A DNA stretch of 64,000 bases from Blastopirellula retiformator (GTDB taxonomy: Bacteria > Planctomycetota > Planctomycetia > Pirellulales > Pirellulaceae): assembly GCF_007859755.1 (NCBI RefSeq), contig NZ_SJPF01000001.1, positions 1,600,082 to 1,664,081 on the forward strand, written 5' to 3'. The position numbers and the translations under genes are program-made. The notes under the pieces are model-generated. The model was not told the DNA's origin, did no database searches, and saw nothing but the letters and a program-made list of their open reading frames with translations. Positions 1 to 64,000 of this stretch are shown here, piece by piece (the stretch's first letter is position 1; the number at the start of each line of letters is the position of its first letter).

Positions 1-1281
1 ATGAAAACCGCGCAAGAGACGATCCAGACGATCGCTCGTTCGCGAGAAGTGGTGGCCCGCACGCTGGAAGAGATCGGCCCGCCGCCGACCGGTTGGTTGT
101 CGTCTGCGCCGAACGACTGGCCGAATGCCGACAATATCAGCGCCTATCGCAATTACATCTCGGTCGGATCTCCCTCCGGCACCGAGTTTGGCACGACCGA
201 GATCTTCTCGATTCATGTCGAAGCCGAATCTCCCGAACGGGCCGCGCTGTTCGCCACCACGCTTTGCGATCAGCTGGATCAACAACTGGAACAAGTCCGC
301 GATCACAAAGCGAAAAGCGTTGTCGCCGAGCTAGAAGAAAGTGAACGTCTGGCCGCCGAGGTGCTGAACCGCTCGACCGAGAAAATCTCGAAACTGGAAG
401 CCGAAGTCGGCCGCGATCTGGCCGAACTTCGCATCTTGAACGAGTCGGGCTCGGGAGACGGCAACCTGCGGCAACAGTTCGTTCAGGTCGAAGCCGAACT
501 ACGGGGCGCTCGCGACCAGCAACAATCGAACGACCAACTGCTGTCGCTATTAGAGGCGGCCGCCGCCAACCCGCAAGAGTTGCTCGCCACACCCAACAGC
601 CTGCTCAATTCGCAGCCGGCACTTCGTCGCTTGAAAGATGGCCTGGTCGACGCCCAGTTGCGTACGGCTCAGTTGCAGGGAACGCGAACGGCCGATCATC
701 CGGCGGTACGCTCGGCCCTGGAATCGGAGAAAGAGGTGCGCGACCACCTGTTTAAGGAAATTGCCATTGCCGTCCGCGGTTTGAAAGCGGAGCGAAGCGT
801 CCTGAAGCAACGGATCGAAGGGTACGCTCGGCAACGTGATCAGATTAGCGGCCGCATGGTCGACTTGGCCGAAGTTCGCGCCTCGTACGGCAACCTGGAA
901 AATGAAGTTCGCCAGCGGAGTGAAAAGCTGACCGAAGTGCAGCGGGATCTGGCCGACGCACGTTCGTCGTTGGCGGCCGCCCATGCGACAAGTTTGTTGA
1001 CGCGAGTCGGGTTGCCCGAAGTGAGCGACTATCCAGTCGGACCGAGCCGCAAGATAATCGTCGCCGCGGGCGTATTCGGCGGCCTGGTATGCGGCCTGGG
1101 GATCCTGTTCTTGACGACCCATCCTGCACAATTGACAGAACCGGCGCAAACGGCGCCGACTGCCGTGGGAGGCGCCAACGAAGCCGTGGAGGACGCAGCC
1201 CCGCAATCGATCCGCAAACTATCTTTTACCGACGCTCTGATCCACCTCGCCAATCGTGCGTCGCACGCCAATCCGCGCTAG
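1..1281 (+). CDS. Polysaccharide chain-length determinant (Wzz/GumC-like), 5' end outside window
   Basis: Inner-membrane protein expected to control chain length or export of an exopolysaccharide. The visible 426 residues hold a long charged coiled-coil region (about 80-335) and one membrane helix at about 351-373 (KIIVAAGVFGGLVCGLGILF), then a ~53-residue cytoplasmic tail without Walker motifs, so there is no fused tyrosine kinase. Wzz-family proteins start with a first membrane helix ahead of the periplasmic domain. That helix is missing here, so the gene very probably begins before base 1 and the ATG at base 1 is only the first in-frame codon seen. The polymerase and glycosyltransferase genes that follow support a role in surface polysaccharide synthesis. 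Confidence 0.75.
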   Translation: MKTAQETIQTIARSREVVARTLEEIGPPPTGWLSSAPNDWPNADNISAYRNYISVGSPSGTEFGTTEIFSIHVEAESPERAALFATTLCDQLDQQLEQVRDHKAKSVVAELEESERLAAEVLNRSTEKISKLEAEVGRDLAELRILNESGSGDGNLRQQFVQVEAELRGARDQQQSNDQLLSLLEAAAANPQELLATPNSLLNSQPALRRLKDGLVDAQLRTAQLQGTRTADHPAVRSALESEKEVRDHLFKEIAIAVRGLKAERSVLKQRIEGYARQRDQISGRMVDLAEVRASYGNLENEVRQRSEKLTEVQRDLADARSSLAAAHATSLLTRVGLPEVSDYPVGPSRKIIVAAGVFGGLVCGLGILFLTTHPAQLTEPAQTAPTAVGGANEAVEDAAPQSIRKLSFTDALIHLANRASHANPR

Positions 1282-1328
1282 AAGTGCGCGGACGTGCGTC
1301 GACAGCCCCACATTGAACTGAACGCTGC

Positions 1329-2732
1329 ATGACCGCCATCTACGCCATCCTGGCGATCGCCGGATTCCTATGGGGAACCATCTGGATGATTCGGGGGTCG
1401 CTGCTGCACGGTTGCATGGCGCTATTGATCTGCACGTCGACGTTTGGGGTCCTCTTTTTTGAGTTCAACGCCGGCATCAATCTTTCGATCGATCGGCTGG
1501 CCTTGGTTGGCTTGATCGGCGCGTTTCTGGTGCAGTGGAAACTTGGCAAGGTCACGCTGCGCAGCTGGGTGACGGTCGACTACGTGATCGCCGCCTTGAT
1601 GGCGATCATCTTCATCAACAGTTGCTTCGTGTCATGGAGCGACGAATCGCACGTCATTCAGCATTTTCTCAACGGCTATTTGATTCCGCTGACGATGTAC
1701 GTGATCGCGCGGAACTTGGACTATACCGAACGATCGGTCCGCCAGATCCTGGTCTTCTTCGTCCTGTTCGGCGTTTATCTTGCGGGAACGGGCGTTTTGG
1801 AAGGGGTGGGGCAATACAGCTTTCTTTTCCCTCGCTACATCGCCGATCCCAAGATTGGGCTTCACTTTGGTCGGGCTCGCGGTCCGATGGTGCAGTCGAT
1901 CAGCTACGGCGTCTATCTGTCGACCTGCATGTTGGCGGTTTGGATCTTGCGAGATCACATCAGCGCCAAGTGGCGCCCCTTGCTGTACGCGATGTTGCCG
2001 GTCTTTCTGGCGGCCGTCTTTTTCACCAAGACGCGTACGGTGTGGCTGGGCGCCGGCGGCAGTTTGCTGGTTGTGTTGTGGCTGACGCTGCAAGGTCGCG
2101 CTCGCACGCTGGTGATCGGCAGCCTGTTCGCCGTGGCGCTATTGGGCGGCTTGACGAAGCTGGACGGCATCATCGGCCTGAAACGCGAAGGAAGCGTGCA
2201 AGATACGCGGCGCTCGGTCAGCATGCGGGCCAGTTTCGCCTACGTTTCGTGGAAGATGTTTTTGGACAAGCCGATCTTCGGACATGGATTTACGCAGTTT
2301 AAGGGAGCAAAACTCGATTACCTGGGAGACCGCAGCGTCGACCTGGTGCTCGAATCTATTCGCGATTACGACCATCACAACACCTTCCTGAGCGTGTTGG
2401 TCGATCTGGGGATCATTGGGTTCATTCCCTTCATGGCGATCTATTTTTACTGGGCTCGCGATGCCTGGATTCTCGCGCACCGAGCCGAGCCTCCCTGGGC
2501 CAGATCAATTGGCGTCCTGTTCCTAGGAGTCATCGTGATCTCTTGGATGCAGATGTTCGGCCATGAGATCACCTACACGCCAATCGACCACTTATTGATC
2601 TTCTGCGTCGCCGGAATGGCGATTGGAATCAAACAGCAATTTGAACCGGTGGTCGCCATCGCGCCCCCGGTTTCGACCGTGACCGCTCGCCCTGGGGCGA
2701 AGCCGATCGTGATGGAAAGAAGGACAACATGA
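1329..2732 (+). CDS. O-antigen ligase / Wzy-type polysaccharide polymerase
   Basis: Polytopic inner-membrane protein (467 aa, about 10-12 hydrophobic helices) of the O-antigen ligase/polymerase family, which joins lipid-linked oligosaccharide repeats on the periplasmic side. The Wzy_C signature is visible near residues 345-366: a periplasmic loop with Asp-His-His-Asn-Thr followed by FLSVLVDLGIIGF. Length fits the family. It starts 47 bp after the chain-length determinant, and its stop overlaps the next gene's ATG by four bases, so the three genes look like one operon. The assignment as polymerase versus ligase cannot be made from sequence alone. Confidence 0.85.
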   Translation: MTAIYAILAIAGFLWGTIWMIRGSLLHGCMALLICTSTFGVLFFEFNAGINLSIDRLALVGLIGAFLVQWKLGKVTLRSWVTVDYVIAALMAIIFINSCFVSWSDESHVIQHFLNGYLIPLTMYVIARNLDYTERSVRQILVFFVLFGVYLAGTGVLEGVGQYSFLFPRYIADPKIGLHFGRARGPMVQSISYGVYLSTCMLAVWILRDHISAKWRPLLYAMLPVFLAAVFFTKTRTVWLGAGGSLLVVLWLTLQGRARTLVIGSLFAVALLGGLTKLDGIIGLKREGSVQDTRRSVSMRASFAYVSWKMFLDKPIFGHGFTQFKGAKLDYLGDRSVDLVLESIRDYDHHNTFLSVLVDLGIIGFIPFMAIYFYWARDAWILAHRAEPPWARSIGVLFLGVIVISWMQMFGHEITYTPIDHLLIFCVAGMAIGIKQQFEPVVAIAPPVSTVTARPGAKPIVMERRTT

Positions 2733-3514
2733 GCCGCCGCGTGAAATTGTTTGGCGTCGAGATCGACGCGTTGCGAATGCCGGAAGTGGTGAGTCAAATT
2801 CGCCGCCAGTTGGATTCGCCCGAGACCAAGACTGAGTACGTGGTGACCCCGAACGTCGACCATGCGGTGATATTGCAGGGAAATCCGGAACTGCAAGCGG
2901 CTTATGCCGACGCACGCTGGGTGTTGGCCGATGGCTGGCCGGTCGTCTGGGCGTCGCGCCTGTTGCGGCAACCGCTGCCTGACCGGGTCGCCGGATCGGA
3001 TCTGGCGCCGGCCCTATTTGCCGACGCGACCGAAGCGAAACCGCTGACGGTCTTCCTGCTGGGCGCTGCGCCCGGAGTGGCGCCGCGAGCGGCGACCGAG
3101 ATTCAGAAGCGTTGGCCGCACGTGAACGTCTGCGGGACCTACAGTCCGCCGCTCGGTTTCGAGCGGGACGATGCTGAGAACGAGCGGATCGTCGAGATGA
3201 TCAACGCCGCGGCGCCGCAGTTGTTGATCTTGGGATTGGGGGCGCCGAAGCAAGAGCTGTGGATCGCCCGGCACCATGACCGCCTGCAGGTGAAAGCGGC
3301 CGTTTGTGCCGGAGCGACGATCGACTTTCTCGCCGGCGAAAAGCGTCGGGCGCCGCGCTGGATGCAGCGAAGCGGCATCGAGTGGCTCCACCGGATGCTC
3401 GTCGACCCGAAGCGTCTGGTTCGCCGCTATGTGCGCGACGCGATCGTCTTTCCGACGCTGGTGTGGCGCGAGTGGCTGCATGTCGGCCCGCCTGAGTCGT
3501 CTACGTCGCACTAG
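2729..3514 (+). CDS. WecG/TagA/CpsF family glycosyltransferase
   Basis: Membrane-associated glycosyltransferase (261 aa) that transfers a sugar to a lipid-linked acceptor in exopolysaccharide or teichoic-acid-like synthesis. The family signature is clear: a TPNVDHAVI segment near residue 44, RVAGSDLAP near 89, the VFLLGAAPG Rossmann-like loop, and the conserved LILGLGAPKQELWI block near 165-180, ending in a basic region with conserved Trp/Arg (APRWMQRSGIEWLHRML). ATG overlaps the upstream stop (ATGA), showing translational coupling. Nothing in the protein looks truncated. Confidence 0.92.
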   Translation: MSRRVKLFGVEIDALRMPEVVSQIRRQLDSPETKTEYVVTPNVDHAVILQGNPELQAAYADARWVLADGWPVVWASRLLRQPLPDRVAGSDLAPALFADATEAKPLTVFLLGAAPGVAPRAATEIQKRWPHVNVCGTYSPPLGFERDDAENERIVEMINAAAPQLLILGLGAPKQELWIARHHDRLQVKAAVCAGATIDFLAGEKRRAPRWMQRSGIEWLHRMLVDPKRLVRRYVRDAIVFPTLVWREWLHVGPPESSTSH

Positions 3515-3542
3515 CCCACTGTCACACGACAAGTTTCTACGC

Positions 3543-3642
3543 CATGCTTTTTCCGCGTCTTCGCGGGATAAGCATGTCTTCGGTGAGTATTGAAAAGCGA
3601 AAAGCCATGCTCATCCGGCGAAGACGTCGCAAGAGCATGGCT
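3543..3642. repeat. Two imperfect CATGCT hairpins downstream of the polysaccharide operon
   Basis: Between convergent genes lie two inverted repeats built on the same words: a CATGCTTTTT...ATAAGCATG stem enclosing CCGCG/CGCGGG at about 3543-3576, and a longer AGCCATGCTC...GAGCATGGCT stem enclosing GGCGAAGACGTC at 3603-3642. A third, diverged relative (CATGCTCTCGCGAAGACGCG) lies at 47968-48000. They may be transcription stops for either flanking operon or members of a dispersed hairpin family. There is no clean T-run. Confidence 0.5.
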
Positions 3643-3687
3643 CCAAATAACCGAAGGGTTTAGTGTCGAAGTAGCGTCGCGGACCGA

Positions 3688-5616
3688 CTACTTCGAGCTT
3701 ATCTCATGCACCATGTCGACTAGCGCGATGGCGTTGTCGACCGGCGTCTGCTGTAGGATGCCGTGGCCCAGGTTGAAGATATGCCCGGGGCGGCCCGCCG
3801 CTTGGTCGAGGACGTCCTTTGCGCGGCGGCGGATTTCGAGCGGATCGGCCAATAGCGAGACCGGGTCGAGATTCCCTTGCACGGCGAAGTTCTCGCCAAT
3901 CGTGTTCCAAGCGTCGGCCAGGCCGATTCGCCAATCGACGCCGACGACCGCCGGGCCGGCTTCGGCCAACAGCGGCAACAGCGCCGGGTTGCCGGTCGCA
4001 AAGTTGATGATCGGCGTGCCCGGCGTGATGCCGGCGACGATCTCTTTCATGTGGGGAAGCAAATAGCGGCGATAATCGGCCGGCGATAGGCAGCCTGCCC
4101 ACGAGTCGAAGATCTGCACGCACTGCGCTCCGGCGGCGATCTGCGCGTTCAGGTAAACGGTGACCGCGCGAACCAGACGTTCCATCAACGCTCGCCACGC
4201 ATCCGGATCACGGTACATCAGCGTCTTGGTAAACAGGTAGTTGCGGCTGGCGCCCCCTTCGATCGCATAGCTGGCCAGCGTAAACGGCGCTCCGGCGAAA
4301 CCGATCACCGGGATATGTTCCGGCATGTCGGCGCGGGTCTGCCGAACCGTTTCCATCACGTAGTGCAGCGAGTCGGCGCTTTCCAGCTCTAGCACGCGGT
4401 CGATGTCGGCACTTTCGCGGATCGGATTATGGATGACCGGGCCTTCGCCTTGAGCGTATTCCAGGTCGAGACCCATCGGCTCCAAAATCGGCAACAAGTC
4501 CGAGAAGATAATCGCCGCGTCGACTCCCAGCTTGTTGACGGCGGTGCACATCACCTCGCTGCAGAGTTGCGGATTCTTGCAGAGTTCCAGGAAGGTGGTC
4601 TTGGCCCGCACTTCGCGATACTCGGCCATGTAGCGGCCCGCTTGTCGCATCAGCCAAACCGGCGTTACGTCGGTCGGCTCGCGACGACAGGCTTTCATGA
4701 ACGGACTGTCGTACCATTTGGCGGTGCGGGGATCGGCCTGGGGCGTGCTGGCGGACAAGACGGCTCTCACTTGTTTTTTGCGAACGAGGATGTCGTGGGA
4801 CTTCTCGGCCGCCGCAGCGACCAGCGGTCCCATTTTGGGATGGATCGGTTCAATGTCGACCGGCAGGCCGAACTCGCGGAGCCGTTCGCTCATCGTCGGT
4901 CCGACCGACGCAATCACGACGGTCCGCATCGCCGCCAGCAGTTCCTCTTTGCGGCGCTGGCGTTCGGCCAGGATCAACAGATGGTTCAGCTGATTGGCCG
5001 AGGTGAACATCACGACGTCGACTTCTCCCTGGATGATGCGTTCCAGGTTCTTCGCCAACGGCTGCGTATCAAGCGGCAAGTCCCAGTCGTAGACGTGTAC
5101 CTGCACCACTTCGGCTCCGCGGGCCTCTAAGCCGGCGATCAAACTAGGATTAGCGACGCCATACTCCTGCAGGCCGATCTTCAGATTGGCGATGGGGAAC
5201 TGAGCGTCCAGCGTCTGCAGCAGTTCGCGCCAGGTGTTCGGCTCAGGCACGCGGATCGACGGCGTCAGTCCTTCGGCCTTCATCGCCGCCATCGGTTTGG
5301 GGCCGCGGACGATGGTGGGAATGTCCGACAGGGCGTCAAGAAATTGCTGGCGATCAACATGCCGCTCGATCGCTTTCATTAGATGTTGAAAGCCGACGCC
5401 GGTCATGAAGATCACGGCGTCAATCTGGCCGGTGATAACATGATTGGCGAAATCGATGGCGTCCCGGTTTTCTTCGAGCGGAACTTCCCGCATGGACGGA
5501 CTGACCAGCGCCTGGCCGCCGAACTTTTCGATCAGCGTCCCCATTTCTTCGCCGCGGCGACTCTCAAACGACGCGACGCGAAGCTGGTTGAAGCTGCTTT
5601 TTCCCGATGCCATCAA
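3688..5616 (-). CDS. hemE: Fused uroporphyrinogen-III synthase (HemD) and uroporphyrinogen decarboxylase (HemE)
   Basis: One 642-residue chain carries two consecutive haem-pathway enzymes. Residues about 10-275 read as HemD (cyclises hydroxymethylbilane), with features such as VIFMTGVGFQ near 68, the inter-domain GLQEYGVAN segment and VVMFTSANQLNHL near 205. Residues about 295-642 are a full-length HemE: the N-terminal PVWLMRQAGRYMAEYRE signature, FSDLLPILEPMG, GFAGAPFTLASYAIEGG, FDSWAGCLSP and the C-terminal FNLGHGILQQTPVDN. HemE then decarboxylates the product of the HemD half, so the fusion joins successive steps. Both halves look intact and no internal start with a good ribosome site was noticed at the junction. 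The start codon could be either of two adjacent ATGs (5616 or 5613). Confidence 0.93.
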   Translation of the reverse strand: MMASGKSSFNQLRVASFESRRGEEMGTLIEKFGGQALVSPSMREVPLEENRDAIDFANHVITGQIDAVIFMTGVGFQHLMKAIERHVDRQQFLDALSDIPTIVRGPKPMAAMKAEGLTPSIRVPEPNTWRELLQTLDAQFPIANLKIGLQEYGVANPSLIAGLEARGAEVVQVHVYDWDLPLDTQPLAKNLERIIQGEVDVVMFTSANQLNHLLILAERQRRKEELLAAMRTVVIASVGPTMSERLREFGLPVDIEPIHPKMGPLVAAAAEKSHDILVRKKQVRAVLSASTPQADPRTAKWYDSPFMKACRREPTDVTPVWLMRQAGRYMAEYREVRAKTTFLELCKNPQLCSEVMCTAVNKLGVDAAIIFSDLLPILEPMGLDLEYAQGEGPVIHNPIRESADIDRVLELESADSLHYVMETVRQTRADMPEHIPVIGFAGAPFTLASYAIEGGASRNYLFTKTLMYRDPDAWRALMERLVRAVTVYLNAQIAAGAQCVQIFDSWAGCLSPADYRRYLLPHMKEIVAGITPGTPIINFATGNPALLPLLAEAGPAVVGVDWRIGLADAWNTIGENFAVQGNLDPVSLLADPLEIRRRAKDVLDQAAGRPGHIFNLGHGILQQTPVDNAIALVDMVHEISSK

Positions 5617-5730
5617 TTCGATTCCCCGCGGTCAAAACCGGAAGCTCAGACGTCCGTAGTCCCTCAATTGTACGGGCAACCGGGCGTTTCGTCGTTGGGG
5701 GGAGGGCCGGCCAGCGGTTGGGCGAGGCTT

Positions 5731-5846
5731 TAGCAGTCCGTTGATTTTCTCGATGGCCTGCGTGATCGCAGGGATCCGCGATGAGCTACGCTCTGAGCCT
5801 GGCGAGGTTGAAAAATGCCACGATGGCATTTTTCAACAAGCAGTTA
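5731..5846 (-). repeat. Multi-hairpin element, copy A (internally deleted)
   Basis: Minus-strand copy of the ~155-bp dispersed element described in the findings. The A/T-flanked hairpin (GTTGAAAAATGCC/GGCATTTTTCAAC on the minus strand) and the outer GCAG...CTGC hairpin are present, but the central AAAATAACGAC hairpin and most of the neighbouring GATCGCA hairpin are missing. The TTA at its right edge (5844-5846) is the complement of the stop codon of the alkaline phosphatase gene. Confidence 0.85.
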
Positions 5847-7595
5847 GCGATTCTCGGGGCGAATCAGCAGTTCCGGCTTGTCCAGGAACATGTAGTGCCC
5901 ATGGTCGGCCGTGACGATCAGGACCGACTCGTCCCAGTTGCTGTTCTCTTCGACCCAATCGGTGATCGCCTTGACGGCCGAGTCGCCGCTGTTGACGGCG
6001 CCGATCGACGCATCGAGATTGTTCGAGTGGTTCGCCCAGTCGACGTCCCCCGATTCGACCAGGAGCCAAAAACCCTTGTCGTTCTTCGAGAGGACCTCGA
6101 TCGCCGCCGTGGTCATATCAGCCAGCATCGGGTTTTCTTTCAGGTCGGCTTCGTCGTATTTGATTCCTTTCTTGGCTACCCCCAAAGCCGGGTGATAGTC
6201 CCCTTCGCCCGAGAGAAACGGCAGATGGGCGCCTGCATCGCCGCCGCCGGCAACGCCGAAGAAGCCAAACAGACGCTGTCCCGTCTTGGCCGCTTGGGCC
6301 GCAGCCGACGCGAGAACCTGCCGGCCATCTTCGCCGGGGGTGCGCGTCGCGACGATGTACTTGCCGCCGTTTTCGACGTTCAGCTTTTTCAGGTCTTCGT
6401 CGGCCAGATACTTGTTGCCGGGCACGAAGTTGTCTCCCTGTCCCTTGTCGCTGGTCGTGTTAACGCCATAGCCGGCGCCGATCAAGACATCGAGTCCGCG
6501 GAGCGGCGTCTCTGGGTTGTTTGATGAGGGGAGTCCCAGCAAATCGCGGGTGATGTCCTGATAGTCATTGCGGGAAACGTTGTAGGCGTACGATGCGCCG
6601 GGGGTGGCGTGGCTGATCGGCACGCTAGTGACCGCCCCGGCCAAGTACCCTTGTTCCTGGGCCAGGTGCGCCAGCGTTTTGGGGCGTTCGCCATGCGGGC
6701 CGACGCCGATCGCCGCGTTATAGGTCTTGATGCCTCCCATCATGCTCGTCGCGCTGCTCGCCGAGTCGGTGTAAGCATGTTTGACGCCATCGTCGGTGCT
6801 GGACCGACCGATCAGGTATTCAATATCGGTCGGCATCTGCCATGGAGCGGAACCAGCTTGCGTCACGTCGTAGCCGCCAAACAGTCCACCTCCGGCTGAC
6901 TTGACGATTTGCTTATTAATGTCGACGTTGGCGCCATCGCAGAACGGGCTTGTCACCATCAAGCCGAACTGGGTCGTGCCGTTGGCCTGGTACTCTTGGA
7001 AGTGGGTGCCGACGCCGCGTCCTTCGGTATAAGGGATGCGTTGGGTGTTCCAGATCGCGGCGGCCTGGGTGGTTTGCCAATCCATCCCGTCGAAGACGAC
7101 CAGAAAGATATTCTTCTTGCCTGCATCGAGCGCCGCTTTCTGCAGATCAAAGAGATTGGTTTGATCCAAGTAATCGGCGGCCGGATTGACGGTCGCTTGG
7201 GTCGGCTTGCCGTAGATGCGGCGAAGCTTGTTCTCGCTGCGGTAGGGGCTGTTTTCGCCGGTGTAACTGTTGAGATCGATTCCGTTGGGCTGCCCCTTTG
7301 TCCCGAAGGTATAGACTGGGATCAAGCGATTGGAGTGGGACGTCCAGGAACTGTACTTCTTCGGATCCGGTCCCCAGTGCACGGCGTCGCTATGTCCGGT
7401 GGTAATGCCTTGTTCTTGCAGTTGGTGTAAGTAGTCGCCGCCCATGGCGGTCGAAACGAGCATACCGAGGATGAACGAGAGCAGTACGGCGAGAATCGTG
7501 CGGTCCAATGCGACACCCAGATAGCGGTTAGGGGGAGGACGAAGGTGAGAAGGTAAACTGGAAATTATAGTTACGAAGAGTTTGCCGGAAATCAC
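5844..7595 (-). CDS. Alkaline phosphatase (PhoA superfamily), secreted or membrane-anchored
   Basis: Metal-dependent phosphomonoesterase, probably exported to release phosphate. A hydrophobic segment at about 33-50 (ILAVLLSFILGMLVSTAM) is a signal peptide or anchor. Family landmarks in order: FLVVFDGMDWQ (metal Asp near 168), the nucleophile motif DSASSATSMMGG near 278, VPISHATPGASYAYN, LLVESGDVDWANHSNN near 530 and VTADHGHYMF near 560. The protein stops about 12 residues after the last motif, earlier than E. coli PhoA, which has a further metal-binding His downstream; the His of GHYM might substitute. The stop codon belongs to the edge of a repeat (copy A). The true start is uncertain because the ~30 residues ahead of the hydrophobic segment look unlike a signal peptide. 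Confidence 0.85.
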   Translation of the reverse strand: MISGKLFVTIISSLPSHLRPPPNRYLGVALDRTILAVLLSFILGMLVSTAMGGDYLHQLQEQGITTGHSDAVHWGPDPKKYSSWTSHSNRLIPVYTFGTKGQPNGIDLNSYTGENSPYRSENKLRRIYGKPTQATVNPAADYLDQTNLFDLQKAALDAGKKNIFLVVFDGMDWQTTQAAAIWNTQRIPYTEGRGVGTHFQEYQANGTTQFGLMVTSPFCDGANVDINKQIVKSAGGGLFGGYDVTQAGSAPWQMPTDIEYLIGRSSTDDGVKHAYTDSASSATSMMGGIKTYNAAIGVGPHGERPKTLAHLAQEQGYLAGAVTSVPISHATPGASYAYNVSRNDYQDITRDLLGLPSSNNPETPLRGLDVLIGAGYGVNTTSDKGQGDNFVPGNKYLADEDLKKLNVENGGKYIVATRTPGEDGRQVLASAAAQAAKTGQRLFGFFGVAGGGDAGAHLPFLSGEGDYHPALGVAKKGIKYDEADLKENPMLADMTTAAIEVLSKNDKGFWLLVESGDVDWANHSNNLDASIGAVNSGDSAVKAITDWVEENSNWDESVLIVTADHGHYMFLDKPELLIRPENR

Positions 7596-7873
7596 GCTAC
7601 CGGACGACTCCCGCGAAAAGGCGAAGAAATGTAGTTCATTTTGTGAGGAAATCGTTTGTTATCCCCGGGCGCCGATCGGTTTTGCGCACCACCGTAGTGG
7701 TGGTTCGGCGGCTAGAATATTGCTACGGAAAAAACCGTAGATCTTTCGTCCCCGCCTGCCAGATCGTTGACCGTTCTCGGACATGCCCCTACCATAAGGT
7801 CGTAAACAGTCAACGACTTGCGTCGACTCCTTGATTCGCTGTTGCGCGGCACTTTTCCCCTTTTCGCCCCGAT

Positions 7874-8914
7874 ATGCAGCTCACATGCTTTTATTGTGGT
7901 AACGTCCTGCGAGCCACCGCCGACCAGTTGGGCGGCGAGGTCGTTTGCCCTCACTGTCATAAGGTGGTCCGACTTCCCGAAGCGGAGGCTCTCGCCTCGG
8001 ACCAGCCGCATCAAGAAGGCGCCCTGTTCCACTCTTGGCTCAATGATGGGATCTCGGGGTTCGTCTCCTTCATCATCCATGCCGGGCTGTTGATTCTGTT
8101 CGCCTCGGTTACCTGCAACTTCCAGTCTTCGACGACGGGAGATGGGGTCGACGTGATGATCGGCGACATGCCGGAAGTCAGTCTGGACGACTCCGGCGGT
8201 GAGACGCTTGATACGGTCGCCGCCGCCAGCGAAGTGACCGAAGCGGTCGAGATGGACGAACTGCTGAACGAGGTCGCTCCTCCCAGCGCCGAGCCGACCG
8301 ACATCGGCGAACTAATCGACACGGCGGCCTTGACCCCCAGCGGAGCGATGGGAGGGGGCATCGGTTCGTTGTCGACCGTTGGCGGCGGAGGTAGCGGCGT
8401 TGGCGCCGGCGCCTCGTTCATGGGACTACGCGCGGCAGGTCGACGGTTCTGCATCATCGCCGACTGTTCGGGTTCGATGTCAGGCGCCAAGCTCGACTAT
8501 GTGAAGGAAGAGATTCTGGAAACGGTCGGCAGCTTGCCGCGTGACGCGCAGTTCCAGGTCGTCTTTTTTCAATCGCAGGCCGTTCCGTTTCCGCAAACGG
8601 GATGGCGTCATCCCAAACGAGATTTCAACGCGTTGTCCGAATGGTTGAAGACGGTCGGACCGCAAGGTGGCACCAATCCGGAACCGGCGTTTGAGATCGC
8701 CATGGGGTACTCACAACGGCCCGATGCGATCTTTTTTATGACCGACGGAATGTTTGATGCGAACGTCGTCGATCAAGTCCGACGACTCAACAGTCAGGGA
8801 AATGCGAAGGTCAAGATTCATGCGATCTCCTTCATGGACCGCACGGCCGAACCGCTGATGCGCAAAATCGCCGGTGATTCAGGAGGGGAGTATCGCCATG
8901 TTCAAGCGTTCTAG
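7874..8914 (+). CDS. Zinc-ribbon, single-pass membrane protein with von Willebrand factor A domain
   Basis: First gene of the ExbB/ExbD operon (346 aa). Residues 5-28 form a CxxC...CxxC zinc ribbon (C5, C8, C25, C28), 61-80 is one membrane helix, then a low-complexity acidic/Gly linker (about 85-185) leads to a vWA domain. The metal-ion-dependent adhesion motif DCSGSMSG is intact near 196, with a downstream Thr (GGTNPEPAF) and FFMTDGMFD. The predicted topology is cytoplasmic zinc ribbon and periplasmic vWA domain, which would bind a protein partner through a divalent metal. Its 3' end overlaps the next gene by 17 bp. Partner and ligand are unknown. Confidence 0.88.
   Translation: MQLTCFYCGNVLRATADQLGGEVVCPHCHKVVRLPEAEALASDQPHQEGALFHSWLNDGISGFVSFIIHAGLLILFASVTCNFQSSTTGDGVDVMIGDMPEVSLDDSGGETLDTVAAASEVTEAVEMDELLNEVAPPSAEPTDIGELIDTAALTPSGAMGGGIGSLSTVGGGGSGVGAGASFMGLRAAGRRFCIIADCSGSMSGAKLDYVKEEILETVGSLPRDAQFQVVFFQSQAVPFPQTGWRHPKRDFNALSEWLKTVGPQGGTNPEPAFEIAMGYSQRPDAIFFMTDGMFDANVVDQVRRLNSQGNAKVKIHAISFMDRTAEPLMRKIAGDSGGEYRHVQAF
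8881..8890 (+). promoter_or_regulatory. Strong Shine-Dalgarno inside the vWA gene
   Basis: AGGAGGGGAG lies 7 bases before the ATG at 8898 and inside the end of the vWA gene. It decides the start of the downstream secreted protein in favour of 8898 rather than the upstream in-frame ATG at 8874, because only the 8898 start places a clean signal peptide at the N-terminus. Confidence 0.75.
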
Positions 8915-10022
8915 CGCACCTCGATTGCTGGCGCTGGCGATCGTCTCGCTGGGGATGAGCTTTGCGGCGACCCCCGCGTGGGCCGATCGCATCATCCTCC
9001 GCAACCTGGAGATCCTCAACAACGTTAACGTCCTCTCCTTTGACGAAGACGGCGTCAACGTGGAAGGGGAGGGGACCATCGGCTGGGATGCGATCGAACG
9101 GGGAACCGTCGATGGCAAACAGACCGAGTTCGACAAATTCTTAAAGGATCTCGGCGGGTCGTTGTTTCGTTTGCGCCAACGTCTGAGCGTTGGCGACTAC
9201 AGCGGACTCGCGGAACAGGCCGAGGCGCTCTTTCCGATTTACGCCAAACGGGCAAGCGAAACCGCCTATCTCGTTTGCCTAGCGACCATGTGGAGCCGAC
9301 AGGCCAGCGGTCGCCCTGGGGCAGCGCTGGAAGCCTATTTCCGCACTTTGAAGATGTTGCGAAGTAAAGCGGGATTGGCCGCTTCGCTGCCGGGTTCGCG
9401 GAAGCTGACCTTCGACGTCGGTACCGGTCTGTCGCCGGAGCTTGAGCCGGTCTTCTTTGACGCCGAGGAAGCGAAGGCGACCTTGCCTGCGGCGAAGACT
9501 GCCGCTCAGGAGCTACAGACCCCGCTACCGCAGGCGGCGTTCGTGTACGTCGGTTCGCTGGCGGTCTCCGCCGGCGACATGCAACTGGCCGAAAAGTCCT
9601 TCAGCAACATTCGCACCGACCAAGCGCTGGTCTCCGATTGGCGCGTGATCGCACCGGCGCTGCAGGAATTGGCCCGCGGCGAAAATGACCAGGTGATCCT
9701 ACAACTCGAAGCCCGCGTGCCGGGGATGCATCCATTCAATCGCAGCATTGCCCACTATTTGTTGGGGAAGGCCCGGACCGACGACGCCGTACGCTCGGCG
9801 GTCGACCGGGGGGTGCTCGACTTTTTGTACATCCCGGCGGTCGAAGGAACGCAGCGGCCCGAACTGTCGGCGGCCGCGCTGTATGGCGCGATGACCGCCT
9901 TGCAGAAAGCAGGCGATCGCCGGCAAGCGGCGGCCTTGCGGAAAGAAATCTTGGCGAACTACAGCGGCGCCTTTTTTGGACAGAAGTTACGAGACCAGCT
10001 CAATCGCGGCGAAGACCACTGA
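8898..10022 (+). CDS. Secreted helical-repeat protein of the ExbB/ExbD operon
   Basis: 374-residue protein with a standard signal peptide (MFKRSSAPRLLALAIVSLG, cleavage likely after PAWA near 30). The first mature segment (DRIILRNLEILNNVNVLSF) resembles the short beta segment that also opens the protein encoded at 17825. The rest is Ala/Leu-rich helical sequence resembling TPR/Sel1-like solenoids, ending KAGDRRQAAALRKEILANY. No enzyme motif is visible. It lies between the vWA gene (17-bp overlap) and the ExbB gene (9-bp gap), so it is co-translated with both and is probably a periplasmic partner. Function unknown. Confidence 0.8.
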   Translation: MFKRSSAPRLLALAIVSLGMSFAATPAWADRIILRNLEILNNVNVLSFDEDGVNVEGEGTIGWDAIERGTVDGKQTEFDKFLKDLGGSLFRLRQRLSVGDYSGLAEQAEALFPIYAKRASETAYLVCLATMWSRQASGRPGAALEAYFRTLKMLRSKAGLAASLPGSRKLTFDVGTGLSPELEPVFFDAEEAKATLPAAKTAAQELQTPLPQAAFVYVGSLAVSAGDMQLAEKSFSNIRTDQALVSDWRVIAPALQELARGENDQVILQLEARVPGMHPFNRSIAHYLLGKARTDDAVRSAVDRGVLDFLYIPAVEGTQRPELSAAALYGAMTALQKAGDRRQAAALRKEILANYSGAFFGQKLRDQLNRGEDH

Positions 10023-10031
10023 GGAATAACC

Positions 10032-10829
10032 ATGAGACGCACCATCGGAGCCCGCGCCATTTTGGCGTACGTTTTCGTCTTAATCGCCGGCGTATACGGC
10101 ATGACGCTGCTGGCCCAAGATAGTCCGCCGCCGGCCGACGATACGTTGTCGATCGAAGAGACGATCGAAACGCCAGTCGAAGAAGAGTCGACGCCGCAGC
10201 GGACGCTGCTTGATACGCTGATGGATGGCGGCGTGGTCGGCGCTTTGATCGGCATCTTGTCGATTGTGGCGGTCGGTTTCATCGTCGAGCACTTTTTGAC
10301 GATTCGCAAAGATGTGCTCATGCCAGAGGATATCGCCGTCAATCTGGGCGAGCTAGTCGAAGAAGGTCGCATCGACGAAGCGATTGAAGTTTGTCAGCAT
10401 CCCGGCAGCCGCAGTTTGTTGGCTTACGTTGTGGAAGCGGGCCTGGCGCGGTATCGCAGTTCGGAGTTCGGTTTCGCCGAGTACAAAGCGGCCGTCGAAG
10501 AGGCGGGCGAAGAGCAGACCGGCCAGCTGTATCGCAAGATCGAGGTGCTGGGCCTGATTGGCCAGATCGCGCCGATGCTGGGGCTGACCGGTACGGTGCT
10601 CGGAATGATCAACGCGTTCAACACGATCGCCGCCACCGACGGCGCTCCGAAACCGGCTGAACTGGCCGAGGCGATCGGCCAGGCGCTGGTCACCACGTTG
10701 TTGGGGCTGGTGGTGGCGATTCCGGCGATGGTCGCGTACAGCTTTTTTGGCAATCGGATCGACTCGCTCGTTTCCGAAGCCGGCAAACGGGTCGAGCAGA
10801 TTCTGACGCCGCTCGGTCGTCGCCGCTAA
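10032..10829 (+). CDS. MotA/TolQ/ExbB proton channel family protein
   Basis: Inner-membrane subunit of a proton channel that, with ExbD/TolR partners, converts proton-motive force into work across the periplasm. 265 residues. An N-terminal hydrophobic segment (12-28) that looks like a signal peptide is followed by an acidic linker. The canonical three helices are at about 64-86, 171-195 (GLIGQIAPMLGLTGTVLGMI) and 218-240 (VTTLLGLVVAIPAMVAYSFF). The conserved Gly/Pro/Thr residues of the channel helices are present. The extra N-terminal signal-like segment is common in longer ExbB-type proteins. Two ExbD genes follow. Confidence 0.95.
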   Translation: MRRTIGARAILAYVFVLIAGVYGMTLLAQDSPPPADDTLSIEETIETPVEEESTPQRTLLDTLMDGGVVGALIGILSIVAVGFIVEHFLTIRKDVLMPEDIAVNLGELVEEGRIDEAIEVCQHPGSRSLLAYVVEAGLARYRSSEFGFAEYKAAVEEAGEEQTGQLYRKIEVLGLIGQIAPMLGLTGTVLGMINAFNTIAATDGAPKPAELAEAIGQALVTTLLGLVVAIPAMVAYSFFGNRIDSLVSEAGKRVEQILTPLGRRR

Positions 10830-10844
10830 CAGGAGGCGATCGCC

Positions 10845-11261
10845 GTGAGACTTTGCAAGAGTCGCAATCGTCATTTGCCCGAGATGAACATCACGCCGAT
10901 GATCGACGTGACGTTTCTGTTGTTGATCTTTTTCGTCACCGTGACGCAAGTCTCGCAGGTCAACCGCGAGCAGTTGCAGTTGCCCAAACAGGCGGGCGAA
11001 AAGGATCAAGAACGCTCGACGCTGACGATCAATATCAACCGCCCTGGCCAGATGACGGTCGCGGGCGCGGTCGTCGACCGGGCCGACCTGGCGGCGATGG
11101 TCGCCGCCGAATTGGAGAAAGCGGGAGGGGATCCGCGTCAGGTCAAAATCTTGGTCCGCATGGATCAAGGCGCCGAAACGCGGGCGATCAACCAATTGGT
11201 CGACCAGTTTGAACAGTTTGACGTAAAAGTCGTAGAACTCGCCGTCGAAACGCCGAATTAG
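10845..11261 (+). CDS. ExbD/TolR family biopolymer transport protein 1
   Basis: Single-pass protein (138 aa) with a short cytoplasmic N-terminus, the membrane helix MIDVTFLLLIFFVTV carrying the essential Asp in the P-M-I-D motif (ITPMIDVTF), and a periplasmic domain of the TolR fold. Starts at GTG 10845, 9 bases after an AGGAGG site. It is the proton-relay partner of the channel protein encoded directly upstream (15-bp gap). Confidence 0.94.
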   Translation: MRLCKSRNRHLPEMNITPMIDVTFLLLIFFVTVTQVSQVNREQLQLPKQAGEKDQERSTLTININRPGQMTVAGAVVDRADLAAMVAAELEKAGGDPRQVKILVRMDQGAETRAINQLVDQFEQFDVKVVELAVETPN

Positions 11262-11272
11262 GGGGACGTCAC

Positions 11273-11698
11273 GTGAAACTCAGCGCCCATCGCATGACGC
11301 GCAACAAGAAGGTCGACCTCAACATGACGAGCATGATCGACGTCGTGTTCCTGCTGTTGATCTTCTTTATCGTGACCGCCAGCTTTACGCCCACCGAACG
11401 CTTGTTGGACATCGCCGTACAATCGGCCAATCCGTCGGCCGCTCAGGCCAGCGACTTTGATCCGGCGATCGTCGAGGTTACGAACCTGGGAGACGACTTT
11501 GGCTACAAGCTGGGTAGTCGCACGTTTACGACCCAGGAAGAATTGGAAGAAGTCCTAATCGCGTTTCCCGACAAGTCTTCGCCGGCAGTCGTACGTGGCC
11601 AGGATGAGGCCCCTTATGGAATGGTTTCCGCCGCGATTCAAGCGTGCAAGAATGCAGGTTTTCACGGAGTTCGTTATCAACCGCTCACCGGCAAGTAG
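11273..11698 (+). CDS. ExbD/TolR family biopolymer transport protein 2
   Basis: Second ExbD (141 aa), GTG start at 11273 preceded by a GGGGGA site. The essential Asp is in LNMTSMIDVVFLLLIFFIV; the periplasmic domain ends GVRYQPLTGK. It is clearly diverged from the first ExbD, so the channel may hold a heterodimer. The 3' end overlaps the next gene by 47 bp. Paired exbD genes behind one exbB are frequent in planctomycetes and Bacteroidetes (general knowledge). Confidence 0.94.
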   Translation: MKLSAHRMTRNKKVDLNMTSMIDVVFLLLIFFIVTASFTPTERLLDIAVQSANPSAAQASDFDPAIVEVTNLGDDFGYKLGSRTFTTQEELEEVLIAFPDKSSPAVVRGQDEAPYGMVSAAIQACKNAGFHGVRYQPLTGK

Positions 11699-14291
11699 TC
11701 GATCCACTCTATTCTTCGCGATGGCGGCCGCGTTGCTGTCGGCGTCGTGGGCCGCTGCGCAGTCGTACGACAATCGCCCTCGCGAAGTGTTGGCCCAAGA
11801 GTTCAAGCAGGTCGACGAGTATCTGTCGCGGCTCGGGATGACCGAACAACGAATCTTGCTCAGCGAAGCGTACGTCGAAAAGCCAATTGATGAACCGACC
11901 CGCCGCAAGACGCTTCGCAGGCTGGCCGATCTTTACGCGGCTCGCCTGATGGAAGTGAGCGGCGACGATGATAAATTCGGTTCGTATCGCCGCCGCGTGC
12001 AGCGGCTGGTCGAAAAATATCCGGCCGCCAACGCACCGTCTCTGCAAGTGATGCTGATGCAGGCCGACTACCAACGGGCCGAAGCCTCCGCGTCGGAGTG
12101 GATCGCCGATCCGTCGAAGTCGGAAGCTCGCCAGACCGCCTCGGCGATCCTGAAGGTCATCGCACCGCAGCTGACCGCCGCCGCCAAGCAACTTCGCCAA
12201 GATATTTCGCGCGGCTTCGAGGAAGTCGATCGCATGCCGAGCGGCCCCAGCGCCGAAGCCCGCGAACGGGAGATCCGGGCGCTGGAGGGCGTTGCTGGTC
12301 GAGCCTCTTACTTCGCCGCCTGGGCCAATTACTATCAGGCGGTCATCGATGGCGATCCGCAGTCGCCGGCGGTTCCCGAAGGAATGAAGCTGTTTCGGGA
12401 ATTGCTGGGCATCGAAGGCGCCAACTACGCTGGGGTCGATCCGCTGCAGTTGGGGCTAACGGTCGAGTGGCGGGCTCGAGCGCTGATCGGGCTCGGCCTA
12501 TCCGAAGCGCTAATCGACAATATCGCCGCCAGTCGCCGCCTGTTTGAGATCTTGCGGCAAAGCGACGCTTCGCCGCAGATCATCGATCAGTCGGACTATT
12601 GGTTCATTCGCGGTTTGTTGAACGCGAGGAAATATGACGAGGCCCTGACCGAATCGAAACGCCTGGTCGGCAACTTCCAAGGGGATGGCAGCGAAGGCAA
12701 GATTAGCCTTTGCGCATTGGTCGCGCAGGTCGGGTTCCACCCGCCGGAAGGAGCGCCTGCCGACAAATTAGAACAGCTAGGGCTGGTCGGCATCGTCGGC
12801 CTGGCCAAGTTGGGCCGCACCGGCGCCGCGATTCAGTTGCTGGCCGAGAACCAGATTGACGTGACCGGCGATCCTGGCTTTTACTTGCTGTGGCTGGAAG
12901 GTCAACGCAAGTTCGCCGCCGCCGAAGAGTCGAAGGAGGAGCGGGAATACAAAGAAGCGAAAGTATTGCTGACCAAAGCGGTCGCCAATCCGGTCACGAG
13001 CGACGCCGTGGCGCTGGCCGAATGTCAATACGTATTGGGCTGGTGCTGTTATCGCTTGAAGCAGTTCGCCGAAGCGAGCGCTGCGTTTCGTCAGGCGATC
13101 GCCGGGCTGAAGCTGACTAATCCGAAAAAGGCGGTCGAGAGCGCGTGGCTGGCCTTCGTTTCGCTGCAGTCGCTGGCGAAAGAAGATCCTCGCTTCGCCG
13201 CCGCGGCGATCGATGTGCTGGAAGATTTGAAGCGTGATTTCCCTGATAGCTCGTACGCTAAGAAGGCGGACCTGTTGATCGCTCGCTTGCAGCAGTCGCG
13301 CGGTTCATTGATTGATTCGATCCAGCAACTGTCCAGGATTGCGCCGGACGATCCTAACTACCTTGCCGCGCAATACGATCTGTGCGTGATGCTTCGGCAA
13401 CAGATTGATCAGACCGCCGACAAAGGACAGAAGAGCGACTACGCCCAGCAACTGTTGACCGCGGCGAATGTGCTCAACAGCAAGTTGGGAAGCAACTCGT
13501 CGCAGACCGACCGTTCGCGCGCCTTGCGGACGATGCTGATGACGGTCGATTTGGCGAGCCAAGGTTTGTTGAAGGCGGAAGCGGCCGACAGCGGAATCCG
13601 TCGCGCGGCCGATCTGGCGGCGCAATTGCCGGCTTCGGATGGGGCCGTTGCCGAGTACCATCATCGCGCTCTACTGCTGGCTCAGCAGAAGACGCAAGAA
13701 GATCAAATCCTGGAGCATGCCGATTGGATTTTGGCGAACGCTCCCAACTCCTCCTACGCTACCTCGGCGCTAGTAGTGCGGGCGCTCGACATCGATCGGC
13801 GGATTCAAGCGAACTCGACGCCAGAGCTGCGAACTGAAGCGTTTGAGATCTATCGCCAACTTTCGCAGCGGCTTGGATATGCGCCGCAAACGCTGCGAGA
13901 GAAGAAGAACGCCCGCATCGCCGCCAGCAAGTTTGCCGAGTACGCGGAACTAATTGGCCGGCGAGCCGATGCAGCCGTCGTAATATCTGCATTGGCCGAA
14001 GCGTTCCCGGACAATCGAACTTACTTGCAACAAGCGGGCCGAGCGTCGTTTGAAGCCGGTAAGGTAGAAATCGCCCTAGAACATTGGCGAAAGCTGCTTT
14101 TAGGGCTCGATCGCGGCTCTTCCGAGTGGTTCGAGGCAAAGTCTTACCAATTGGCCTGTCTTGCCAAAACCGACCCAGATGGCGCCCGTAAGGTGCTGAA
14201 GCAATTCAAGTTGCTGTATCCCGTAGGCGGTCCGCCCCCTTGGCGTGATAAGATAAAGGCTGTGGAACAGGAACTAGCCGCTACGAAGTAA
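11652..14291 (+). CDS. Large secreted TPR-like protein
   Basis: About 879 residues from the ATG at 11652, which places the hydrophobic segment STLFFAMAAALLSASWAAAQ at about residues 18-37 as a signal peptide. An in-frame ATG at 11595 would add 19 basic residues. The mature part is almost wholly helical with repeated TPR-like pairs (for example ALAECQYVLGWCCYRLKQFAEASAAFRQA around 455, and the C-terminal LACLAKTDPDGARKVLKQF). No catalytic motif is seen. It overlaps the second exbD gene by 47 bp, so it is translated with the channel genes and is probably a periplasmic scaffold working with them. Function unknown. Confidence 0.8.
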   Translation: MQVFTEFVINRSPASSRSTLFFAMAAALLSASWAAAQSYDNRPREVLAQEFKQVDEYLSRLGMTEQRILLSEAYVEKPIDEPTRRKTLRRLADLYAARLMEVSGDDDKFGSYRRRVQRLVEKYPAANAPSLQVMLMQADYQRAEASASEWIADPSKSEARQTASAILKVIAPQLTAAAKQLRQDISRGFEEVDRMPSGPSAEAREREIRALEGVAGRASYFAAWANYYQAVIDGDPQSPAVPEGMKLFRELLGIEGANYAGVDPLQLGLTVEWRARALIGLGLSEALIDNIAASRRLFEILRQSDASPQIIDQSDYWFIRGLLNARKYDEALTESKRLVGNFQGDGSEGKISLCALVAQVGFHPPEGAPADKLEQLGLVGIVGLAKLGRTGAAIQLLAENQIDVTGDPGFYLLWLEGQRKFAAAEESKEEREYKEAKVLLTKAVANPVTSDAVALAECQYVLGWCCYRLKQFAEASAAFRQAIAGLKLTNPKKAVESAWLAFVSLQSLAKEDPRFAAAAIDVLEDLKRDFPDSSYAKKADLLIARLQQSRGSLIDSIQQLSRIAPDDPNYLAAQYDLCVMLRQQIDQTADKGQKSDYAQQLLTAANVLNSKLGSNSSQTDRSRALRTMLMTVDLASQGLLKAEAADSGIRRAADLAAQLPASDGAVAEYHHRALLLAQQKTQEDQILEHADWILANAPNSSYATSALVVRALDIDRRIQANSTPELRTEAFEIYRQLSQRLGYAPQTLREKKNARIAASKFAEYAELIGRRADAAVVISALAEAFPDNRTYLQQAGRASFEAGKVEIALEHWRKLLLGLDRGSSEWFEAKSYQLACLAKTDPDGARKVLKQFKLLYPVGGPPPWRDKIKAVEQELAATK

Positions 14292-14317
14292 AAATTGTCA
14301 CCGCTCGTTGCTCTTGT

Positions 14318-17300
14318 ATGTCGTCTGATCAACCACCAACGTCAGATCCCGCCGCGGCTCGCGTCAACGAGTTTCTCGGTCGGGCTACGTCGTTTATGGC
14401 GATCTACGGCGCCTCCGATCCATCGCGACTGGGGCAACTGGCGATCATCGCCGATCATCTCGGGCTGACCAATCAAGAATACCAGTCGGCGCTGCAGCGA
14501 TTGCGTGAGCCGCATGCAATCACGCCCAATCCGCGGGTCAGTACGCTGCCGACGACGATGCCTAGCGGAGACCCGTCGCAATCGCCGGCCGACGAATCTG
14601 GTTCGCGCTGGGCGATGAGCGCCTCGGATCCGCTGAAGGAATCGTTCTTGCAGCAGGCGAAGCTGTTGCTGGCTAACACGAGCGCCGACACGCCGGCCAA
14701 CTTACGGAAGCTGGCCGCCAAATTGGGCGTCGACGACGATCAACTGGAACGTTGGCTGGAAGAGATCTATGGCCCGCTAGTCGTCGCCGAGCCCGTTTAT
14801 CCCGACCAGGAAGAAACGACAGAGGAGCCGAAAGAGCAGGGGCCGCCGAAGATCGCCCGCAAGGCGCCACAGGAGATGTACTCCGACTATCTCGATCTGG
14901 CGCTGACGGCGATTTCTTCCGGTAGGATTAACGAGCGTCGCGAAACCAAGCTGATCGCCGAAGGAGTCGAGAAGCTGGGGCTGTCGCCGGTCTTGGCTCG
15001 CGACATGTTGTACGCCGCTGCAGCAGATCGCGATTACGTGATGCTCTCGCAGCTAAAAGTCGAAGAGCCGGCGTCACCGGTTGTCGATGAGCGGAGCGAA
15101 CAGACGATCGCCGCGTTCCAGCAACGGGCCGGTACCATCATCGCCAGCCAGGGAGGCGTCAGCTCGGTCTGCCGAGCGATGATCGCCGATGCGGCGGCTG
15201 AGTTTGGACTGACCACGGAAGAAAAAGAAAAAGCGCTGGCCGCCTTGCAGCGACAGGACGAGTCGCGACTGTTCGATCCGCTGGAAGAGCGAATCGAAGC
15301 GTTCCGTCGCTTCGCCGCCCTCAAATTGAAGAAGACCGAAAGTCAAATCGTCGGCGACCTGCTAACCAAGCAACTGATCCAGATCGGCATCGACCTGCAC
15401 GGCTTGCCCGAAGAGACCGCCGCGGCGACCGCTCGCGAGGTGATCGCCGCCTCGGGTCTGCGCGTGGTGACGCTCGATCAGGCGATCGCCCACTTGCTGT
15501 CGATTGTCGACGACCTGTTGGCCGACGAAGGCTTTATTTCGATCGAGAATCGCAAACGTCTGCTGGCCGAGGCGCGGCAGTGGGGCGTCTCGCGAGCCGA
15601 AGCGGGCCGCATCATCGAAGAGCATATCGCCAAGATTGAGCAGAAAGCGACGCGGCGGCGACGGCGGATCTTTGCGTCGGTAATGATGTCGGTGCTGACC
15701 CTGTTCGGCGGACTGGCGGCCATTTACTGGGGCAAGCCGGAGTGGGCCGATTTCGGTCAAGGTTCCGGCGAAACGGCCGGCGAGTTGGCCAACAATCCGG
15801 GGCTCGCCAGCGAAGAGGCCGAGGGCTTTCACCGGCTCGACTGGTGGAGCGAGCCGCTGATGACCGAATTTGTTTTCTTGCGGACGCGGCGTACCGATCT
15901 GCAGCCGGCGACCGCCGCGATCGCTAAGAACGACCCCGAGCAGCGCAGCAAAGGGTACGTTGAGTTCACCACAAAGATGGTAAATGACCTGACTCAGGAA
16001 ACCGACCCGAAACATGCCGAGCAAATCCGCTCGATCGTTCGCCGGTTGGCCATTGAGGAGCCGGACGACGCCGCTTACCAGGCCCTGACCCAGGGATTGA
16101 TCAAACGGATTCCGGCCAAGCAGGCCAAGATTGTTCCTTCGGGCCGCTTCGCTCAGTCGTTCGCCGCGTTGTCGCTGTTGGTCGATGCCGCCGCTCAAAA
16201 CGAGCTGGCGGTCGTTCGTCGTGAAGGGATCATTCAGCAGTTGGAAGATCGTCTGGGCGTGGTGACCGTCCCCTCGTCCGATCTGGCCGCCGTCTTTGCG
16301 GATGAATTGGCTCGGAACCAATACCGGTCGCTACTAGAGCTGGCCGAGACCGACGCCGATAAAGCGAAGCAAGTCCATCTCCAACTGCAGCCTGTCGTGC
16401 GAGCGAACGTCAACAAGTTGCTGGCTAGCAACCTGGATGGCGACGCTCTGTTGGCGATCTTGCCCCGAATTCGACAGGATTTGAATCGGTATCGCTCGGT
16501 CTTGGATCAGCAGATCAGCCAACGGAACCTTTCGGTGATGTTGCGGTTGATTGAATTACTGGAGTCAGGCGAAGCGAGCCCCCACATCACCAATCAGTTG
16601 CAACGCATGCTTGCTCGCGCGATCAACGTGAAGACCGATCAGATGCAGCCGACCGACGCCGCGATTGTGATGAGAAATGCGCTGGCCGGGCTTGCGGGGC
16701 AAGGGGACGTCGGTGAAATGGCTCGCTTCTTCGTTGGCCAAGCGCAGAAAATCGGGATCACCGACCGTGAGTTTGGTTCGCCCGACGAATGGTTGAACGA
16801 ATCGGTCGATTTCGCGCGGATTTCGGCACTGGGCGCCGCGGCGGCGCAAAAGGAATCGGGCCGCCGGCTCTTCCAGTCCCTTTCCAGCGACGTGCCGGAG
16901 AAAATCAAGGCTTCTGGCGCGATCTCACGACGGGCGCCGACCAAAGACCGGATGAAGCGGATTCAGGAAGGTATTCGGCAACTTAGTCGCGCCAATGACG
17001 CCCGTCGCCGGATCATGGCGTACGAAAACCTGGCGACGCTTGTCCGCGGTAGCGATGATCTCGACTACTTTCACGCCGAGCGGCTGGTCGATTACCTGTT
17101 GGATAAGAAGTTGGCCGACGAGCATGATGCGATCGTGCGGCGCGTCAACGAGTTCCGCTATAGTTCGATGTTGCGACTCGCCCTTTCCGATCATCTGGAA
17201 GGGACGGTGATGCCGCTGTCCGAGTTGCAGCGGATGGTGAGCGAGATCATCGGCCGCCAGGTGATCCTGAACGACAAGCTGACCTGGAAAGAAGACCTGC

Positions 17301-17818
17301 GGCGGATCTTGCTGTCCGACGCGCTGCCGATGTTGGACGCCGAGGAAAACGCCGCCGGCGAAGATGTCTCGGGTGACGTCTTAGAGCAAGCCGCGGCTGG
17401 CCTGCTTGACTACTATTTGATTCAAGCCGAAATCGCCGGTCTGTCGTACGAGCAGCGGATGGCGCTGCGGACGCCGTCCGAAGCGTTGACGGCGATCATC
17501 CAACTGCAGACAGAACAACTCGGCGCAGCCAAGCTATCGCCCGAACTCCAGGCCCAGCTAGAAGAAGCCGTGCTGCAGACGCGGGTCGTGCCGCTGGTTG
17601 CCCGCAATGATCTGGCGAAAACGGTCGCCCTGCAGCGTATTTGGCTCGAGCTGGCGGCGATCGACGCGGTTCGCGCTCAACCCAATTCACGCCTGGCGAC
17701 TGAACAACTGATCGCCAAGCTCCGCGAGATCGATCGCGGATCGCACAACATCTTCCAGCAGCTTCGCAACGGCGAGGCGGCGCTGGTCCGCATGCAGCTG
17801 ATCCGGATGGAGGCGTAA
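14318..17818 (+). CDS. Very large membrane-anchored helical protein with N-terminal repeats
   Basis: 1,166 residues with a single membrane helix at about 453-473 (FASVMMSVLTLFGGLAAIYW) preceded by a basic RRRRR stretch, predicting a ~450-residue cytoplasmic N-half and a ~690-residue periplasmic C-half. The N-half contains about five helical units that each end in a [L/F/W]-G-[V/L] turn and another helix: LGLTNQEYQSAL (near 48), LGVDDDQLERWL (136), LGLSPVLARDML (220), FGLTTEEKEKAL (295), WGVSRAEAGRII (421). The pattern recalls TerB-like or other small helical signalling modules but was not matched to a family. The C-half is helical without visible enzyme motifs. Gaps of 26 and 6 bp to its neighbours make it part of the ExbB/ExbD operon. 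Confidence 0.8.
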   Translation: MSSDQPPTSDPAAARVNEFLGRATSFMAIYGASDPSRLGQLAIIADHLGLTNQEYQSALQRLREPHAITPNPRVSTLPTTMPSGDPSQSPADESGSRWAMSASDPLKESFLQQAKLLLANTSADTPANLRKLAAKLGVDDDQLERWLEEIYGPLVVAEPVYPDQEETTEEPKEQGPPKIARKAPQEMYSDYLDLALTAISSGRINERRETKLIAEGVEKLGLSPVLARDMLYAAAADRDYVMLSQLKVEEPASPVVDERSEQTIAAFQQRAGTIIASQGGVSSVCRAMIADAAAEFGLTTEEKEKALAALQRQDESRLFDPLEERIEAFRRFAALKLKKTESQIVGDLLTKQLIQIGIDLHGLPEETAAATAREVIAASGLRVVTLDQAIAHLLSIVDDLLADEGFISIENRKRLLAEARQWGVSRAEAGRIIEEHIAKIEQKATRRRRRIFASVMMSVLTLFGGLAAIYWGKPEWADFGQGSGETAGELANNPGLASEEAEGFHRLDWWSEPLMTEFVFLRTRRTDLQPATAAIAKNDPEQRSKGYVEFTTKMVNDLTQETDPKHAEQIRSIVRRLAIEEPDDAAYQALTQGLIKRIPAKQAKIVPSGRFAQSFAALSLLVDAAAQNELAVVRREGIIQQLEDRLGVVTVPSSDLAAVFADELARNQYRSLLELAETDADKAKQVHLQLQPVVRANVNKLLASNLDGDALLAILPRIRQDLNRYRSVLDQQISQRNLSVMLRLIELLESGEASPHITNQLQRMLARAINVKTDQMQPTDAAIVMRNALAGLAGQGDVGEMARFFVGQAQKIGITDREFGSPDEWLNESVDFARISALGAAAAQKESGRRLFQSLSSDVPEKIKASGAISRRAPTKDRMKRIQEGIRQLSRANDARRRIMAYENLATLVRGSDDLDYFHAERLVDYLLDKKLADEHDAIVRRVNEFRYSSMLRLALSDHLEGTVMPLSELQRMVSEIIGRQVILNDKLTWKEDLRRILLSDALPMLDAEENAAGEDVSGDVLEQAAAGLLDYYLIQAEIAGLSYEQRMALRTPSEALTAIIQLQTEQLGAAKLSPELQAQLEEAVLQTRVVPLVARNDLAKTVALQRIWLELAAIDAVRAQPNSRLATEQLIAKLREIDRGSHNIFQQLRNGEAALVRMQLIRMEA

Positions 17819-17824
17819 CCCACC

Positions 17825-18745
17825 ATGCGAATGACGCTCTTCATCTTGCTGGTTTGCTCGCTTGGCGTATCGCGCGCGGGTGCGGCGGTCGTGCTGTTGC
17901 GGGGCGATGCCGACCCGGTGGCCGGTTACGTCGAGGGTCGCTCTGGCGGGATGCTGCGGCTTCGCATTCCGCAAAGCGGTGGGCAAAGCGTGACGCGCGA
18001 GATTCCCCTTTCGGACGTGGAGGATGTGCTGGAGACCGTCTCGCCGACGCGGCTCGCTGAACTGCGTCCCGATGACCCCAACGGCTATCGCAACTATGCC
18101 GAAGAGCTGGCGCAAAAGAAGGTCGATCCAGAAGCCCGAGAGACGGCGCTGCGGCTGTTCCTGATCGCGGCCCGGCTCGATTCGGCGCGACTCGGAAAGA
18201 GTTCGTTATTGGGGATGACCGCGATCGCGCGGTCGGCTGAAGAGGGGAACCGTTTTCAGGCGATGGCCTATTTGCTCGACCCAGAGCATGACGCGCAGCT
18301 GATTCAGAAGCGGCACGCCGTTCAGTTGGCCAGTCCCGAGCGACTGGATGAGTGGACCGATCTCATCATCACCGGCCTGCGGAAGCTGCGCGGCGGCGAC
18401 TATCGATCGGCGCGAGCGATTTTAAAGAAGCCCGATATCGCGAAGTCATTCGACAGCATCGTCGCCGAGATTACCTACGAAGAGGCTCTTGCGGTTCTCA
18501 ATAAGACCTGCCCTGGCTGCGAAGGGGGGCGGATTCCGCTGCCGATGATGCGGAAGATGGTGCTGGCCGAACTGGCGCTGTTGCCCGAGACGCATGACTC
18601 CAGCGATACCGAAAGCGTGCCGGAGTGGTCCGAACTGACCGCGACCGAAAACCACAAGCCGCTTACGGCGCTGACGCTGGAGACGATTACCGAGTTCGAT
18701 CCGCGCAACTCGGTCTTTCGCCAGGGGAAGTGGGAAACGCCTTAG
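17825..18745 (+). CDS. Secreted protein with CxxC motif, last gene of the ExbB/ExbD operon
   Basis: 306 residues with a signal peptide (MRMTLFILLVCSLGVSRAGA). A beta-rich start (AAVVLLRGDADPVAGYVEGR) resembles the opening of the protein at 8898; a helical middle is followed by CPGCEGGR near 225, a zinc-ribbon-like or redox CxxC pair, and an acidic tail. It starts 6 bp after the 1,166-residue protein. No family was recognised. The multi-hairpin element copy B begins 7 bp after its stop codon and probably ends the operon. Confidence 0.78.
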   Translation: MRMTLFILLVCSLGVSRAGAAVVLLRGDADPVAGYVEGRSGGMLRLRIPQSGGQSVTREIPLSDVEDVLETVSPTRLAELRPDDPNGYRNYAEELAQKKVDPEARETALRLFLIAARLDSARLGKSSLLGMTAIARSAEEGNRFQAMAYLLDPEHDAQLIQKRHAVQLASPERLDEWTDLIITGLRKLRGGDYRSARAILKKPDIAKSFDSIVAEITYEEALAVLNKTCPGCEGGRIPLPMMRKMVLAELALLPETHDSSDTESVPEWSELTATENHKPLTALTLETITEFDPRNSVFRQGKWETP

Positions 18746-18752
18746 GCAACTC

Positions 18753-18904
18753 TAACTGCCTGTTGAAAAATGCCCTCGTGGCATTTTCCAACCTCGCCAG
18801 GCTCAAAGCATCGCTCTTCGCGGCTCGCAAAATAACGACTTACGTCGCTATTTTGGGATCGCATCCCTGCGATCCAGCAACCCGTTGAGAAAATCAACGG
18901 ACTG

Positions 18905-18907
<3 letters not shown>
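18753..18907 (+). repeat. Multi-hairpin element, copy B (full length)
   Basis: Full 155-bp copy between two convergent genes. In order: GTTGAAAAATGCC...GGCATTTTCCAAC, AGCATCGCT, AAAATAACGAC...GTCGCTATTTT, GATCGCA...TGCGATC, and CAACCCGTTGA...TCAACGGACTG. The final CTA (18905-18907) is the complement of the stop codon of the histidine kinase gene on the minus strand. Confidence 0.9.
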
Positions 18908-21409
<2,502 letters not shown>

Positions 21410-21464
21410 CGATCGGCCCCTGGTGATTCGGCAATCGCCGTGGTTCGCTAAACGCTGTGGTTCG

Positions 21465-22382
21465 CTAAACGCCGGCGACCGACGCGGCGTGTCGTTTGAC
21501 CATGTTGATCGTCGTTCCTTCGTCGTCGAACGTCGCTTCGTCCATAAAGGCTTGCATCAGCACCAGGCCGCGATTGCCCAGCTTGTCGAGCGCCTGGGGA
21601 TCGTTCGGTTCCGGAATCGACCCAACGTCGATGCTTGGTCCTTCGTGACGAATTACGAACGAGCCTTCTTCGCGGCAGAGCGAAGCTTGAACGTGCAGCA
21701 CACGCGATGCGTACGGCTCGTTGGCGCGACGTTCTTCGACCAGGGCGATCGCTTCGGGTTGGTCAAGCTGCAGCGCTTCGAGCTGATCGAGATCAAGCTC
21801 GAGGTTGCCGCGATAGTAGGCGCTGAACAGGGCGCCTTCGAGCGCCATGCCAAGGCGAACCTGATTGCTCGCCTCGCACAGCCCCATGCTGCCGGCGATC
21901 TGCTGCAGCATTTCGACCAGACGCTCGCACAGCAGCGGATCGCTGTTCAGACGAAACTCGAAATCGGCCTTGGTCATCGCCTGGGTCAAACGTTCGTAAT
22001 TGCGCTCGGCGGCGCACATCGCCCGCACCTGCTGCACGGTTGAGACGAGCCGTTCGGCCAGGTGGGTTTTCGGCACATAACATGCGGCGCCTTGTTGCAG
22101 CGCTTCGACCGCCAGCGCTTCGCTGCCATGCGCGGTGGTCAGCACGACTGGGATGTGAGGGTAGATCGATTGCATGCGGTTGACCAGTTCTAGCCCGTTC
22201 ATCTCGGGCATGTTCAGATCGGTCACCACGACGTCGACTTCTTCAGAAACTTGCTGTAGCAATTCGAGGGCCGCCATGCCGTGGGTCGCTTTGGCAATTT
22301 TATTTTGCGGGTCCTTCTTCAGGATTCCTTCTAGTAGGACCAAATCGACCGGGGTGTCGTCGACGATCAAGACGGTCGGCAT
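21465..22382 (-). CDS. Response regulator with C-terminal RsbW-like ATPase domain
   Basis: 305 residues from the ATG at 22382, which follows an AGGAGA site (minus strand) and begins directly with the REC fold ([20 protein letters not shown]). REC has the Asp in [13 protein letters not shown] near 52, the switch Thr in VVLTTAHGS and Lys in YVPKTH. After a helical linker comes an HATPase_c_2-like region ([20 protein letters not shown]...[17 protein letters not shown]), the fold of anti-sigma kinases such as RsbW and of serine kinases. The output may therefore be protein phosphorylation or partner switching rather than DNA binding. It is upstream of, and probably co-transcribed with, the hybrid kinase, its likely phospho-donor. 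Confidence 0.9.
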
Positions 22383-23026
22383 CGGGAAAGTCTCCTCAGA
22401 AATTGGCGCCAAGTTGGCGAAAAATTTTTTCCAATTCGGCGGCGGAAATGGATGCCGCAAGCACGCTTGCCGGCGGCGCAAGTGCTTCTGCCGATCCCTC
22501 TTTATAGAAAGCGGATGTTAAAGAACGGCGTAGATCGGGCGGGAAATCTTCGCGCTTTTTGGGGGGCGGGGCAGGGCGAAAATGGGCCCGATGATTCGAG
22601 TCGGGTTGACTTTGACGCCGGACTCGCAACAATGCGTAGCCCGATCGCAATATTCGCCAAATTGGTCTCCAGCAGACCGCTGAATTTTGCCGATCTGGGA
22701 ACTTGTCTTCTCACCAAAACCTAGCGGCGACGGTGAAGTAGACTAGAATTAGAAAAGAAGCCTTCGGTGCATTTTCCGGCAGAGGGACCAATTTTTTGCG
22801 AGGGCCGGATTCAGCAACGGCTAGTGCAAGTGCACGCCAGAGTCTCGCCCGTCTCGCAGCGACTCCACTCGTCGCAACTTGACCGAAGGTTTTCTTATAC
22901 ATGAGAGCCGCCGTGCTGCTTGCAGCCGGCGGTTTTTTTATGACCTACAGTTGTATTGGCGGCGGCCGATGGGTCGCCCTCCTCATCCCAGGCGCAGTTT
23001 TCGCGTCGGCAGCGAAGAGAGTTCCA
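22383..23026. other. Gene-poor stretch upstream of the response regulator
   Basis: About 640 bp with no convincing protein gene. It must hold the minus-strand promoter of the regulator/kinase pair. On the plus strand a TAGACTAGAAT box (22740-22750) resembles a -10 element, and a terminator-like hairpin ends at 22939, so a short plus-strand RNA of about 180 nt is possible (see findings). Confidence 0.4.
22905..22939 (+). terminator. Intrinsic terminator-like hairpin
   Basis: AGCCGCCG and CGGCGGTT arms (7 of 8 pair) enclose a GC-rich loop and are followed by seven T residues. On the plus strand it has no protein gene immediately upstream, hence the idea that it ends a small RNA. Confidence 0.5.
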
Positions 23027-23107
23027 ATGCATCAAGCTTACGTACTGGTCATCCTGGCGATCTGTTTTGCCGCTGGCAGCGTTCTGGCCCAGATCTGCAT
23101 CCACTGA
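23027..23107 (+). CDS. Possible 26-residue membrane peptide
   Basis: Short ORF with one hydrophobic helix (MHQAYVLVILAICFAAGSVL) preceded by a weak GAAGAGAG ribosome site. A longer in-frame ATG at 22901 would run through the terminator-like hairpin. It could be a small membrane protein or chance; it converges with the oxidoreductase gene on the other strand. Confidence 0.25.
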   Translation: MHQAYVLVILAICFAAGSVLAQICIH

Positions 23108-23117
23108 CCAGCCGCTA

Positions 23118-23789
23118 CTACCGCGAATATCCGAACCGCTCTTCGGTCCACGGATCGCCATGGTTGTGATAGCCCCCACGCTCCCAGAAGCCCGGCTTAT
23201 CGGCGGCGACCACCTCAATACCGCGGATCCACTTGGCGCTCTTCCAGGCGTACAGTCGCGGAACCATCCCCCGCACCGGTCCGCCGTGCGCGTCGTTGAT
23301 CGGCATCTCGTCGTGCGTATCGGCCAGCAGTGCGTCTTCGGCCAGAAAGTCCACCAGCGGCAGATTGGTCGTCCAACCGTTGTCATAGGCGTGACAAACG
23401 ACGTATTTCGCTTCCGGCTGAATGCCGGCCAGGTCTAGCAGCGTACGGGTCGAGACTCCTTCCCAAACGTTGCTCAGACGCGACCAGCGGGTCACGCAAT
23501 GGAAATCGGCGAAGACTTTGCACCGCGGCAGCGCCTGAAATCGATCCCAGTTGAGATTCACTTCCTTTTCGACCAGGCCGAAGATCTTCAGCCGCCAATC
23601 CTCGGTCTCGATCGTCGGCACATGCGACGCATGCAAGATCGGCCACTTCCGCGTGCGGGCCTGACCCGGAGGAATCCGCTCAGCCCGATGGGTGTCGGGG
23701 CTGATGATGATCCCTTCTTCGGTAATGTCTTCCGGCTTCAGCGGTTCGCCAGACTGGTACTTTGCGTGGTCGTGTTCAGATTCAAACAT
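23118..23789 (-). CDS. Molybdopterin-dependent oxidoreductase (sulfite oxidase/MsrP-like fold)
   Basis: 223 residues of the sulfite-oxidase catalytic fold. The molybdenum-ligating Cys is in FADFHCVTRWSRLSN near 115; the family blocks WEGVSTRTLLDLAG, YDNGWTTNLPL, HGGPVRGMVPRLYAWKSAKW and the C-terminal GYHNHGDPW are present. Unlike E. coli MsrP it shows no Tat signal peptide, so it is probably cytoplasmic, and there is no dimerisation domain. The substrate is unknown. No membrane haem partner (MsrQ) gene is adjacent. Confidence 0.88.
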   Translation of the reverse strand: MFESEHDHAKYQSGEPLKPEDITEEGIIISPDTHRAERIPPGQARTRKWPILHASHVPTIETEDWRLKIFGLVEKEVNLNWDRFQALPRCKVFADFHCVTRWSRLSNVWEGVSTRTLLDLAGIQPEAKYVVCHAYDNGWTTNLPLVDFLAEDALLADTHDEMPINDAHGGPVRGMVPRLYAWKSAKWIRGIEVVAADKPGFWERGGYHNHGDPWTEERFGYSR

Positions 23790-23900
23790 GCTGCTATCAG
23801 GGAAAGAAAAACGAAGCTACCGCGCAACGTTTGAATTGTATCGCCGTTGGGGAAATCGACCAATGTTCCGGCCTGGAAGATGGGAGCCTTAAACTACCAC

Positions 23901-24170
23901 TTACTCCACCGTCCGCCGCTTCGCCCACAACAGCAGCAGCCAAACGCCCACAAAGCTAAGCGTACAGCCCAGCACCAGCAGCGGTCGCCGCACGTCAAAC
24001 CGCTCCGACGCTTCGCCGCTGAAATTGAGAAAGACTCCGACCGCCAGAAAGATTCCCCACGCCGACAGTGCGGCCAGGATGATCCACATCAGCTTTTTCG
24101 AGCCAGGCGCACGTTGCAAACGCGGCGGCTTGTCGCTCGCAGGCGGAGAATCAGTAGTCGGTTGTTCCAT
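23901..24170 (-). CDS. Small two-helix membrane protein
   Basis: 89 residues from the ATG at 24170 (an alternative ATG is at 24188). A hydrophilic N-terminus is followed by two membrane helices, LMWIILAALSAWGIFLAVGV and RPLLVLGCTLSFVGVWLLLL, ending in basic RRTVE. The gene overlaps the end of the radical SAM gene by 20 bp and is co-directional, so it is translationally coupled. Function unknown. Confidence 0.65.
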   Translation of the reverse strand: MEQPTTDSPPASDKPPRLQRAPGSKKLMWIILAALSAWGIFLAVGVFLNFSGEASERFDVRRPLLVLGCTLSFVGVWLLLLWAKRRTVE

Positions 24171-25020
24171 AATAGGCCTCGGCCGCAAGTCCCGTTTCGT
24201 CCTGCACCATCTTCACGATCCGGTCGACTTCCGCGTCGCTGATCGGGCCGACGAAATCTTCAGCCGGCCGCCGGGCGACGGTGTAGATTTGAATCAGCTT
24301 CAGCGTGCCGCCGGCTGCGGTGACGTCACGCAGACGGCCACAATAGGCGGCCAGCTCTTCGTCGCTGGGGCCGACGCCGTTGACCTTCATGAACAACGTC
24401 TGAATCACCAGCGGGCGAACTTGGGCCGCCGCGGTCAGATTGTCGAGAATCCGCTGGTACGGGATCTTAGTCCGCTCGATCAACTGATAGTACGCTTCGG
24501 TCCCGGCGTCGAGCTTCGCCCAGATTTCGCCGTTGTTGGCGTCCAGGACTTCCAGTCCCTTCTTTACGACGTCGCGATGGAACATCGACGCATTGGTGAT
24601 CAGCACCATTTTGACGTCGTCCATGCCGTGCTGACGCTTGATTTCGGCGGTGCGGCCGACCAGTTCGTCAAAGTTGCGATAGGTGGTCGGTTCGCCGTCG
24701 CCGCTGAAGGCGATGTCGTTGACGCGGCGCAGATGGGCCGGCGTCTCAGCGAACTTGGGGGTGCGCCAGATGTCGCCGCTGGCGGCAAGACTCAGCATTT
24801 CGTCGACTTCGCGAAAGTAGCGGTCGGTCTCGACGAACCGCGTTTCGCTTTCCTCACGACGATTGACCTGACAGTAAATGCAATCAAAGTTGCAGATTTT
24901 GTCAGGGTTCAGATTGACGCCGACCGATAGCCCGCGACTGCGTCGTGAGAGTACCGGATAGACGAATTTGTTTTCGTCAAAACTGCGCTGATGCAGCGTG
25001 TGCAGTCGATGGGTCGTCAT
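24151..25020 (-). CDS. Radical SAM protein (COG0731-like)
   Basis: 289 residues with the radical-SAM iron-sulfur motif CxxxCxxC in KICNFDCIYCQ near 42-52 and an SAM-binding region IAFSGDGEPT near 108. The order and wording fit the Fe-S oxidoreductase group COG0731, related to tRNA wyosine synthesis enzymes, but the true substrate is unknown. It is in a minus-strand run downstream of the MarR gene (11-bp gap), which suggests co-transcription. Confidence 0.9.
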   Translation of the reverse strand: MTTHRLHTLHQRSFDENKFVYPVLSRRSRGLSVGVNLNPDKICNFDCIYCQVNRREESETRFVETDRYFREVDEMLSLAASGDIWRTPKFAETPAHLRRVNDIAFSGDGEPTTYRNFDELVGRTAEIKRQHGMDDVKMVLITNASMFHRDVVKKGLEVLDANNGEIWAKLDAGTEAYYQLIERTKIPYQRILDNLTAAAQVRPLVIQTLFMKVNGVGPSDEELAAYCGRLRDVTAAGGTLKLIQIYTVARRPAEDFVGPISDAEVDRIVKMVQDETGLAAEAYYGTTDY

Positions 25021-25031
25021 GCAAGCTAATG

Positions 25032-25547
25032 TTAGTCGACAGGCGACGTCGCATTGCTGACCTTCGTGGGGCCAGTCGGCGCGACCAGGGTATTGGTTGG
25101 GACAGGCCCCAACACGTTCTCTCCCATGTTATCACGCATTGCCGACAATGTGCGGCGCATCACTTCCAGATCTTCTTCCGGAATGCCGACAATCGCCCGG
25201 GCACGGACCGAGAGAGCGCAGTTGACCATCTGTTCCCAGACGGGACGAACCTTGTCGGTCGCCCGGATGATCTTCTTGCGGCGATCGCAGGGGTCGGTCT
25301 CGCGGGTGATCCAGCCATCCCGCTCCATGCGGTCAATCACGCCGACCAATGTCGGGGCTTCGATCCGCATTTGCTCGGCGAGCTCGCTTTGGGTGATCTC
25401 GCCATGATACGAGAGCCAGGCGAGGACCTCCCATTGGCGGTAGGTGATGCCGTGCGTCGAGAGCTCCTCGTTCATGGCGCGCGAAAGCATATGGCCGGTC
25501 GAGAAAATCCAGTACCCGACGCTCTTTTCAAAGTCAAAACGGATCAT
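25032..25547 (-). CDS. MarR family transcriptional regulator
   Basis: 171 residues with the winged helix-turn-helix of MarR: ITYRQWEVLAWLSYHGEITQ, the recognition helix region MRIEAPTLVGVIDRMERDGW and the wing DPCDRRKKIIRAT. The flexible C-terminal tail (about 140-171) is Pro/Thr-rich. MarR proteins are dimeric repressors usually controlling their own operon, here possibly the downstream radical SAM and small membrane genes. Confidence 0.92.
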   Translation of the reverse strand: MIRFDFEKSVGYWIFSTGHMLSRAMNEELSTHGITYRQWEVLAWLSYHGEITQSELAEQMRIEAPTLVGVIDRMERDGWITRETDPCDRRKKIIRATDKVRPVWEQMVNCALSVRARAIVGIPEEDLEVMRRTLSAMRDNMGENVLGPVPTNTLVAPTGPTKVSNATSPVD

Positions 25548-25621
25548 GACAGACAGACTCCTAGCGAATTCCCCAGTCGGTGTATTCTAGCGAATAGAAA
25601 GTAGGATGAGAACAATCAGAA

Positions 25622-26185
25622 TTACGAGCCCAGCGCCTCCTGCAGGCAATAGTCAAATAACAGCCGCCATTCCTCGGCAGCGGTTTGAACTAAGATCTCT
25701 TGATTGTCGCTACGGCCTCGAGCGACAGCTTCGCAGCCGTCGACCATCGCCATCGGGTCCCAATCGCTGCCCGAGGCGAGAAACCGAGTTGCCGCATCCA
25801 ATTCTCCGCCAGAAGCGATCTCCGCCGCACGTGCAGCAAGATCATGCATGATCGGGTGATGACCTACACGGCGAAACCAATACTTCGCGTTCCCGTAGTC
25901 AGGTTCACGGCGGTGCATAATGCCATGCCAATAACTGCCGGTAATCGACGAAAGGTTTTGGCTAATCTCGTGAGATTCATCCAAATAGTTGTAAAGCAGC
26001 CAAATTCCCGAGAGGCATGCGTCTGCCATCTCGCGACTGCGGATTGACCGGCCCCCCGACAGATCGTCGTGGCTTAGGCGAGAAAGTTGGTCACGAACCT
26101 CACGAACCGGCGTGCCTGGTCCCAGGGGACAAGGGGGCGCCGCTTGAATCAGGTTCGCAATCGCGTCGGGGTACGAAGTCAGCAT
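25622..26185 (-). CDS. Conserved-looking hypothetical protein
   Basis: 187 residues, soluble, with a His/Trp-rich centre (SYWHGIMHRREPDYGNAKYW, then RVGHHPIMHDLAARAAEI) that could bind a metal, but no family was recognised. Codon use and composition match the neighbours. It is divergent from the S1-domain gene, and its start region shares a ~180-bp intergenic promoter space with that gene. Confidence 0.75.
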   Translation of the reverse strand: MLTSYPDAIANLIQAAPPCPLGPGTPVREVRDQLSRLSHDDLSGGRSIRSREMADACLSGIWLLYNYLDESHEISQNLSSITGSYWHGIMHRREPDYGNAKYWFRRVGHHPIMHDLAARAAEIASGGELDAATRFLASGSDWDPMAMVDGCEAVARGRSDNQEILVQTAAEEWRLLFDYCLQEALGS

Positions 26186-26365
26186 TATTTGATGCGTAGC
26201 TGTTCGGTGAAAAATTTTGGCGTTTTATCTATACTACTGTTTTTTTCGCCGTTCCGGAAACCCTACCCAGCGGTGGGCGGCGGTGATAAACTAAAGTCCT
26301 TTCGGTCCTTACGCAAAGACCACATAGGAACGCCGTTTCCTCATCTCGTTACGGAAATAGTTGAT

Positions 26366-27970
26366 ATGTCTGTTGATCCCAGCCAGGATCCGCAAGCCCA
26401 GTCGGAGACGCCGGCTGAAGCTCACACCTCCGCGCCTGAACAGGCTGCTCCTGAAACCGCAGCCCCTGAGAACTCGTCCCAGGCGAGCAGCGAGGCCGAT
26501 GCGCCCAAACGCAAGTTGCGGATTGGATCGCAGCGTGACGAAGATAAACCGGCGCCTGCCCCGATGCCGGCGGCTGCGGCGGCCCCGCAACGTCCGGAGC
26601 GGCCGAAACCTCCTAAGACTGAATCGCAGGAACAACCTACGGCTATTCCCGAAGATCTCGATTCTTTGCAGACAACTCAAGAAATCGAGAAACTTCCGGT
26701 CTCATCCGATGGTCGCGTCGCGGTTCCGAATCGTCGGCAAAAGATGGACGACGTCGAGCGCGAAGTCGAAGTGGCCCTCGGGGGGCTCTCGCTCGATGAG
26801 ATGATCGCTGGCGAAACCGCCATGCAGGGAATCTCCGGAAAATCGCTGGAAGCCGACAGTCGCCACGCCGCCACGGTGCTGCGGATTCACCGCGAAGAAG
26901 TCTTTATCGACCTCCCCGGTCAAAACCAAGGCTTCGTTTCGCTCCGCACGTTTGTCGCTCCTCCCGAGATCGGCGACAAGCTGGAAGTGGTCATCGTCAA
27001 ATTCGATCGCGAGCAAGGTCTCTACGAAGCGCTCGTGCCCGGCTCGTCGGTCTCGGTCGTCGATTGGGGCGATATCAAAGAAGGCGTCTTGGTCGATGCG
27101 GTCGTCGATGGCGTCAACAAGGGCGGCCTGGAATGTGCCGTCGGTCAGGTTCGCGGTTTCATCCCGGCCAGCCAGATCGCCATGCATCACGTCACCAAGA
27201 TGGACGACTATCTTGGTCAAAAGCTGCAGTGCCTGGTGACGGAAGCCAATCCGGAACGCCGTAACCTAGTGCTCAGCGCTCGCGCCGTCGCCGAGAAGGC
27301 GAAGGAAGATAGCCGCAAAGAAACGATGGGCGCTTTGCAGATCGGCCAGATCCGTGAAGGGACCGTCACCCGCATTCAAGACTTTGGCGCCTTTGTCGAC
27401 ATCGGCGGCGTTGACGGCCTGGTGCACGTCAGCCAGATCAGCTGGGAACGAGTTCAGCATCCGAGCGACGCGTTGAGTGAAGGTCAGGCAGTTCGCGTCA
27501 AAGTGACCAAGATCGATCCCGAGACCGGCAAGATCGGCCTTTCGATTCGCGACACGCTCGAAAACCCGTGGCAGAAAGTCGCCGCCGAGTTTGCGGTCGG
27601 CGCGATCGCCTCGGGCAAAGTGACCAAGATCATGGACTTCGGCGCGTTTGTCGAAATCGCGCCCGGCGTCGAAGGCCTGGTTCATGTCTCCGAAGTAAGC
27701 CATACCCGCGTCAGCCGCATTCAATCGGTTCTCAAACCGGGCGAAACGGTCGAAGTGAAAGTGGTCAACATCGACCAAGAGAAACGCCGCATCGGCCTCT
27801 CGATCAAAGCCCTCGCCCCGGCCCCGGTCGGCAAAGGGGGCGGCAAGAAAAAGGAAGTGGAAGAAATCGACGTCGACCGCGCCCTGAAGGTCAAACCGAC
27901 CGCCGGCGAACTGAAAGGCGGCATCGTCAACGAACAGAGCGAAGGCTCGAAGTTCGGCCTGAAGTGGTAA
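26366..27970 (+). CDS. S1-domain RNA-binding protein (ribosomal protein S1 homologue)
   Basis: 534 residues from the ATG at 26366; longer in-frame starts upstream read through AT-rich promoter-like sequence and are rejected. Residues 1-110 are Ala/Pro/Glu-rich and disordered. Four S1 (OB-fold) units follow: a diverged one (about 165-230), GVLVDAVVDGVNKGGLECAV, GQIREGTVTRIQDFGAFVDI, and GAIASGKVTKIMDFGAFVEI, the last two canonical. The arrangement matches ribosomal protein S1-type proteins that help bind mRNA to the 30S subunit, although E. coli S1 has six units. A strong terminator follows 25 bp after the stop. Confidence 0.85.
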   Translation: MSVDPSQDPQAQSETPAEAHTSAPEQAAPETAAPENSSQASSEADAPKRKLRIGSQRDEDKPAPAPMPAAAAAPQRPERPKPPKTESQEQPTAIPEDLDSLQTTQEIEKLPVSSDGRVAVPNRRQKMDDVEREVEVALGGLSLDEMIAGETAMQGISGKSLEADSRHAATVLRIHREEVFIDLPGQNQGFVSLRTFVAPPEIGDKLEVVIVKFDREQGLYEALVPGSSVSVVDWGDIKEGVLVDAVVDGVNKGGLECAVGQVRGFIPASQIAMHHVTKMDDYLGQKLQCLVTEANPERRNLVLSARAVAEKAKEDSRKETMGALQIGQIREGTVTRIQDFGAFVDIGGVDGLVHVSQISWERVQHPSDALSEGQAVRVKVTKIDPETGKIGLSIRDTLENPWQKVAAEFAVGAIASGKVTKIMDFGAFVEIAPGVEGLVHVSEVSHTRVSRIQSVLKPGETVEVKVVNIDQEKRRIGLSIKALAPAPVGKGGGKKKEVEEIDVDRALKVKPTAGELKGGIVNEQSEGSKFGLKW

Positions 27971-27995
27971 CGCTTCACTTCCGCATGTCCAACGC

Positions 27996-28027
27996 AAAAA
28001 GGCGTCCCCACCGGGACGCCTTTTTTT
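27996..28027 (+). terminator. Rho-independent terminator of the S1-domain gene
   Basis: AAAAA, then the stem GGCGTCCC/GGGACGCC with a CACC loop, then seven T residues. The flanking A-tract makes it potentially bidirectional. The following ~265 bp up to the MarC gene contain only short GC-rich repeats and no gene. Confidence 0.9.
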
Positions 28028-28292
28028 GATAGTAGCCCGACTCGCGAGCGAGGTAAATGCGTTTAGCGTGAATGCCCCGTGTCGAGTTCGGATTCGTAGG
28101 GTGAGTGCAGCAAGCGAATTGCGGTTTGTTCCGCGCAATCGTTTTGAGGCGCTTGCGCGGGCCCACCTTGATCCCTGCAACCGCATGGGGTGAAAATGTG
28201 AAAACCGCTTGACGTTTAAGACAGTCGCTACAATTTTTTCGTTATTGCTTGCGACCGCAGGTCCCTTGCTGGCGCTGCGGGCTACTATTCGC

Positions 28293-28901
28293 CTAGCTCC
28301 ACAGCTTTTGGATCGCGTCGATGCAGTTTTCGGTCGCCAGGGCGCAGAGTAGCAAACCCATCACTTTCACGATGATCGTGCCGCCGGTGTCGCCGATCAG
28401 GCGGTGGATGGGGTTGGCCAGCAGCATCAAGACGTAGCAGAGTGCCAACACGACGACCAATACGACCGCGGTGATCGTTTGCTCGAACACAGTAAAGCGA
28501 TGGTTGTCGGTCAAAATCACGACCGCCAAGATCGAGCCTGGACTGGCGATCGACGGCAGGGCCAGCGGAAAGACGGCGACGTCGTGGCCTGCTTCCGGTT
28601 TGGGAGGTTCGACGGCCGGGCCGACGCCGAAGACCATCTGCAGCCCGAGCAGGAACAGGATGATGCCGCCGCCGAGCTGAAATGACTCGAGCCGCACATC
28701 GAGTGCGCCTAGGACAAACTGTCCCAAGATTAGAAACGCCAGCAGCACGGCGCCGCCGATCAGCGTCGCTTTGAGCGCAATGCGGGGGCGATCTTCCTTG
28801 GCGGCTTTGCCCGTTACGCCGACAAAGATCGAGAGCGTGCCGATCGGATCGATCGTCGCGACGAGTAACAGAAATTCACTTAGCAGAAGCTCGAAATTCA
28901 T
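28293..28901 (-). CDS. MarC family integral membrane protein
   Basis: 202 residues from the ATG at 28901 (MNFELLLSEFLLLVATIDPIG), the usual N-terminus of the family; the extra upstream residues of the longest frame are unlikely. Six membrane helices are visible, with family motifs DPIGTLSIFVGVTG near 20, GGGIILFLLGLQM, and PLALPSIASPGSI. MarC proteins are inner-membrane proteins of unclear function, once linked to antibiotic resistance. Confidence 0.9.
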   Translation of the reverse strand: MNFELLLSEFLLLVATIDPIGTLSIFVGVTGKAAKEDRPRIALKATLIGGAVLLAFLILGQFVLGALDVRLESFQLGGGIILFLLGLQMVFGVGPAVEPPKPEAGHDVAVFPLALPSIASPGSILAVVILTDNHRFTVFEQTITAVVLVVVLALCYVLMLLANPIHRLIGDTGGTIIVKVMGLLLCALATENCIDAIQKLWS

Positions 28902-28974
28902 TCCACTTCGGTTTCGCTGGAACTTGGGAGTCAGGCCGGTGACCTGCAAGGATAGCTTACCGATGGCGTAGCGA

Positions 28975-29358
28975 CTATTCCGATGATTCCAATATTTCCA
29001 ACTTCGGGTTGCGGAAGCGGACCTCGGTCGGCCCGCCTGAGTGGAGTTGCAGGGCAAAGACGCCTCGCTTGGCGCCCTTTTCATCCTTCAGGTCGACGCA
29101 CGCTTTTCCGTTGAGAAAGGTCTGAATGTGGTCTCCTTGGGCGACGATCTCATACTGGTTCCACTCGCCCGGCTTCAGGTGCGGTTCGCCTGACTTGTCC
29201 CACAGCAAGCCGCGGCCATGCTCTTCGTACAGTTTGCCCCACCAGCCGGCGCCAACGTCGGCCTGATAGCCAGAAACCGAACCGCCAGGCAGCGCTTCGC
29301 TACGAAACTGCACGCCGCTATTTCCTTCGTTCTTGACGAGCAGGATCTCGAGCGACAA
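28975..29358 (-). pseudogene. C-terminal fragment of a 3-keto-disaccharide hydrolase (DUF1080) gene
   Basis: This frame encodes the familiar DUF1080 core: SDFRLSLEILLVKNEGNSGV, FRSEALPGG, a YQADVG strand, W-G-K-L-Y-E-E-H-G-R, KPGEWNQYEIVAQGD, FLNGK and the C-terminal HSGGPTEVRFRNPKLEI. The reading frame is open upstream of the TTG but lacks the usual N-terminal part of the domain and a start codon with a ribosome site. The beginning is fused out of frame to the fragment at 29318-29896, so it reads as the second half of a broken gene. A sequencing error is an alternative explanation. Confidence 0.6.
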
Positions 29359-29896
29359 ACGAAAGTCGCTGGCCGACAGATCCCCAACCGCCCCGGTGTC
29401 CGTCGATCAGGCGAATGAAGATCTCCTCGCCTTGCAGCTTCCGCAGATCGACGACGACGCGGCGGAGATCTTCGCGATTGTCGCCAGACGTTTTGAAGAA
29501 GACCTCGCCATTCTTGCGAACCAGTTCGCCCCGCGTTTCTTCATGCTTCCCGCCGTTGTGCAAAAAGGCGGCCCAGGGATGCGTCACTTGGAAAGGGGCG
29601 GAGGTGAGCGTCCCGACCGGCGGATCGAGCGCCCGCTCGTAACTGCCGACCCAAAACTTGCCTTGATGCCGGCTATGCATATCGCCGCGGCGACGGTTGA
29701 CGACGTCCCCTTCGATCGGCGTGCCGACAAACGCTTCGCCTTCCGCCTTCCAGTCGGCCAGCGTGCCGGTCTCAAAGTCGAGGTTCAGCTGTCGCCCGGT
29801 TTCGTCTTTCGGCAACACGCCGACCGGTTCGGCCGCCCCGGAGAGCGAAATCGAGAAACAGACCAAGGTCACCGCAAAGGCAAAGCGTCGAATCAT
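29318..29896 (-). pseudogene. N-terminal fragment of a secreted planctomycete protein, frameshifted into DUF1080
   Basis: From the ATG at 29896 a signal peptide (MIRRFAFAVTLVCFSISLSG) leads to a domain often seen in planctomycete secreted proteins (LNLDFETGTLADWKAEGEAF, then FIRLIDGHRGGWG near 170). After GGWG the usual continuation is lost, and the frame runs into about 15 non-homologous residues ending RQERRK. The DUF1080 core continues in the +1 frame from the same point. The simplest reading is an internal deletion plus frameshift at or near a GGTTGGGGA tract (about 29380-29392). Confidence 0.6.
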
Positions 29897-30104
29897 GGCG
29901 CAACTTTTGGGGCTGGAAAGGAGTCGAGGATGGGGAGTGTTTGGCGTGGATTTTGTATATTCTCTCAGAATCGAAGCCCGGGGCCATAAGAGATTGCACA
30001 TCGGCGGGAGGTTTGTTACGTGCCGGTCTCGCGTAGATTTGGTTCAAAACCCTACCGTACCGTTCGCTCTGGAAGCGGCATGAGCCCGATGACCAACTCA
30101 AAGG

Positions 30105-30392
30105 GGGCATGCCGTCTGGTGCGCCAATATGGACAACGACAACGACGAAGAACTAGTGATCGGCATCCGCGATGACGCTGGCGACAACACCCGTCGCGGC
30201 CTGCGAATTTACGATCCCGTAGACGCCGCAAATGGCGATTGGCAACGAACGGTGGTTGATCCTGGCGGCGTCGCGATCGAAGATCTAGCGGTCGGCGATT
30301 TGGATGGGGATGGGCGCAACGACGTGATCGCCGTGGGGCGTCAAACGCACAATGTGCGGATCTATTGGAATAAGACTCAGCCAGACCAGTAG
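30105..30392 (+). pseudogene. 3' remnant of an FG-GAP/VCBS repeat protein gene
   Basis: The open frame reads HAVWCANMDNDNDEELVIGI, then RRGLRIYDP, GGVAIEDLAVGDLDGDGRND and IAVGRQTHNVRIYWN. This is the C-terminal part of planctomycete secreted FG-GAP/VCBS proteins, with the Ca-binding DxDxDG pattern. The first recognisable residues lie upstream of the only ATG (30129), and sequence before about 30105 no longer encodes the family, so the 5' part has been lost. Confidence 0.55.
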
Positions 30393-30517
30393 AAATTTTC
30401 GCCCTCGTTTTCGATTTGTCGAAAGTCCCCCATTCGCTCGGACTGGAAGGGCAACGTTCGCGCGTTAAACTAAAAGTATTGCTATCAAAAAATGTTACGT
30501 GTCGATTCGAGGAAGAG

Positions 30518-31525
30518 ATGAGCAAAGTTCGCTGGGGCGTTCTGAGTACGGCGAAAATTGGTACGAAAAAAGTGATTCCCGGGATGCAGAACGGGGCTTA
30601 CTGCGAAGTAAGCGCGATCGCATCGCGGAATCTCGCCAAAGCCCGCGCGGCTGCTAGCGAGTTGGGAATCGCCAAAGCGTACGGTTCGTACGAAGCGCTG
30701 TTGGAAGATCCGGAAATCGATGCGATTTACAATCCGCTCCCCAACCACATGCATGTGCCGTGGACGATCAAAGCGATCGAAGCCGGCAAGCACGTCTTGT
30801 GCGAAAAGCCGGTCGGCCTGACCGCCGACGAGGCGCAGAAGCTGCTCGACGTCGCCCGCAAGCATCCGCAGCTCCGCGTGATGGAGGCGTTCATGTATCG
30901 CCATCATCCGCAGTGGCAAAAGGCGCGAGACATCGTTCGCGACGGCGGCATCGGCCGACCCGTTTCGATCCAGACCTGGTTTTCGTACTTCAACGACGAC
31001 GCCGACGACATCCGCAACCAGCCTGAGTATGGCGGCGGCGCCTTGATGGACATCGGCTGCTATCCGATTTCGCTGTCGCGGTTCATCTTTGAAGGAGAGC
31101 CGCGCCGCGTGATGGCCAGCGTCACGATCGACGAGCAGTTCAAGACCGACACGGTCACCTCGGCGATCATCGACTTCGGCGGCATCACCAGCACGTTTAC
31201 CTGCAGCACCAAGTCGGCCCCGTATCAACGGGTGCACATCATCGGCACGACCGGCCGGATCGAAGTGAAGATCCCGTTCAACGCCCCGCCGGACGAACCG
31301 TGCATCCTGTATCACGAAACGAACGAAGAGATCCAAGAGCTGCGACTGCCGATCGCCGATCAGTACACGATCCAAGGCGATCTGATGTCCAAAGCGATCC
31401 TCGACGAATCGCCGACCCCGACGCCGCTGACCGACGCCGTCGCCAACATGCGGGTGATCGAAGCGATCTTCCGCAGCGGCAAAAGCGGCAAGTGGGAAAC
31501 GATCGCCAAAGATTCGGCCGAATAA
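30518..31525 (+). CDS. Gfo/Idh/MocA family NAD(P)-dependent oxidoreductase
   Basis: 335 residues from the ATG at 30518, preceded by GAGGAAGAG; the longer frame from 30416 adds non-homologous residues. N-terminal Rossmann fold (VRWGVLSTAKIGTKKVIPGM), the EKP motif in HVLCEKPVGLTADEA near 95, and the C-terminal sugar-binding region with GGGALMDIGCYPI near 175. Probably oxidises or reduces a sugar or inositol-like compound in the cytoplasm. It sits alone, so the substrate cannot be inferred. Confidence 0.94.
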   Translation: MSKVRWGVLSTAKIGTKKVIPGMQNGAYCEVSAIASRNLAKARAAASELGIAKAYGSYEALLEDPEIDAIYNPLPNHMHVPWTIKAIEAGKHVLCEKPVGLTADEAQKLLDVARKHPQLRVMEAFMYRHHPQWQKARDIVRDGGIGRPVSIQTWFSYFNDDADDIRNQPEYGGGALMDIGCYPISLSRFIFEGEPRRVMASVTIDEQFKTDTVTSAIIDFGGITSTFTCSTKSAPYQRVHIIGTTGRIEVKIPFNAPPDEPCILYHETNEEIQELRLPIADQYTIQGDLMSKAILDESPTPTPLTDAVANMRVIEAIFRSGKSGKWETIAKDSAE

Positions 31526-31528
31526 GAT

Positions 31529-31550
31529 CGTAGGGTCCGCTGTGCGGACC
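31529..31550. repeat. 22-bp repeat with GTCCGC-TGT-GCGGAC hairpin, copy 1
   Basis: Begins 3 bp after the stop of the oxidoreductase gene. The same 22 bp occur at 45149-45170 and, inverted, at 45195-45216. Each copy folds on itself through GTCCGC/GCGGAC. Confidence 0.8.
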
Positions 31551-31663
31551 AATACCCTGCCGAATCGTGCAACACCAGCCCGCAGCGAAACCCAACAATG
31601 TGCTTGCAAGCAAAAGGTGGGTTACCCAAGCGAGTCACGATCAACGAGCCAAACAACGTTTCT

Positions 31664-31818
31664 TACCTGCCTGTTGAAAATTGCCCTCGTGGCGTTTTCC
31701 AACCTCGCCAGGCTCAGAGCATAGCTCTTCGCGGCTCGCAAAATAACGACTTACGTCGCTATTTTGGGATCGCATCCCTGCGATCCAGCAGCCCGTTGAG
31801 AAAATCAACGGACTGCTA
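31664..31818 (+). repeat. Multi-hairpin element, copy C (full length)
   Basis: Full-length copy between convergent genes (oxidoreductase and lipoprotein). The first hairpin carries substitutions (AAATTGCC...GGCGTTTTCC), while the AAAATAACGAC, GATCGCA and GCAGCCCGTTGA hairpins are nearly intact. Confidence 0.88.
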
Positions 31819-31853
31819 CGCTTGCTTCAACCACCCTACAAGTTTATTACAAA

Positions 31854-32339
31854 CTACTCCGCCATCCGCAGCGTCCCCAACATCGGCTCATACTCCGCCG
31901 CAGCAAACGGCCCACCCAACGTGATCATCTCGACGAAGAAATAGTCCCCCTCGCGGGCCAGCAGATACTGCACCTGCCGCACCTTCCCACTGCCGTCATC
32001 GCCGCGGGCAAACTTCTTGCCGCTCACGTCGCCAACCGCAAAATCAACCGGCGGCAGAAACGTCGTATTCCCGGCCTCACGCAGCCGCGCAAAGTCGCCC
32101 GTCATTTTCGCCAGACGCTGCTGATGCCTTTCCGGCGTCGAAGGCAACAGCAGAATGCGAACCTGCTCGTCCTCCAAAACGTCGGCGCCTTGCTCGACGC
32201 GGCTTTGCATCGAGTCGGGCACGTCGACCACCACGGTCGGCGAAGGGGGACTCCATTTCGTCTCCGGCGAAGAACTGCAGGCCGCGCCACAAAAAAGTGC
32301 AAAGCCAGCCAGCGCGGAGAAAAGTGAGCGTGCGTTCAT
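31854..32339 (-). CDS. Putative lipoprotein
   Basis: 161 residues from the ATG at 32339. Signal sequence MNARSLFSALAGFALFCGAA is followed by Cys in a GAAC|S lipobox, so the mature protein should be lipid-anchored. A Ser/Pro-rich linker leads to a small alpha/beta domain ending GGPFAAAEYEPMLGTLRMAE. No family recognised. It looks like a compact periplasmic sensor- or chaperone-like fold but nothing points to a function. Confidence 0.7.
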   Translation of the reverse strand: MNARSLFSALAGFALFCGAACSSSPETKWSPPSPTVVVDVPDSMQSRVEQGADVLEDEQVRILLLPSTPERHQQRLAKMTGDFARLREAGNTTFLPPVDFAVGDVSGKKFARGDDGSGKVRQVQYLLAREGDYFFVEMITLGGPFAAAEYEPMLGTLRMAE

Positions 32340-32622
32340 CAAGACAATTTCCCCCAAGGTCAGACGAGCCAACCCCATCGTAGCCCGAGGCCCAAGCCGA
32401 GGGAATGCGGCGGGAAGAAAGCGGATGGCGCTTCATCCTTGGCCCGGAGGGCCAACCCAACCCAACCTAACCCAGGGCGAAGCCCTGGGTTGAATCGCAA
32501 GAACATACGTTGACGTTTGATTGGGAAACGAAGATGTCGCATCGAAATCCAACGTCAACCATTCCAGGGCGCCTGTGACCCAGGGCGATGCCCTGCACTA
32601 GGTTAGGACGGCCTTCCAGGCC
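32340..32622. other. Non-coding stretch with CCCAGGGC palindromes
   Basis: No gene is visible. It contains AACCCAGGGCGAAGCCCTGGGTT (hairpin, 32469-32491), a related ACCCAGGGCGATGCCCTG (near 32577) and GGCCTTCC/GGCCT words, typical GC-rich intergenic palindromes of planctomycetes. Confidence 0.5.
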
Positions 32623-32653
32623 TAACTGCCTGTTGAAAAATGCCATCGTGGCA
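32623..32653 (+). repeat. Multi-hairpin element, copy D, left part cut by the IS
   Basis: Carries the TAACTGCCTGTTGAAAAATG start and the left half of the first hairpin. Bases 32641-32653 (TGCCATCGTGGCA) are repeated with one mismatch at 34201-34213, on the other side of the insertion sequence. Confidence 0.88.
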
Positions 32654-34200
32654 ATACCGTTCGGCACGCCATTTGCGCATTCAAATTAATTCCGGTTCGC
32701 CGTGCCACAATGGCAGGGCGAAGCTTGGTTTCAACCTTGAATGCAGTGACATTTTATCGTGCGGAAGTCTTCTAAAAATCGCAAATCGGCGGCCGCGTCT
32801 GCTAGCGCTGGCGACCAACAATCGATTCATGTGCAAGGCCTGAAGTACTTTGCCAAGTTGCGGCCGTTGTTGGCGGAACTTCATGACGAGGGGACAGCTC
32901 GCGATGCCGCTGGCAACCGCACGTTGCACTTCGATCAGTATTGTCTGCTGGTGCTGCTTTACGTTTTGAACCCCGGCATTTCTAGTCTGCGAGCGCTTTC
33001 GCAGGCAAGCGAACTGACCAAGGTTCAGCAGAAACTCGGCAACGAGAAAGCGTCGCTTGGCTCGCTTTCCGAGAGTGCTCGGCTGTTCGATCCGGAGCGA
33101 CTGAAAGCCATTATCGGACTGCTGACCGAGCAGGTTCAAGCCGGAAAACTCGACGCCAAAGCGGCGAAGTTCGCCCAGGGGCTCATCGCCGTTGACGGCA
33201 GCGTGGTGAACGCGTTGCCGTCGATCATGGCCGCGACGCTGTTGAAGCAGACGACCGGTTCGGCCGTTGTGCGTTGGCGACTGCACACGCACTTCGAGGT
33301 CGCCAGTTTCACGCCGCAATCGATCACCGTGACGCCTAACGGCGGCGGCGAAAATGACGAACGAGCGGTGCTGGCGCGTTCGCTGGAGGCGGACAAGATT
33401 TATGCGATGGATCGTGGTTACGCCAAGTTCAAACTGTTCAACGCGATCGATCAGCGCGGCAGCAGCTATCTCTGTCGCCTGCGCGACAACTCGAAGTATG
33501 ACGTGCTCGAAGAACATCCGCTGACCGATGGCGATCGAGCCGCAGGAATCCTCAGCGATCAGACCGTGCTGCTTGGCAAGACGAGCAAGAAGGAAGATCG
33601 TCCCGATCATCTGGTTCGACTTGTCTGCGTGAAGTGCACGCCGCACAAGAATCGAACTGGCGGCAAGGTGAAAGGTTCCAAGGCGCCAAGCAGCGACGGC
33701 GTGCTGCGAATCGCGACGAACATGCCGTTCGCCCCAGCCGAAATCATCGCGATTCTTTATTCATATCGCTGGACGGTCGAAATCTTCTTCCGCTTCTACA
33801 AGCAACTGATGGGTGGCGCGCACCTGATCAGTCACAGCAAAAACGGAATCGAGATTCAGGTTTACTGCGCGATGATCGCCTGCCTGTTGATCCACCTGTG
33901 GATCGGCGGCAAGCCAAGCAAACGGACGTTCGAGATGATCGGTTACTACTTCACCGGCCTGGCCAACGAAGAGGAGATGCTGGCCCACATCGCCAAGATC
34001 CGAAAGCAAGCCGCCGCGACAGCGAAGAAAAAATCGTAGCAGGCAGTAAGGAGTCCGCCGTCGCAGCGGTCTCTCGGTTGATGCTGCGCGGATGGAAAAT
34101 GGAACGGCAGCTTGCACGGTCCAGCAGCGGGGCGAAAATGCGTGAAGAGTTCGCGGCGGGATCAAATCTGTTTATGCCGACTGGGCGTGCCGAACAGTAT
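32654..34200 (+). mobile_element. Complete IS4-family insertion sequence (1,547 bp)
   Basis: The ends form 17-bp inverted repeats with 16 matches (ATACCGTTCGGCACGCC at the left; the complement of GGCGTGCCGAACAGTAT at the right, 34184-34200). A 13-bp target duplication (TGCC[A/C]TCGTGGCA) flanks it, within the length seen for IS4-group elements. It holds one full transposase gene. The target is the loop and stem of the first hairpin of multi-hairpin element copy D. Confidence 0.9.
32759..34039 (+). CDS. IS4-family transposase (DDE)
   Basis: 426 residues, GTG start. The DDE triad is readable: first Asp in LIAVDGSVVNALPS near 145, second Asp in IYAMDRGYAKF near 219, and Glu in the IS4 signature Y-2-R-3-E-6-K (YSYRWTVEIFFRFYK near 338). 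The protein is full length and uninterrupted, so the element may still be active. The C-terminus ends in a basic KKKS tail. Confidence 0.95.
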   Translation: MRKSSKNRKSAAASASAGDQQSIHVQGLKYFAKLRPLLAELHDEGTARDAAGNRTLHFDQYCLLVLLYVLNPGISSLRALSQASELTKVQQKLGNEKASLGSLSESARLFDPERLKAIIGLLTEQVQAGKLDAKAAKFAQGLIAVDGSVVNALPSIMAATLLKQTTGSAVVRWRLHTHFEVASFTPQSITVTPNGGGENDERAVLARSLEADKIYAMDRGYAKFKLFNAIDQRGSSYLCRLRDNSKYDVLEEHPLTDGDRAAGILSDQTVLLGKTSKKEDRPDHLVRLVCVKCTPHKNRTGGKVKGSKAPSSDGVLRIATNMPFAPAEIIAILYSYRWTVEIFFRFYKQLMGGAHLISHSKNGIEIQVYCAMIACLLIHLWIGGKPSKRTFEMIGYYFTGLANEEEMLAHIAKIRKQAAATAKKKS

Positions 34201-34337
34201 TGCCCTCGTGGCATTTTCCAACCTCGCCAGGCTAAGAGCATAGCTCTTCGCGGCTCGCAAAATAACGACTTACGTCGTTATTTTGGGATCGCATCCGTGC
34301 GATCCAGCAGCCCGTTGAGAAAATCAACGGACTGCTA
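34201..34337 (+). repeat. Multi-hairpin element, copy D, right part
   Basis: Continues copy D after the IS: right half of the first hairpin, then the AAGAGCATAGCTCTT, AAAATAACGAC...GTCGTTATTTT (perfect 11-bp stem), GATCGCA...TGCGATC and GCAGCCCGTTGA...TCAACGGACTGC hairpins, ending CTGCTA. Confidence 0.9.
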
Positions 34338-35676
34338 AGAGAGAACGGGGCATAGGATGTGACCGCTGACGGCGCCTGCGATTCGACGTGGTTCCCGGAT
34401 ACGATCGGGCCTGCTCGAATGTGTCGCCATTGGTCACGTTTCTCGCCGCCTGCTTGCTCGATCCCAACGTTCCATACGCACTCCTATTTTCTTCCAAATT
34501 TGCTTGCCAAATTGTCCCGATTTTTGGTATAAAAATGTTCAGGCATGCCGTGGACCTGGTCCATGTGTGTTTCTCCTCTTGAGGAGACTCACCGGTGCGT
34601 GGAGACGCGCTGTGAACTTGCCGTCTGGTCGATGTTTCCCCTGGTTCTGGAAAGGGGCAAGAGTCGATCCAAAATTCGCGCAAGCGGTCCCGTAAAAATT
34701 GCGGAGAACGTACGCGCGGATCGAGCGGCCGTTGGGGCGAATGACTAGCGCCGACGGTCTTGAATTGGAAATGGTCCAGTTTTTCCCAACGTTTCGCACT
34801 TGGTTGCGATGAAGCTACCGGTGCGCGCTGGGCACCGATTTTCGGGTGTACGTAGGCACGAAAAAAAATTCGTCGCGGTCCAGTCCACTTCGTCGCAGGA
34901 AAAAAACGAAACGCGGCGGTCCAGTTTTTCGGGTGCGTCGAGACGCACCGCGAACCTGTGCGTTGGGTCGATTTTTCCCACGCGTGATAACGCAACGGTG
35001 CGCGGCGTTTGCGTTGCCACGCGAGGTTGGTGGTGCGCGATTGAGCAGGGCCCGGTGCGTCCAGACGCACCCTACCCAAGAAAACTTGCGCGAATTGGTC
35101 CAGTTGTTTCGGATCGTAAGAACATGTGTTCCGGGTTGGGTTTAGATCGCCGCGGTGGGGCTTTCGTTTCTAGGGCGGATCGTGATCCAGGACTGCGCCG
35201 CCTGACGGCGACTTCGCCCTGGGCTACGTTAGCGGCACCCTTTGGGGCTGAAGAAAAATCGAAACGTGGCGGTCCAGTTTTTCGGGTGCGACTGGAGGCG
35301 CCGTGAACCTGCGCGGTGTGTTTGCGTTGCCACGCGAGGTTGGTAGTGCGCGGGTTGGGCAGGGCGTGGTGCGTCCAGACGCACCCTACATGAAGAAAAA
35401 AATTCGCGTGCAGTCCGGTCCGGTTGGTTGGGGAAAAACGAACCGGATGGGGCAGGGCGATTCGCGCCTGGTTTTGTACTTGCGGGCGCATTTCCCTCGC
35501 TTGCGCTTCGCGCTACTATTGCTGCGTTTGCGCTGGGTGGGGGAGTTTCGATGCGCGCTTTCAAGAAAAAAGAATGGCCCGGTCCAGTGATTGGATCCGA
35601 GCCGTTTGTTGTTAACGAATTCGTGCTTGATTCGTCATTCGGGCTTCGACATTCGTCATTGACGAGTATCGGCGCG
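34338..35676. repeat. 1.3-kb gene-free repeat field with T-run modules
   Basis: No protein gene is convincing here. Seven minus-strand modules (GGACTGGACC-like core followed within 5-15 nt by a T-run) lie at about 34758-34780, 34860-34887, 34899-34925, 35079-35104, 35252-35278, 35394-35422 and 35565-35588. Between them, three diverged direct copies of a larger unit (from about 34592, 34914 and 35265) contain GGTGCGTC...GACGCACC hairpins. A promoter-like TTGCCA-18-TATAAA lies at 34504-34533 on the plus strand. Confidence 0.6.
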
Positions 35677-37341
35677 CTAGATGTTGCGGCCCATGCGTGT
35701 GGCCAAACGATTCAAAGTTTCGCTGGCGTCTTGGTCCGACAGGTGGACGTGGATCACGCTCAGGCCGTTGCGGTCGTCCCAGGCACTATGGAGCGCTTCA
35801 TGAAACTCCTTTTCGGTCCGGACTTCGTAACCAGTGCCGCCGCCGAGGACGTCGGGTAGTTTGCTGTAGTTCCAGGGATGGATTTCGTTGTATTCCCATT
35901 TGCCGGCATGCAGCCAGCGTTCGGTGCCGTAACCATGATTGTCGAGCACAATGACGACCGGATCGTAGCCGTTACGAACGATCGTCGACAGTTCCATGCC
36001 GGTCATCTGAAACGCCCCGTCGCCGATGATCGAGATAACCCGAGCCTTCGGCTTGGCGGTTTGCACGCCCAAGGTCGCCGGCACGGCGAAGCCCATCGAC
36101 GTGTAATAGGCGGGGCTCAAAAATTCGGATTGCCCGCGGGTAACCAGTTCGGTCGCCGAGAAGAGCGAATCGCCAATGTCGGCGACCACGATCACGTCGT
36201 CGTCGAGCAACTCGTTGATCATCGGCACCATGCGGCGGACGGTCAGCGGCTCGTCGGTCAGTTCGCCAACCGGAAGTTGCTGCATCGCCAATGCCTCGGG
36301 AATCGGCCGTTTCGGCGGATGCGGTTTTTGAGCGGCCAGGGCTCGCATGAAGTCGGGCAGCGTGACGCCATGATAATGATGATGCCGCACGCGCAGTTGT
36401 TCGCTGGTGGCGTAGATGCACTTCGACGGATCGAGGTTGGCGGTGAAAATGCCGAGGTTGATGTCGGTCATGAACGCGCCCAGAACCAGGATCAAGTCGC
36501 TGTCCTCGACGAACTCGGTGACCGCTTCGCGTCCCATGGCGCCTTCGTACAGACCGACGTACAGCGGATGCGTCTCGGCCATGACGCTCTTGCCGAGCAT
36601 CGTCGCCGAAACTGGAATGCCGGTCGCTTCGGCCAGTTTGACCAGTTCGTCCTGCAGTTGGAAACGATGCAGTTCGACGCCGGCGATGATGGCGGGGCGC
36701 TCGGCTGCGGCGATCAAGCGAGCCGCTTCGGCCGCCGCTTCTTCCAGGGCCTGCGGATCGCTAGTGGTGGTCGGTTCCTGATAGGTGTGGCTGATGTGCG
36801 GCACGACGTTGACCATGTCGCGCGGCAGTTCGATATAGACGGGACGCTTGAACCGAGCGCAGGCGTCGAGCACCCGATCGATCTCGCGGAAGGCGGTGAC
36901 CGGATCGACCAGTTCGGTACCGGCGACGCACAGCTTTTCAAAGACGTCTTTTTGCGTGCTGAACTCGCGCACCATGTGATGCAGCAGCGGATTGTTGACC
37001 CGCTCGCGCAGGCCAGGCGAACCGGTCAGCACGACGACCGGCGACTTTTCGGCGTAGGCGCCGGCGACCGAGTTGCAGATGCTCAGACCGCCAACGCAGT
37101 AGGTGACGCAGACGGCGCCCATGCCATGGACGCGGGCATAAGCGTCGGCGGCGAAACCGGCGCAGTCCTCACGCGTGCAACCGACCATGTTGATCGGGCT
37201 TTGCTCCAGCATCGAATAGAACGAGAGAATGTAGTCTCCCGGAATGCCGAAGATGTCTTGCAGTCCATATTCCTGCAAGCGACGAATGAGGTACTGGCCA
37301 ATGGATAGTCCGGCGATGCTACTACTACTCGACTGCGGCAT
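35677..37341 (-). CDS. Thiamine-diphosphate decarboxylase (pyruvate/indolepyruvate decarboxylase type)
   Basis: 554 residues of the ThDP-dependent 2-keto acid decarboxylase family. The catalytic Glu is in CTREDCAGFAADAYAR near 60; a His-His pair in NPLLHHMV near 120 matches the active-site pair of pyruvate and indolepyruvate decarboxylases and is absent from acetolactate synthase. The ThDP/Mg motif GDGAFQMTGMELST...VIVLDN is near 440-470. It would convert pyruvate or another 2-keto acid to an aldehyde and CO2 in the cytoplasm. No alcohol or aldehyde dehydrogenase gene is adjacent, so its pathway is open. A repeated operator-like motif lies just upstream of the start. Confidence 0.9.
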   Translation of the reverse strand: MPQSSSSSIAGLSIGQYLIRRLQEYGLQDIFGIPGDYILSFYSMLEQSPINMVGCTREDCAGFAADAYARVHGMGAVCVTYCVGGLSICNSVAGAYAEKSPVVVLTGSPGLRERVNNPLLHHMVREFSTQKDVFEKLCVAGTELVDPVTAFREIDRVLDACARFKRPVYIELPRDMVNVVPHISHTYQEPTTTSDPQALEEAAAEAARLIAAAERPAIIAGVELHRFQLQDELVKLAEATGIPVSATMLGKSVMAETHPLYVGLYEGAMGREAVTEFVEDSDLILVLGAFMTDINLGIFTANLDPSKCIYATSEQLRVRHHHYHGVTLPDFMRALAAQKPHPPKRPIPEALAMQQLPVGELTDEPLTVRRMVPMINELLDDDVIVVADIGDSLFSATELVTRGQSEFLSPAYYTSMGFAVPATLGVQTAKPKARVISIIGDGAFQMTGMELSTIVRNGYDPVVIVLDNHGYGTERWLHAGKWEYNEIHPWNYSKLPDVLGGGTGYEVRTEKEFHEALHSAWDDRNGLSVIHVHLSDQDASETLNRLATRMGRNI

Positions 37342-37381
37342 GCTTGCCTTTCTCTGCGCGAAAACGATTTGGGGCTACAAC

Positions 37382-37416
37382 AATTGTACGTTGTAAACAA
37401 ATTGTACGTTGTAAAC
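37382..37416. promoter_or_regulatory. Tandem operator-like repeat upstream of the decarboxylase gene
   Basis: Two identical 17-bp words AATTGTACGTTGTAAAC at 37382-37398 and 37400-37416, giving four TTGTA half-sites spaced 7, 11 and 7 bp. They lie about 40-75 bp before the minus-strand ATG, where a repressor or activator would act. Confidence 0.55.
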
Positions 37417-37468
37417 ACAAAGTCGGCTAACGGTGAATTACCTTACCAGCCGCGCCGAAAAGTCCAAA

Positions 37469-38122
37469 TTACTCGGCCGTTGGCGTGACGCCCGAGCGTT
37501 TCAGGTGCTCGTTGTAGAGTCGTTTGTCGGTCAACACCATGATCTTGCCGGTCTTGTCGTCATAGCCATACATTTCGTAGCTGCGGAGCTTCGCAAACTT
37601 GACGTTATTTTCCTTCATGATCTGCATGTATTCTTCATAAGTGGGCCAACGACCTTCGACCGCCTTCTTCATCTGAACGGCTTGTTGCATGCCGAGCGTG
37701 CTGACGCGAGCCATCGCCGAGAAGTAGGCGGAACCGGCCTGGCTGAACGGATCGACCCCGGCGGCCGACGAACCTTCGGCGACGACGATTTCCGGATCTT
37801 GCAGCGCCTTGTGAACGTCGACCACTTTGGCGGTCGTCTTGCCGATCACGCCGCGCGGTTCGGGCTTGGTTTCGGCAGGCGGCGTCGCGGTTTCGGTCGC
37901 AGGGGCCGGGGTTTCGGTCGCAGGGGCCGGGGTTTCGGTCGCAGGGGCCGGGGTCATCGCCGGACCGGTTGGAGTCGCGCCAGCGCCGACGGCGGCCGAC
38001 GAACCTTCCAGCGGCGCTACGCCGCCGGGAGCGACGGGGCCGGAAGTGCGCTGGCCGATCGGTTCGGTATCGCAGCCAACAAGAAACGCAAGAAAACCAA
38101 CGATCAGGGCGATACGCGACAT
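37469..38122 (-). CDS. Putative lipoprotein with TPAPATE tandem repeats
   Basis: 217 residues. Signal sequence MSRIALIVGFLAFLVGC ends in a lipobox (FLVGC), so it should be lipid-anchored. Residues about 55-80 hold PAPATET repeats coded by three perfect 21-bp DNA repeats (37890-37952). The C-terminal domain (about 115-217) has helices AYFSAMARVSTLGMQQAVQM and YEEYMQIMKENNVKFAKL and then YDDKTGKIMVLTDKRLY. No family recognised; the repeat is a probable flexible linker away from the membrane. Confidence 0.75.
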   Translation of the reverse strand: MSRIALIVGFLAFLVGCDTEPIGQRTSGPVAPGGVAPLEGSSAAVGAGATPTGPAMTPAPATETPAPATETPAPATETATPPAETKPEPRGVIGKTTAKVVDVHKALQDPEIVVAEGSSAAGVDPFSQAGSAYFSAMARVSTLGMQQAVQMKKAVEGRWPTYEEYMQIMKENNVKFAKLRSYEMYGYDDKTGKIMVLTDKRLYNEHLKRSGVTPTAE

Positions 38123-38307
38123 GGGAGAAGATCCTTTGAAAGAAGAGCGGGGACGAAAATTGACCCGTCAGGCTGCAATATCGATCATTTGGCCGCCAAA
38201 TTCAAGCGCCGTCCGGGTGTTGTTAGGTGGCCACGACCTTGTTCCCTTTGTGGGTAAGGGATAAATTTAATACTTACGCAGTTCCGCCCCGCAGAGACGA
38301 AACCACC

Positions 38308-38655
38308 ATGAAACTGGTCATCGCCATCATTCAGCCGAGCCGCCTGGAAGCGGTTAAAGAAGCGCTTACCGAAGTCGAAGTCTTTCGGCTCACGGTGATG
38401 GATTGTCAGGGCTTTGGTCGCCAGAAGGGACAGACCGAAGTTTATCGCGGTCACGAGTTCACTATCAATCTGCTGCGCAAAGTTCAGCTGCAAATCGCGG
38501 TGAACGAGGAGTTTGTCGAACCGACCGTCGACGCGATCGTCAAAGGCGCCCGAAGCGGCGAAAAGGGAGAGATCGGCGACGGCAAGATCTTTGTTTTGCC
38601 AATGGACGAATGCGTGCGGATTCGAACCGGCGAACGTGGCCCCGACGCGATCTAA
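38308..38655 (+). CDS. PII family nitrogen regulatory protein (GlnB/GlnK type)
   Basis: 115 residues from the ATG at 38308, with the typical start MKLVIAIIQPSRLEAVKEAL. PII hallmarks: GFGRQKGQTEVYRG in the T-loop (with the Tyr used for uridylylation in proteobacteria), and IGDGKIFVLPMDECVRIRTG near the C-terminus. The segment ARSGEKGEIGDG has three more residues than the usual ARTGKIGDG. PII trimers sense ATP/ADP and 2-oxoglutarate and control nitrogen enzymes and ammonium transport. No amtB or glnA is next to it. Confidence 0.9.
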   Translation: MKLVIAIIQPSRLEAVKEALTEVEVFRLTVMDCQGFGRQKGQTEVYRGHEFTINLLRKVQLQIAVNEEFVEPTVDAIVKGARSGEKGEIGDGKIFVLPMDECVRIRTGERGPDAI

Positions 38656-38659
38656 GGCG

Positions 38660-38735
38660 GCGAGCCGCGAAGAGCGATGCTCTGAGCCTGGCGAGGTTGA
38701 AAAATGCCACGATGGCATTTTTCAACAGGCAGTTA
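38660..38735 (-). repeat. Multi-hairpin element, copy E (half copy)
   Basis: Contains only the first (A/T-flanked) and second hairpins, lying between the convergent PII and thioredoxin genes. The last three bases (TTA, 38733-38735) are the complement of the thioredoxin gene's stop codon. Confidence 0.88.
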
Positions 38736-39368
38736 GCCTTTGCTTAGTTCGAGTTCGACCGCATCGCGAAAGACATCCATGTCGTAGGCGCCAATCCAAA
38801 CGCGCTGCACGACGCCGTTGCGATCGACGAGAATCGTGGTCGGATAAGCGAGAAACGGGCCGACTGAGTTGAGTTCGGTGCGAGACGCTCCGGCGGCGTC
38901 GGCGTAGACCGGCAAGCCGATGATGTTGATCTTTTCGAGGATGTCGGCCGAATCGCCAGCCAGCTCGGTCATGTTTTCGCGGCCGTCGATGGCGTCGCGA
39001 GAGCAACTGACCGGTAGGAATTGAAACGCGGTTTCGTTTTTCAGGTCACGGCTGAGCCGGACCAAGCCGGGGAGTTCGGCCAAACAAGGTGGGCACCAGG
39101 GGCCCCAGAAGTTGATCAGGCTGACCTTGCCTTGCAGGTTGGCAGTGGTGATCGGTTGGTCGGTGTTGAGCAGCGGGGCGAAGTCGACCTGCGTCAGTGG
39201 GTGGCCGACCCAAGGATGCGACTGTTGCTGCGGCGGCTGCATGGCCCGGATGACCAGAATCACGCAAAGCCCGACCAGCACGGCGAACAGGATGGCGGTT
39301 ACGGCCGAGCTAATCCATTTTTCGCCAGATCGCTCGGGGCCGAGAGAATGCTGATCGGAATCGTTCAT
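38733..39368 (-). CDS. TlpA/ResA-like membrane-anchored thioredoxin
   Basis: 211 residues. One membrane helix near 20-42 (AVTAILFAVLVGLCVILVI) anchors a periplasmic thioredoxin fold with active-site WCPPC in FWGPWCPPCLAELPGL near 92 and the cis-Pro in YPTTILVDRNG near 178. Such proteins reduce or form disulfides for cytochrome c or membrane enzymes. The gene is single and convergent with the PII gene. Confidence 0.92.
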   Translation of the reverse strand: MNDSDQHSLGPERSGEKWISSAVTAILFAVLVGLCVILVIRAMQPPQQQSHPWVGHPLTQVDFAPLLNTDQPITTANLQGKVSLINFWGPWCPPCLAELPGLVRLSRDLKNETAFQFLPVSCSRDAIDGRENMTELAGDSADILEKINIIGLPVYADAAGASRTELNSVGPFLAYPTTILVDRNGVVQRVWIGAYDMDVFRDAVELELSKG

Positions 39369-39735
39369 GGTGGGCGTCGCCAGTGTGGAATTCGGAGCAG
39401 GGAAGGGGACAGGCGGTCGACCCTATTTTATCCGAAGCGATGGAGCGTGGCGGCAACTTCTTTCGTTTTGCTGGGAAAGCCTTGAGCGGCGAAGCGGCCC
39501 GAGACGGGGAGGAGCAGGCGCCGATCGGGTTAAAAGGAGGTGAATCTGACGCTTCAGAGGCCGTCGATGGGCGCCCTGGCAATTAGAATCGAACCAGGAA
39601 ATCGCTCTTGCGTTGGCGGACAACTCGCGGAAAATTTGCTAAGTTTGGAAGAATCCTCCTAGGGCGACGATCCAGGGAATCGACAATCCAAGGAATGCTG
39701 TCGGCCATTTCTATCTCCCGCCTTTGCGTACGAAT
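39369..39735. other. Intergenic stretch between divergent genes
   Basis: 367 bp between the thioredoxin and CYTH starts. A perfect ribosome site AAAGGAGGTGA (39534-39544) is followed by an open frame of about 31 codons from an ATG near 39568, ending TCC-TCC-TAG. It may be a leader peptide or chance. Nothing else was recognised. Confidence 0.3.
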
Positions 39736-40284
39736 ATGAAGTTCGAAGTCGAATTGAAGTTTCCGGTCGATGATCTCCGCCGCGTCGAAGCGGCGCTCTC
39801 TAGCTTGGGCGCCGAAATCGAGATCCCAGTGAAACAGTCCGATTATTACTATGGGCATCCGTCGCGCGACTTCGCCGAAACGGACGAGGCGCTCCGGATC
39901 CGCAAGGTCGGCAGTAAGAACATCATCACCTACAAAGGGCCCAAGATCGACTCGACGACCAAGACCCGTCGCGAGATCGAAGTGCCGCTGGTTTCGGGAT
40001 CGGAAGGCGCCGCCAACATCGTCGAAATGCTGGAGTCGCTCGGCTTTTCGCTGGTCGCCGAAGTGACCAAGAACCGCCGCAAAGCGAATCTGCAGTTCGC
40101 TGATCAAGAGGTGGAGGTCGCCCTGGACGAGGTGAAGAACCTGGGCCAGTTTGTCGAGCTGGAAATCTCGGCGGAAGAGGCGGATATCGACGCCGCTCGG
40201 ACCGCGATTAACGAGTTGGCCGCCAAGTTGGGCCTGTCGGGCAGCGAACGCCGCAGCTACCTGGAATTGATCCTGGAAGGCTAA
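39736..40284 (+). CDS. CYTH domain protein (CyaB/thiamine-triphosphatase type)
   Basis: 182 residues from the ATG at 39736 (an in-frame TTG at 39724 is less likely). The CYTH signature ExExK appears at once as FEVELKF, followed by the barrel strands EALRIRKVGSKNIITYKGPK and VALDEVKNLGQFVELEI. Enzymes of this tunnel fold act on triphosphates: class IV adenylate cyclases and triphosphatases cannot be told apart here. The stop TAA is the first three bases of multi-hairpin element copy F. Confidence 0.9.
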   Translation: MKFEVELKFPVDDLRRVEAALSSLGAEIEIPVKQSDYYYGHPSRDFAETDEALRIRKVGSKNIITYKGPKIDSTTKTRREIEVPLVSGSEGAANIVEMLESLGFSLVAEVTKNRRKANLQFADQEVEVALDEVKNLGQFVELEISAEEADIDAARTAINELAAKLGLSGSERRSYLELILEG

Positions 40285-40436
40285 CTGCCTGTTGAAAAAT
40301 ACCATCGTGGCATTTTTCAACCTCGCCAGGCTCAGAGCATCGCTCTTCGCGGCTCGCCAAATAACGACTTAAGTCGTTATTTGGGGATCGCATCCGTGCG
40401 ATCACGCAGTCCGTCGAGAAAATCAACGGACTGCTC
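40282..40436 (+). repeat. Multi-hairpin element, copy F (full length)
   Basis: Starts with the TAA stop codon of the CYTH gene. All five hairpins are present; the AAATAACGAC/GTCGTTATTT stem of the third is retained although its middle reads TTAA rather than TTAC. The terminal trinucleotide is CTC instead of CTA. Confidence 0.9.
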
Positions 40437-40751
40437 GAGCTGCCTTCCCCCCCGAGGCGGCGGATTGGGGCGTTTCGAGACCGCTTCTCAAAAAAATTCG
40501 ACCCACGGCGAAACCCTGAACTGCAACCGGGGTTCATCTATTTTCGAAACGGCAAATGCGTCGTTTTCGTCTCTCTACGAGATACGAATCAGGCGAACTT
40601 GCGCCTGTTGGAAACTTTGGGGAGCCCTGGGTCGTCAATACCGCGCAGATGGCCTGGGGCTCCTTTTTTGTTTCGATGAATTCTGGGCGTAACTGGCCAA
40701 GACGCCGGGCGATCGCCACCCAGCAGCGGCCGAGTTTCCTATACTACAGGT
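40437..40751. other. Intergenic stretch with candidate structured RNA
   Basis: No protein gene is convincing. From about 40550 on the plus strand three hairpins follow one another: TCGTCTC/GAGATACGA, CAGGCG-AACTTG-CGCCTG, and GGAGCCC...GGGCTCC followed by six T residues (40621-40669). This is a plausible small RNA ending in a terminator just before the MFS gene. Confidence 0.4.
40621..40669 (+). terminator. Intrinsic terminator candidate
   Basis: GGAGCCC (40621-40627) pairs with GGGCTCC (40657-40663), directly followed by T6. The loop of about 29 nt is long but contains further pairing (GGCC/TGG words). Confidence 0.45.
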
Positions 40752-42092
40752 ATGTCTTCTGTAGCCGCTCAGCAGCCAAACTCTTCCTCCGATTCTCCCA
40801 CTTCGACGCTTCCTACCGAACCGGATGAAGGGGCGGAAACTCGCAACTTCTTTTTGTTGGCGTTCTCGCAGGTGGTGCTTCGTTGCGGCTGGATCTTCAA
40901 GACCGAGAGCATCATCATCCCGGCCGTGCTCGACTTGATCGCTGGGCCAGGTTGGGTTCGCGGGCTGCTGCCGATCTTGAACCGCATCGGGCAATCGCTG
41001 CCGCCGCTGTTTTATGCGCGCACGCTGAAGTCGATGTCGCAGAAGAAGTGGTCGCTGTGCGGTACGACGCTGGCCATGGGAGTCTGCTTCTCTTTGCTGG
41101 CATTTTGTTTCGTGCCGCCGATTCGAGATGCGGTGGATGGTTGGTTTCCGGAGAGCACCACTTGGCCGAGCGTCTGGCTGACGGTCGCGTTCTTGGTCTG
41201 CTACTTCCTCTTCTTCGCGGCGACGGGGCTGAATCAGGTTGGCTTCGGCACGGTGCAGGGGAAGCTGGTTCGCGTGACCAAACGGGGGCGCTTGATGCTG
41301 GTCGCCAACTTTGCCGGAGCGATCGCGGCGATCGGCTTGGCCGCGTGGCTGTTGCCAAAGTGGCTGACCAATCATGACGCGCACGTGCACTGGATCTTTG
41401 GCTTCGCTGGCGGTGCGTTTCTGCTGAGCGCCGGCGTTTCGGCCTTGCTGAAAGAGCACTGCGACAAGGCGCCGCACGTGAAGGGAACGGCCGCCGAGTT
41501 ATTTCATGACGCGTTCAGCGTGTTGACCGAAGATCGCAACTTCCGCCGTTTAGCGGTGGTGGCGTTTTGCTTCGGCTGCTCGCTGATGCTGTTCCCGCAC
41601 TATCAGGCGCTGGCCCGCGATCGACTGGGGGCGCCGCTCGAGAACTTGATCTTCTGGGTGATCATTCAGAACGGCGGCACGGCGGCGTTTAGCCTGCTAG
41701 GAGGGCCGCTGGCCGATTGGAAAGGGAATCGCCTGGTGCTGCGGCTGATGATGTTCGGCGTCTTCTTGATGCCGCTGATCGCCATTGTGCTGATCCATAC
41801 AGGGCCAAGCGACGCGACGCTGTTCAACTGGCTTTTCCTGCTGGTCGGCGTAACGCCGGTGATGTTCCGCGGGCTTAGCAACTACGTGCTAGAGATCTCC
41901 CCCCGCAGCGAACATCCGCGGTACCTGGCCGCCCTCAGCTTGTGCGTGGCGGCGCCGATGGTTGCATCGCCGGCGGTTGGCTGGGCGCTCGACGCGGTGT
42001 CGTACGAGGCGGTCTTTCTAACGGTGTCGGCCATCTTGTTCGGCGGGTTGCTGATGACCTGGACGATCGCCGAGCCGCGTCAAAGCGTTTAG
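40752..42092 (+). CDS. Major facilitator superfamily transporter
   Basis: 446 residues with about 12 membrane helices after a hydrophilic ~30-residue N-terminus. The first cytoplasmic loop (FYARTLKSMSQKKWSLCGTT) and the loop between helices 8 and 9 (LGGPLADWKGNRLVL) show the MFS-type G-x-LaDrxG-R pattern. The lumen-exposed C-half ends in a helix with GGLLMTWTIAEP. The substrate is unknown. The gene stands alone and converges with the phosphoesterase gene. Confidence 0.85.
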   Translation: MSSVAAQQPNSSSDSPTSTLPTEPDEGAETRNFFLLAFSQVVLRCGWIFKTESIIIPAVLDLIAGPGWVRGLLPILNRIGQSLPPLFYARTLKSMSQKKWSLCGTTLAMGVCFSLLAFCFVPPIRDAVDGWFPESTTWPSVWLTVAFLVCYFLFFAATGLNQVGFGTVQGKLVRVTKRGRLMLVANFAGAIAAIGLAAWLLPKWLTNHDAHVHWIFGFAGGAFLLSAGVSALLKEHCDKAPHVKGTAAELFHDAFSVLTEDRNFRRLAVVAFCFGCSLMLFPHYQALARDRLGAPLENLIFWVIIQNGGTAAFSLLGGPLADWKGNRLVLRLMMFGVFLMPLIAIVLIHTGPSDATLFNWLFLLVGVTPVMFRGLSNYVLEISPRSEHPRYLAALSLCVAAPMVASPAVGWALDAVSYEAVFLTVSAILFGGLLMTWTIAEPRQSV

Positions 42093-42134
42093 AGCGTTTT
42101 TCTGATAGCAGTAGCGTTTCTGGCGTTAGTGAGG

Positions 42135-42254
42135 CAACCTCGCCAGGCTCAGAGCATAGCTCTTCGCGGCTCGCAAAATAACGACTTACGTCGTTAATTT
42201 TGGGATCGCATCCGTGCGATCACGCAGTCCGTCGAGAAAATCAACGGACTGCTA
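42135..42254 (+). repeat. Multi-hairpin element, copy G (first hairpin lost)
   Basis: Starts at the AACCTCGCCAGG part, so the terminator-like first hairpin is missing. Hairpins 2-5 follow, with one extra T in the third (GTCGTTAATTTTG). The last CTA (42252-42254) is the complement of the phosphoesterase gene's stop codon. It lies between convergent genes. Confidence 0.88.
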
Positions 42255-43316
42255 GACCTTCGCCAGCTTCAGCGAGAACTGGTTCTGCGGCGAGGCGTTC
42301 ACTTGGTTGCGGGTCGGCGAGTAGTCGACGACGTTGACCGAGCCATCAGTGGTGAACTCCAAGAGTCGCAGCCAGGCGTCTCCGCCGTTGGGCTTCATCT
42401 GAAAGTTGACCAGCATCTGGTGAACGTCGCGACCGCCAGGGGTGGTCGACGTCATCCGGGCCAGGCCATCGTTGAGCACATGGCCATTGACCGTCAGGAT
42501 GAAGTTCTCGTGCTTGCTGACCAGATTGTTCCAGAGTTCGGTTCCGTCCATCACGTCGCCGCCGCTGATCTTGGCGACTTGATAGCTGTGCGGGTTCCAG
42601 GTTTGTTTGGTTTGCTTCTCAGCCCAGTCATAACGGGTCTCGTCGAAGTACATATAGGCGTGCGTGATCAAAATCGCTTCGCGATCTTTGTGCTTGGCGG
42701 CAATCTCGTTGGCCCAACGCACGACATCGCGCCGCGGACCGAACTCGAGCCCGATCACCACAAAGTCGCGCCCCCCGGCCGAGAAGAGATGGTAGCTGTT
42801 CTCCATCTGCCGCGGCTCTTTGTCGTAGACGCCCCCGAACGTCGGCAGCGGGCGGAACTTGTCGATCGGGAAGTAGTCGTTTAGCGACGTCGAACGATCG
42901 TGGCACTTGCCGCCGCTGCTGTAGTCATGATTGCCGGGGACCAGGAAGTAGGGGATCTTGCCGTCGAGCTGGGCCAAGGCCGAAGCGGCCAATTGCCACT
43001 GCTCGGCGGTATTTCGGTTGGTGATGTCGCCCAGGTGCAGGGCGGCGGCGATGTTGCGAGATTTCTTGTTTTCCGCCAGCCACTTAGTCTGCTGCAGGAA
43101 CCCCTCGGGATGCCCTTCGCCATACATCTGCGTGTCAGGCAAGACGGCGACGGTGAACGAGCCTTTGCCAATCGGAGCCGGTTCCCCCTCGACGAACTTG
43201 GCGTCGGCATACGGATCGGCCGCGAGCGATTGCGAGCCAGCAAGCGAAATGAACGAAGATCCGACGGCGAGCGAAGCGCCGGTCTTGAGCAACTGGCGGC
43301 GATCAAGCGAGGTCAT
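42252..43316 (-). CDS. Exported calcineurin-like metallophosphoesterase
   Basis: 354 residues from the ATG at 43316, which begins a Tat-like signal (MTSLDRRQLLKTGASLAVGS) with a cleavable SLAA end. The metallophosphoesterase motifs appear in order: VAVLPDTQMYGEG, LHLGDITNRN, PGNHDYSSGG, ILITHAYMYFDET and VNGHVLNDG, giving the usual two-metal ligand set. It probably cleaves phosphate esters or nucleotides outside the cytoplasm. An upstream ATG (43343) adds nine residues and is less likely. Confidence 0.9.
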   Translation of the reverse strand: MTSLDRRQLLKTGASLAVGSSFISLAGSQSLAADPYADAKFVEGEPAPIGKGSFTVAVLPDTQMYGEGHPEGFLQQTKWLAENKKSRNIAAALHLGDITNRNTAEQWQLAASALAQLDGKIPYFLVPGNHDYSSGGKCHDRSTSLNDYFPIDKFRPLPTFGGVYDKEPRQMENSYHLFSAGGRDFVVIGLEFGPRRDVVRWANEIAAKHKDREAILITHAYMYFDETRYDWAEKQTKQTWNPHSYQVAKISGGDVMDGTELWNNLVSKHENFILTVNGHVLNDGLARMTSTTPGGRDVHQMLVNFQMKPNGGDAWLRLLEFTTDGSVNVVDYSPTRNQVNASPQNQFSLKLAKV

Positions 43317-43414
43317 GACAGATTCCTGGCGGGGGAATTTCATCTAGTGGAATCGTAATTATCGCCCGGAGGCTAGGGCGTGTAAACCTATGAGCGGCTC
43401 GCTTTTGTCTTAAC

Positions 43415-43876
43415 TCAAACCATCGTCGGCAGCCCACAGCAAAACGACACGAACACCACCCATACCAACAAGACTTCGCCCAAGAGGCTCTGAAACGACA
43501 TCAGGTACAGACGAACGCCGCAGCATCCCAGCAAGACGAGCCACCCGCCAACCAGCAAGATGGTAAAAGGAGTTTCGCCGAACTCGCCCATGATGAGCGG
43601 CAGGACGAAGTAGTAGATGGCCAGCGGCGTAGCGGCGAGGATTGCCCCCAGCCAGGTTCGCGGCTCCCAAATCAGCGTCGCCGCCGCGCCGATCGCCGGC
43701 GAGGCCAACAGCAGCACGCCAAAGATCGAAGCGCCCGCCGTTTCGGCGAGTAGGCGGATGTAGCCAAGCAGCAGTGCGACGACGAAGACCGACCAGAAGA
43801 GCCGCGGCAGGGTAATCTGATGCGCACGCGGCCCACCGCTCTTGAGCGCATCGCGTACTGGCGACTGGTCGTCCAT
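43415..43876 (-). CDS. Small polytopic membrane protein
   Basis: 153 residues with about five hydrophobic helices (for example FWSVFVVALLLGYIRLLA, TPFTILLVGGWLVLLGCCGV, LLGEVLLVWVVFVSFCCGLP). No family recognised. It follows the HIT gene by 6 bp and is presumably in the same transcript. Confidence 0.7.
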   Translation of the reverse strand: MDDQSPVRDALKSGGPRAHQITLPRLFWSVFVVALLLGYIRLLAETAGASIFGVLLLASPAIGAAATLIWEPRTWLGAILAATPLAIYYFVLPLIMGEFGETPFTILLVGGWLVLLGCCGVRLYLMSFQSLLGEVLLVWVVFVSFCCGLPTMV

Positions 43877-43882
43877 GGCAAG

Positions 43883-44227
43883 TTAACCCGGCGGCCAAGT
43901 CAGTTTGCGCCCGCCCATCAAATGCAAATGGATGTGCGGCACTTCCTGACCACCTTCCTCTTTGCAGTTGACGATGACGCGGTAGCCGTTTTCCAAACCT
44001 AGTTTGCGGGCGACGTCGCGGACGACCAGCCACAAGTGTCCCATAACCGCAGCGTCTTCATCCGCGATGTCGTCGATCGTGGCGATCTCCTTCTTCGGGA
44101 TCACCAGCAGATGGGTCGGCGCCTTGGGGGCGATGTCGCGGAAGACCATGCAGAGGTCGTCCTCGTAGATGACGTCCGCGGGAATCTCGCCATCGATGAT
44201 CTTCTTGAAAATCGTCTTCTCGCTCAT
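43883..44227 (-). CDS. HIT family nucleotide-binding hydrolase (HINT type)
   Basis: 114 residues, the standard length. MSEKTIFKKIIDGEIPADVI is typical of HINT purine nucleoside phosphoramidases, and the catalytic His triad is in VPHIHLHLMGGR near 95-107. These are cytoplasmic dimeric enzymes that hydrolyse aminoacyl- or lysyl-AMP-type substrates. Confidence 0.96.
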   Translation of the reverse strand: MSEKTIFKKIIDGEIPADVIYEDDLCMVFRDIAPKAPTHLLVIPKKEIATIDDIADEDAAVMGHLWLVVRDVARKLGLENGYRVIVNCKEEGGQEVPHIHLHLMGGRKLTWPPG

Positions 44228-44523
44228 GCTGTCTTCTCGTCGCTATCGGGTTAGATGCTCGCTGCTATGGTGGCAGAATAGCACCATTTTACGTAGCGGC
44301 CAATCAGTTGGTTTGGATGGGTTGCCGTTCGCTGCGCGACTTGGGGGCAATACGGGAAATGCGGGTCGCTAGCAGGCCAGTTTCGGTCAACTCCCAGACT
44401 TTCACTTGCCGAACAATCCTAATGAGTCGTAGTCGGCGATGGATTGCCGCTGCGAGGAGACGCCCCCCAAGCGGCCAGCCTTTGTGGAGCGTCTCCGTTT
44501 CTGTCTGAGTTATGGGGGGACGC

Positions 44524-45147
44524 ATGATGCTGAAGCGCGAGAATATCGCGTTGACCCTGGCATTCTTGCTTGGTCTGTTGATCGCTTATGAAGTTCGCGC
44601 CCAACAAGCGAACTACGTGCAAGAGAACGGGATCACCTATCGCGAAGTCGTTAATAGCGTGAAACGCCCGGTTGTCGAAACCAAAATGCAGGAGCATACC
44701 GAGCAAGTCTACGTCGAGCGGTTCACCACCGACATGCACGAGAGCCAACGCACCGTTTCGGTTCCGGTCACCGAGTATCGTTGGGAAGCGTACACGCCGA
44801 TCTCGATCAACATCTTCGCCCCGCCGCGGGTTGCGTATCGCTGGGTGCCGGTTACTCGCTGGGAACAGCGCGTCGAAACGGTTCGTACCCCGGTCACGCG
44901 TCGCGACCTGGTTCCCGAAACCCGCACCGTTTCGCGCCCCGTAACGACTACCCGCATGGTCGAAGACAAAGTGATCTCGCGAGTCGCCGTCAGCACCACG
45001 CCTGGCACGTCCAACGGCGCCAGCAACGTCGCCGCCGCGCCGATCGAATCGCAACGCGTGGGCGGGCTCGGCATGCCGAGTGATCCTCCCCGCGTCGGCA
45101 CGCGACTTGATCCGGCAGGGGCAGGGGCTCCGTCTCGCTTCCGCTAA
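44524..45147 (+). CDS. Secreted planctomycete protein with PVxxxR repeats
   Basis: 207 residues from the ATG at 44524 (GGGGGA ribosome site 5 bases upstream; another Met follows at once). Signal peptide LTLAFLLGLLIAYEVRAQ is followed by short repeats of the form V-[KRT]-P-V-x-x-x-[KR]: NSVKRPVVETKMQ, VSVPVTEYRWEAY, VRTPVTRRDLVPETRTV, VSRPVTTTRMVED. Such Tyr/Thr/Val repeats occur in many planctomycete secreted proteins of unknown role. The 22-bp hairpin repeat begins 1 bp after the stop. Confidence 0.75.
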   Translation: MMLKRENIALTLAFLLGLLIAYEVRAQQANYVQENGITYREVVNSVKRPVVETKMQEHTEQVYVERFTTDMHESQRTVSVPVTEYRWEAYTPISINIFAPPRVAYRWVPVTRWEQRVETVRTPVTRRDLVPETRTVSRPVTTTRMVEDKVISRVAVSTTPGTSNGASNVAAAPIESQRVGGLGMPSDPPRVGTRLDPAGAGAPSRFR

Positions 45148-45148
45148 T

Positions 45149-45216
45149 CGTAGGGTCCGCTGTGCGGACCACAATGCGTTCGGCAATTCGATTCGGTCCG
45201 CACAGCGGACCCTACG
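45149..45216. repeat. 22-bp perfect inverted repeat between convergent genes
   Basis: Arms at 45149-45170 and 45195-45216 are perfect complements (TAGGGTCCGCTGTGCGGACC core), with a 24-nt loop. Each arm also folds on itself by GTCCGC/GCGGAC. The left arm is identical to 31529-31550. It may act as a bidirectional transcription stop or be a small mobile repeat. Confidence 0.8.
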
Positions 45217-45219
45217 GCT

Positions 45220-46419
45220 TTACAGGCCTTCGGTTAGCTCTTCGGGCAACTCCGGCAGCGCGGCGCCGGTTTCAATGGCGTCGCGGGTTTGCTGCGCCAG
45301 GTCGATCGCCAGCGGCGTTACCTGCGGGCAGCGATTGGCGACGTCGTTGACGTCCCAGCGATCATCCGGTTTGCCGAACAGCTGACACTGCCGCTCGCGA
45401 TCGACGCGAGCGCCCCACGCGGCGGTGCGCAGGTAAAGCTCGTCTCCCTGTACGCACAAAGTGCGATCGCGACCCGGCGCATCAAGGTGAAGCAGCGAAC
45501 GGGACGAGTCGACGTCTCGCTTCGGGCCAGTCGCGCCGAACCAGTCCAGCAGCGTCGCCGGCAAGTCGCTGCTCGACGTTAGGCCTTGCACGCGAGTCAG
45601 GCCTTCCGCGGCGCCAGGCAGGCGAATCATCAGCGGCACATGCGCCAGGTTGGCGTAGACCGCCAAAGGCAACTCAGCGGCGCGACCCACTTGCTGGTGC
45701 AGTCCCAGCGGCATACCGCCGCTCGAAGTGACGATCAGCAGCGGTTGTCGCTCGGCCGGCAAGGCGTTGATCGCGGCCAGCAGCTCTTCCATCAATGTAT
45801 CGATCAGCAGCACCTGGCCGCCGTACGCTTGCGACAGGCCAAGCAGTTCATCCGGCTCCAGCTCGCCGGTCGGGCGAGACGCCGGCGCCGCGGCGTAGGT
45901 CGGCGGTTCTGGATCTTCGTCCGCGGCCAGGCTGTTGCGATAGTCAAGCGGCGCGTCCCAGGCCCCTGACATCCCCCGCGCATGCGCCCAAACCAACTCG
46001 TCTCCTTGTTCCGTCTTCACCCAGTCGTACAGTACCGTGAATATCCGGCCCAGCTCCGTGTCGTCTTCATGCTCGGCGATCTGCGGCTCTGCACACGGTA
46101 GGAACTCGGTCGAGGCAAACGCAAACGCCCCAGCCGCATCTCGCAAAAGCGCTTCGTCCGAGAGCAAATGCAGCGGCACGCCAACTTCCGCCAGCGCCGC
46201 CGCCAAGTCAAAACCATCCGCTGGCGCTACGGGATGTGCAGCGCGAAACCAGCCGCGATAAAGCTGGTCCAGGTTCAGCGTTTCGACCGACGTATGCTCG
46301 ACCAAAATCGACTCGGCCGCCAACTGGTTCAGCGCCGGCGTCTCGAGCCAGGCGGTTCCGTACGGCGGCAAATAACCAGCGCTCCAGCCGTCGATGACCA
46401 GGACTATCGCTCTACGCAC
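45220..46419 (-). CDS. Alkaline phosphatase/sulfatase-superfamily protein with a degenerate active site
   Basis: 399 residues with the superfamily fold: N-terminal IVLVIDGWSAGYLPPYG and the late block VPLMIRLPGAAEG then DLPATLLDWFG, as in arylsulfatases. The Cys/Ser-x-Pro-x-Arg active site is missing (the corresponding region reads SVETLNLDQLYRGWF), and the usual D-H-G metal site reads TSSGGMPLGLH. It therefore seems to have lost sulfatase chemistry. No signal peptide. Role unknown. Confidence 0.75.
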   Translation of the reverse strand: MRRAIVLVIDGWSAGYLPPYGTAWLETPALNQLAAESILVEHTSVETLNLDQLYRGWFRAAHPVAPADGFDLAAALAEVGVPLHLLSDEALLRDAAGAFAFASTEFLPCAEPQIAEHEDDTELGRIFTVLYDWVKTEQGDELVWAHARGMSGAWDAPLDYRNSLAADEDPEPPTYAAAPASRPTGELEPDELLGLSQAYGGQVLLIDTLMEELLAAINALPAERQPLLIVTSSGGMPLGLHQQVGRAAELPLAVYANLAHVPLMIRLPGAAEGLTRVQGLTSSSDLPATLLDWFGATGPKRDVDSSRSLLHLDAPGRDRTLCVQGDELYLRTAAWGARVDRERQCQLFGKPDDRWDVNDVANRCPQVTPLAIDLAQQTRDAIETGAALPELPEELTEGL

Positions 46420-46855
46420 AGGGGATTACTCGAACGAATCGGGATTGGGGAAACGTTCGAGTATACCACGGCACGTTTTTCTGGCGCCACCTATAGGAAG
46501 TCCCCTGTCAAGGCAGACCCTCTCCGGGCCTTCGCCCTTCTTTCTTTTTTGCAGGGGAAGGGGCTTGTAGGTTAACGGTTGATCTTGGGACGCTGCTGGT
46601 TCGGTTGACGTTGCGTCGTTGGGCTGGAGAGTCGTGTTCGCTTTTGTCCGCTTTATGTCAGGGGCTTTTAAGGTTCGCCCAGGCACCTATTGGAGACTCT
46701 TCCATGCGGAGGTCTATGCGGATATCGGAGCGTTTCCTGTTCGGAAGGGAGCGGGTTCATTCATGCTCGGGAACTCGAGGTTCAATGGCGCCACGGGAAC
46801 TCCGCTCCTGGCTCTAGCTGCGGTTTCAACTTCATTCCAGGCTCAACGATTCGTC
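46420..46855. other. Gene-free stretch before the IS110 transposase
   Basis: 436 bp upstream of the sulfatase-like gene (minus) and downstream of the transposase. No gene or clear hairpin was found. A segment at about 46765-46805 (TTCATGCTC ... ATGGCGCCA) resembles sequence on the other side of the transposase at 47966-48005, perhaps marking the element's surroundings. Confidence 0.3.
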
Positions 46856-47884
46856 TTACGAACTGGCGATCGCCGGATCATAACTTTTTCCAGTTTTCCA
46901 CAGGCTCCACAACGTCGTCGCCAGGCTGCGGGCCACGTTGCGACGAGCCGTCGCGGGATTTAGTCCTTTCTCTTGAGTCCAGTGGCGATATTTTTCTGCG
47001 AACGGGCTGCCCGACTGCGCGATGGCGGTTCTGGCGGCGCCGATCAGGACGCTTTTCAGCGGGCGACTTCCCCGTTTGCTAAGTCGTACGCGTTGCGGAC
47101 CGCTGCCGCTATGACGTCGCTCGAGACCGAGCCCGCAGTAACGCCACAGGGCCGATTTACTGCGAAAGCGGTCTGGCGTGTCGATGTAAGCGTAAAAGGT
47201 CGCCGCACGAATCGGGCCGACGCCCGGCGCCTCTAAAAAGCGGCGAATCGGCGGCTCTTTGCGACCGAGTTGAATGAGCCTGGCTCTGATTTCTTCCTCC
47301 TGCTGCAGCAACAGTTCGTAGACTTTCAGGACAAGATCGAGGTCTTCGTGCAGCACTTTGCGGCGCGGCAGCTTCTTCCACAACTGCTGTCGTTGTTCAG
47401 GATCGAGCACGTTGCCGATCGAAGTAAAAACGCCCTGCCGACGCAGCAACGCCGTTAGTTGATTCCCTTGTCGAACGCGTTCGCGAACCCGATCGTGATA
47501 AAACGCCACGTGCAGTTTCAGTAACGCTCGATCGACCGAGTCGACTTGATGAACCTCCTTGAGAAATCCGCCGCGAAGCAACTGCGCGAGCCGCTTCGCA
47601 TCAATCGCATCATCCTTGTCCCCCTCTTTGGCGACATAGGCGTTTCTCCGCGGATCGCAGACCACCAACCGGTCGACGTAAGGACGTAAATTGCGAGCCA
47701 GCCAATCAGCCAGCGGCCCCTCCTCGAAGGTCAATTCCCGCGGCCGTCGATACGCTTCGAGCGCCTCAATCAGGGCTGGAATGGCGGTATCGCAAGGCAT
47801 CTCTTGGACCACCTTCCCTCGGGAATTCAGGACGGCGATCTGAGTAAACTCGCAATGTGTATCAAACGCGATAAAATAGGCCAC
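46856..47884 (-). CDS. IS110-family transposase (DEDD)
   Basis: 342 residues of the IS110/IS1111 recombinase family. N-terminal RuvC-like acidic residues are visible in FIAFDTHCEF, LTFEEGPLADW and GDKDDAIDAKRLAQLL (DEDD set). The C-terminal transposase_20 domain reads FLEAPGVGPIRAATFYAYID, with the catalytic Ser region in ERRHSGSGPQRV and SKRGSRPLKSVL. It appears full length. IS110 elements often lack inverted repeats and target duplications, so the element's ends could not be set. Confidence 0.92.
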   Translation of the reverse strand: MAYFIAFDTHCEFTQIAVLNSRGKVVQEMPCDTAIPALIEALEAYRRPRELTFEEGPLADWLARNLRPYVDRLVVCDPRRNAYVAKEGDKDDAIDAKRLAQLLRGGFLKEVHQVDSVDRALLKLHVAFYHDRVRERVRQGNQLTALLRRQGVFTSIGNVLDPEQRQQLWKKLPRRKVLHEDLDLVLKVYELLLQQEEEIRARLIQLGRKEPPIRRFLEAPGVGPIRAATFYAYIDTPDRFRSKSALWRYCGLGLERRHSGSGPQRVRLSKRGSRPLKSVLIGAARTAIAQSGSPFAEKYRHWTQEKGLNPATARRNVARSLATTLWSLWKTGKSYDPAIASS

Positions 47885-48023
47885 GGCCGGGCTCCTTGTT
47901 GGAAGGCATCGAGACGTTGAACATCTTCAAATGCTAACCCACATTGAGCCCCGGCTTCCTATATCTTCATGCTCTCGCGAAGACGCGATAAGACCATGGC
48001 GCCAGCAGGTTCCGCTTTTCTTT

Positions 48024-49475
48024 CTACTTCTTCCCATCCAAAACCGGCATCCGTTCAAACTCCGACGGCGTGTGGGCTTCGGCCATCAGCTTCGCCATTT
48101 TTTCGACCATTTCGGGATGCTTGGCGGCCAGATCGGTCGTTTCGCCGGGGTCGGCTTCCAGGTTGTACAGCTCGATCTTCAGCGGCTCGGGATTGTCTTT
48201 CTTCATCATGTTCTGACGAATCCCTTTCCACTTGCCCATGCGGATCGATTGCTGACCGCCATAAGCCGGGAACTCCCAGTAGAGATAATCGTGCACCTGC
48301 TGTTTTCCTTCGCCCAGCAGCGTCGGCGCCAGGCTGTAGCCGTCGATCGCTTCCGGCGCTTTGGTGTCGCTGATGTCGGCGATGGTCGGCATCATGTCCC
48401 ACAGCGCCGCCGGCAGGTTCGAAACCTGCCCCGGCTTGATCTTGCCTGGCCAGCGAGCGACGAACGGCACGCGAACGCCTCCTTCGTACAGACTTCCTTT
48501 CAAGCCGCGCAGATTGGCGACCGACTCAAAGAAGTCAGAGTCCGATCCGCCCAGGCGATCGTAGGTGGCGCCATTGTCCGAGGTGAAGATCACCAGCGTG
48601 TCGTCGTCCAGGCCGAGCGATTCAATCTTATCCAGGATCTTGCCGATGTCCTTGTCCATGTGAGTGACCATCGCGGCGTATCCGGCTCGCGGCGTCGGAT
48701 GCTCCAGGTAACCTTTGTGAACGTAGTCTTCTTCCGGAATCGTGCTGGTATATTCGGCGGTCGACTCTTCCGGAACCTGAATCGACAAGTGCGGAATCGC
48801 AAAGGGCAGGTACAGGAAGAACGGTTTCTCTTGGTTCTCGTCGATAAACTCCAGCGCGACCTTGGTGAACTGATCTTGCGAGAAGGTCTCGCCAGTCAGC
48901 GTGCGATCGTTGCCCGGTTGGACTTCTCGTTCCGAGTTCCGCATCAGGAACTTCGGATAGTGATTGTGGGCGTGAACCTGACAGTTGAAACCGTAAAACA
49001 GATCAAAGCCTTGCTTGTTCGGATCGCCGGTCGTGCCTGATTGGCCCAAGCCCCATTTGCCGATGGCGGCAGTCGCATAACCGCGCTGCTTCAGCATCTC
49101 GGCGACGGTTACTTCTTCGGTCGCCAGCGGACGCTGCCCGGTGAAGTCGGTCAGTCCCAGGGCGATCGTTTCGGCCGGCAGTTTCTTCTGCGTGAAGTTG
49201 TTTCGCACGTAAGCGTGGCCGGGATGCTTGCCGGTCATCAAGCAGCACCGCGACGGTGCACAAACCGCGTTGCCGCTGTAGAAGTCAGTAAAGCGAATCC
49301 CTTCTTTCGCCAGGCGATCGATGTTCGGCGTCTTGATCCACTTCTGGCCATAGCAGCCAAGTTCGGCGTAGCCCAGATCGTCGGCCATGATCAGCACGAT
49401 ATTGGGCGCCCGATCGGCGGCCGACAGGCTGGCGGAAGCGGAAAGCAAAAGGAGACAGGCGAGTAGTCGAGTCAT
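48024..49475 (-). CDS. Secreted arylsulfatase (formylglycine type)
   Basis: 483 residues from the ATG at 49475 (GAGGAACTTC ribosome site on the minus strand). A signal peptide [20 protein letters not shown] is followed by [20 protein letters not shown] (metal Asps). The sulfatase signature is [16 protein letters not shown] near 75, whose first Cys would become formylglycine. Later metal residues are in [16 protein letters not shown]. It probably removes sulfate from algal polysaccharides in the periplasm or outside. The upstream in-frame extension (to 49874) has no such start and is rejected. Confidence 0.95.
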
Positions 49476-49788
49476 GAAGTTCCTCGGCGATTGGCGGGGG
49501 AAAAAGAAGGGGGGAGGCGTCGTCACCGGCGGACGGCGCTTGAGCCGGGTCATGCATCCATCGTAGAAATCTCCACGACCAATGCGATCCGCTGCCCAGA
49601 AATAGCGATTCCGGGGAGTTGGTGCGCGAATTTGTGAGAAATGGGGCCGCGATCGCCTGTTCTGGCCGTTTTGCGACGGTTTTTGCCCGATTTCGCCCAG
49701 AACCGACTCATCTTTTCCCCTCTTGCCGACGTTTGTTATAGTAAGGTCCATTGGTTTACAATTGTTCACTTCCAGCCCGGCGTTACGG
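49476..49788. other. Divergent promoter region of sulfatase and ruvB
   Basis: 313 bp with no gene. A TTATAGTAAG box (49737-49746) about 45 bp before the ruvB ATG could be a -10 element. No operator repeat was seen. Confidence 0.35.
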
Positions 49789-50787
49789 ATGGCCCGCGAA
49801 GCTTTATTACAGCCTGGAGACGGCTCTGGTCGCGACGAAGACCGGATGCTCCGTCCGCAGTCGATGGCCGACATGGTCGGTCAGCGCGAAGTCGCCAAGC
49901 GGCTGCAGATCGTTGTCGATGCGGCGATGAAGCGGGACGAGCCGCTGGGGCACATCTTGTTCGATGGTCCGCCTGGTCTGGGCAAAACGACCTTTGCGAC
50001 CTGCATTCCCAAAGACCTGGGGGTCAATTTTCAACTGACCAGCGGTCCCGCGATTCAGGCGCCCAAAGACCTGGTTCCGTACCTGACCAACGCCGATGAA
50101 CGATCGGTGTTGTTCATTGACGAAATCCACCGGATTCCCAAAGCGGTCGAAGAGTATCTCTACACCGCGATGGAAGACTTCCGGATCGACATCGTGCTGG
50201 GCGAAGGAACCAACGCCCGGACGATCAACCTGCAGATCAAACCGTTTACCTTGATCGGCGCCACGACCCGCAGCGGGATGCTCTCGGCGCCGCTCCGCGA
50301 TCGGTTTGTCTTGCGGGAGCATCTCGACTTCTACACCGACGAAGAACTGGCCGAGATCCTCGGCCGCAACGCCAAGAAGCTGGGCGTGACGATCGACGAC
50401 GAGGCTTCGCTCGAAATCTCCAAACGCAGTCGCAGCACTCCCCGCGTCGCCAACAATCGCTTGCGTTGGGTTCGCGACTTTGCGACCAGCCGCGCCGACG
50501 GGCATGTCACGCTCCAACTGGCCCGTGAGGCGATGGAGATGCAGGCAATCGACGACCTGGGGCTCGACAAGCAAGACCGCAACTATCTCTCGACCCTCGT
50601 CCGCGTCTTCGGCGGCGGCCCAGCCGGCATCGAAGCGATCGCCCACACCATGAACGCGGCGCATGACACGCTGGCCGACGAAGTCGAACCGTTCCTCCTG
50701 CGAACCGAACTGGTCGTCCGCACCCCGCGCGGCCGCGTGGTCACGCCCAAGGCGATGGACCACCTGAAGGCGATTAAGTGGAAGTGA
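49789..50787 (+). CDS. ruvB: Holliday junction branch migration ATPase RuvB
   Basis: 332 residues from the ATG at 49789, the usual RuvB start region ([20 protein letters not shown]); a longer frame from 49723 adds unrelated residues. Walker [10 protein letters not shown] near 62, Walker [10 protein letters not shown], sensor [17 protein letters not shown], and the winged helix end ([19 protein letters not shown]). It pumps DNA through Holliday junctions with RuvA and RuvC, neither of which is adjacent here. Confidence 0.97.
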
Positions 50788-51983
50788 GCCTAAAGCGGAA
50801 CCGCGTGCCGCGGCTCTGCGAGCCGTGGCCTCGAACGGCGAGTCTCGGTCGAAAAACTGGATCGGTATTCGCGCATTTTTTCTACTCAGCCCCGAAGGGG
50901 CGCCGCTAAAGTAGCACGGGGTGGAGTCGCCGCCAGGCGACGCAGCCCCGGGATAGATTCGCCATTCCACCCCCAAGCCCCAAGGGGGCGATCTAAGCGG
51001 ATTCAGATCGGACCGACCGGACCGGACGATTCTGTTTTTTCAGAGGCAGAGTGGACTGCCTTGCGCGTTTTTTTATTGCCCGTGCTGCTCGACGCCGCTT
51101 GGCAATTTAGGCAGTCTACTCGCCCGACCGGACCGGACGATTTCGTTTTTTCGGCGATGACTAGTCGACCTCGTTTGGCAATCTAGGCAATTCGCTGGCC
51201 TAACTGGACTGGACCAATCAATTCCAATTTTTTGAACCGTCAGGCGGTTCGGTTAGCGCGCCCCTTCAGGGATTTCCGTGCTAAATGCCGCTCGTAACCA
51301 GGGTTACGTCGCTGGGGCGACTCCATCCCGGGCTACTTTAGGTCGCCCCGTTGGGGCTGACGGCGACTGGACTGGACGATTTCGTTTTTTTAACCGCCCG
51401 AAGTGGACTGGACCGCTGGCGACTTTTTTTCTACGCCGCGATCTGTCGCCGATCGAACCGCGACGCATCCTTTGCCATTTATTGGTGGACTGGACCGCGA
51501 CGTTTTTTTCGCGCCGCGCCAGTTGCTAGGGAACCGAGCTTATTTCACTTTGCATCCGAATTTTCAAAGAACCGCTTGCGACGTATCAAGCGCGCGAAAG
51601 CGCCGCGAAGCAAAATCAAACGCACCCCGGAATCGACCACAAATCCGTGCGCTTTGTCAAGCAAAAGAAGGAGAGGCGAAAAGCCGCTTCCGATTGATCT
51701 TGCCGCCGGCGCGGTGGAACCGCAGATTCGCGCAGATGCAGCTGGTGACGGCGTAATCAAACATCGATCGCCGCAAGCAAACTTCTGAGGCCCGGAGGGC
51801 CGTTCCAATCTAGCCTGGGGCGAAGTCGCGCCAGGCGACGTAGCCCCCCAAGTCAAGTTGCCGGTCGAATCGTTGTCGTTGTACGCGACCGCGCGTTTCC
51901 GTGGATCGCCCCCGCTGGGGCTTTCGGCGGTTATTGACGTTAATACCCAGGGCTGCATCGCCGTTGGCGATGCAGCCCTGGGC
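50788..51983. repeat. 1.2-kb gene-free repeat field downstream of ruvB
   Basis: No protein gene is convincing. Six plus-strand modules, each a doubled GGACYGGAC-like core and then a T-run (6-7 T), lie at about 51015-51040, 51125-51151, 51204-51234, 51366-51391, 51403-51429 and 51486-51509. GC-rich palindromes (GCCCCGAAGGGGC near 50884, GGCCCGGAGGGCC near 51790, GGGCTGCATCGCC...GGCGATGCAGCCC at 51949-51979) flank them. A stem GCCGCGGCT/AGCCGTGGC (50807-50829) without T-run lies just after ruvB. Confidence 0.6.
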
Positions 51984-52138
51984 TAGCAGTCCGTTGATTT
52001 TCTCGACGGACTGCGTGATCGCAGGGATGCGATCCCAAAATAGCGACGTAAGTCGTTATTTTGCGAGCCGCGAAGAGCTACGCTCTGAGCCTGGCGAGGT
52101 TGGAAAATGCCACGATGGCATTTTTCAACAGGCAGCTA
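51984..52138 (-). repeat. Multi-hairpin element, copy H (full length)
   Basis: Minus-strand full-length copy between convergent ruvB and purD. The TAGCAGTCCGTTGATTTTCT start, the GATCGCA and AAAATAGCGAC...GTCGTTATTTT hairpins and the GTTGGAAAATGCC...GGCATTTTTCAAC end are all present. Confidence 0.9.
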
Positions 52139-52201
52139 GGGTAGAACGGCCCTCCGGGCCTTGGGCTACTTTGGGCCGTGACGTTGCGCAGCAATGCGAC
52201 C

Positions 52202-53500
52202 CTACGAAGGCGAGATCTGCGCCTTGTCGGAGATATCCTTGCGGCACCAGGCGCCTTCCCAGCGGATCTTTTTGACCGCGGTGTAGGCGTTTAGCTTGGC
52301 GTTGGCGATCGACTCGCCGATCGCGGTGACCCCCAAGACGCGGCCGCCGGCGGTGACGACATCGCTGCCTTTCAGAGTTGTGCCGGCGTGGAAGACCTTG
52401 ACGTCGGTCATCTGGGCGGCGTCGGACAGGCCGCGGATGACGTGCCCTTTGTCGTAGTCGCCGGGGTAGCCGTCGGAGGCCATCACGACGCAGACCGCCG
52501 GACGCCGGTCCCACTGCAGCGATTCGATCTCGGCCAGGCGGCCGTCGACGGTCGCTTCCAGAATGTCGACCAGGTCCGACTTCAGCCGCATCAAGATCGG
52601 CTGGCATTCGGGATCGCCCAGGCGGACGTTGTATTCCAGCACTTTCGGGCCTTGGTTGGTCATGATCAGGCCGGCGTACAAAACGCCGCGGAACGGGCGA
52701 CGCGAACGCTTGAGCGCGTGCACGGTCGGAACCAGCACCCGCTCTTCGATCTCGGTCATCATGCTGGGGGTGACGATCGGGGTGGGACTGTAGGCGCCCA
52801 TGCCGCCGGTGTTGGGGCCTTCGTCATTGTCGAACGCCGGCTTGTGGTCTTGGGCCGGGGCGAGGGTGACGATCGCCTGGCCGTCGGTGATCGCCAGGAC
52901 GCTCGCTTCCTGACCGTCGAGACGTTCTTCGATCACGATCTGGTTGCCGGCGTCGCCGAAGACCTTGTCGCGGGCAATCGCGTGAATCGCTTCCAAGGCG
53001 TCTTCCGCTTTGTGGCAAACCGTAACCCCTTTGCCGGCGGCCAGACCGTCCGCTTTGACTACGACCGGCACATCTTCCCCTTCGTGCGGGAAGCGGTCTT
53101 TGATGTAGCGGGTCGCGCTGTCGGCGTCGCGGAAGACCCGATATTCGGCGGTTGGCACGTCGGCCTGACGCAGGATCTTCTTGCAGAACGCCTTGCTTCC
53201 TTCCATCTGGGCGGCGGCCTTGTTGGGGCCAAAGACCTTGAGCCCCGCGTCTTGGAAGGCGTCGACCACGCCATCGACCAGCGGAGCTTCGGGGCCAACC
53301 ACGGTCAGGCCGCAGTCGTTTTGCTTGGCGAACTTGATCAGGGCCGGAAAGTCGGACGGCGAGATATCGACGTTCTCGGCGTCCAGGGCGGTGCCGGCAT
53401 TGCCGGGCGCCACGAAAACGCGCTCCACTCGCGAGCTTTGACCGATTTTCCAGGCCAGCGCGTGCTCGCGGCCACCGTTGCCAATCACCAGTACGTTCAT
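52202..53500 (-). CDS. purD: Phosphoribosylamine-glycine ligase (GARS)
   Basis: 432 residues from the ATG at 53500 (MNVLVIGNGGREHALAWKIG, the conserved start). ATP-grasp motifs PVVVKADGLAAGKGVTVC near 135 and FNVRLGDPECQP-like NVRLGDPECQPILMRLKSDL near 285, plus the GVLYAGLIMT segment, identify GAR synthetase, the second step of purine synthesis. It is single and convergent with ruvB; stop TAG at 52202-52204. Confidence 0.97.
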   Translation of the reverse strand: MNVLVIGNGGREHALAWKIGQSSRVERVFVAPGNAGTALDAENVDISPSDFPALIKFAKQNDCGLTVVGPEAPLVDGVVDAFQDAGLKVFGPNKAAAQMEGSKAFCKKILRQADVPTAEYRVFRDADSATRYIKDRFPHEGEDVPVVVKADGLAAGKGVTVCHKAEDALEAIHAIARDKVFGDAGNQIVIEERLDGQEASVLAITDGQAIVTLAPAQDHKPAFDNDEGPNTGGMGAYSPTPIVTPSMMTEIEERVLVPTVHALKRSRRPFRGVLYAGLIMTNQGPKVLEYNVRLGDPECQPILMRLKSDLVDILEATVDGRLAEIESLQWDRRPAVCVVMASDGYPGDYDKGHVIRGLSDAAQMTDVKVFHAGTTLKGSDVVTAGGRVLGVTAIGESIANAKLNAYTAVKKIRWEGAWCRKDISDKAQISPS

Positions 53501-54342
53501 AATGCGATGCGCCATTGGGGGGCTGTTGAGCCTGATCGGGCCCAGAGTTCCTGCGTCGAATCTGCCATTCTAGCGGGCCAGCGGGAAACTCGACAGATGC
53601 TGTTTTTCACGGGTTCCGTCGGGCAAGCCGTCGTCAGCGGCGCAATTTGTCCACCGCAGAAAAAGCCGCAAATCACCCCGGCTGCCGCTTGGCAGCCATC
53701 GCAAGGGACCAGAATTGGTAGATAAGCACGTGTAATTGCGTCGTAAGTCGTGTGTCAGGCGGAAGTTGAGGGAGTCGTGCAGAGGCTGCGGTGGGCAGGA
53801 TTGAAGCGACTTGCTGACTGCGGCGGCGGGGTCGCGTCGAAAGAGCAGGGAGCGAGAGGGGATCGACCGTGATGCAGGCTCCCGCGCTCACACAAAGGGG
53901 TGTCAGCGCAATCAGATTCCGACTTCAAAACAAATTTTGCGTCAATTGCTTAGATTGCTTGAGATTTTGTGCAGACAGGCGGCGTCAAGGCTCTCCGAAC
54001 GGGGCGGAGATCGTTATACTCGCGACTGCCTCGACGGTTGAAAGTAAAAGGCGGAAGATCGTCATGTGCGGTCATCCGGCTACGCTTTGCAGCGGTTTAC
54101 CGACGTCGATCCGGCGGTTGTTGCCGCTCGCCTAACGCTCACAACCAGGCCCAAGTCCGAATCGTGCCGAAATCGGTCCGAATCCGACAAGCGGGCGGAA
54201 GAATTTCGGGCAGCCCCCTACCAGGGTGCGACGAAAAGCATGGGCGTCAGGCTTTGATTTGCTTATAATGAACAGCTTTCGCGTGGTTCCACTGCGAACG
54301 CGTGCATGGAACCGACAATATCACCGATTGGAGACTCCCACC
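53501..54342. other. Gene-free stretch between purD and the cupredoxin gene
   Basis: About 840 bp with only short overlapping frames of atypical composition. No repeat family copy or RNA gene was recognised. The right end includes the TATAAT box listed separately. Confidence 0.4.
54264..54269 (+). promoter_or_regulatory. Promoter -10 box (TATAAT) of the cupredoxin gene
   Basis: TGCTTATAATG is an extended -10-like element 73 bp before the GTG start at 54343. A -35 at the usual distance (about 54241-54246, TGGGCG) is poor, so the call rests on the -10 alone. Confidence 0.4.
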
Positions 54343-55128
54343 GTGAAATCGCTACATTTCAGCTCCGCTCTGCTCTTGGCTCTTTGTGCTTGCGGCATCG
54401 TCTCGGCCGAAGGCTGGGGCACGATCAAGGGCAAGTTCGTCGTGGATGGCAAGGTTCCGCCGCCGGCAGAACTGAACATCACCAAAGACAAAGCCGTTTG
54501 CACCAAGAAGAAGCTGTTTGACGAAAACCTGCTGGTTGGTCCGGATGGCGGTTTGAAGAACGTCTGCGTTTGGGTTTCGCTCGGTCGTCGCGATCCGCAG
54601 CCGCCGGTTCACCCGTCGTACGAAGGTACGGCCAACGAAGCGATCCAGGTCGACAACCTGGCTTGCGCTTATGTGCCGCACGTCGCGGTCGTTCGTCCGT
54701 CGCAAAAAGTTGAGTTCACCAACTCGGACCCGATCGCCCATAACTTCAAGGTCGATGGTTTCGCCAACAATCCGTTCAACTCGCTGGTTCCGGCCGGCGG
54801 AACCTACGAACACCAGTTCACCTCAGAAGAACGCGTTCCGATGGTCGCCTCGTGCTCGATCCACCCGTGGATGACCGGTTACATCGTCTGCAAGGAATCG
54901 CCGTACGTCGCCGTTTCGGCGGAAGACGGAACCTTCGAGATCAAGAACATGCCGGCCGGCGAATGGAACTTCCAGTTCTGGCACACCAGCGGCGGTTACT
55001 TGGGCGAAGTGACCATGGGCGGCAAGAAGGAAAAAGACCGCAAGGGCGAATACGAAGTGGAGGTGGAAGATGGCGAGACGACCGATCTGGGCGTCATCAC
55101 CGTCTCGGCCGACATTTTGACGAAGTAG
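54343..55128 (+). CDS. Secreted cupredoxin-like protein
   Basis: 261 residues from the GTG at 54343, preceded by GGAGAC; this start gives a signal peptide (KSLHFSSALLLALCACGIVS). The copper-site pattern of small blue copper proteins is visible: His in DPIAHNFKV near 128 and Cys-x-x-His-x-x-Met in ASCSIHPWMTG near 170. A carboxypeptidase-regulatory-like beta sandwich follows (AEDGTFEIKNMPAGEWNFQF). An ATG at 54268 would add 25 residues and lose the clean signal. It lies ahead of the cytochrome oxidase operon and may carry electrons to it. Confidence 0.82.
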   Translation: MKSLHFSSALLLALCACGIVSAEGWGTIKGKFVVDGKVPPPAELNITKDKAVCTKKKLFDENLLVGPDGGLKNVCVWVSLGRRDPQPPVHPSYEGTANEAIQVDNLACAYVPHVAVVRPSQKVEFTNSDPIAHNFKVDGFANNPFNSLVPAGGTYEHQFTSEERVPMVASCSIHPWMTGYIVCKESPYVAVSAEDGTFEIKNMPAGEWNFQFWHTSGGYLGEVTMGGKKEKDRKGEYEVEVEDGETTDLGVITVSADILTK

Positions 55129-55367
55129 TCCCCGGCGACAGGATCAAGCGGCGGCTTCGGGCCGCCGCGGGACCTAGGCGAGTCGCGCGGTTTTCGCGTG
55201 CGACCCGCGATACCTCCCATAACGCGACCGGTCATCTTTGGGCCGAGTCGCGTTCTGCCGATTGATATGGCGCGCTTGGATTGTTCAAGCGGCGCTGATT
55301 GGGCCTCTTTTTCTCGAAGCGAAGAAGGGGCCGTTGTTCGTATCGATGCGACTAGAAATTACCAAGC

Positions 55368-56678
55368 ATGAATGCGGAAGTTTGCAGTAGAACGGGACGC
55401 TGCTCCTGGAGTGGATGGGCGCTGGTCGCCATCGCCGGCATCGCGGCGACTGGCTGTTTTTCGCCGGCCGCGAAGTTCGAACCGAACAAGATCGCCATCC
55501 ACAAGAGCGAGCTGGACAACGAGTATCAGTTCTCGCAGCAGTATCAGATCGAGCCGATCGCCAAGATTCTGACGGACGCCTTCGGCACGCCGGACGAGCC
55601 GAAGTTGCCGCCGGTCCCAGGGATCGAAGACGTGCTGGATCTTGAGAAGATCAAGATGGCGGCTGGTCCTTACGGCAGTGACGAAAGCGGCAAACAACGC
55701 GGTCTCTATCGTCAGCACTGCGTCCACTGCCACGGCGTCAATGGCGACGGGGCCGGCCCGACGGCCGCCTTTCTGGATCCGTATCCCCGCGACTATCGCC
55801 CGGGCATGTTCAAGTTCAAGTCGACCGCCTCCGGCTTGCCGCCGACCCACGCCGACCTGAAGCGAATCATCGAAGATGGCGCCGCCGGCACCGCGATGCC
55901 GAGCTTCAAACTGCTGAGCGATGACGAAATCGAAGCGCTGACCCACTACGTGAAGTATCTCTCGATTCGGGGTCAGGCCGAGTTGTTTTTGATCGAAGCG
56001 GAGTTTGGCGATCTCTATCCGGCGGTCGTCAAATCGCCGAGCGAGCGAAACAAAGAAGAGCAAGAGTACGTCGCCGAGCTTTCGCCGGAAGAAGTGGAAG
56101 AAGAGAAGGAAGAGTTCCTCGAAGAAGTGACGTTCTTTGAGTCGGAAGAAAACATCGTCGATGAGGTGCTGGGACCGATCGTCGATAGCTGGGCCGAAGC
56201 CGAAGAGGAAGTGACGATCGTCGACGAGAAGCCGGACTGGGATATGGCCGAGTCGGTTGAGATTGGACGCGAGCTGTTCTTCTCGGCCAAGACCGGCTGC
56301 GCTGGCTGTCACGGCCAATCGGCCCTAGGCGACGGTCAGACGGCCGAAAAAGACTTTTATGACGACTGGACTCGGTTCTACTACGACCCGAGCGACCCGA
56401 GCACGCTGGAAGGTTATTTGGCGCTGGGCGCCTTGGAGCCGCGGAAGCTGCGTCCCCGCAATCTGCGGCAAGGGGTGTTCCGCGGTGGACGTCGCCCGGT
56501 CGACATTTTCTGGCGGATTCGTAACGGCATCGAAGGGGCGAAAATGCCGGCCGCCCCGCCGAGCGTGACCGACGAAGAGATCTGGCGCCTGGTCGATTTT
56601 GTGCGATATGGACTGCCGTACGACGCCTTAAGCGAGAACGAGCCGCATCAACCGGAAAACGTACGCGTGCGGAATTAG
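55368..56678 (+). CDS. Di-haem cytochrome c with acidic linker, probable lipoprotein
   Basis: 436 residues. The N-terminus ends a hydrophobic stretch with a lipobox-like AATGC near 30. Two haem-binding CxxCH motifs: HCVHCHG near 120 and GCAGCHG near 310, with later Met residues that could be sixth ligands (AMPSFKLLSDDEI and GAKMPAAPPSVTD). Between the two c domains lies a strongly acidic helix (EEVEEEKEEFLEEVTFFESEE near 240-260). It is 50 bp ahead of coxB, so it is a probable donor for the oxidase. Confidence 0.88.
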   Translation: MNAEVCSRTGRCSWSGWALVAIAGIAATGCFSPAAKFEPNKIAIHKSELDNEYQFSQQYQIEPIAKILTDAFGTPDEPKLPPVPGIEDVLDLEKIKMAAGPYGSDESGKQRGLYRQHCVHCHGVNGDGAGPTAAFLDPYPRDYRPGMFKFKSTASGLPPTHADLKRIIEDGAAGTAMPSFKLLSDDEIEALTHYVKYLSIRGQAELFLIEAEFGDLYPAVVKSPSERNKEEQEYVAELSPEEVEEEKEEFLEEVTFFESEENIVDEVLGPIVDSWAEAEEEVTIVDEKPDWDMAESVEIGRELFFSAKTGCAGCHGQSALGDGQTAEKDFYDDWTRFYYDPSDPSTLEGYLALGALEPRKLRPRNLRQGVFRGGRRPVDIFWRIRNGIEGAKMPAAPPSVTDEEIWRLVDFVRYGLPYDALSENEPHQPENVRVRN

Positions 56679-56727
56679 CAGCTCGGGCAATCGTCGGTCG
56701 GAAGCCGACGTTCGAGGGAGAGACAAC

Positions 56728-57555
56728 GTGGGTAGAGTTTGGAGCATCCTGTTTTTATGCGTCCCGATCCTGGGGGTCTGGATCTTCGTGGCCGCCATGA
56801 ACGATTGGTGGCCGATGAGCGGAGGCGCCTACGCTTTTGGACCGGGGCAATGGTTTCCGGCGCTTGACGTGTCGGAGCATGTGATCGACCACTTGTTCTA
56901 CTTGATTCTCTCGCTGACCGGCATCGTCTTCATTGGCACGGGCCTGGCGCTCTTTTGGTTTCTGTGGCGCTACGACGCGGCGACCAACAAAGACCCTGTC
57001 GTCTTTTCGCACGGCAGTCACGCTCTGGAAGTGATCTGGTCGATCGTTCCGGCGGTGGCGCTGCTGTTTATTGCGATCTATCAGATGGACGCGTGGGCCA
57101 ATGCCCGGATGCGTCGGCCGACGACCGCTGACGGGGCCGCCAAGCCGCCGCTCTGCCGCGTGTCGGGACGTCAGTTTGAATGGCGGATTCAATACCCGGG
57201 CGAAGATGGTCGTTTTGATACGCCCGACGATCTGCATGTGCTGAACGACTTGCACGTGCCGGTCGATGAAGAGGTCGTGATTGAGATTGAAAGCATGGAC
57301 GTGCTGCACAGCTTCTTCTTGCCCAACATGCGGGTCAAGCAAGACGTCGTGCCAGGCATGCGGCAATACGTTTGGTTCCATCCGGTCAAAGAAGGAGTGA
57401 GCGACATCGTTTGCGCCGAGCTTTGCGGTTGGGGCCACTACAAGATGCGCGGGCAAATTACGGTCGATAGCGCCGCCGAATACGATCGGTGGTACTCGGC
57501 CGCCTATGCCGAACAGGAAACTTCAGAGTTCGTCCCGTCCGAGGGAGAAGAGTAG
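56728..57555 (+). CDS. coxB: Cytochrome c oxidase subunit II
   Basis: 275 residues, GTG start with a GAGGGAG site. Two membrane helices (about 1-22 and 50-78, plus a third hydrophobic stretch near 95-113) precede the CuA domain, whose ligands are in CAELCGWGHYKM (two Cys, His, Met) and the His of VLHSFFLPNMRVKQD. CuA receives electrons from cytochrome c and passes them to haem a in subunit I. It is 3 bp from coxA. Confidence 0.96.
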   Translation: MGRVWSILFLCVPILGVWIFVAAMNDWWPMSGGAYAFGPGQWFPALDVSEHVIDHLFYLILSLTGIVFIGTGLALFWFLWRYDAATNKDPVVFSHGSHALEVIWSIVPAVALLFIAIYQMDAWANARMRRPTTADGAAKPPLCRVSGRQFEWRIQYPGEDGRFDTPDDLHVLNDLHVPVDEEVVIEIESMDVLHSFFLPNMRVKQDVVPGMRQYVWFHPVKEGVSDIVCAELCGWGHYKMRGQITVDSAAEYDRWYSAAYAEQETSEFVPSEGEE

Positions 57556-57558
57556 GCG

Positions 57559-59346
<1,788 letters not shown>

Positions 59347-59361
59347 TGCTCTGAAACGCTT

Positions 59362-60384
59362 GTGACCGATCCGCAACCGACAATTCGATCTGCCTGGCCT
59401 CACCGCATTGCGGTGTTGTTGGTCTGCACCACCTTTCCCTTGATTTGGGTGGGCGGTCTGGTGACGACCAAGAAGGCGGGCATGGCGGTTCCCGATTGGC
59501 CGAACACCTACGGCTATAACCTGTTCCTCTATCCCGTCTCGGAATGGATCGCCGGCCCGTTCGACCTGTTCGTCGAGCATGGACATCGCCTGCTTGGCTC
59601 GGCGGTCGGGATGATCTCGATCGCGCTGGTCGTGGCGATTGCGATTTGGGACAAACGTCGCGGGATGTTGACGTTGTCGATCATTTCGTTGATCGCAGTG
59701 ATCATTCAGGGGATCTTGGGCGGCGCCCGGGTGATTCAAGACGAAGTGCTATTGGCCCGCGTCCATGGTTGTTTTGGTCCGGCGTTCTTTGCCCTGACGG
59801 TCGGTCTGGCGGTCGCCACTTCCAAACGCTGGCATTCGATTCAGCCGGTCGTTCATCCTGGCTCGGGACGCTTGCAGGTGATCACCGTGATCACGGCGGC
59901 GCTGGCTTACGTGCAATTGTTGATCGGTTCGTTTCTGCGGCATGTCCCCGCTAGCGGAAGTCATAGCGATTTTCGCGTGGCGGTTATCTTTCACGTGATC
60001 GTCGCTTTTCTGGTGGCGGTCAGCGTGTTTGCGGTCGCCGCGACGGCGCTGCGAGGTTTCTCGGAAGCGGTCGCCGTGCGGCGTCAGTCGATGTTCGCCG
60101 TGCTGATTGTGCTGGTGCAGATCGGTTTGGGGATCGCGGCTTGGACGTTCAAATATGGCTGGCCGACGTTCTTGCCCGGCGGTGAAATGTTCTCGCAACT
60201 GGTGATTCACGCCGAAAGCGTCGCTCAGGCGGGCGTCGTGACGGCTCATGTCGCTACTGGTTCGCTGATCGTTGGAGTGACGGTCGCCATGGCGCTTTAT
60301 AGTTTCCGCTATTATTCGACTTCCCCGGCGTCGCTGGTTCCCCAGGTCGCGGATAAATCGACGCTTCGTGGAGTCTCCCTATGA
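59362..60384 (+). CDS. ctaA: Haem A synthase (COX15/CtaA)
   Basis: 340 residues, GTG start. Eight membrane helices with the conserved His residues in FVEHGHRLLGS, ARVHGCFGP, VIFHVIVAF and VTAHVATGSL. Oxidises haem O to haem A for the oxidase. Its end overlaps the ctaB start by 4 bp (ATGA), so the two haem-A enzymes are coupled. Confidence 0.95.
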   Translation: MTDPQPTIRSAWPHRIAVLLVCTTFPLIWVGGLVTTKKAGMAVPDWPNTYGYNLFLYPVSEWIAGPFDLFVEHGHRLLGSAVGMISIALVVAIAIWDKRRGMLTLSIISLIAVIIQGILGGARVIQDEVLLARVHGCFGPAFFALTVGLAVATSKRWHSIQPVVHPGSGRLQVITVITAALAYVQLLIGSFLRHVPASGSHSDFRVAVIFHVIVAFLVAVSVFAVAATALRGFSEAVAVRRQSMFAVLIVLVQIGLGIAAWTFKYGWPTFLPGGEMFSQLVIHAESVAQAGVVTAHVATGSLIVGVTVAMALYSFRYYSTSPASLVPQVADKSTLRGVSL

Positions 60385-61289
60385 GCACGACCCCTCTCGC
60401 TTTGGAAGAGCGCCGCGCCGGTCGATTGGCGATCGTCGCGGACTATGTCGAACTGACCAAGCCAAAAATCGCGGTGATGCTGCTGACGGCGGTCGCGGTA
60501 AGCGGCTGCGTCGCCACGTGGGGACAGCCTGACCTGTTGCGGTTGTTCCACGCGATTGTCGGTACCGCGCTAGTTGCCGCCAGCAGTTGCGTTTGGAATC
60601 AATGGATCGAGCGACGCTTCGACCTGTTGATGAAGCGAACCCGCGATCGTCCGCTTCCTTCGGGGCGGATCGCCGGCAACTCGGCCGCCCTGTTTGGGGT
60701 CGTGCTTGGTTCGGTCGGCGTGTCGTACCTGGCCGCGACGGTCGGTTGGCTGGTCGCCGCGATTGGCGCCGCCACCTGGCTGTTGTACGTGGTGGTCTAC
60801 ACCCCGATGAAGCGAACGAGCCCCTGGAATACCGCGGTTGGCGCCGTGGCCGGAGCGCTACCGCTGTTGATGGGCTGGGCCGCGATGGGAACGCCGTTTG
60901 ATCTGCGAGCGGCGGCGCTGTTCGCGATTCTGTTCTTCTGGCAGTTCCCTCATTTCATGGCGATCGCGTGGATCTATCGCAAGGATTACGCCCAGGCCGG
61001 CATGCAAATGTTGCCGGTGGTCGATCCAACCGGATTGCGGGCCGGCCGCCAGGCGATTGGCGCCGCTTTGGCCCTGACGCTAGTGAGCGTGGTGCCGTTT
61101 TTGAACGCCCCGCTGGATGGCGCACCCTGGTGCATTGCCGCGGCCCTCTTCTTGGGCGTCGCGCAGTTGTTGGTGGCGGTGCGGTTTTCGGTACGTCGCG
61201 ATGACAAAAGCGCCCGGCGCCTGTTGTGGGCGTCGCTGATCTATTTGCCGGCGATGCTGGGCGTGTTGTTGGCGTTCCCCATTTTGTGA
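60381..61289 (+). CDS. ctaB: Protohaem IX farnesyltransferase (haem O synthase)
   Basis: 302 residues of the UbiA family. The prenyl-diphosphate site reads NQWIERRFDLLMKRTRDRPL (N-x3-[ED] then D...RTR.RPL) near 72-91, and the second Asp-rich loop is the IYRKDYAQAG segment near 195. Nine helices. Converts haem B to haem O upstream of CtaA in the pathway. Confidence 0.96.
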   Translation: MSTTPLALEERRAGRLAIVADYVELTKPKIAVMLLTAVAVSGCVATWGQPDLLRLFHAIVGTALVAASSCVWNQWIERRFDLLMKRTRDRPLPSGRIAGNSAALFGVVLGSVGVSYLAATVGWLVAAIGAATWLLYVVVYTPMKRTSPWNTAVGAVAGALPLLMGWAAMGTPFDLRAAALFAILFFWQFPHFMAIAWIYRKDYAQAGMQMLPVVDPTGLRAGRQAIGAALALTLVSVVPFLNAPLDGAPWCIAAALFLGVAQLLVAVRFSVRRDDKSARRLLWASLIYLPAMLGVLLAFPIL

Positions 61290-61309
61290 CCTGTTAACAG
61301 ATTCGATTC

Positions 61310-62530
61310 ATGTCGCAGCATCACGACGATCATCCCGAGCATGGTCATATCAAACTGGAGTACCAGCCGGCGCTGCCGATCCCCAACGGCAAGCTCTGTC
61401 TGTGGCTGTTCCTGTCGACCGAAATCATGTTTTTCGCCGGACTGATCGGCGCGTATATCGTGCTCCGGTTTGGCGCTCCGACGTGGCCGTCGCCGCATGA
61501 CGTTCACCTGAGCGAGCCGATCGGCGCGTTCAATACGTTTGTGCTGATCTGCTCGAGCCTGTCGGTGGTGTTGTCGCTCGAGGCGGCCAAAGCGGACAAA
61601 GCGGGACGGGCCAAGTTCTGGATGTTCGTCACGTTCGTGCTGGGGCTCGCGTTTCTGGGCGTCAAAGGTTACGAGTACAAAGAGAAGTTCGCGCACGGCA
61701 TCTACCCGGCTCATCCGCACGGCTTGCTCTACGACAAGCCCGACGTCTATTACGCGTCGTCGGTGAAAGTGGCGTTGGAAGACGCGGCCAAGCACTGCAC
61801 CACCCAGATCGAACTGGTCGACAAGTCGGCCTCCGAGATCGCGGAAGCCAAGGCCGAAATCGAAGAGGCCGAAGAAGCGAAAGATCAGGAAGCGAAGACC
61901 AAAGCGGAGGAAAAGCTGGCCGCCGCCCAGAAGGTGAACGAAGAAGCGGTCGCGATGGCCGACACCTATCGCGAGCGACGCGAAAAGATGGAACTGCTTC
62001 GCGATGGGCTGGTGCAGTGGAACACCCGCGCAGCGACGCAGAACCCCAATCCGGTCGAGGGGCAGGCGCTGATGGACAGCATCGCCTATACGATTCAGCA
62101 TCCGCATGAAGACGAGGAAGAACTGACTCGTCTAGTGGAAGAGAAGGGGACGCTGGCGACCAAGCTTGCTGAATTGGAACAGGCTGAAGAGCAAGATCCG
62201 CAAGAGATCGCGCTGGTTAAGAATCGCTTGAAGTTGATCGACTACCTGACGGCCGACGATGCGGCGATTTTGCGACATGGCGTCAATCACACGTACGACT
62301 GGGTCGATCTGCCGTTTGTGATTCCGAGCGGCAACATGTGGGCCAGCACTTACTTTCTGTTGACCGGCTTTCACGCGATTCACGTGCTGGTCGGACTGAT
62401 CGTCTTCGCCGTGGCGCTGCCGGTGACGCTGGGAGTCTCGAAGGCGACCTTCATCGAAGCGGCCGGGCTGTACTGGCACTTCGTCGATCTGGTCTGGATC
62501 TTCCTGTTCCCGATCCTGTACTTGTTTTAA
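61310..62530 (+). CDS. coxC: Cytochrome c oxidase subunit III with a long coiled-coil insertion
   Basis: 406 residues against the usual 200-270. Residues about 27-125 hold the first helices ([20 protein letters not shown]) and about 345-406 the last ones ([20 protein letters not shown], then [20 protein letters not shown]). Between them (about 135-340) is a hydrophilic, Glu/Lys/Ala-rich coiled coil ([20 protein letters not shown] and more) not seen in ordinary COX3. The insertion faces the side of the loop after the early helices and may contact partners. The frame is clean. Confidence 0.92.
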
Positions 62531-62548
62531 CTCAACGCCAAGGAACTG

Positions 62549-62989
62549 ATGACCATGTCGTCTACCGGACACGCGGACGAACATCACGAAGCGGCCCATG
62601 ATCACGGGCATGGCGGTACCGGCAAGTACTGGCTCGTCTTTCTGGCCCTTTGCCTGCTGACGTTGTGCTCGTTTCTGACCTATTTCGAGATGTGGCATAA
62701 CGCGATTCCGGTCAATGTCAGCCGGGCCTTTATGATGGCGGTGTCGGTCAGCAAAGCGCTGCTGGTGATGTGCTTTTTCATGCATCTCATTTGGGAAGCG
62801 AATTGGAAGTGGGTGCTGACGGTGCCGGCCGCGATGATGGCGGTCTTCCTGGTCTGCATGTTGATCCCTGATATCGGCTACCGCACCGACTATTACAGCA
62901 GCCATCGCTGGAACCACACGCCGCAGCCGATCGAGCCGAACCTGCACCCGTCAGGCGATGCCCGTCCCGCGGCTCAGCCAGGTCACTAA
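62549..62989 (+). CDS. Cytochrome c oxidase subunit IV-like protein
   Basis: 146 residues with a His-rich N-terminus (ADEHHEAAHDHGHGG), and three helices (YWLVFLALCLLTLCSFLTYF, AVSVSKALLVMCFFMHLIWE, WVLTVPAAMMAVFLVCMLIP) with the W/K/L pattern of the prokaryotic COX4 family. The His-rich end could bind copper. It sits between coxC and the ABC transporter. Confidence 0.9.
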   Translation: MTMSSTGHADEHHEAAHDHGHGGTGKYWLVFLALCLLTLCSFLTYFEMWHNAIPVNVSRAFMMAVSVSKALLVMCFFMHLIWEANWKWVLTVPAAMMAVFLVCMLIPDIGYRTDYYSSHRWNHTPQPIEPNLHPSGDARPAAQPGH

Positions 62990-63943
62990 GTGCACAACAT
63001 GTCAGCGCCCGCTCTCACGATCGAAAATGTCTCGTACCAGTACGGCACGCGACGTGCGCTCAACGAATTGTCGCTGCAGGTCGAGCCAGGCGAGATCTTC
63101 GTCTTTCTCGGCCCCAATGGCGGCGGTAAGACGACGCTGTTTCGCTTGTTGTCGACCCTGGCGCCGCTGCAAGCGGGCAAGGTCGACGTGCTGGGTTTTG
63201 ATCTCGCCACACAGCGCGATCAGGTCCGTCGCCGGATTGGCGTCGTGTTTCAGTCCCCCAGCCTCGACAAAAAGCTGACCGTCGCCGAGAACATGCGACA
63301 ACAATCGGCGCTGTACGGGCTGAGCGGCGCCGCCGCCAAAGAGGCCGAAGAGCGAATGATGCGGCAACTGGGCGTGCAGGATCGCGCCGGCGACCTGGCC
63401 GAGCAACTCTCGGGCGGGCTGCGACGTCGCGTCGAATTGGCCAAGGGAATGATTCATCGCCCGCAACTACTGCTGCTGGATGAGCCGAGCACGGGACTCG
63501 ATCCTGGCGCCCGGAGCAGCTTGTGGGAATACCTACAGCGAATCCGCACCGAGCAAGGCGTCACGATCGTGCTGACGACCCATCTGCTGGAAGAGGCGGA
63601 AAAAGCGGACCGGATAGCAATCCTGGATCAAGGAACGCTGGTCGCGCTTGATACGCCCACTGCGCTAAAGTCTTCGGTTGGCGGCGACTCGGTCACGATT
63701 ACAACGCGCGGCGATGTCGAAGGCCTCGCGGACGAACTGCGGCGGCTCGTTTCGTACGAGGTGCGCGTGATGGACGCCGCCGTCAGGTTTGAAGCGCCGG
63801 AGGCTTCGCAACTGGCGCCGCAGATCATGCAGACGCTGGGGGACAAGATCGATTCGATCACCTTTGGCAAGCCGACGCTTGAAGACGTCTTCATCGATAA
63901 GACCGGTCGCCAATATTGGCGTGAGGAGACGACGCATGCGTAA
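62990..63943 (+). CDS. ABC transporter ATPase (DrrA/CcmA-like export type)
   Basis: 317 residues, GTG start directly after the preceding stop; an in-frame ATG at 62999 is an equal candidate. Walker A GPNGGGKTT near 43, signature LSGGLRRRVELAKGM, Walker B LLLLDEPSTGLDPG and H-loop TTHLLEEAEKAD are all intact. The C-terminal extra domain ends THA. With the permease begun at 63936 it should form an ABC-2 type exporter; in cox operons such pairs are often linked to assembly or copper handling (inference). Confidence 0.93.
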   Translation: MHNMSAPALTIENVSYQYGTRRALNELSLQVEPGEIFVFLGPNGGGKTTLFRLLSTLAPLQAGKVDVLGFDLATQRDQVRRRIGVVFQSPSLDKKLTVAENMRQQSALYGLSGAAAKEAEERMMRQLGVQDRAGDLAEQLSGGLRRRVELAKGMIHRPQLLLLDEPSTGLDPGARSSLWEYLQRIRTEQGVTIVLTTHLLEEAEKADRIAILDQGTLVALDTPTALKSSVGGDSVTITTRGDVEGLADELRRLVSYEVRVMDAAVRFEAPEASQLAPQIMQTLGDKIDSITFGKPTLEDVFIDKTGRQYWREETTHA

Positions 63944-64000
63944 TGACGTCGACGCGCTGGTCGAGCCGAAACCGCTGCTGGCCGCCGCTTCGCTTTGCAA
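63936..64000 (+). CDS. Start of ABC transporter permease gene (cut by window end)
   Basis: ATG at 63936 overlaps the end of the ATPase gene by 8 bp (ATGCGTAA). Only the first ~21 residues are seen (MRNDVDALVEPKPLLAAASLC), a hydrophilic start. Assigned as the ABC-2 permease partner from the gene pairing only. Confidence 0.5.
   Translation, partial: MRNDVDALVEPKPLLAAASLC

What the first reader, a model, noticed from the sequence alone, without database searches (positions are those of the whole stretch)
5731..52138. A ~155-bp element of five tandem hairpins at eight loci, apparently a repeated transcription-stop cassette
Seen: eight loci (5731-5846, 18753-18907, 31664-31818, 32623-32653 plus 34201-34337, 38660-38735, 40282-40436, 42135-42254, 51984-52138) share one layout: hairpin 1 AAAAATGCCATCGTGGCATTTTT, hairpin 2 AGAGCATCGCTCT, hairpin 3 AAAATAACGAC...GTCGTTATTTT, hairpin 4 GATCGCA...TGCGATC, hairpin 5 GCAGCCCGTTGA...TCAACGGACTGC. 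Copies differ at scattered sites, yet most stems still pair (hairpin 4 loops change, stems do not). Hairpin 1 has A5/T5 flanks, the shape of a bidirectional intrinsic terminator. Five copies lie between convergent genes, two directly behind a gene. Partial copies lose whole hairpins (A loses 3 and most of 4, E keeps 1-2, G loses 1), so it may be modular. Inference: a dispersed terminator or REP-like element spread in this genome.
Basis: partly seen in the sequence, partly recalled or inferred. Interest (0 to 1): 0.8.

Follow-up and report, generated by a model that had tools for sequence, protein, structure and literature searches.

The report
Mobile five-hairpin element in Planctomycetes
The repeat is a small jumping DNA element, with hundreds of copies in this genome and relatives in its order, whose body is kept folded mainly on one strand and carries a hairpin that matches the binding site of the RNA regulator CsrA, so it may be a mobile regulatory RNA and not merely a stop signal.

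Summary
In detail: eight window copies of a 149-bp, five-hairpin unit, with 308 core matches in the genome. It is a non-autonomous transposon (MITE), not primarily a terminator cassette. Its ends (CTGCCTGTTGA; CAGYCYGTTGA in relatives) are flanked by duplicated YTAR (identical in 68 of 97 copies). The same ends and target occur on IS1182/IS5-type insertion sequences of relatives, and a relic of one sits in this genome. The body is unrelated to those ISs. It recurs in 52 of 296 genomes of the order, with two-sided changes at 23 of 55 base pairs. Hairpin 4 there is C[ANGGAU]G, the high-affinity CsrA/RsmE hexaloop: its free N is the most variable of 149 positions, and GGA is in that loop in 47 of 51 folds across lineages. 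CsrA occurs in 67 of 68 genomes searched. CsrA binding and any role in mobility are inferred. 42 of 97 copies sit exactly on a gene's stop codon. An IS4-family IS targets hairpin 1.

The parts
5734..5843 (-). copy A, 110 bp, hairpin 3 and the adjoining arm of hairpin 4 deleted; duplication CTAA; left duplication holds the stop codon of the gene ending at 5844
18756..18904 (+). copy B, full length 149 bp; duplication CTAA/CTAA; right duplication holds the stop of the gene 18905-21409 (-)
31667..31815 (+). copy C, full length; flanks TTAC/CTAC
32626..34334 (+). copy D, full length but split by an insertion sequence; duplication CTAA/CTAA
32654..34200 (+). IS4-family insertion sequence, 1,547 bp, ends ATACCGTTCGGCACGCC, inserted in hairpin 1 of copy D with a 13-bp target duplication (12 of 13 identical)
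32759..34039 (+). its DDE transposase, 426 aa (NF033592, E 3.6e-64)
38660..38732 (-). copy E, left end with hairpins 1-2 only; left flank CTAA holds the stop of the gene 38733-39368 (-)
40285..40433 (+). copy F, full length; flanks CTAA/CTCG; stop of the gene ending at 40284 (+) lies in the left flank
42135..42251 (+). copy G, left end and hairpin 1 lost; right flank CTAG holds the stop of the gene 42252-43343 (-)
51987..52135 (-). copy H, full length; duplication CTAG/CTAG

Best explanation
A MITE moved in trans by IS1182/IS5-type transposases that recognise CAGYCYGTTGA ends and insert at YTAR. Inferred: mobilisation by those transposases; that the folded form is an RNA; that it carries a CsrA/Rsm-type site (hairpin 4, C[ANGGAU]G; in distant lineages also other loops); and that the copies that multiply are those whose RNA still folds and can bind CsrA, so that the RNA takes part in the element's own spread, either as a decoy that relieves CsrA repression or as a tether, since a CsrA dimer can hold two RNAs. 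Copies that have landed decay freely and have no shown host function. My probability for the CsrA step is about 0.45; the stated confidence is for the MITE with a selected single-strand fold.
For: Target duplication 47 of 62 against 13.5 shuffled and 68 of 97. 59 of 67 copies with both ends exactly 149 bp. Same ends and identical YTAR flanks on the ISs L226, L227, L228, L229, L230, L232, and on three of four further G059 copies, the fourth having TTAA/TTAG; right end of the relic L068. Only the ends are shared: model R1 finds nothing in nine IS loci at E up to 1. 52 of 296 order genomes. Covariation: 131 two-sided cells against 38.6 +- 6.2, 0 of 500 shuffles; slid controls 10-25. Sense strand more stable in 35 of 35 and in 55 of 55 own copies. 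Stem cells on the sense strand: 100 G-U, 23 A-C of 1,640. Pair states carried by at least five of 83 own copies: 54 Watson-Crick, 4 G-U, 0 A-C, while rare mutations are unbiased, 19 G-U, 24 A-C, 29 other. Hairpin-4 loop ANGGAT in 87 of the 96 own copies read. GGA in H4 loops 47 of 51, against 6 of 271 antisense loops and 106 of 908 loops of control intergenic DNA. Consensus ANGGAX hexaloop on a stem: PMC4005645 and PMC7652899, passages. CsrA in 67 of 68 genomes, 13 matches in the own genome.
Against: No promoter for the sense RNA is known and no RNA data exist. DNA energy parameters also favour the sense strand (3 of 3 copies tested), so the energies do not separate RNA from ssDNA. The strand preference weakens far out: sense more stable in 12 of 17 further copies and 3 of 4 tRNA-array forms and in 3 of 4 outside the order. 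Counted as distinct pair-and-type cases G-U against A-C is 28 to 20, not significant; per lineage 48 to 21. Hairpin 1 has GGA in only 11 of 51 folds. One genome with the element, G490, gave no CsrA match. CsrA is nearly universal here, so its presence discriminates little. In the own genome the one long transposase copy has a 412-aa frame (most long relatives 485-510) and no recognised left end, and the second match is a fragment.
Confidence: 0.8

Rival explanations
1. A bidirectional transcription terminator cassette that benefits the host: hairpin 1 stops convergent transcripts, and copies are kept because they insulate genes.
For: Excess between convergent genes and few between divergent ones: 21, 39 and 7 of 67 copies convergent, tandem and divergent, with gap lengths 42.5, 143.6 and 73.1 kb. 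A5/T5 flanks of hairpin 1.
Against: Insertion at stop codons explains much of the position (42 of 97). No clear orientation at stop codons (18 against 25). Rare mutations in stems show no pairing bias. No scan hit inside copies E, F, G.
Confidence: 0.1
2. The folded strand acts as single-stranded DNA in transposition or replication (as attC sites or IS200-type ends do, recalled), not as RNA.
For: Strand-specific fold with G-T wobbles and tandem G-A mismatches fits ssDNA as well; DNA parameters favour the same strand in 3 of 3 copies. Selection appears to act on copies that multiply.
Against: DDE-type ends with a 4-bp duplication suggest double-stranded cut and paste. No leading-strand bias on contig C1, whose skew is mostly positive (34 against 33 copies). 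The ANGGAU loop has an RNA reading.
Confidence: 0.2
3. A REP/BIME repeat spread by a RAYT (Y1) transposase.
For: 21 Y1_Tnp matches in the genome; palindromic, extragenic, a target for another IS.
Against: True 4-bp target duplication and inverted repeats shared with IS1182-type ISs. A complete copy lies in 4 of 20 Y1 loci of about 3.3 kb, and single end-like matches in 3 more; about 3 complete or partial copies are expected from 308 in 6.2 Mb.
Confidence: 0.03
4. Stems are kept by templated correction of imperfect palindromes during replication, without selection.
For: Such correction yields paired changes in inverted repeats (recalled, not tested).
Against: It should leave perfect pairs of no preferred polarity; here G-U is kept on one strand, and GGA is kept in an unpaired loop.
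Confidence: 0.07

Closest known systems
Bacterial MITEs (RUP, NEMIS, ERIC, YPAL, Nezha; listed in PMC3733652, passage read)
   Same: No coding capacity, 70-300 bp, terminal inverted repeats, near genes; partner IS with the same ends
   Different: Body is a five-hairpin unit of near-constant length, conserved with covariation over many families of an order, with one favoured strand and a CsrA-type loop
IS1182/IS5-type insertion sequences (NCBIfam NF033551, NF033581)
   Same: Ends CAGCCYGTTGA, YTAR duplication
   Different: They carry the transposase and none of the hairpin body
Csr/Rsm RNAs (CsrB, RsmY, RsmZ)
   Same: Hairpins with A(N)GGA loops directly on stems (PMC4005645, PMC7652899, PMC4383904, passages)
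   Different: Those have many GGA motifs and are ordinary genes (recalled); this is mobile, usually has one GGA loop (two to four in 14 of 55 sequences), no known promoter
REP elements as IS targets (PMC1525189, abstract read)
   Same: A palindromic repeat is the preferred target of an IS
   Different: Here the target is hairpin 1 of a MITE and the IS is of the IS4 family
SINEs parasitising LINEs (recalled)
   Same: A structured body that borrows another element's machinery
   Different: DNA-transposon ends and target duplication, no sign of reverse transcription

Membership tests
MITE | terminal inverted repeats | tested here: met
   CTGCCTGTTGA / TCAACGGACTG in own copies, CAGYCYGTTGA in relatives
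MITE | target site duplication | tested here: met
   47 of 62 identical against 13.5 shuffled; 68 of 97
MITE | no coding capacity | tested here: inconclusive
   no frame conserved between lineages when read by eye in the sequences; no separate coding test was run
MITE | autonomous partner with the same ends | tested here: met
   IS loci L226-L230, L232 in relatives; relic L068 in the own genome, left end not found
MITE | mobilisation by the partner | not testable with these tools
   needs a transposition assay
IS1182 family (partner transposase) | NCBIfam curated cut-off | tested here: not met
   relic scores 163.4 against 270 for IS1182 and 94.4 against 140 for IS5_4; longer relatives were not scored because one search failed. 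Hence 'IS1182/IS5-type', not filed as a member
REP/BIME | RAYT association, no target duplication | tested here: not met
Csr/Rsm RNA | A(N)GGA in hairpin loops | tested here: met
   GGA in H4 loop 47 of 51, H1 11, H5 3, H3 2, H2 1 of 51
Csr/Rsm RNA | several GGA loops per RNA | tested here: inconclusive
   0, 1, 2, 3, 4 GGA loops in 3, 38, 9, 4, 1 of 55 sequences
Csr/Rsm RNA | binds and sequesters CsrA | not testable with these tools
   needs binding assays
Intrinsic terminator | G+C-rich stem followed by a T run | tested here: not met
   8 sites in 38000-43000 (5.9 expected), none inside copies E, F, G; other copies not scanned
Known Rfam family | match to a covariance model | tested here: not met
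   window: 0 matches at gathering scores. L034, L217-L220, L223 at E up to 5: at the element only two chance-level matches (fiv_FSE, E 4.4, 18.8 bits against 53) in copies of L220

The most novel reading that the evidence does not exclude
A transposable Csr/Rsm-type RNA: a non-autonomous element that spreads on IS1182-type ends, whose body is a CsrA-binding RNA conserved across this planctomycete order and beyond. It amplifies through that RNA (by titrating CsrA or by tethering transposase mRNA through CsrA dimers), has reached about 300 copies here, and was fixed as a single-copy structured RNA between tRNA genes in one related genus.
Probability: 0.35. Interest if true: 0.92.

Novelty: new variant of a known kind. 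Interest (0 to 1): 0.75.

Why it matters
MITEs are usually seen as shrunken insertion sequences with nothing inside worth conserving. This one keeps a near-constant length and a strand-biased structure through wholesale sequence change, and the common polymorphisms suggest that the structure matters for multiplying, not for staying. If hairpin 4 binds CsrA, it would be the first case I know of (recalled; the searches listed none) of a mobile element built around a Csr-type RNA, and a handle on the function of the many CsrA paralogues of Planctomycetes. It also corrects how these intergenic hairpins should be annotated.

Tried and rejected
Partner search by family in the own genome: PF01609 gave 23 matches, first dismissed because my end patterns missed the relic; PF13586 and PF13546 gave none, PF05598 two. 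The relic was then recognised from its right end. RAYT association: not enriched. Replication-strand bias on C1: none. A conserved peptide: one sense frame is open in own copies but not in other lineages (read by eye, no test). Plasmid collection: no match. An exact empty site for copy H in Blastopirellula marina DSM 3645: the region after purD differs too much. CsrA number against element abundance: no visible relation (by eye). GGA hairpins in the leader of the IS: scattered matches, no clear conserved hairpin. DNA energy parameters as a way to tell RNA from ssDNA: they favour the same strand.

Alignment A1 had window copies and L016 shifted by one to three bases; A2 and A3 use corrected coordinates. 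The structure counted was read from one of its own sequences (L034), which by itself favours it over the slid controls. The notebook says 36 of 36; the correct count is 35 of 35.
Full report
WHAT IS THERE. The eight loci are real. The complete unit is 149 bp between duplicated flanks; copies A, E and G are partial, and D is complete but split by an insertion sequence. Genome-wide, the 15-mer core with up to one mismatch occurs 153 times forward and 155 times reverse in 6,196,617 bases, 0 times read backwards. In the stretch of contig C1 that I held (1,664,081 positions including 81 N), 83 copies were found, 67 with both ends, 59 of these exactly 149 bp. The genus is probably Blastopirellula: the PurD protein of the window is 92% identical to that of B. 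marina DSM 3645.

IT IS A TRANSPOSON-LIKE UNIT. In 62 distinct copies (window, C1:1-800000 and loci L001-L030, the last chosen for high identity), 47 have identical 4-base flanks: CTAG 17, CTAA 14, TTAG 8, CTAT 4, CTAC 2, ATAA 1, TTAA 1; shuffling gives 13.5 on average and 26 at most in 10,000. In 97 copies with both ends and called neighbours (67 on C1, 30 on C2) it is 68. Copies lacking an end were left out of both counts. Families PF01609, PF13586, PF05598, PF13546 and PF01797 were searched in the genome. One PF01609/PF05598 gene, locus L068 (C1:770 kb), is followed by TCAACGGGCTG and CTAG, the right end of the repeat; its left end was not found. Matches to its protein occur in 13 of 60 genomes, the own included and several weak or fragmentary. 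The six copies measured (L226, L227, L228, L229, L230, L232; L232 is only 1,069 bp) all start CAGCCYGTTGA, end TCAACGGGCKG and have identical YTAR flanks; of four further copies of G059, three have identical flanks and one has TTAA/TTAG. These ISs share about 10-22 end bases with the repeat, and the covariance model of the repeat finds nothing in nine such loci. So the repeat is a MITE on IS1182/IS5-type ends with a body of its own. The transposase relic stays below the NCBIfam cut-offs for IS1182 and IS5, hence 'type'.

WHERE IT LANDS. In 42 of 97 copies the last three bases of a flank are the stop codon of a called gene, 18 on the hairpin-5 side and 25 on the hairpin-1 side, one copy on both; 8 of the 97 overlap a called gene. 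Among copies with identical flanks it is 32 of 68, against 489 of 2,415 (20%) for YTAR sites that are stops or intergenic (binomial p 8.5e-7). Target preference and survival of harmless insertions cannot be told apart here. Of 54 tandem copies, the sense strand is antisense to both neighbours in 36 and co-directional in 18 (p 0.02). Gene calls come from my own hexamer-based caller.

THE FOLD IS CONSERVED, MAINLY ON ONE STRAND. A DNA search of 60 relatives found the element in 10 (own genome included, one marginal), and model R1 in 52 of 296 genomes of the order; of 392 genomes drawn from the phylum 8 matched at E up to 1e-5, three of them outside the order (in the two large surveys only 7-10 candidates per genome were scored). 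Length stays near 149 (143-153 in 31 copies), with a 119-base form in one family. On a 30-sequence alignment, 89.8% of cells pair, 23 of 55 pairs have two-sided changes, and two-sided cells are 131 against 38.6 +- 6.2 in shuffles; slid controls give 10-25 (the structure was read from one of the sequences). One lineage of G037 has exchanged the GTTGA of both ends for GGGGA together with its stem partners. DNA parameters give the same sign in the 3 copies tested. On that strand stem cells are 1,372 Watson-Crick, 100 G-U and 23 A-C of 1,640. Hairpin 2 holds a tandem G-A mismatch, 22 and 23 of 30 sequences at its two positions, replaced by standard pairs in G037a and G045 among others. Counted per lineage it is 48 G-U to 21 A-C; as distinct pair-and-type cases 28 to 20, not significant.

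WHO IS UNDER SELECTION. In 83 own copies of 149 bp, the stem positions with a minor allele above 8% (19, 24, 57, 117, 139, in four pairs) switch between Watson-Crick and G-U on the sense strand; pair states carried by at least five copies are 54 Watson-Crick, 4 G-U and no A-C. Rare mutations (bases seen once or twice) in Watson-Crick stem pairs give 19 G-U, 24 A-C and 29 other. The variants that have multiplied keep the fold; the mutations of resident copies show no such bias. This argues for a role in multiplication and against a host function at each site. It is an inference from one genome and few common variants.

A CsrA-TYPE SITE. Hairpin 4 on the sense strand is, in the own consensus, a perfect stem with C[ANGGAU]G. 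In own copies 87 of 96 loops read are ANGGAT, with N = G 37, C 36, T 13, A 1. Position N has the highest minor-allele frequency of the element (0.58), its neighbours at most 0.024. Over 55 sequences of all lineages, 51 fold into exactly five hairpins; GGA is in the H4 loop of 47 of 51, in H1 of 11, H5 of 3, H3 of 2 and H2 of 1; antisense loops have it in 6 of 271, loops of 149-base control intergenic stretches in 106 of 908. The published high-affinity CsrA/RsmE site is an ANGGAX hexaloop directly on a stem with a looped-out variable N (PMC4005645, passages), and the SELEX consensus is RUACARGGAUGU (PMC7652899, passages). CsrA is found in 67 of 68 genomes searched, with 13 matches in the own genome; since nearly all genomes have it, this only shows that the partner is available.

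A SINGLE-COPY FORM. In four genomes of a related genus (L217, L218, L219, L223) the model finds one copy, without the ends, between a tRNA-Asp(GTC) gene and a tRNA-Val(TAC) gene (called Cys in L217) of a large tRNA array. Stems differ between the four with pairing largely kept, and all four have an ANGGAT loop. At least four other genomes of that genus (G067, G098, G130, G181) gave no match.

AN IS THAT TARGETS IT. The IS in copy D (TIR ATAC[CT]GTTCGGCACGCC, transposase NF033592) is found at seven places in what I saw. In five it sits between two copies of the 13-base hairpin-1 core of this MITE (L062, L064, L065, L072, C1:650.5 kb; 12 of 13 identical in L062), in one only one flank is the MITE (L071), in one the target is another GGGGACGGG repeat (L063). 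REPs as IS targets are known (PMC1525189, abstract).

KNOWN OR NEW. No Rfam 15 family matches beyond chance. Full-text searches of the open library listed no paper whose title or abstract start describes this element or a CsrA-binding MITE; PMC3733652 reports GTAG-tagged REPs in Planctomycetes or their superphylum (passages), a different kind of repeat. Subscription papers are not covered.

Noticed in passing
window 32654-34200; L062, L064, L065, L072: An IS4-family IS (1,547 bp) inserts at the hairpin-1 core TGCC(A/C)TCGTGGCA of this MITE with a 13-bp duplication in five of seven places seen; one further copy has one MITE flank.
   Followed up: partly
own genome C1: about 203450, 439670, 959195, 1215480 and 686328: Mini-derivatives: 27-bp (one of them about 26-bp) units of two ends around a 4-5-base loop (YTAR flanks seen at three of the four; the left flank at 203450 was not read), and a 43-44-bp palindrome made of two left ends with CTAG flanks, probably deletion or template-switch products.
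   Followed up: partly
own genome C1:131811, 152407, 248679: Three copies lacking hairpin 3 share the same breakpoint between TCGCA repeats: a subfamily that spread after the deletion, or recurrent slippage.
   Followed up: no
L217, L218, L219, L223: Single-copy structured homologue between tRNA genes of a large tRNA array, without transposon ends.
   Followed up: partly
own genome: 13 CsrA-family matches in one genome and 3-14 in most of the other 67 searched: an unusual number of paralogues.
   Followed up: no
L220: The 119-base form of the element occurs in tandem pairs in G297.
   Followed up: no
window 34901-35352; C1:845.9-846.4 kb: Another repeat type with AAAAA-rich units followed by GGTCCAGT motifs.
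   Followed up: no
L051-L060: A second IS of about 1,260 bp (transposase about 406 aa, end CACGGCGATTGCGCCA) in ten loci, with a 10-bp duplication visible in L053 and L054.
   Followed up: no
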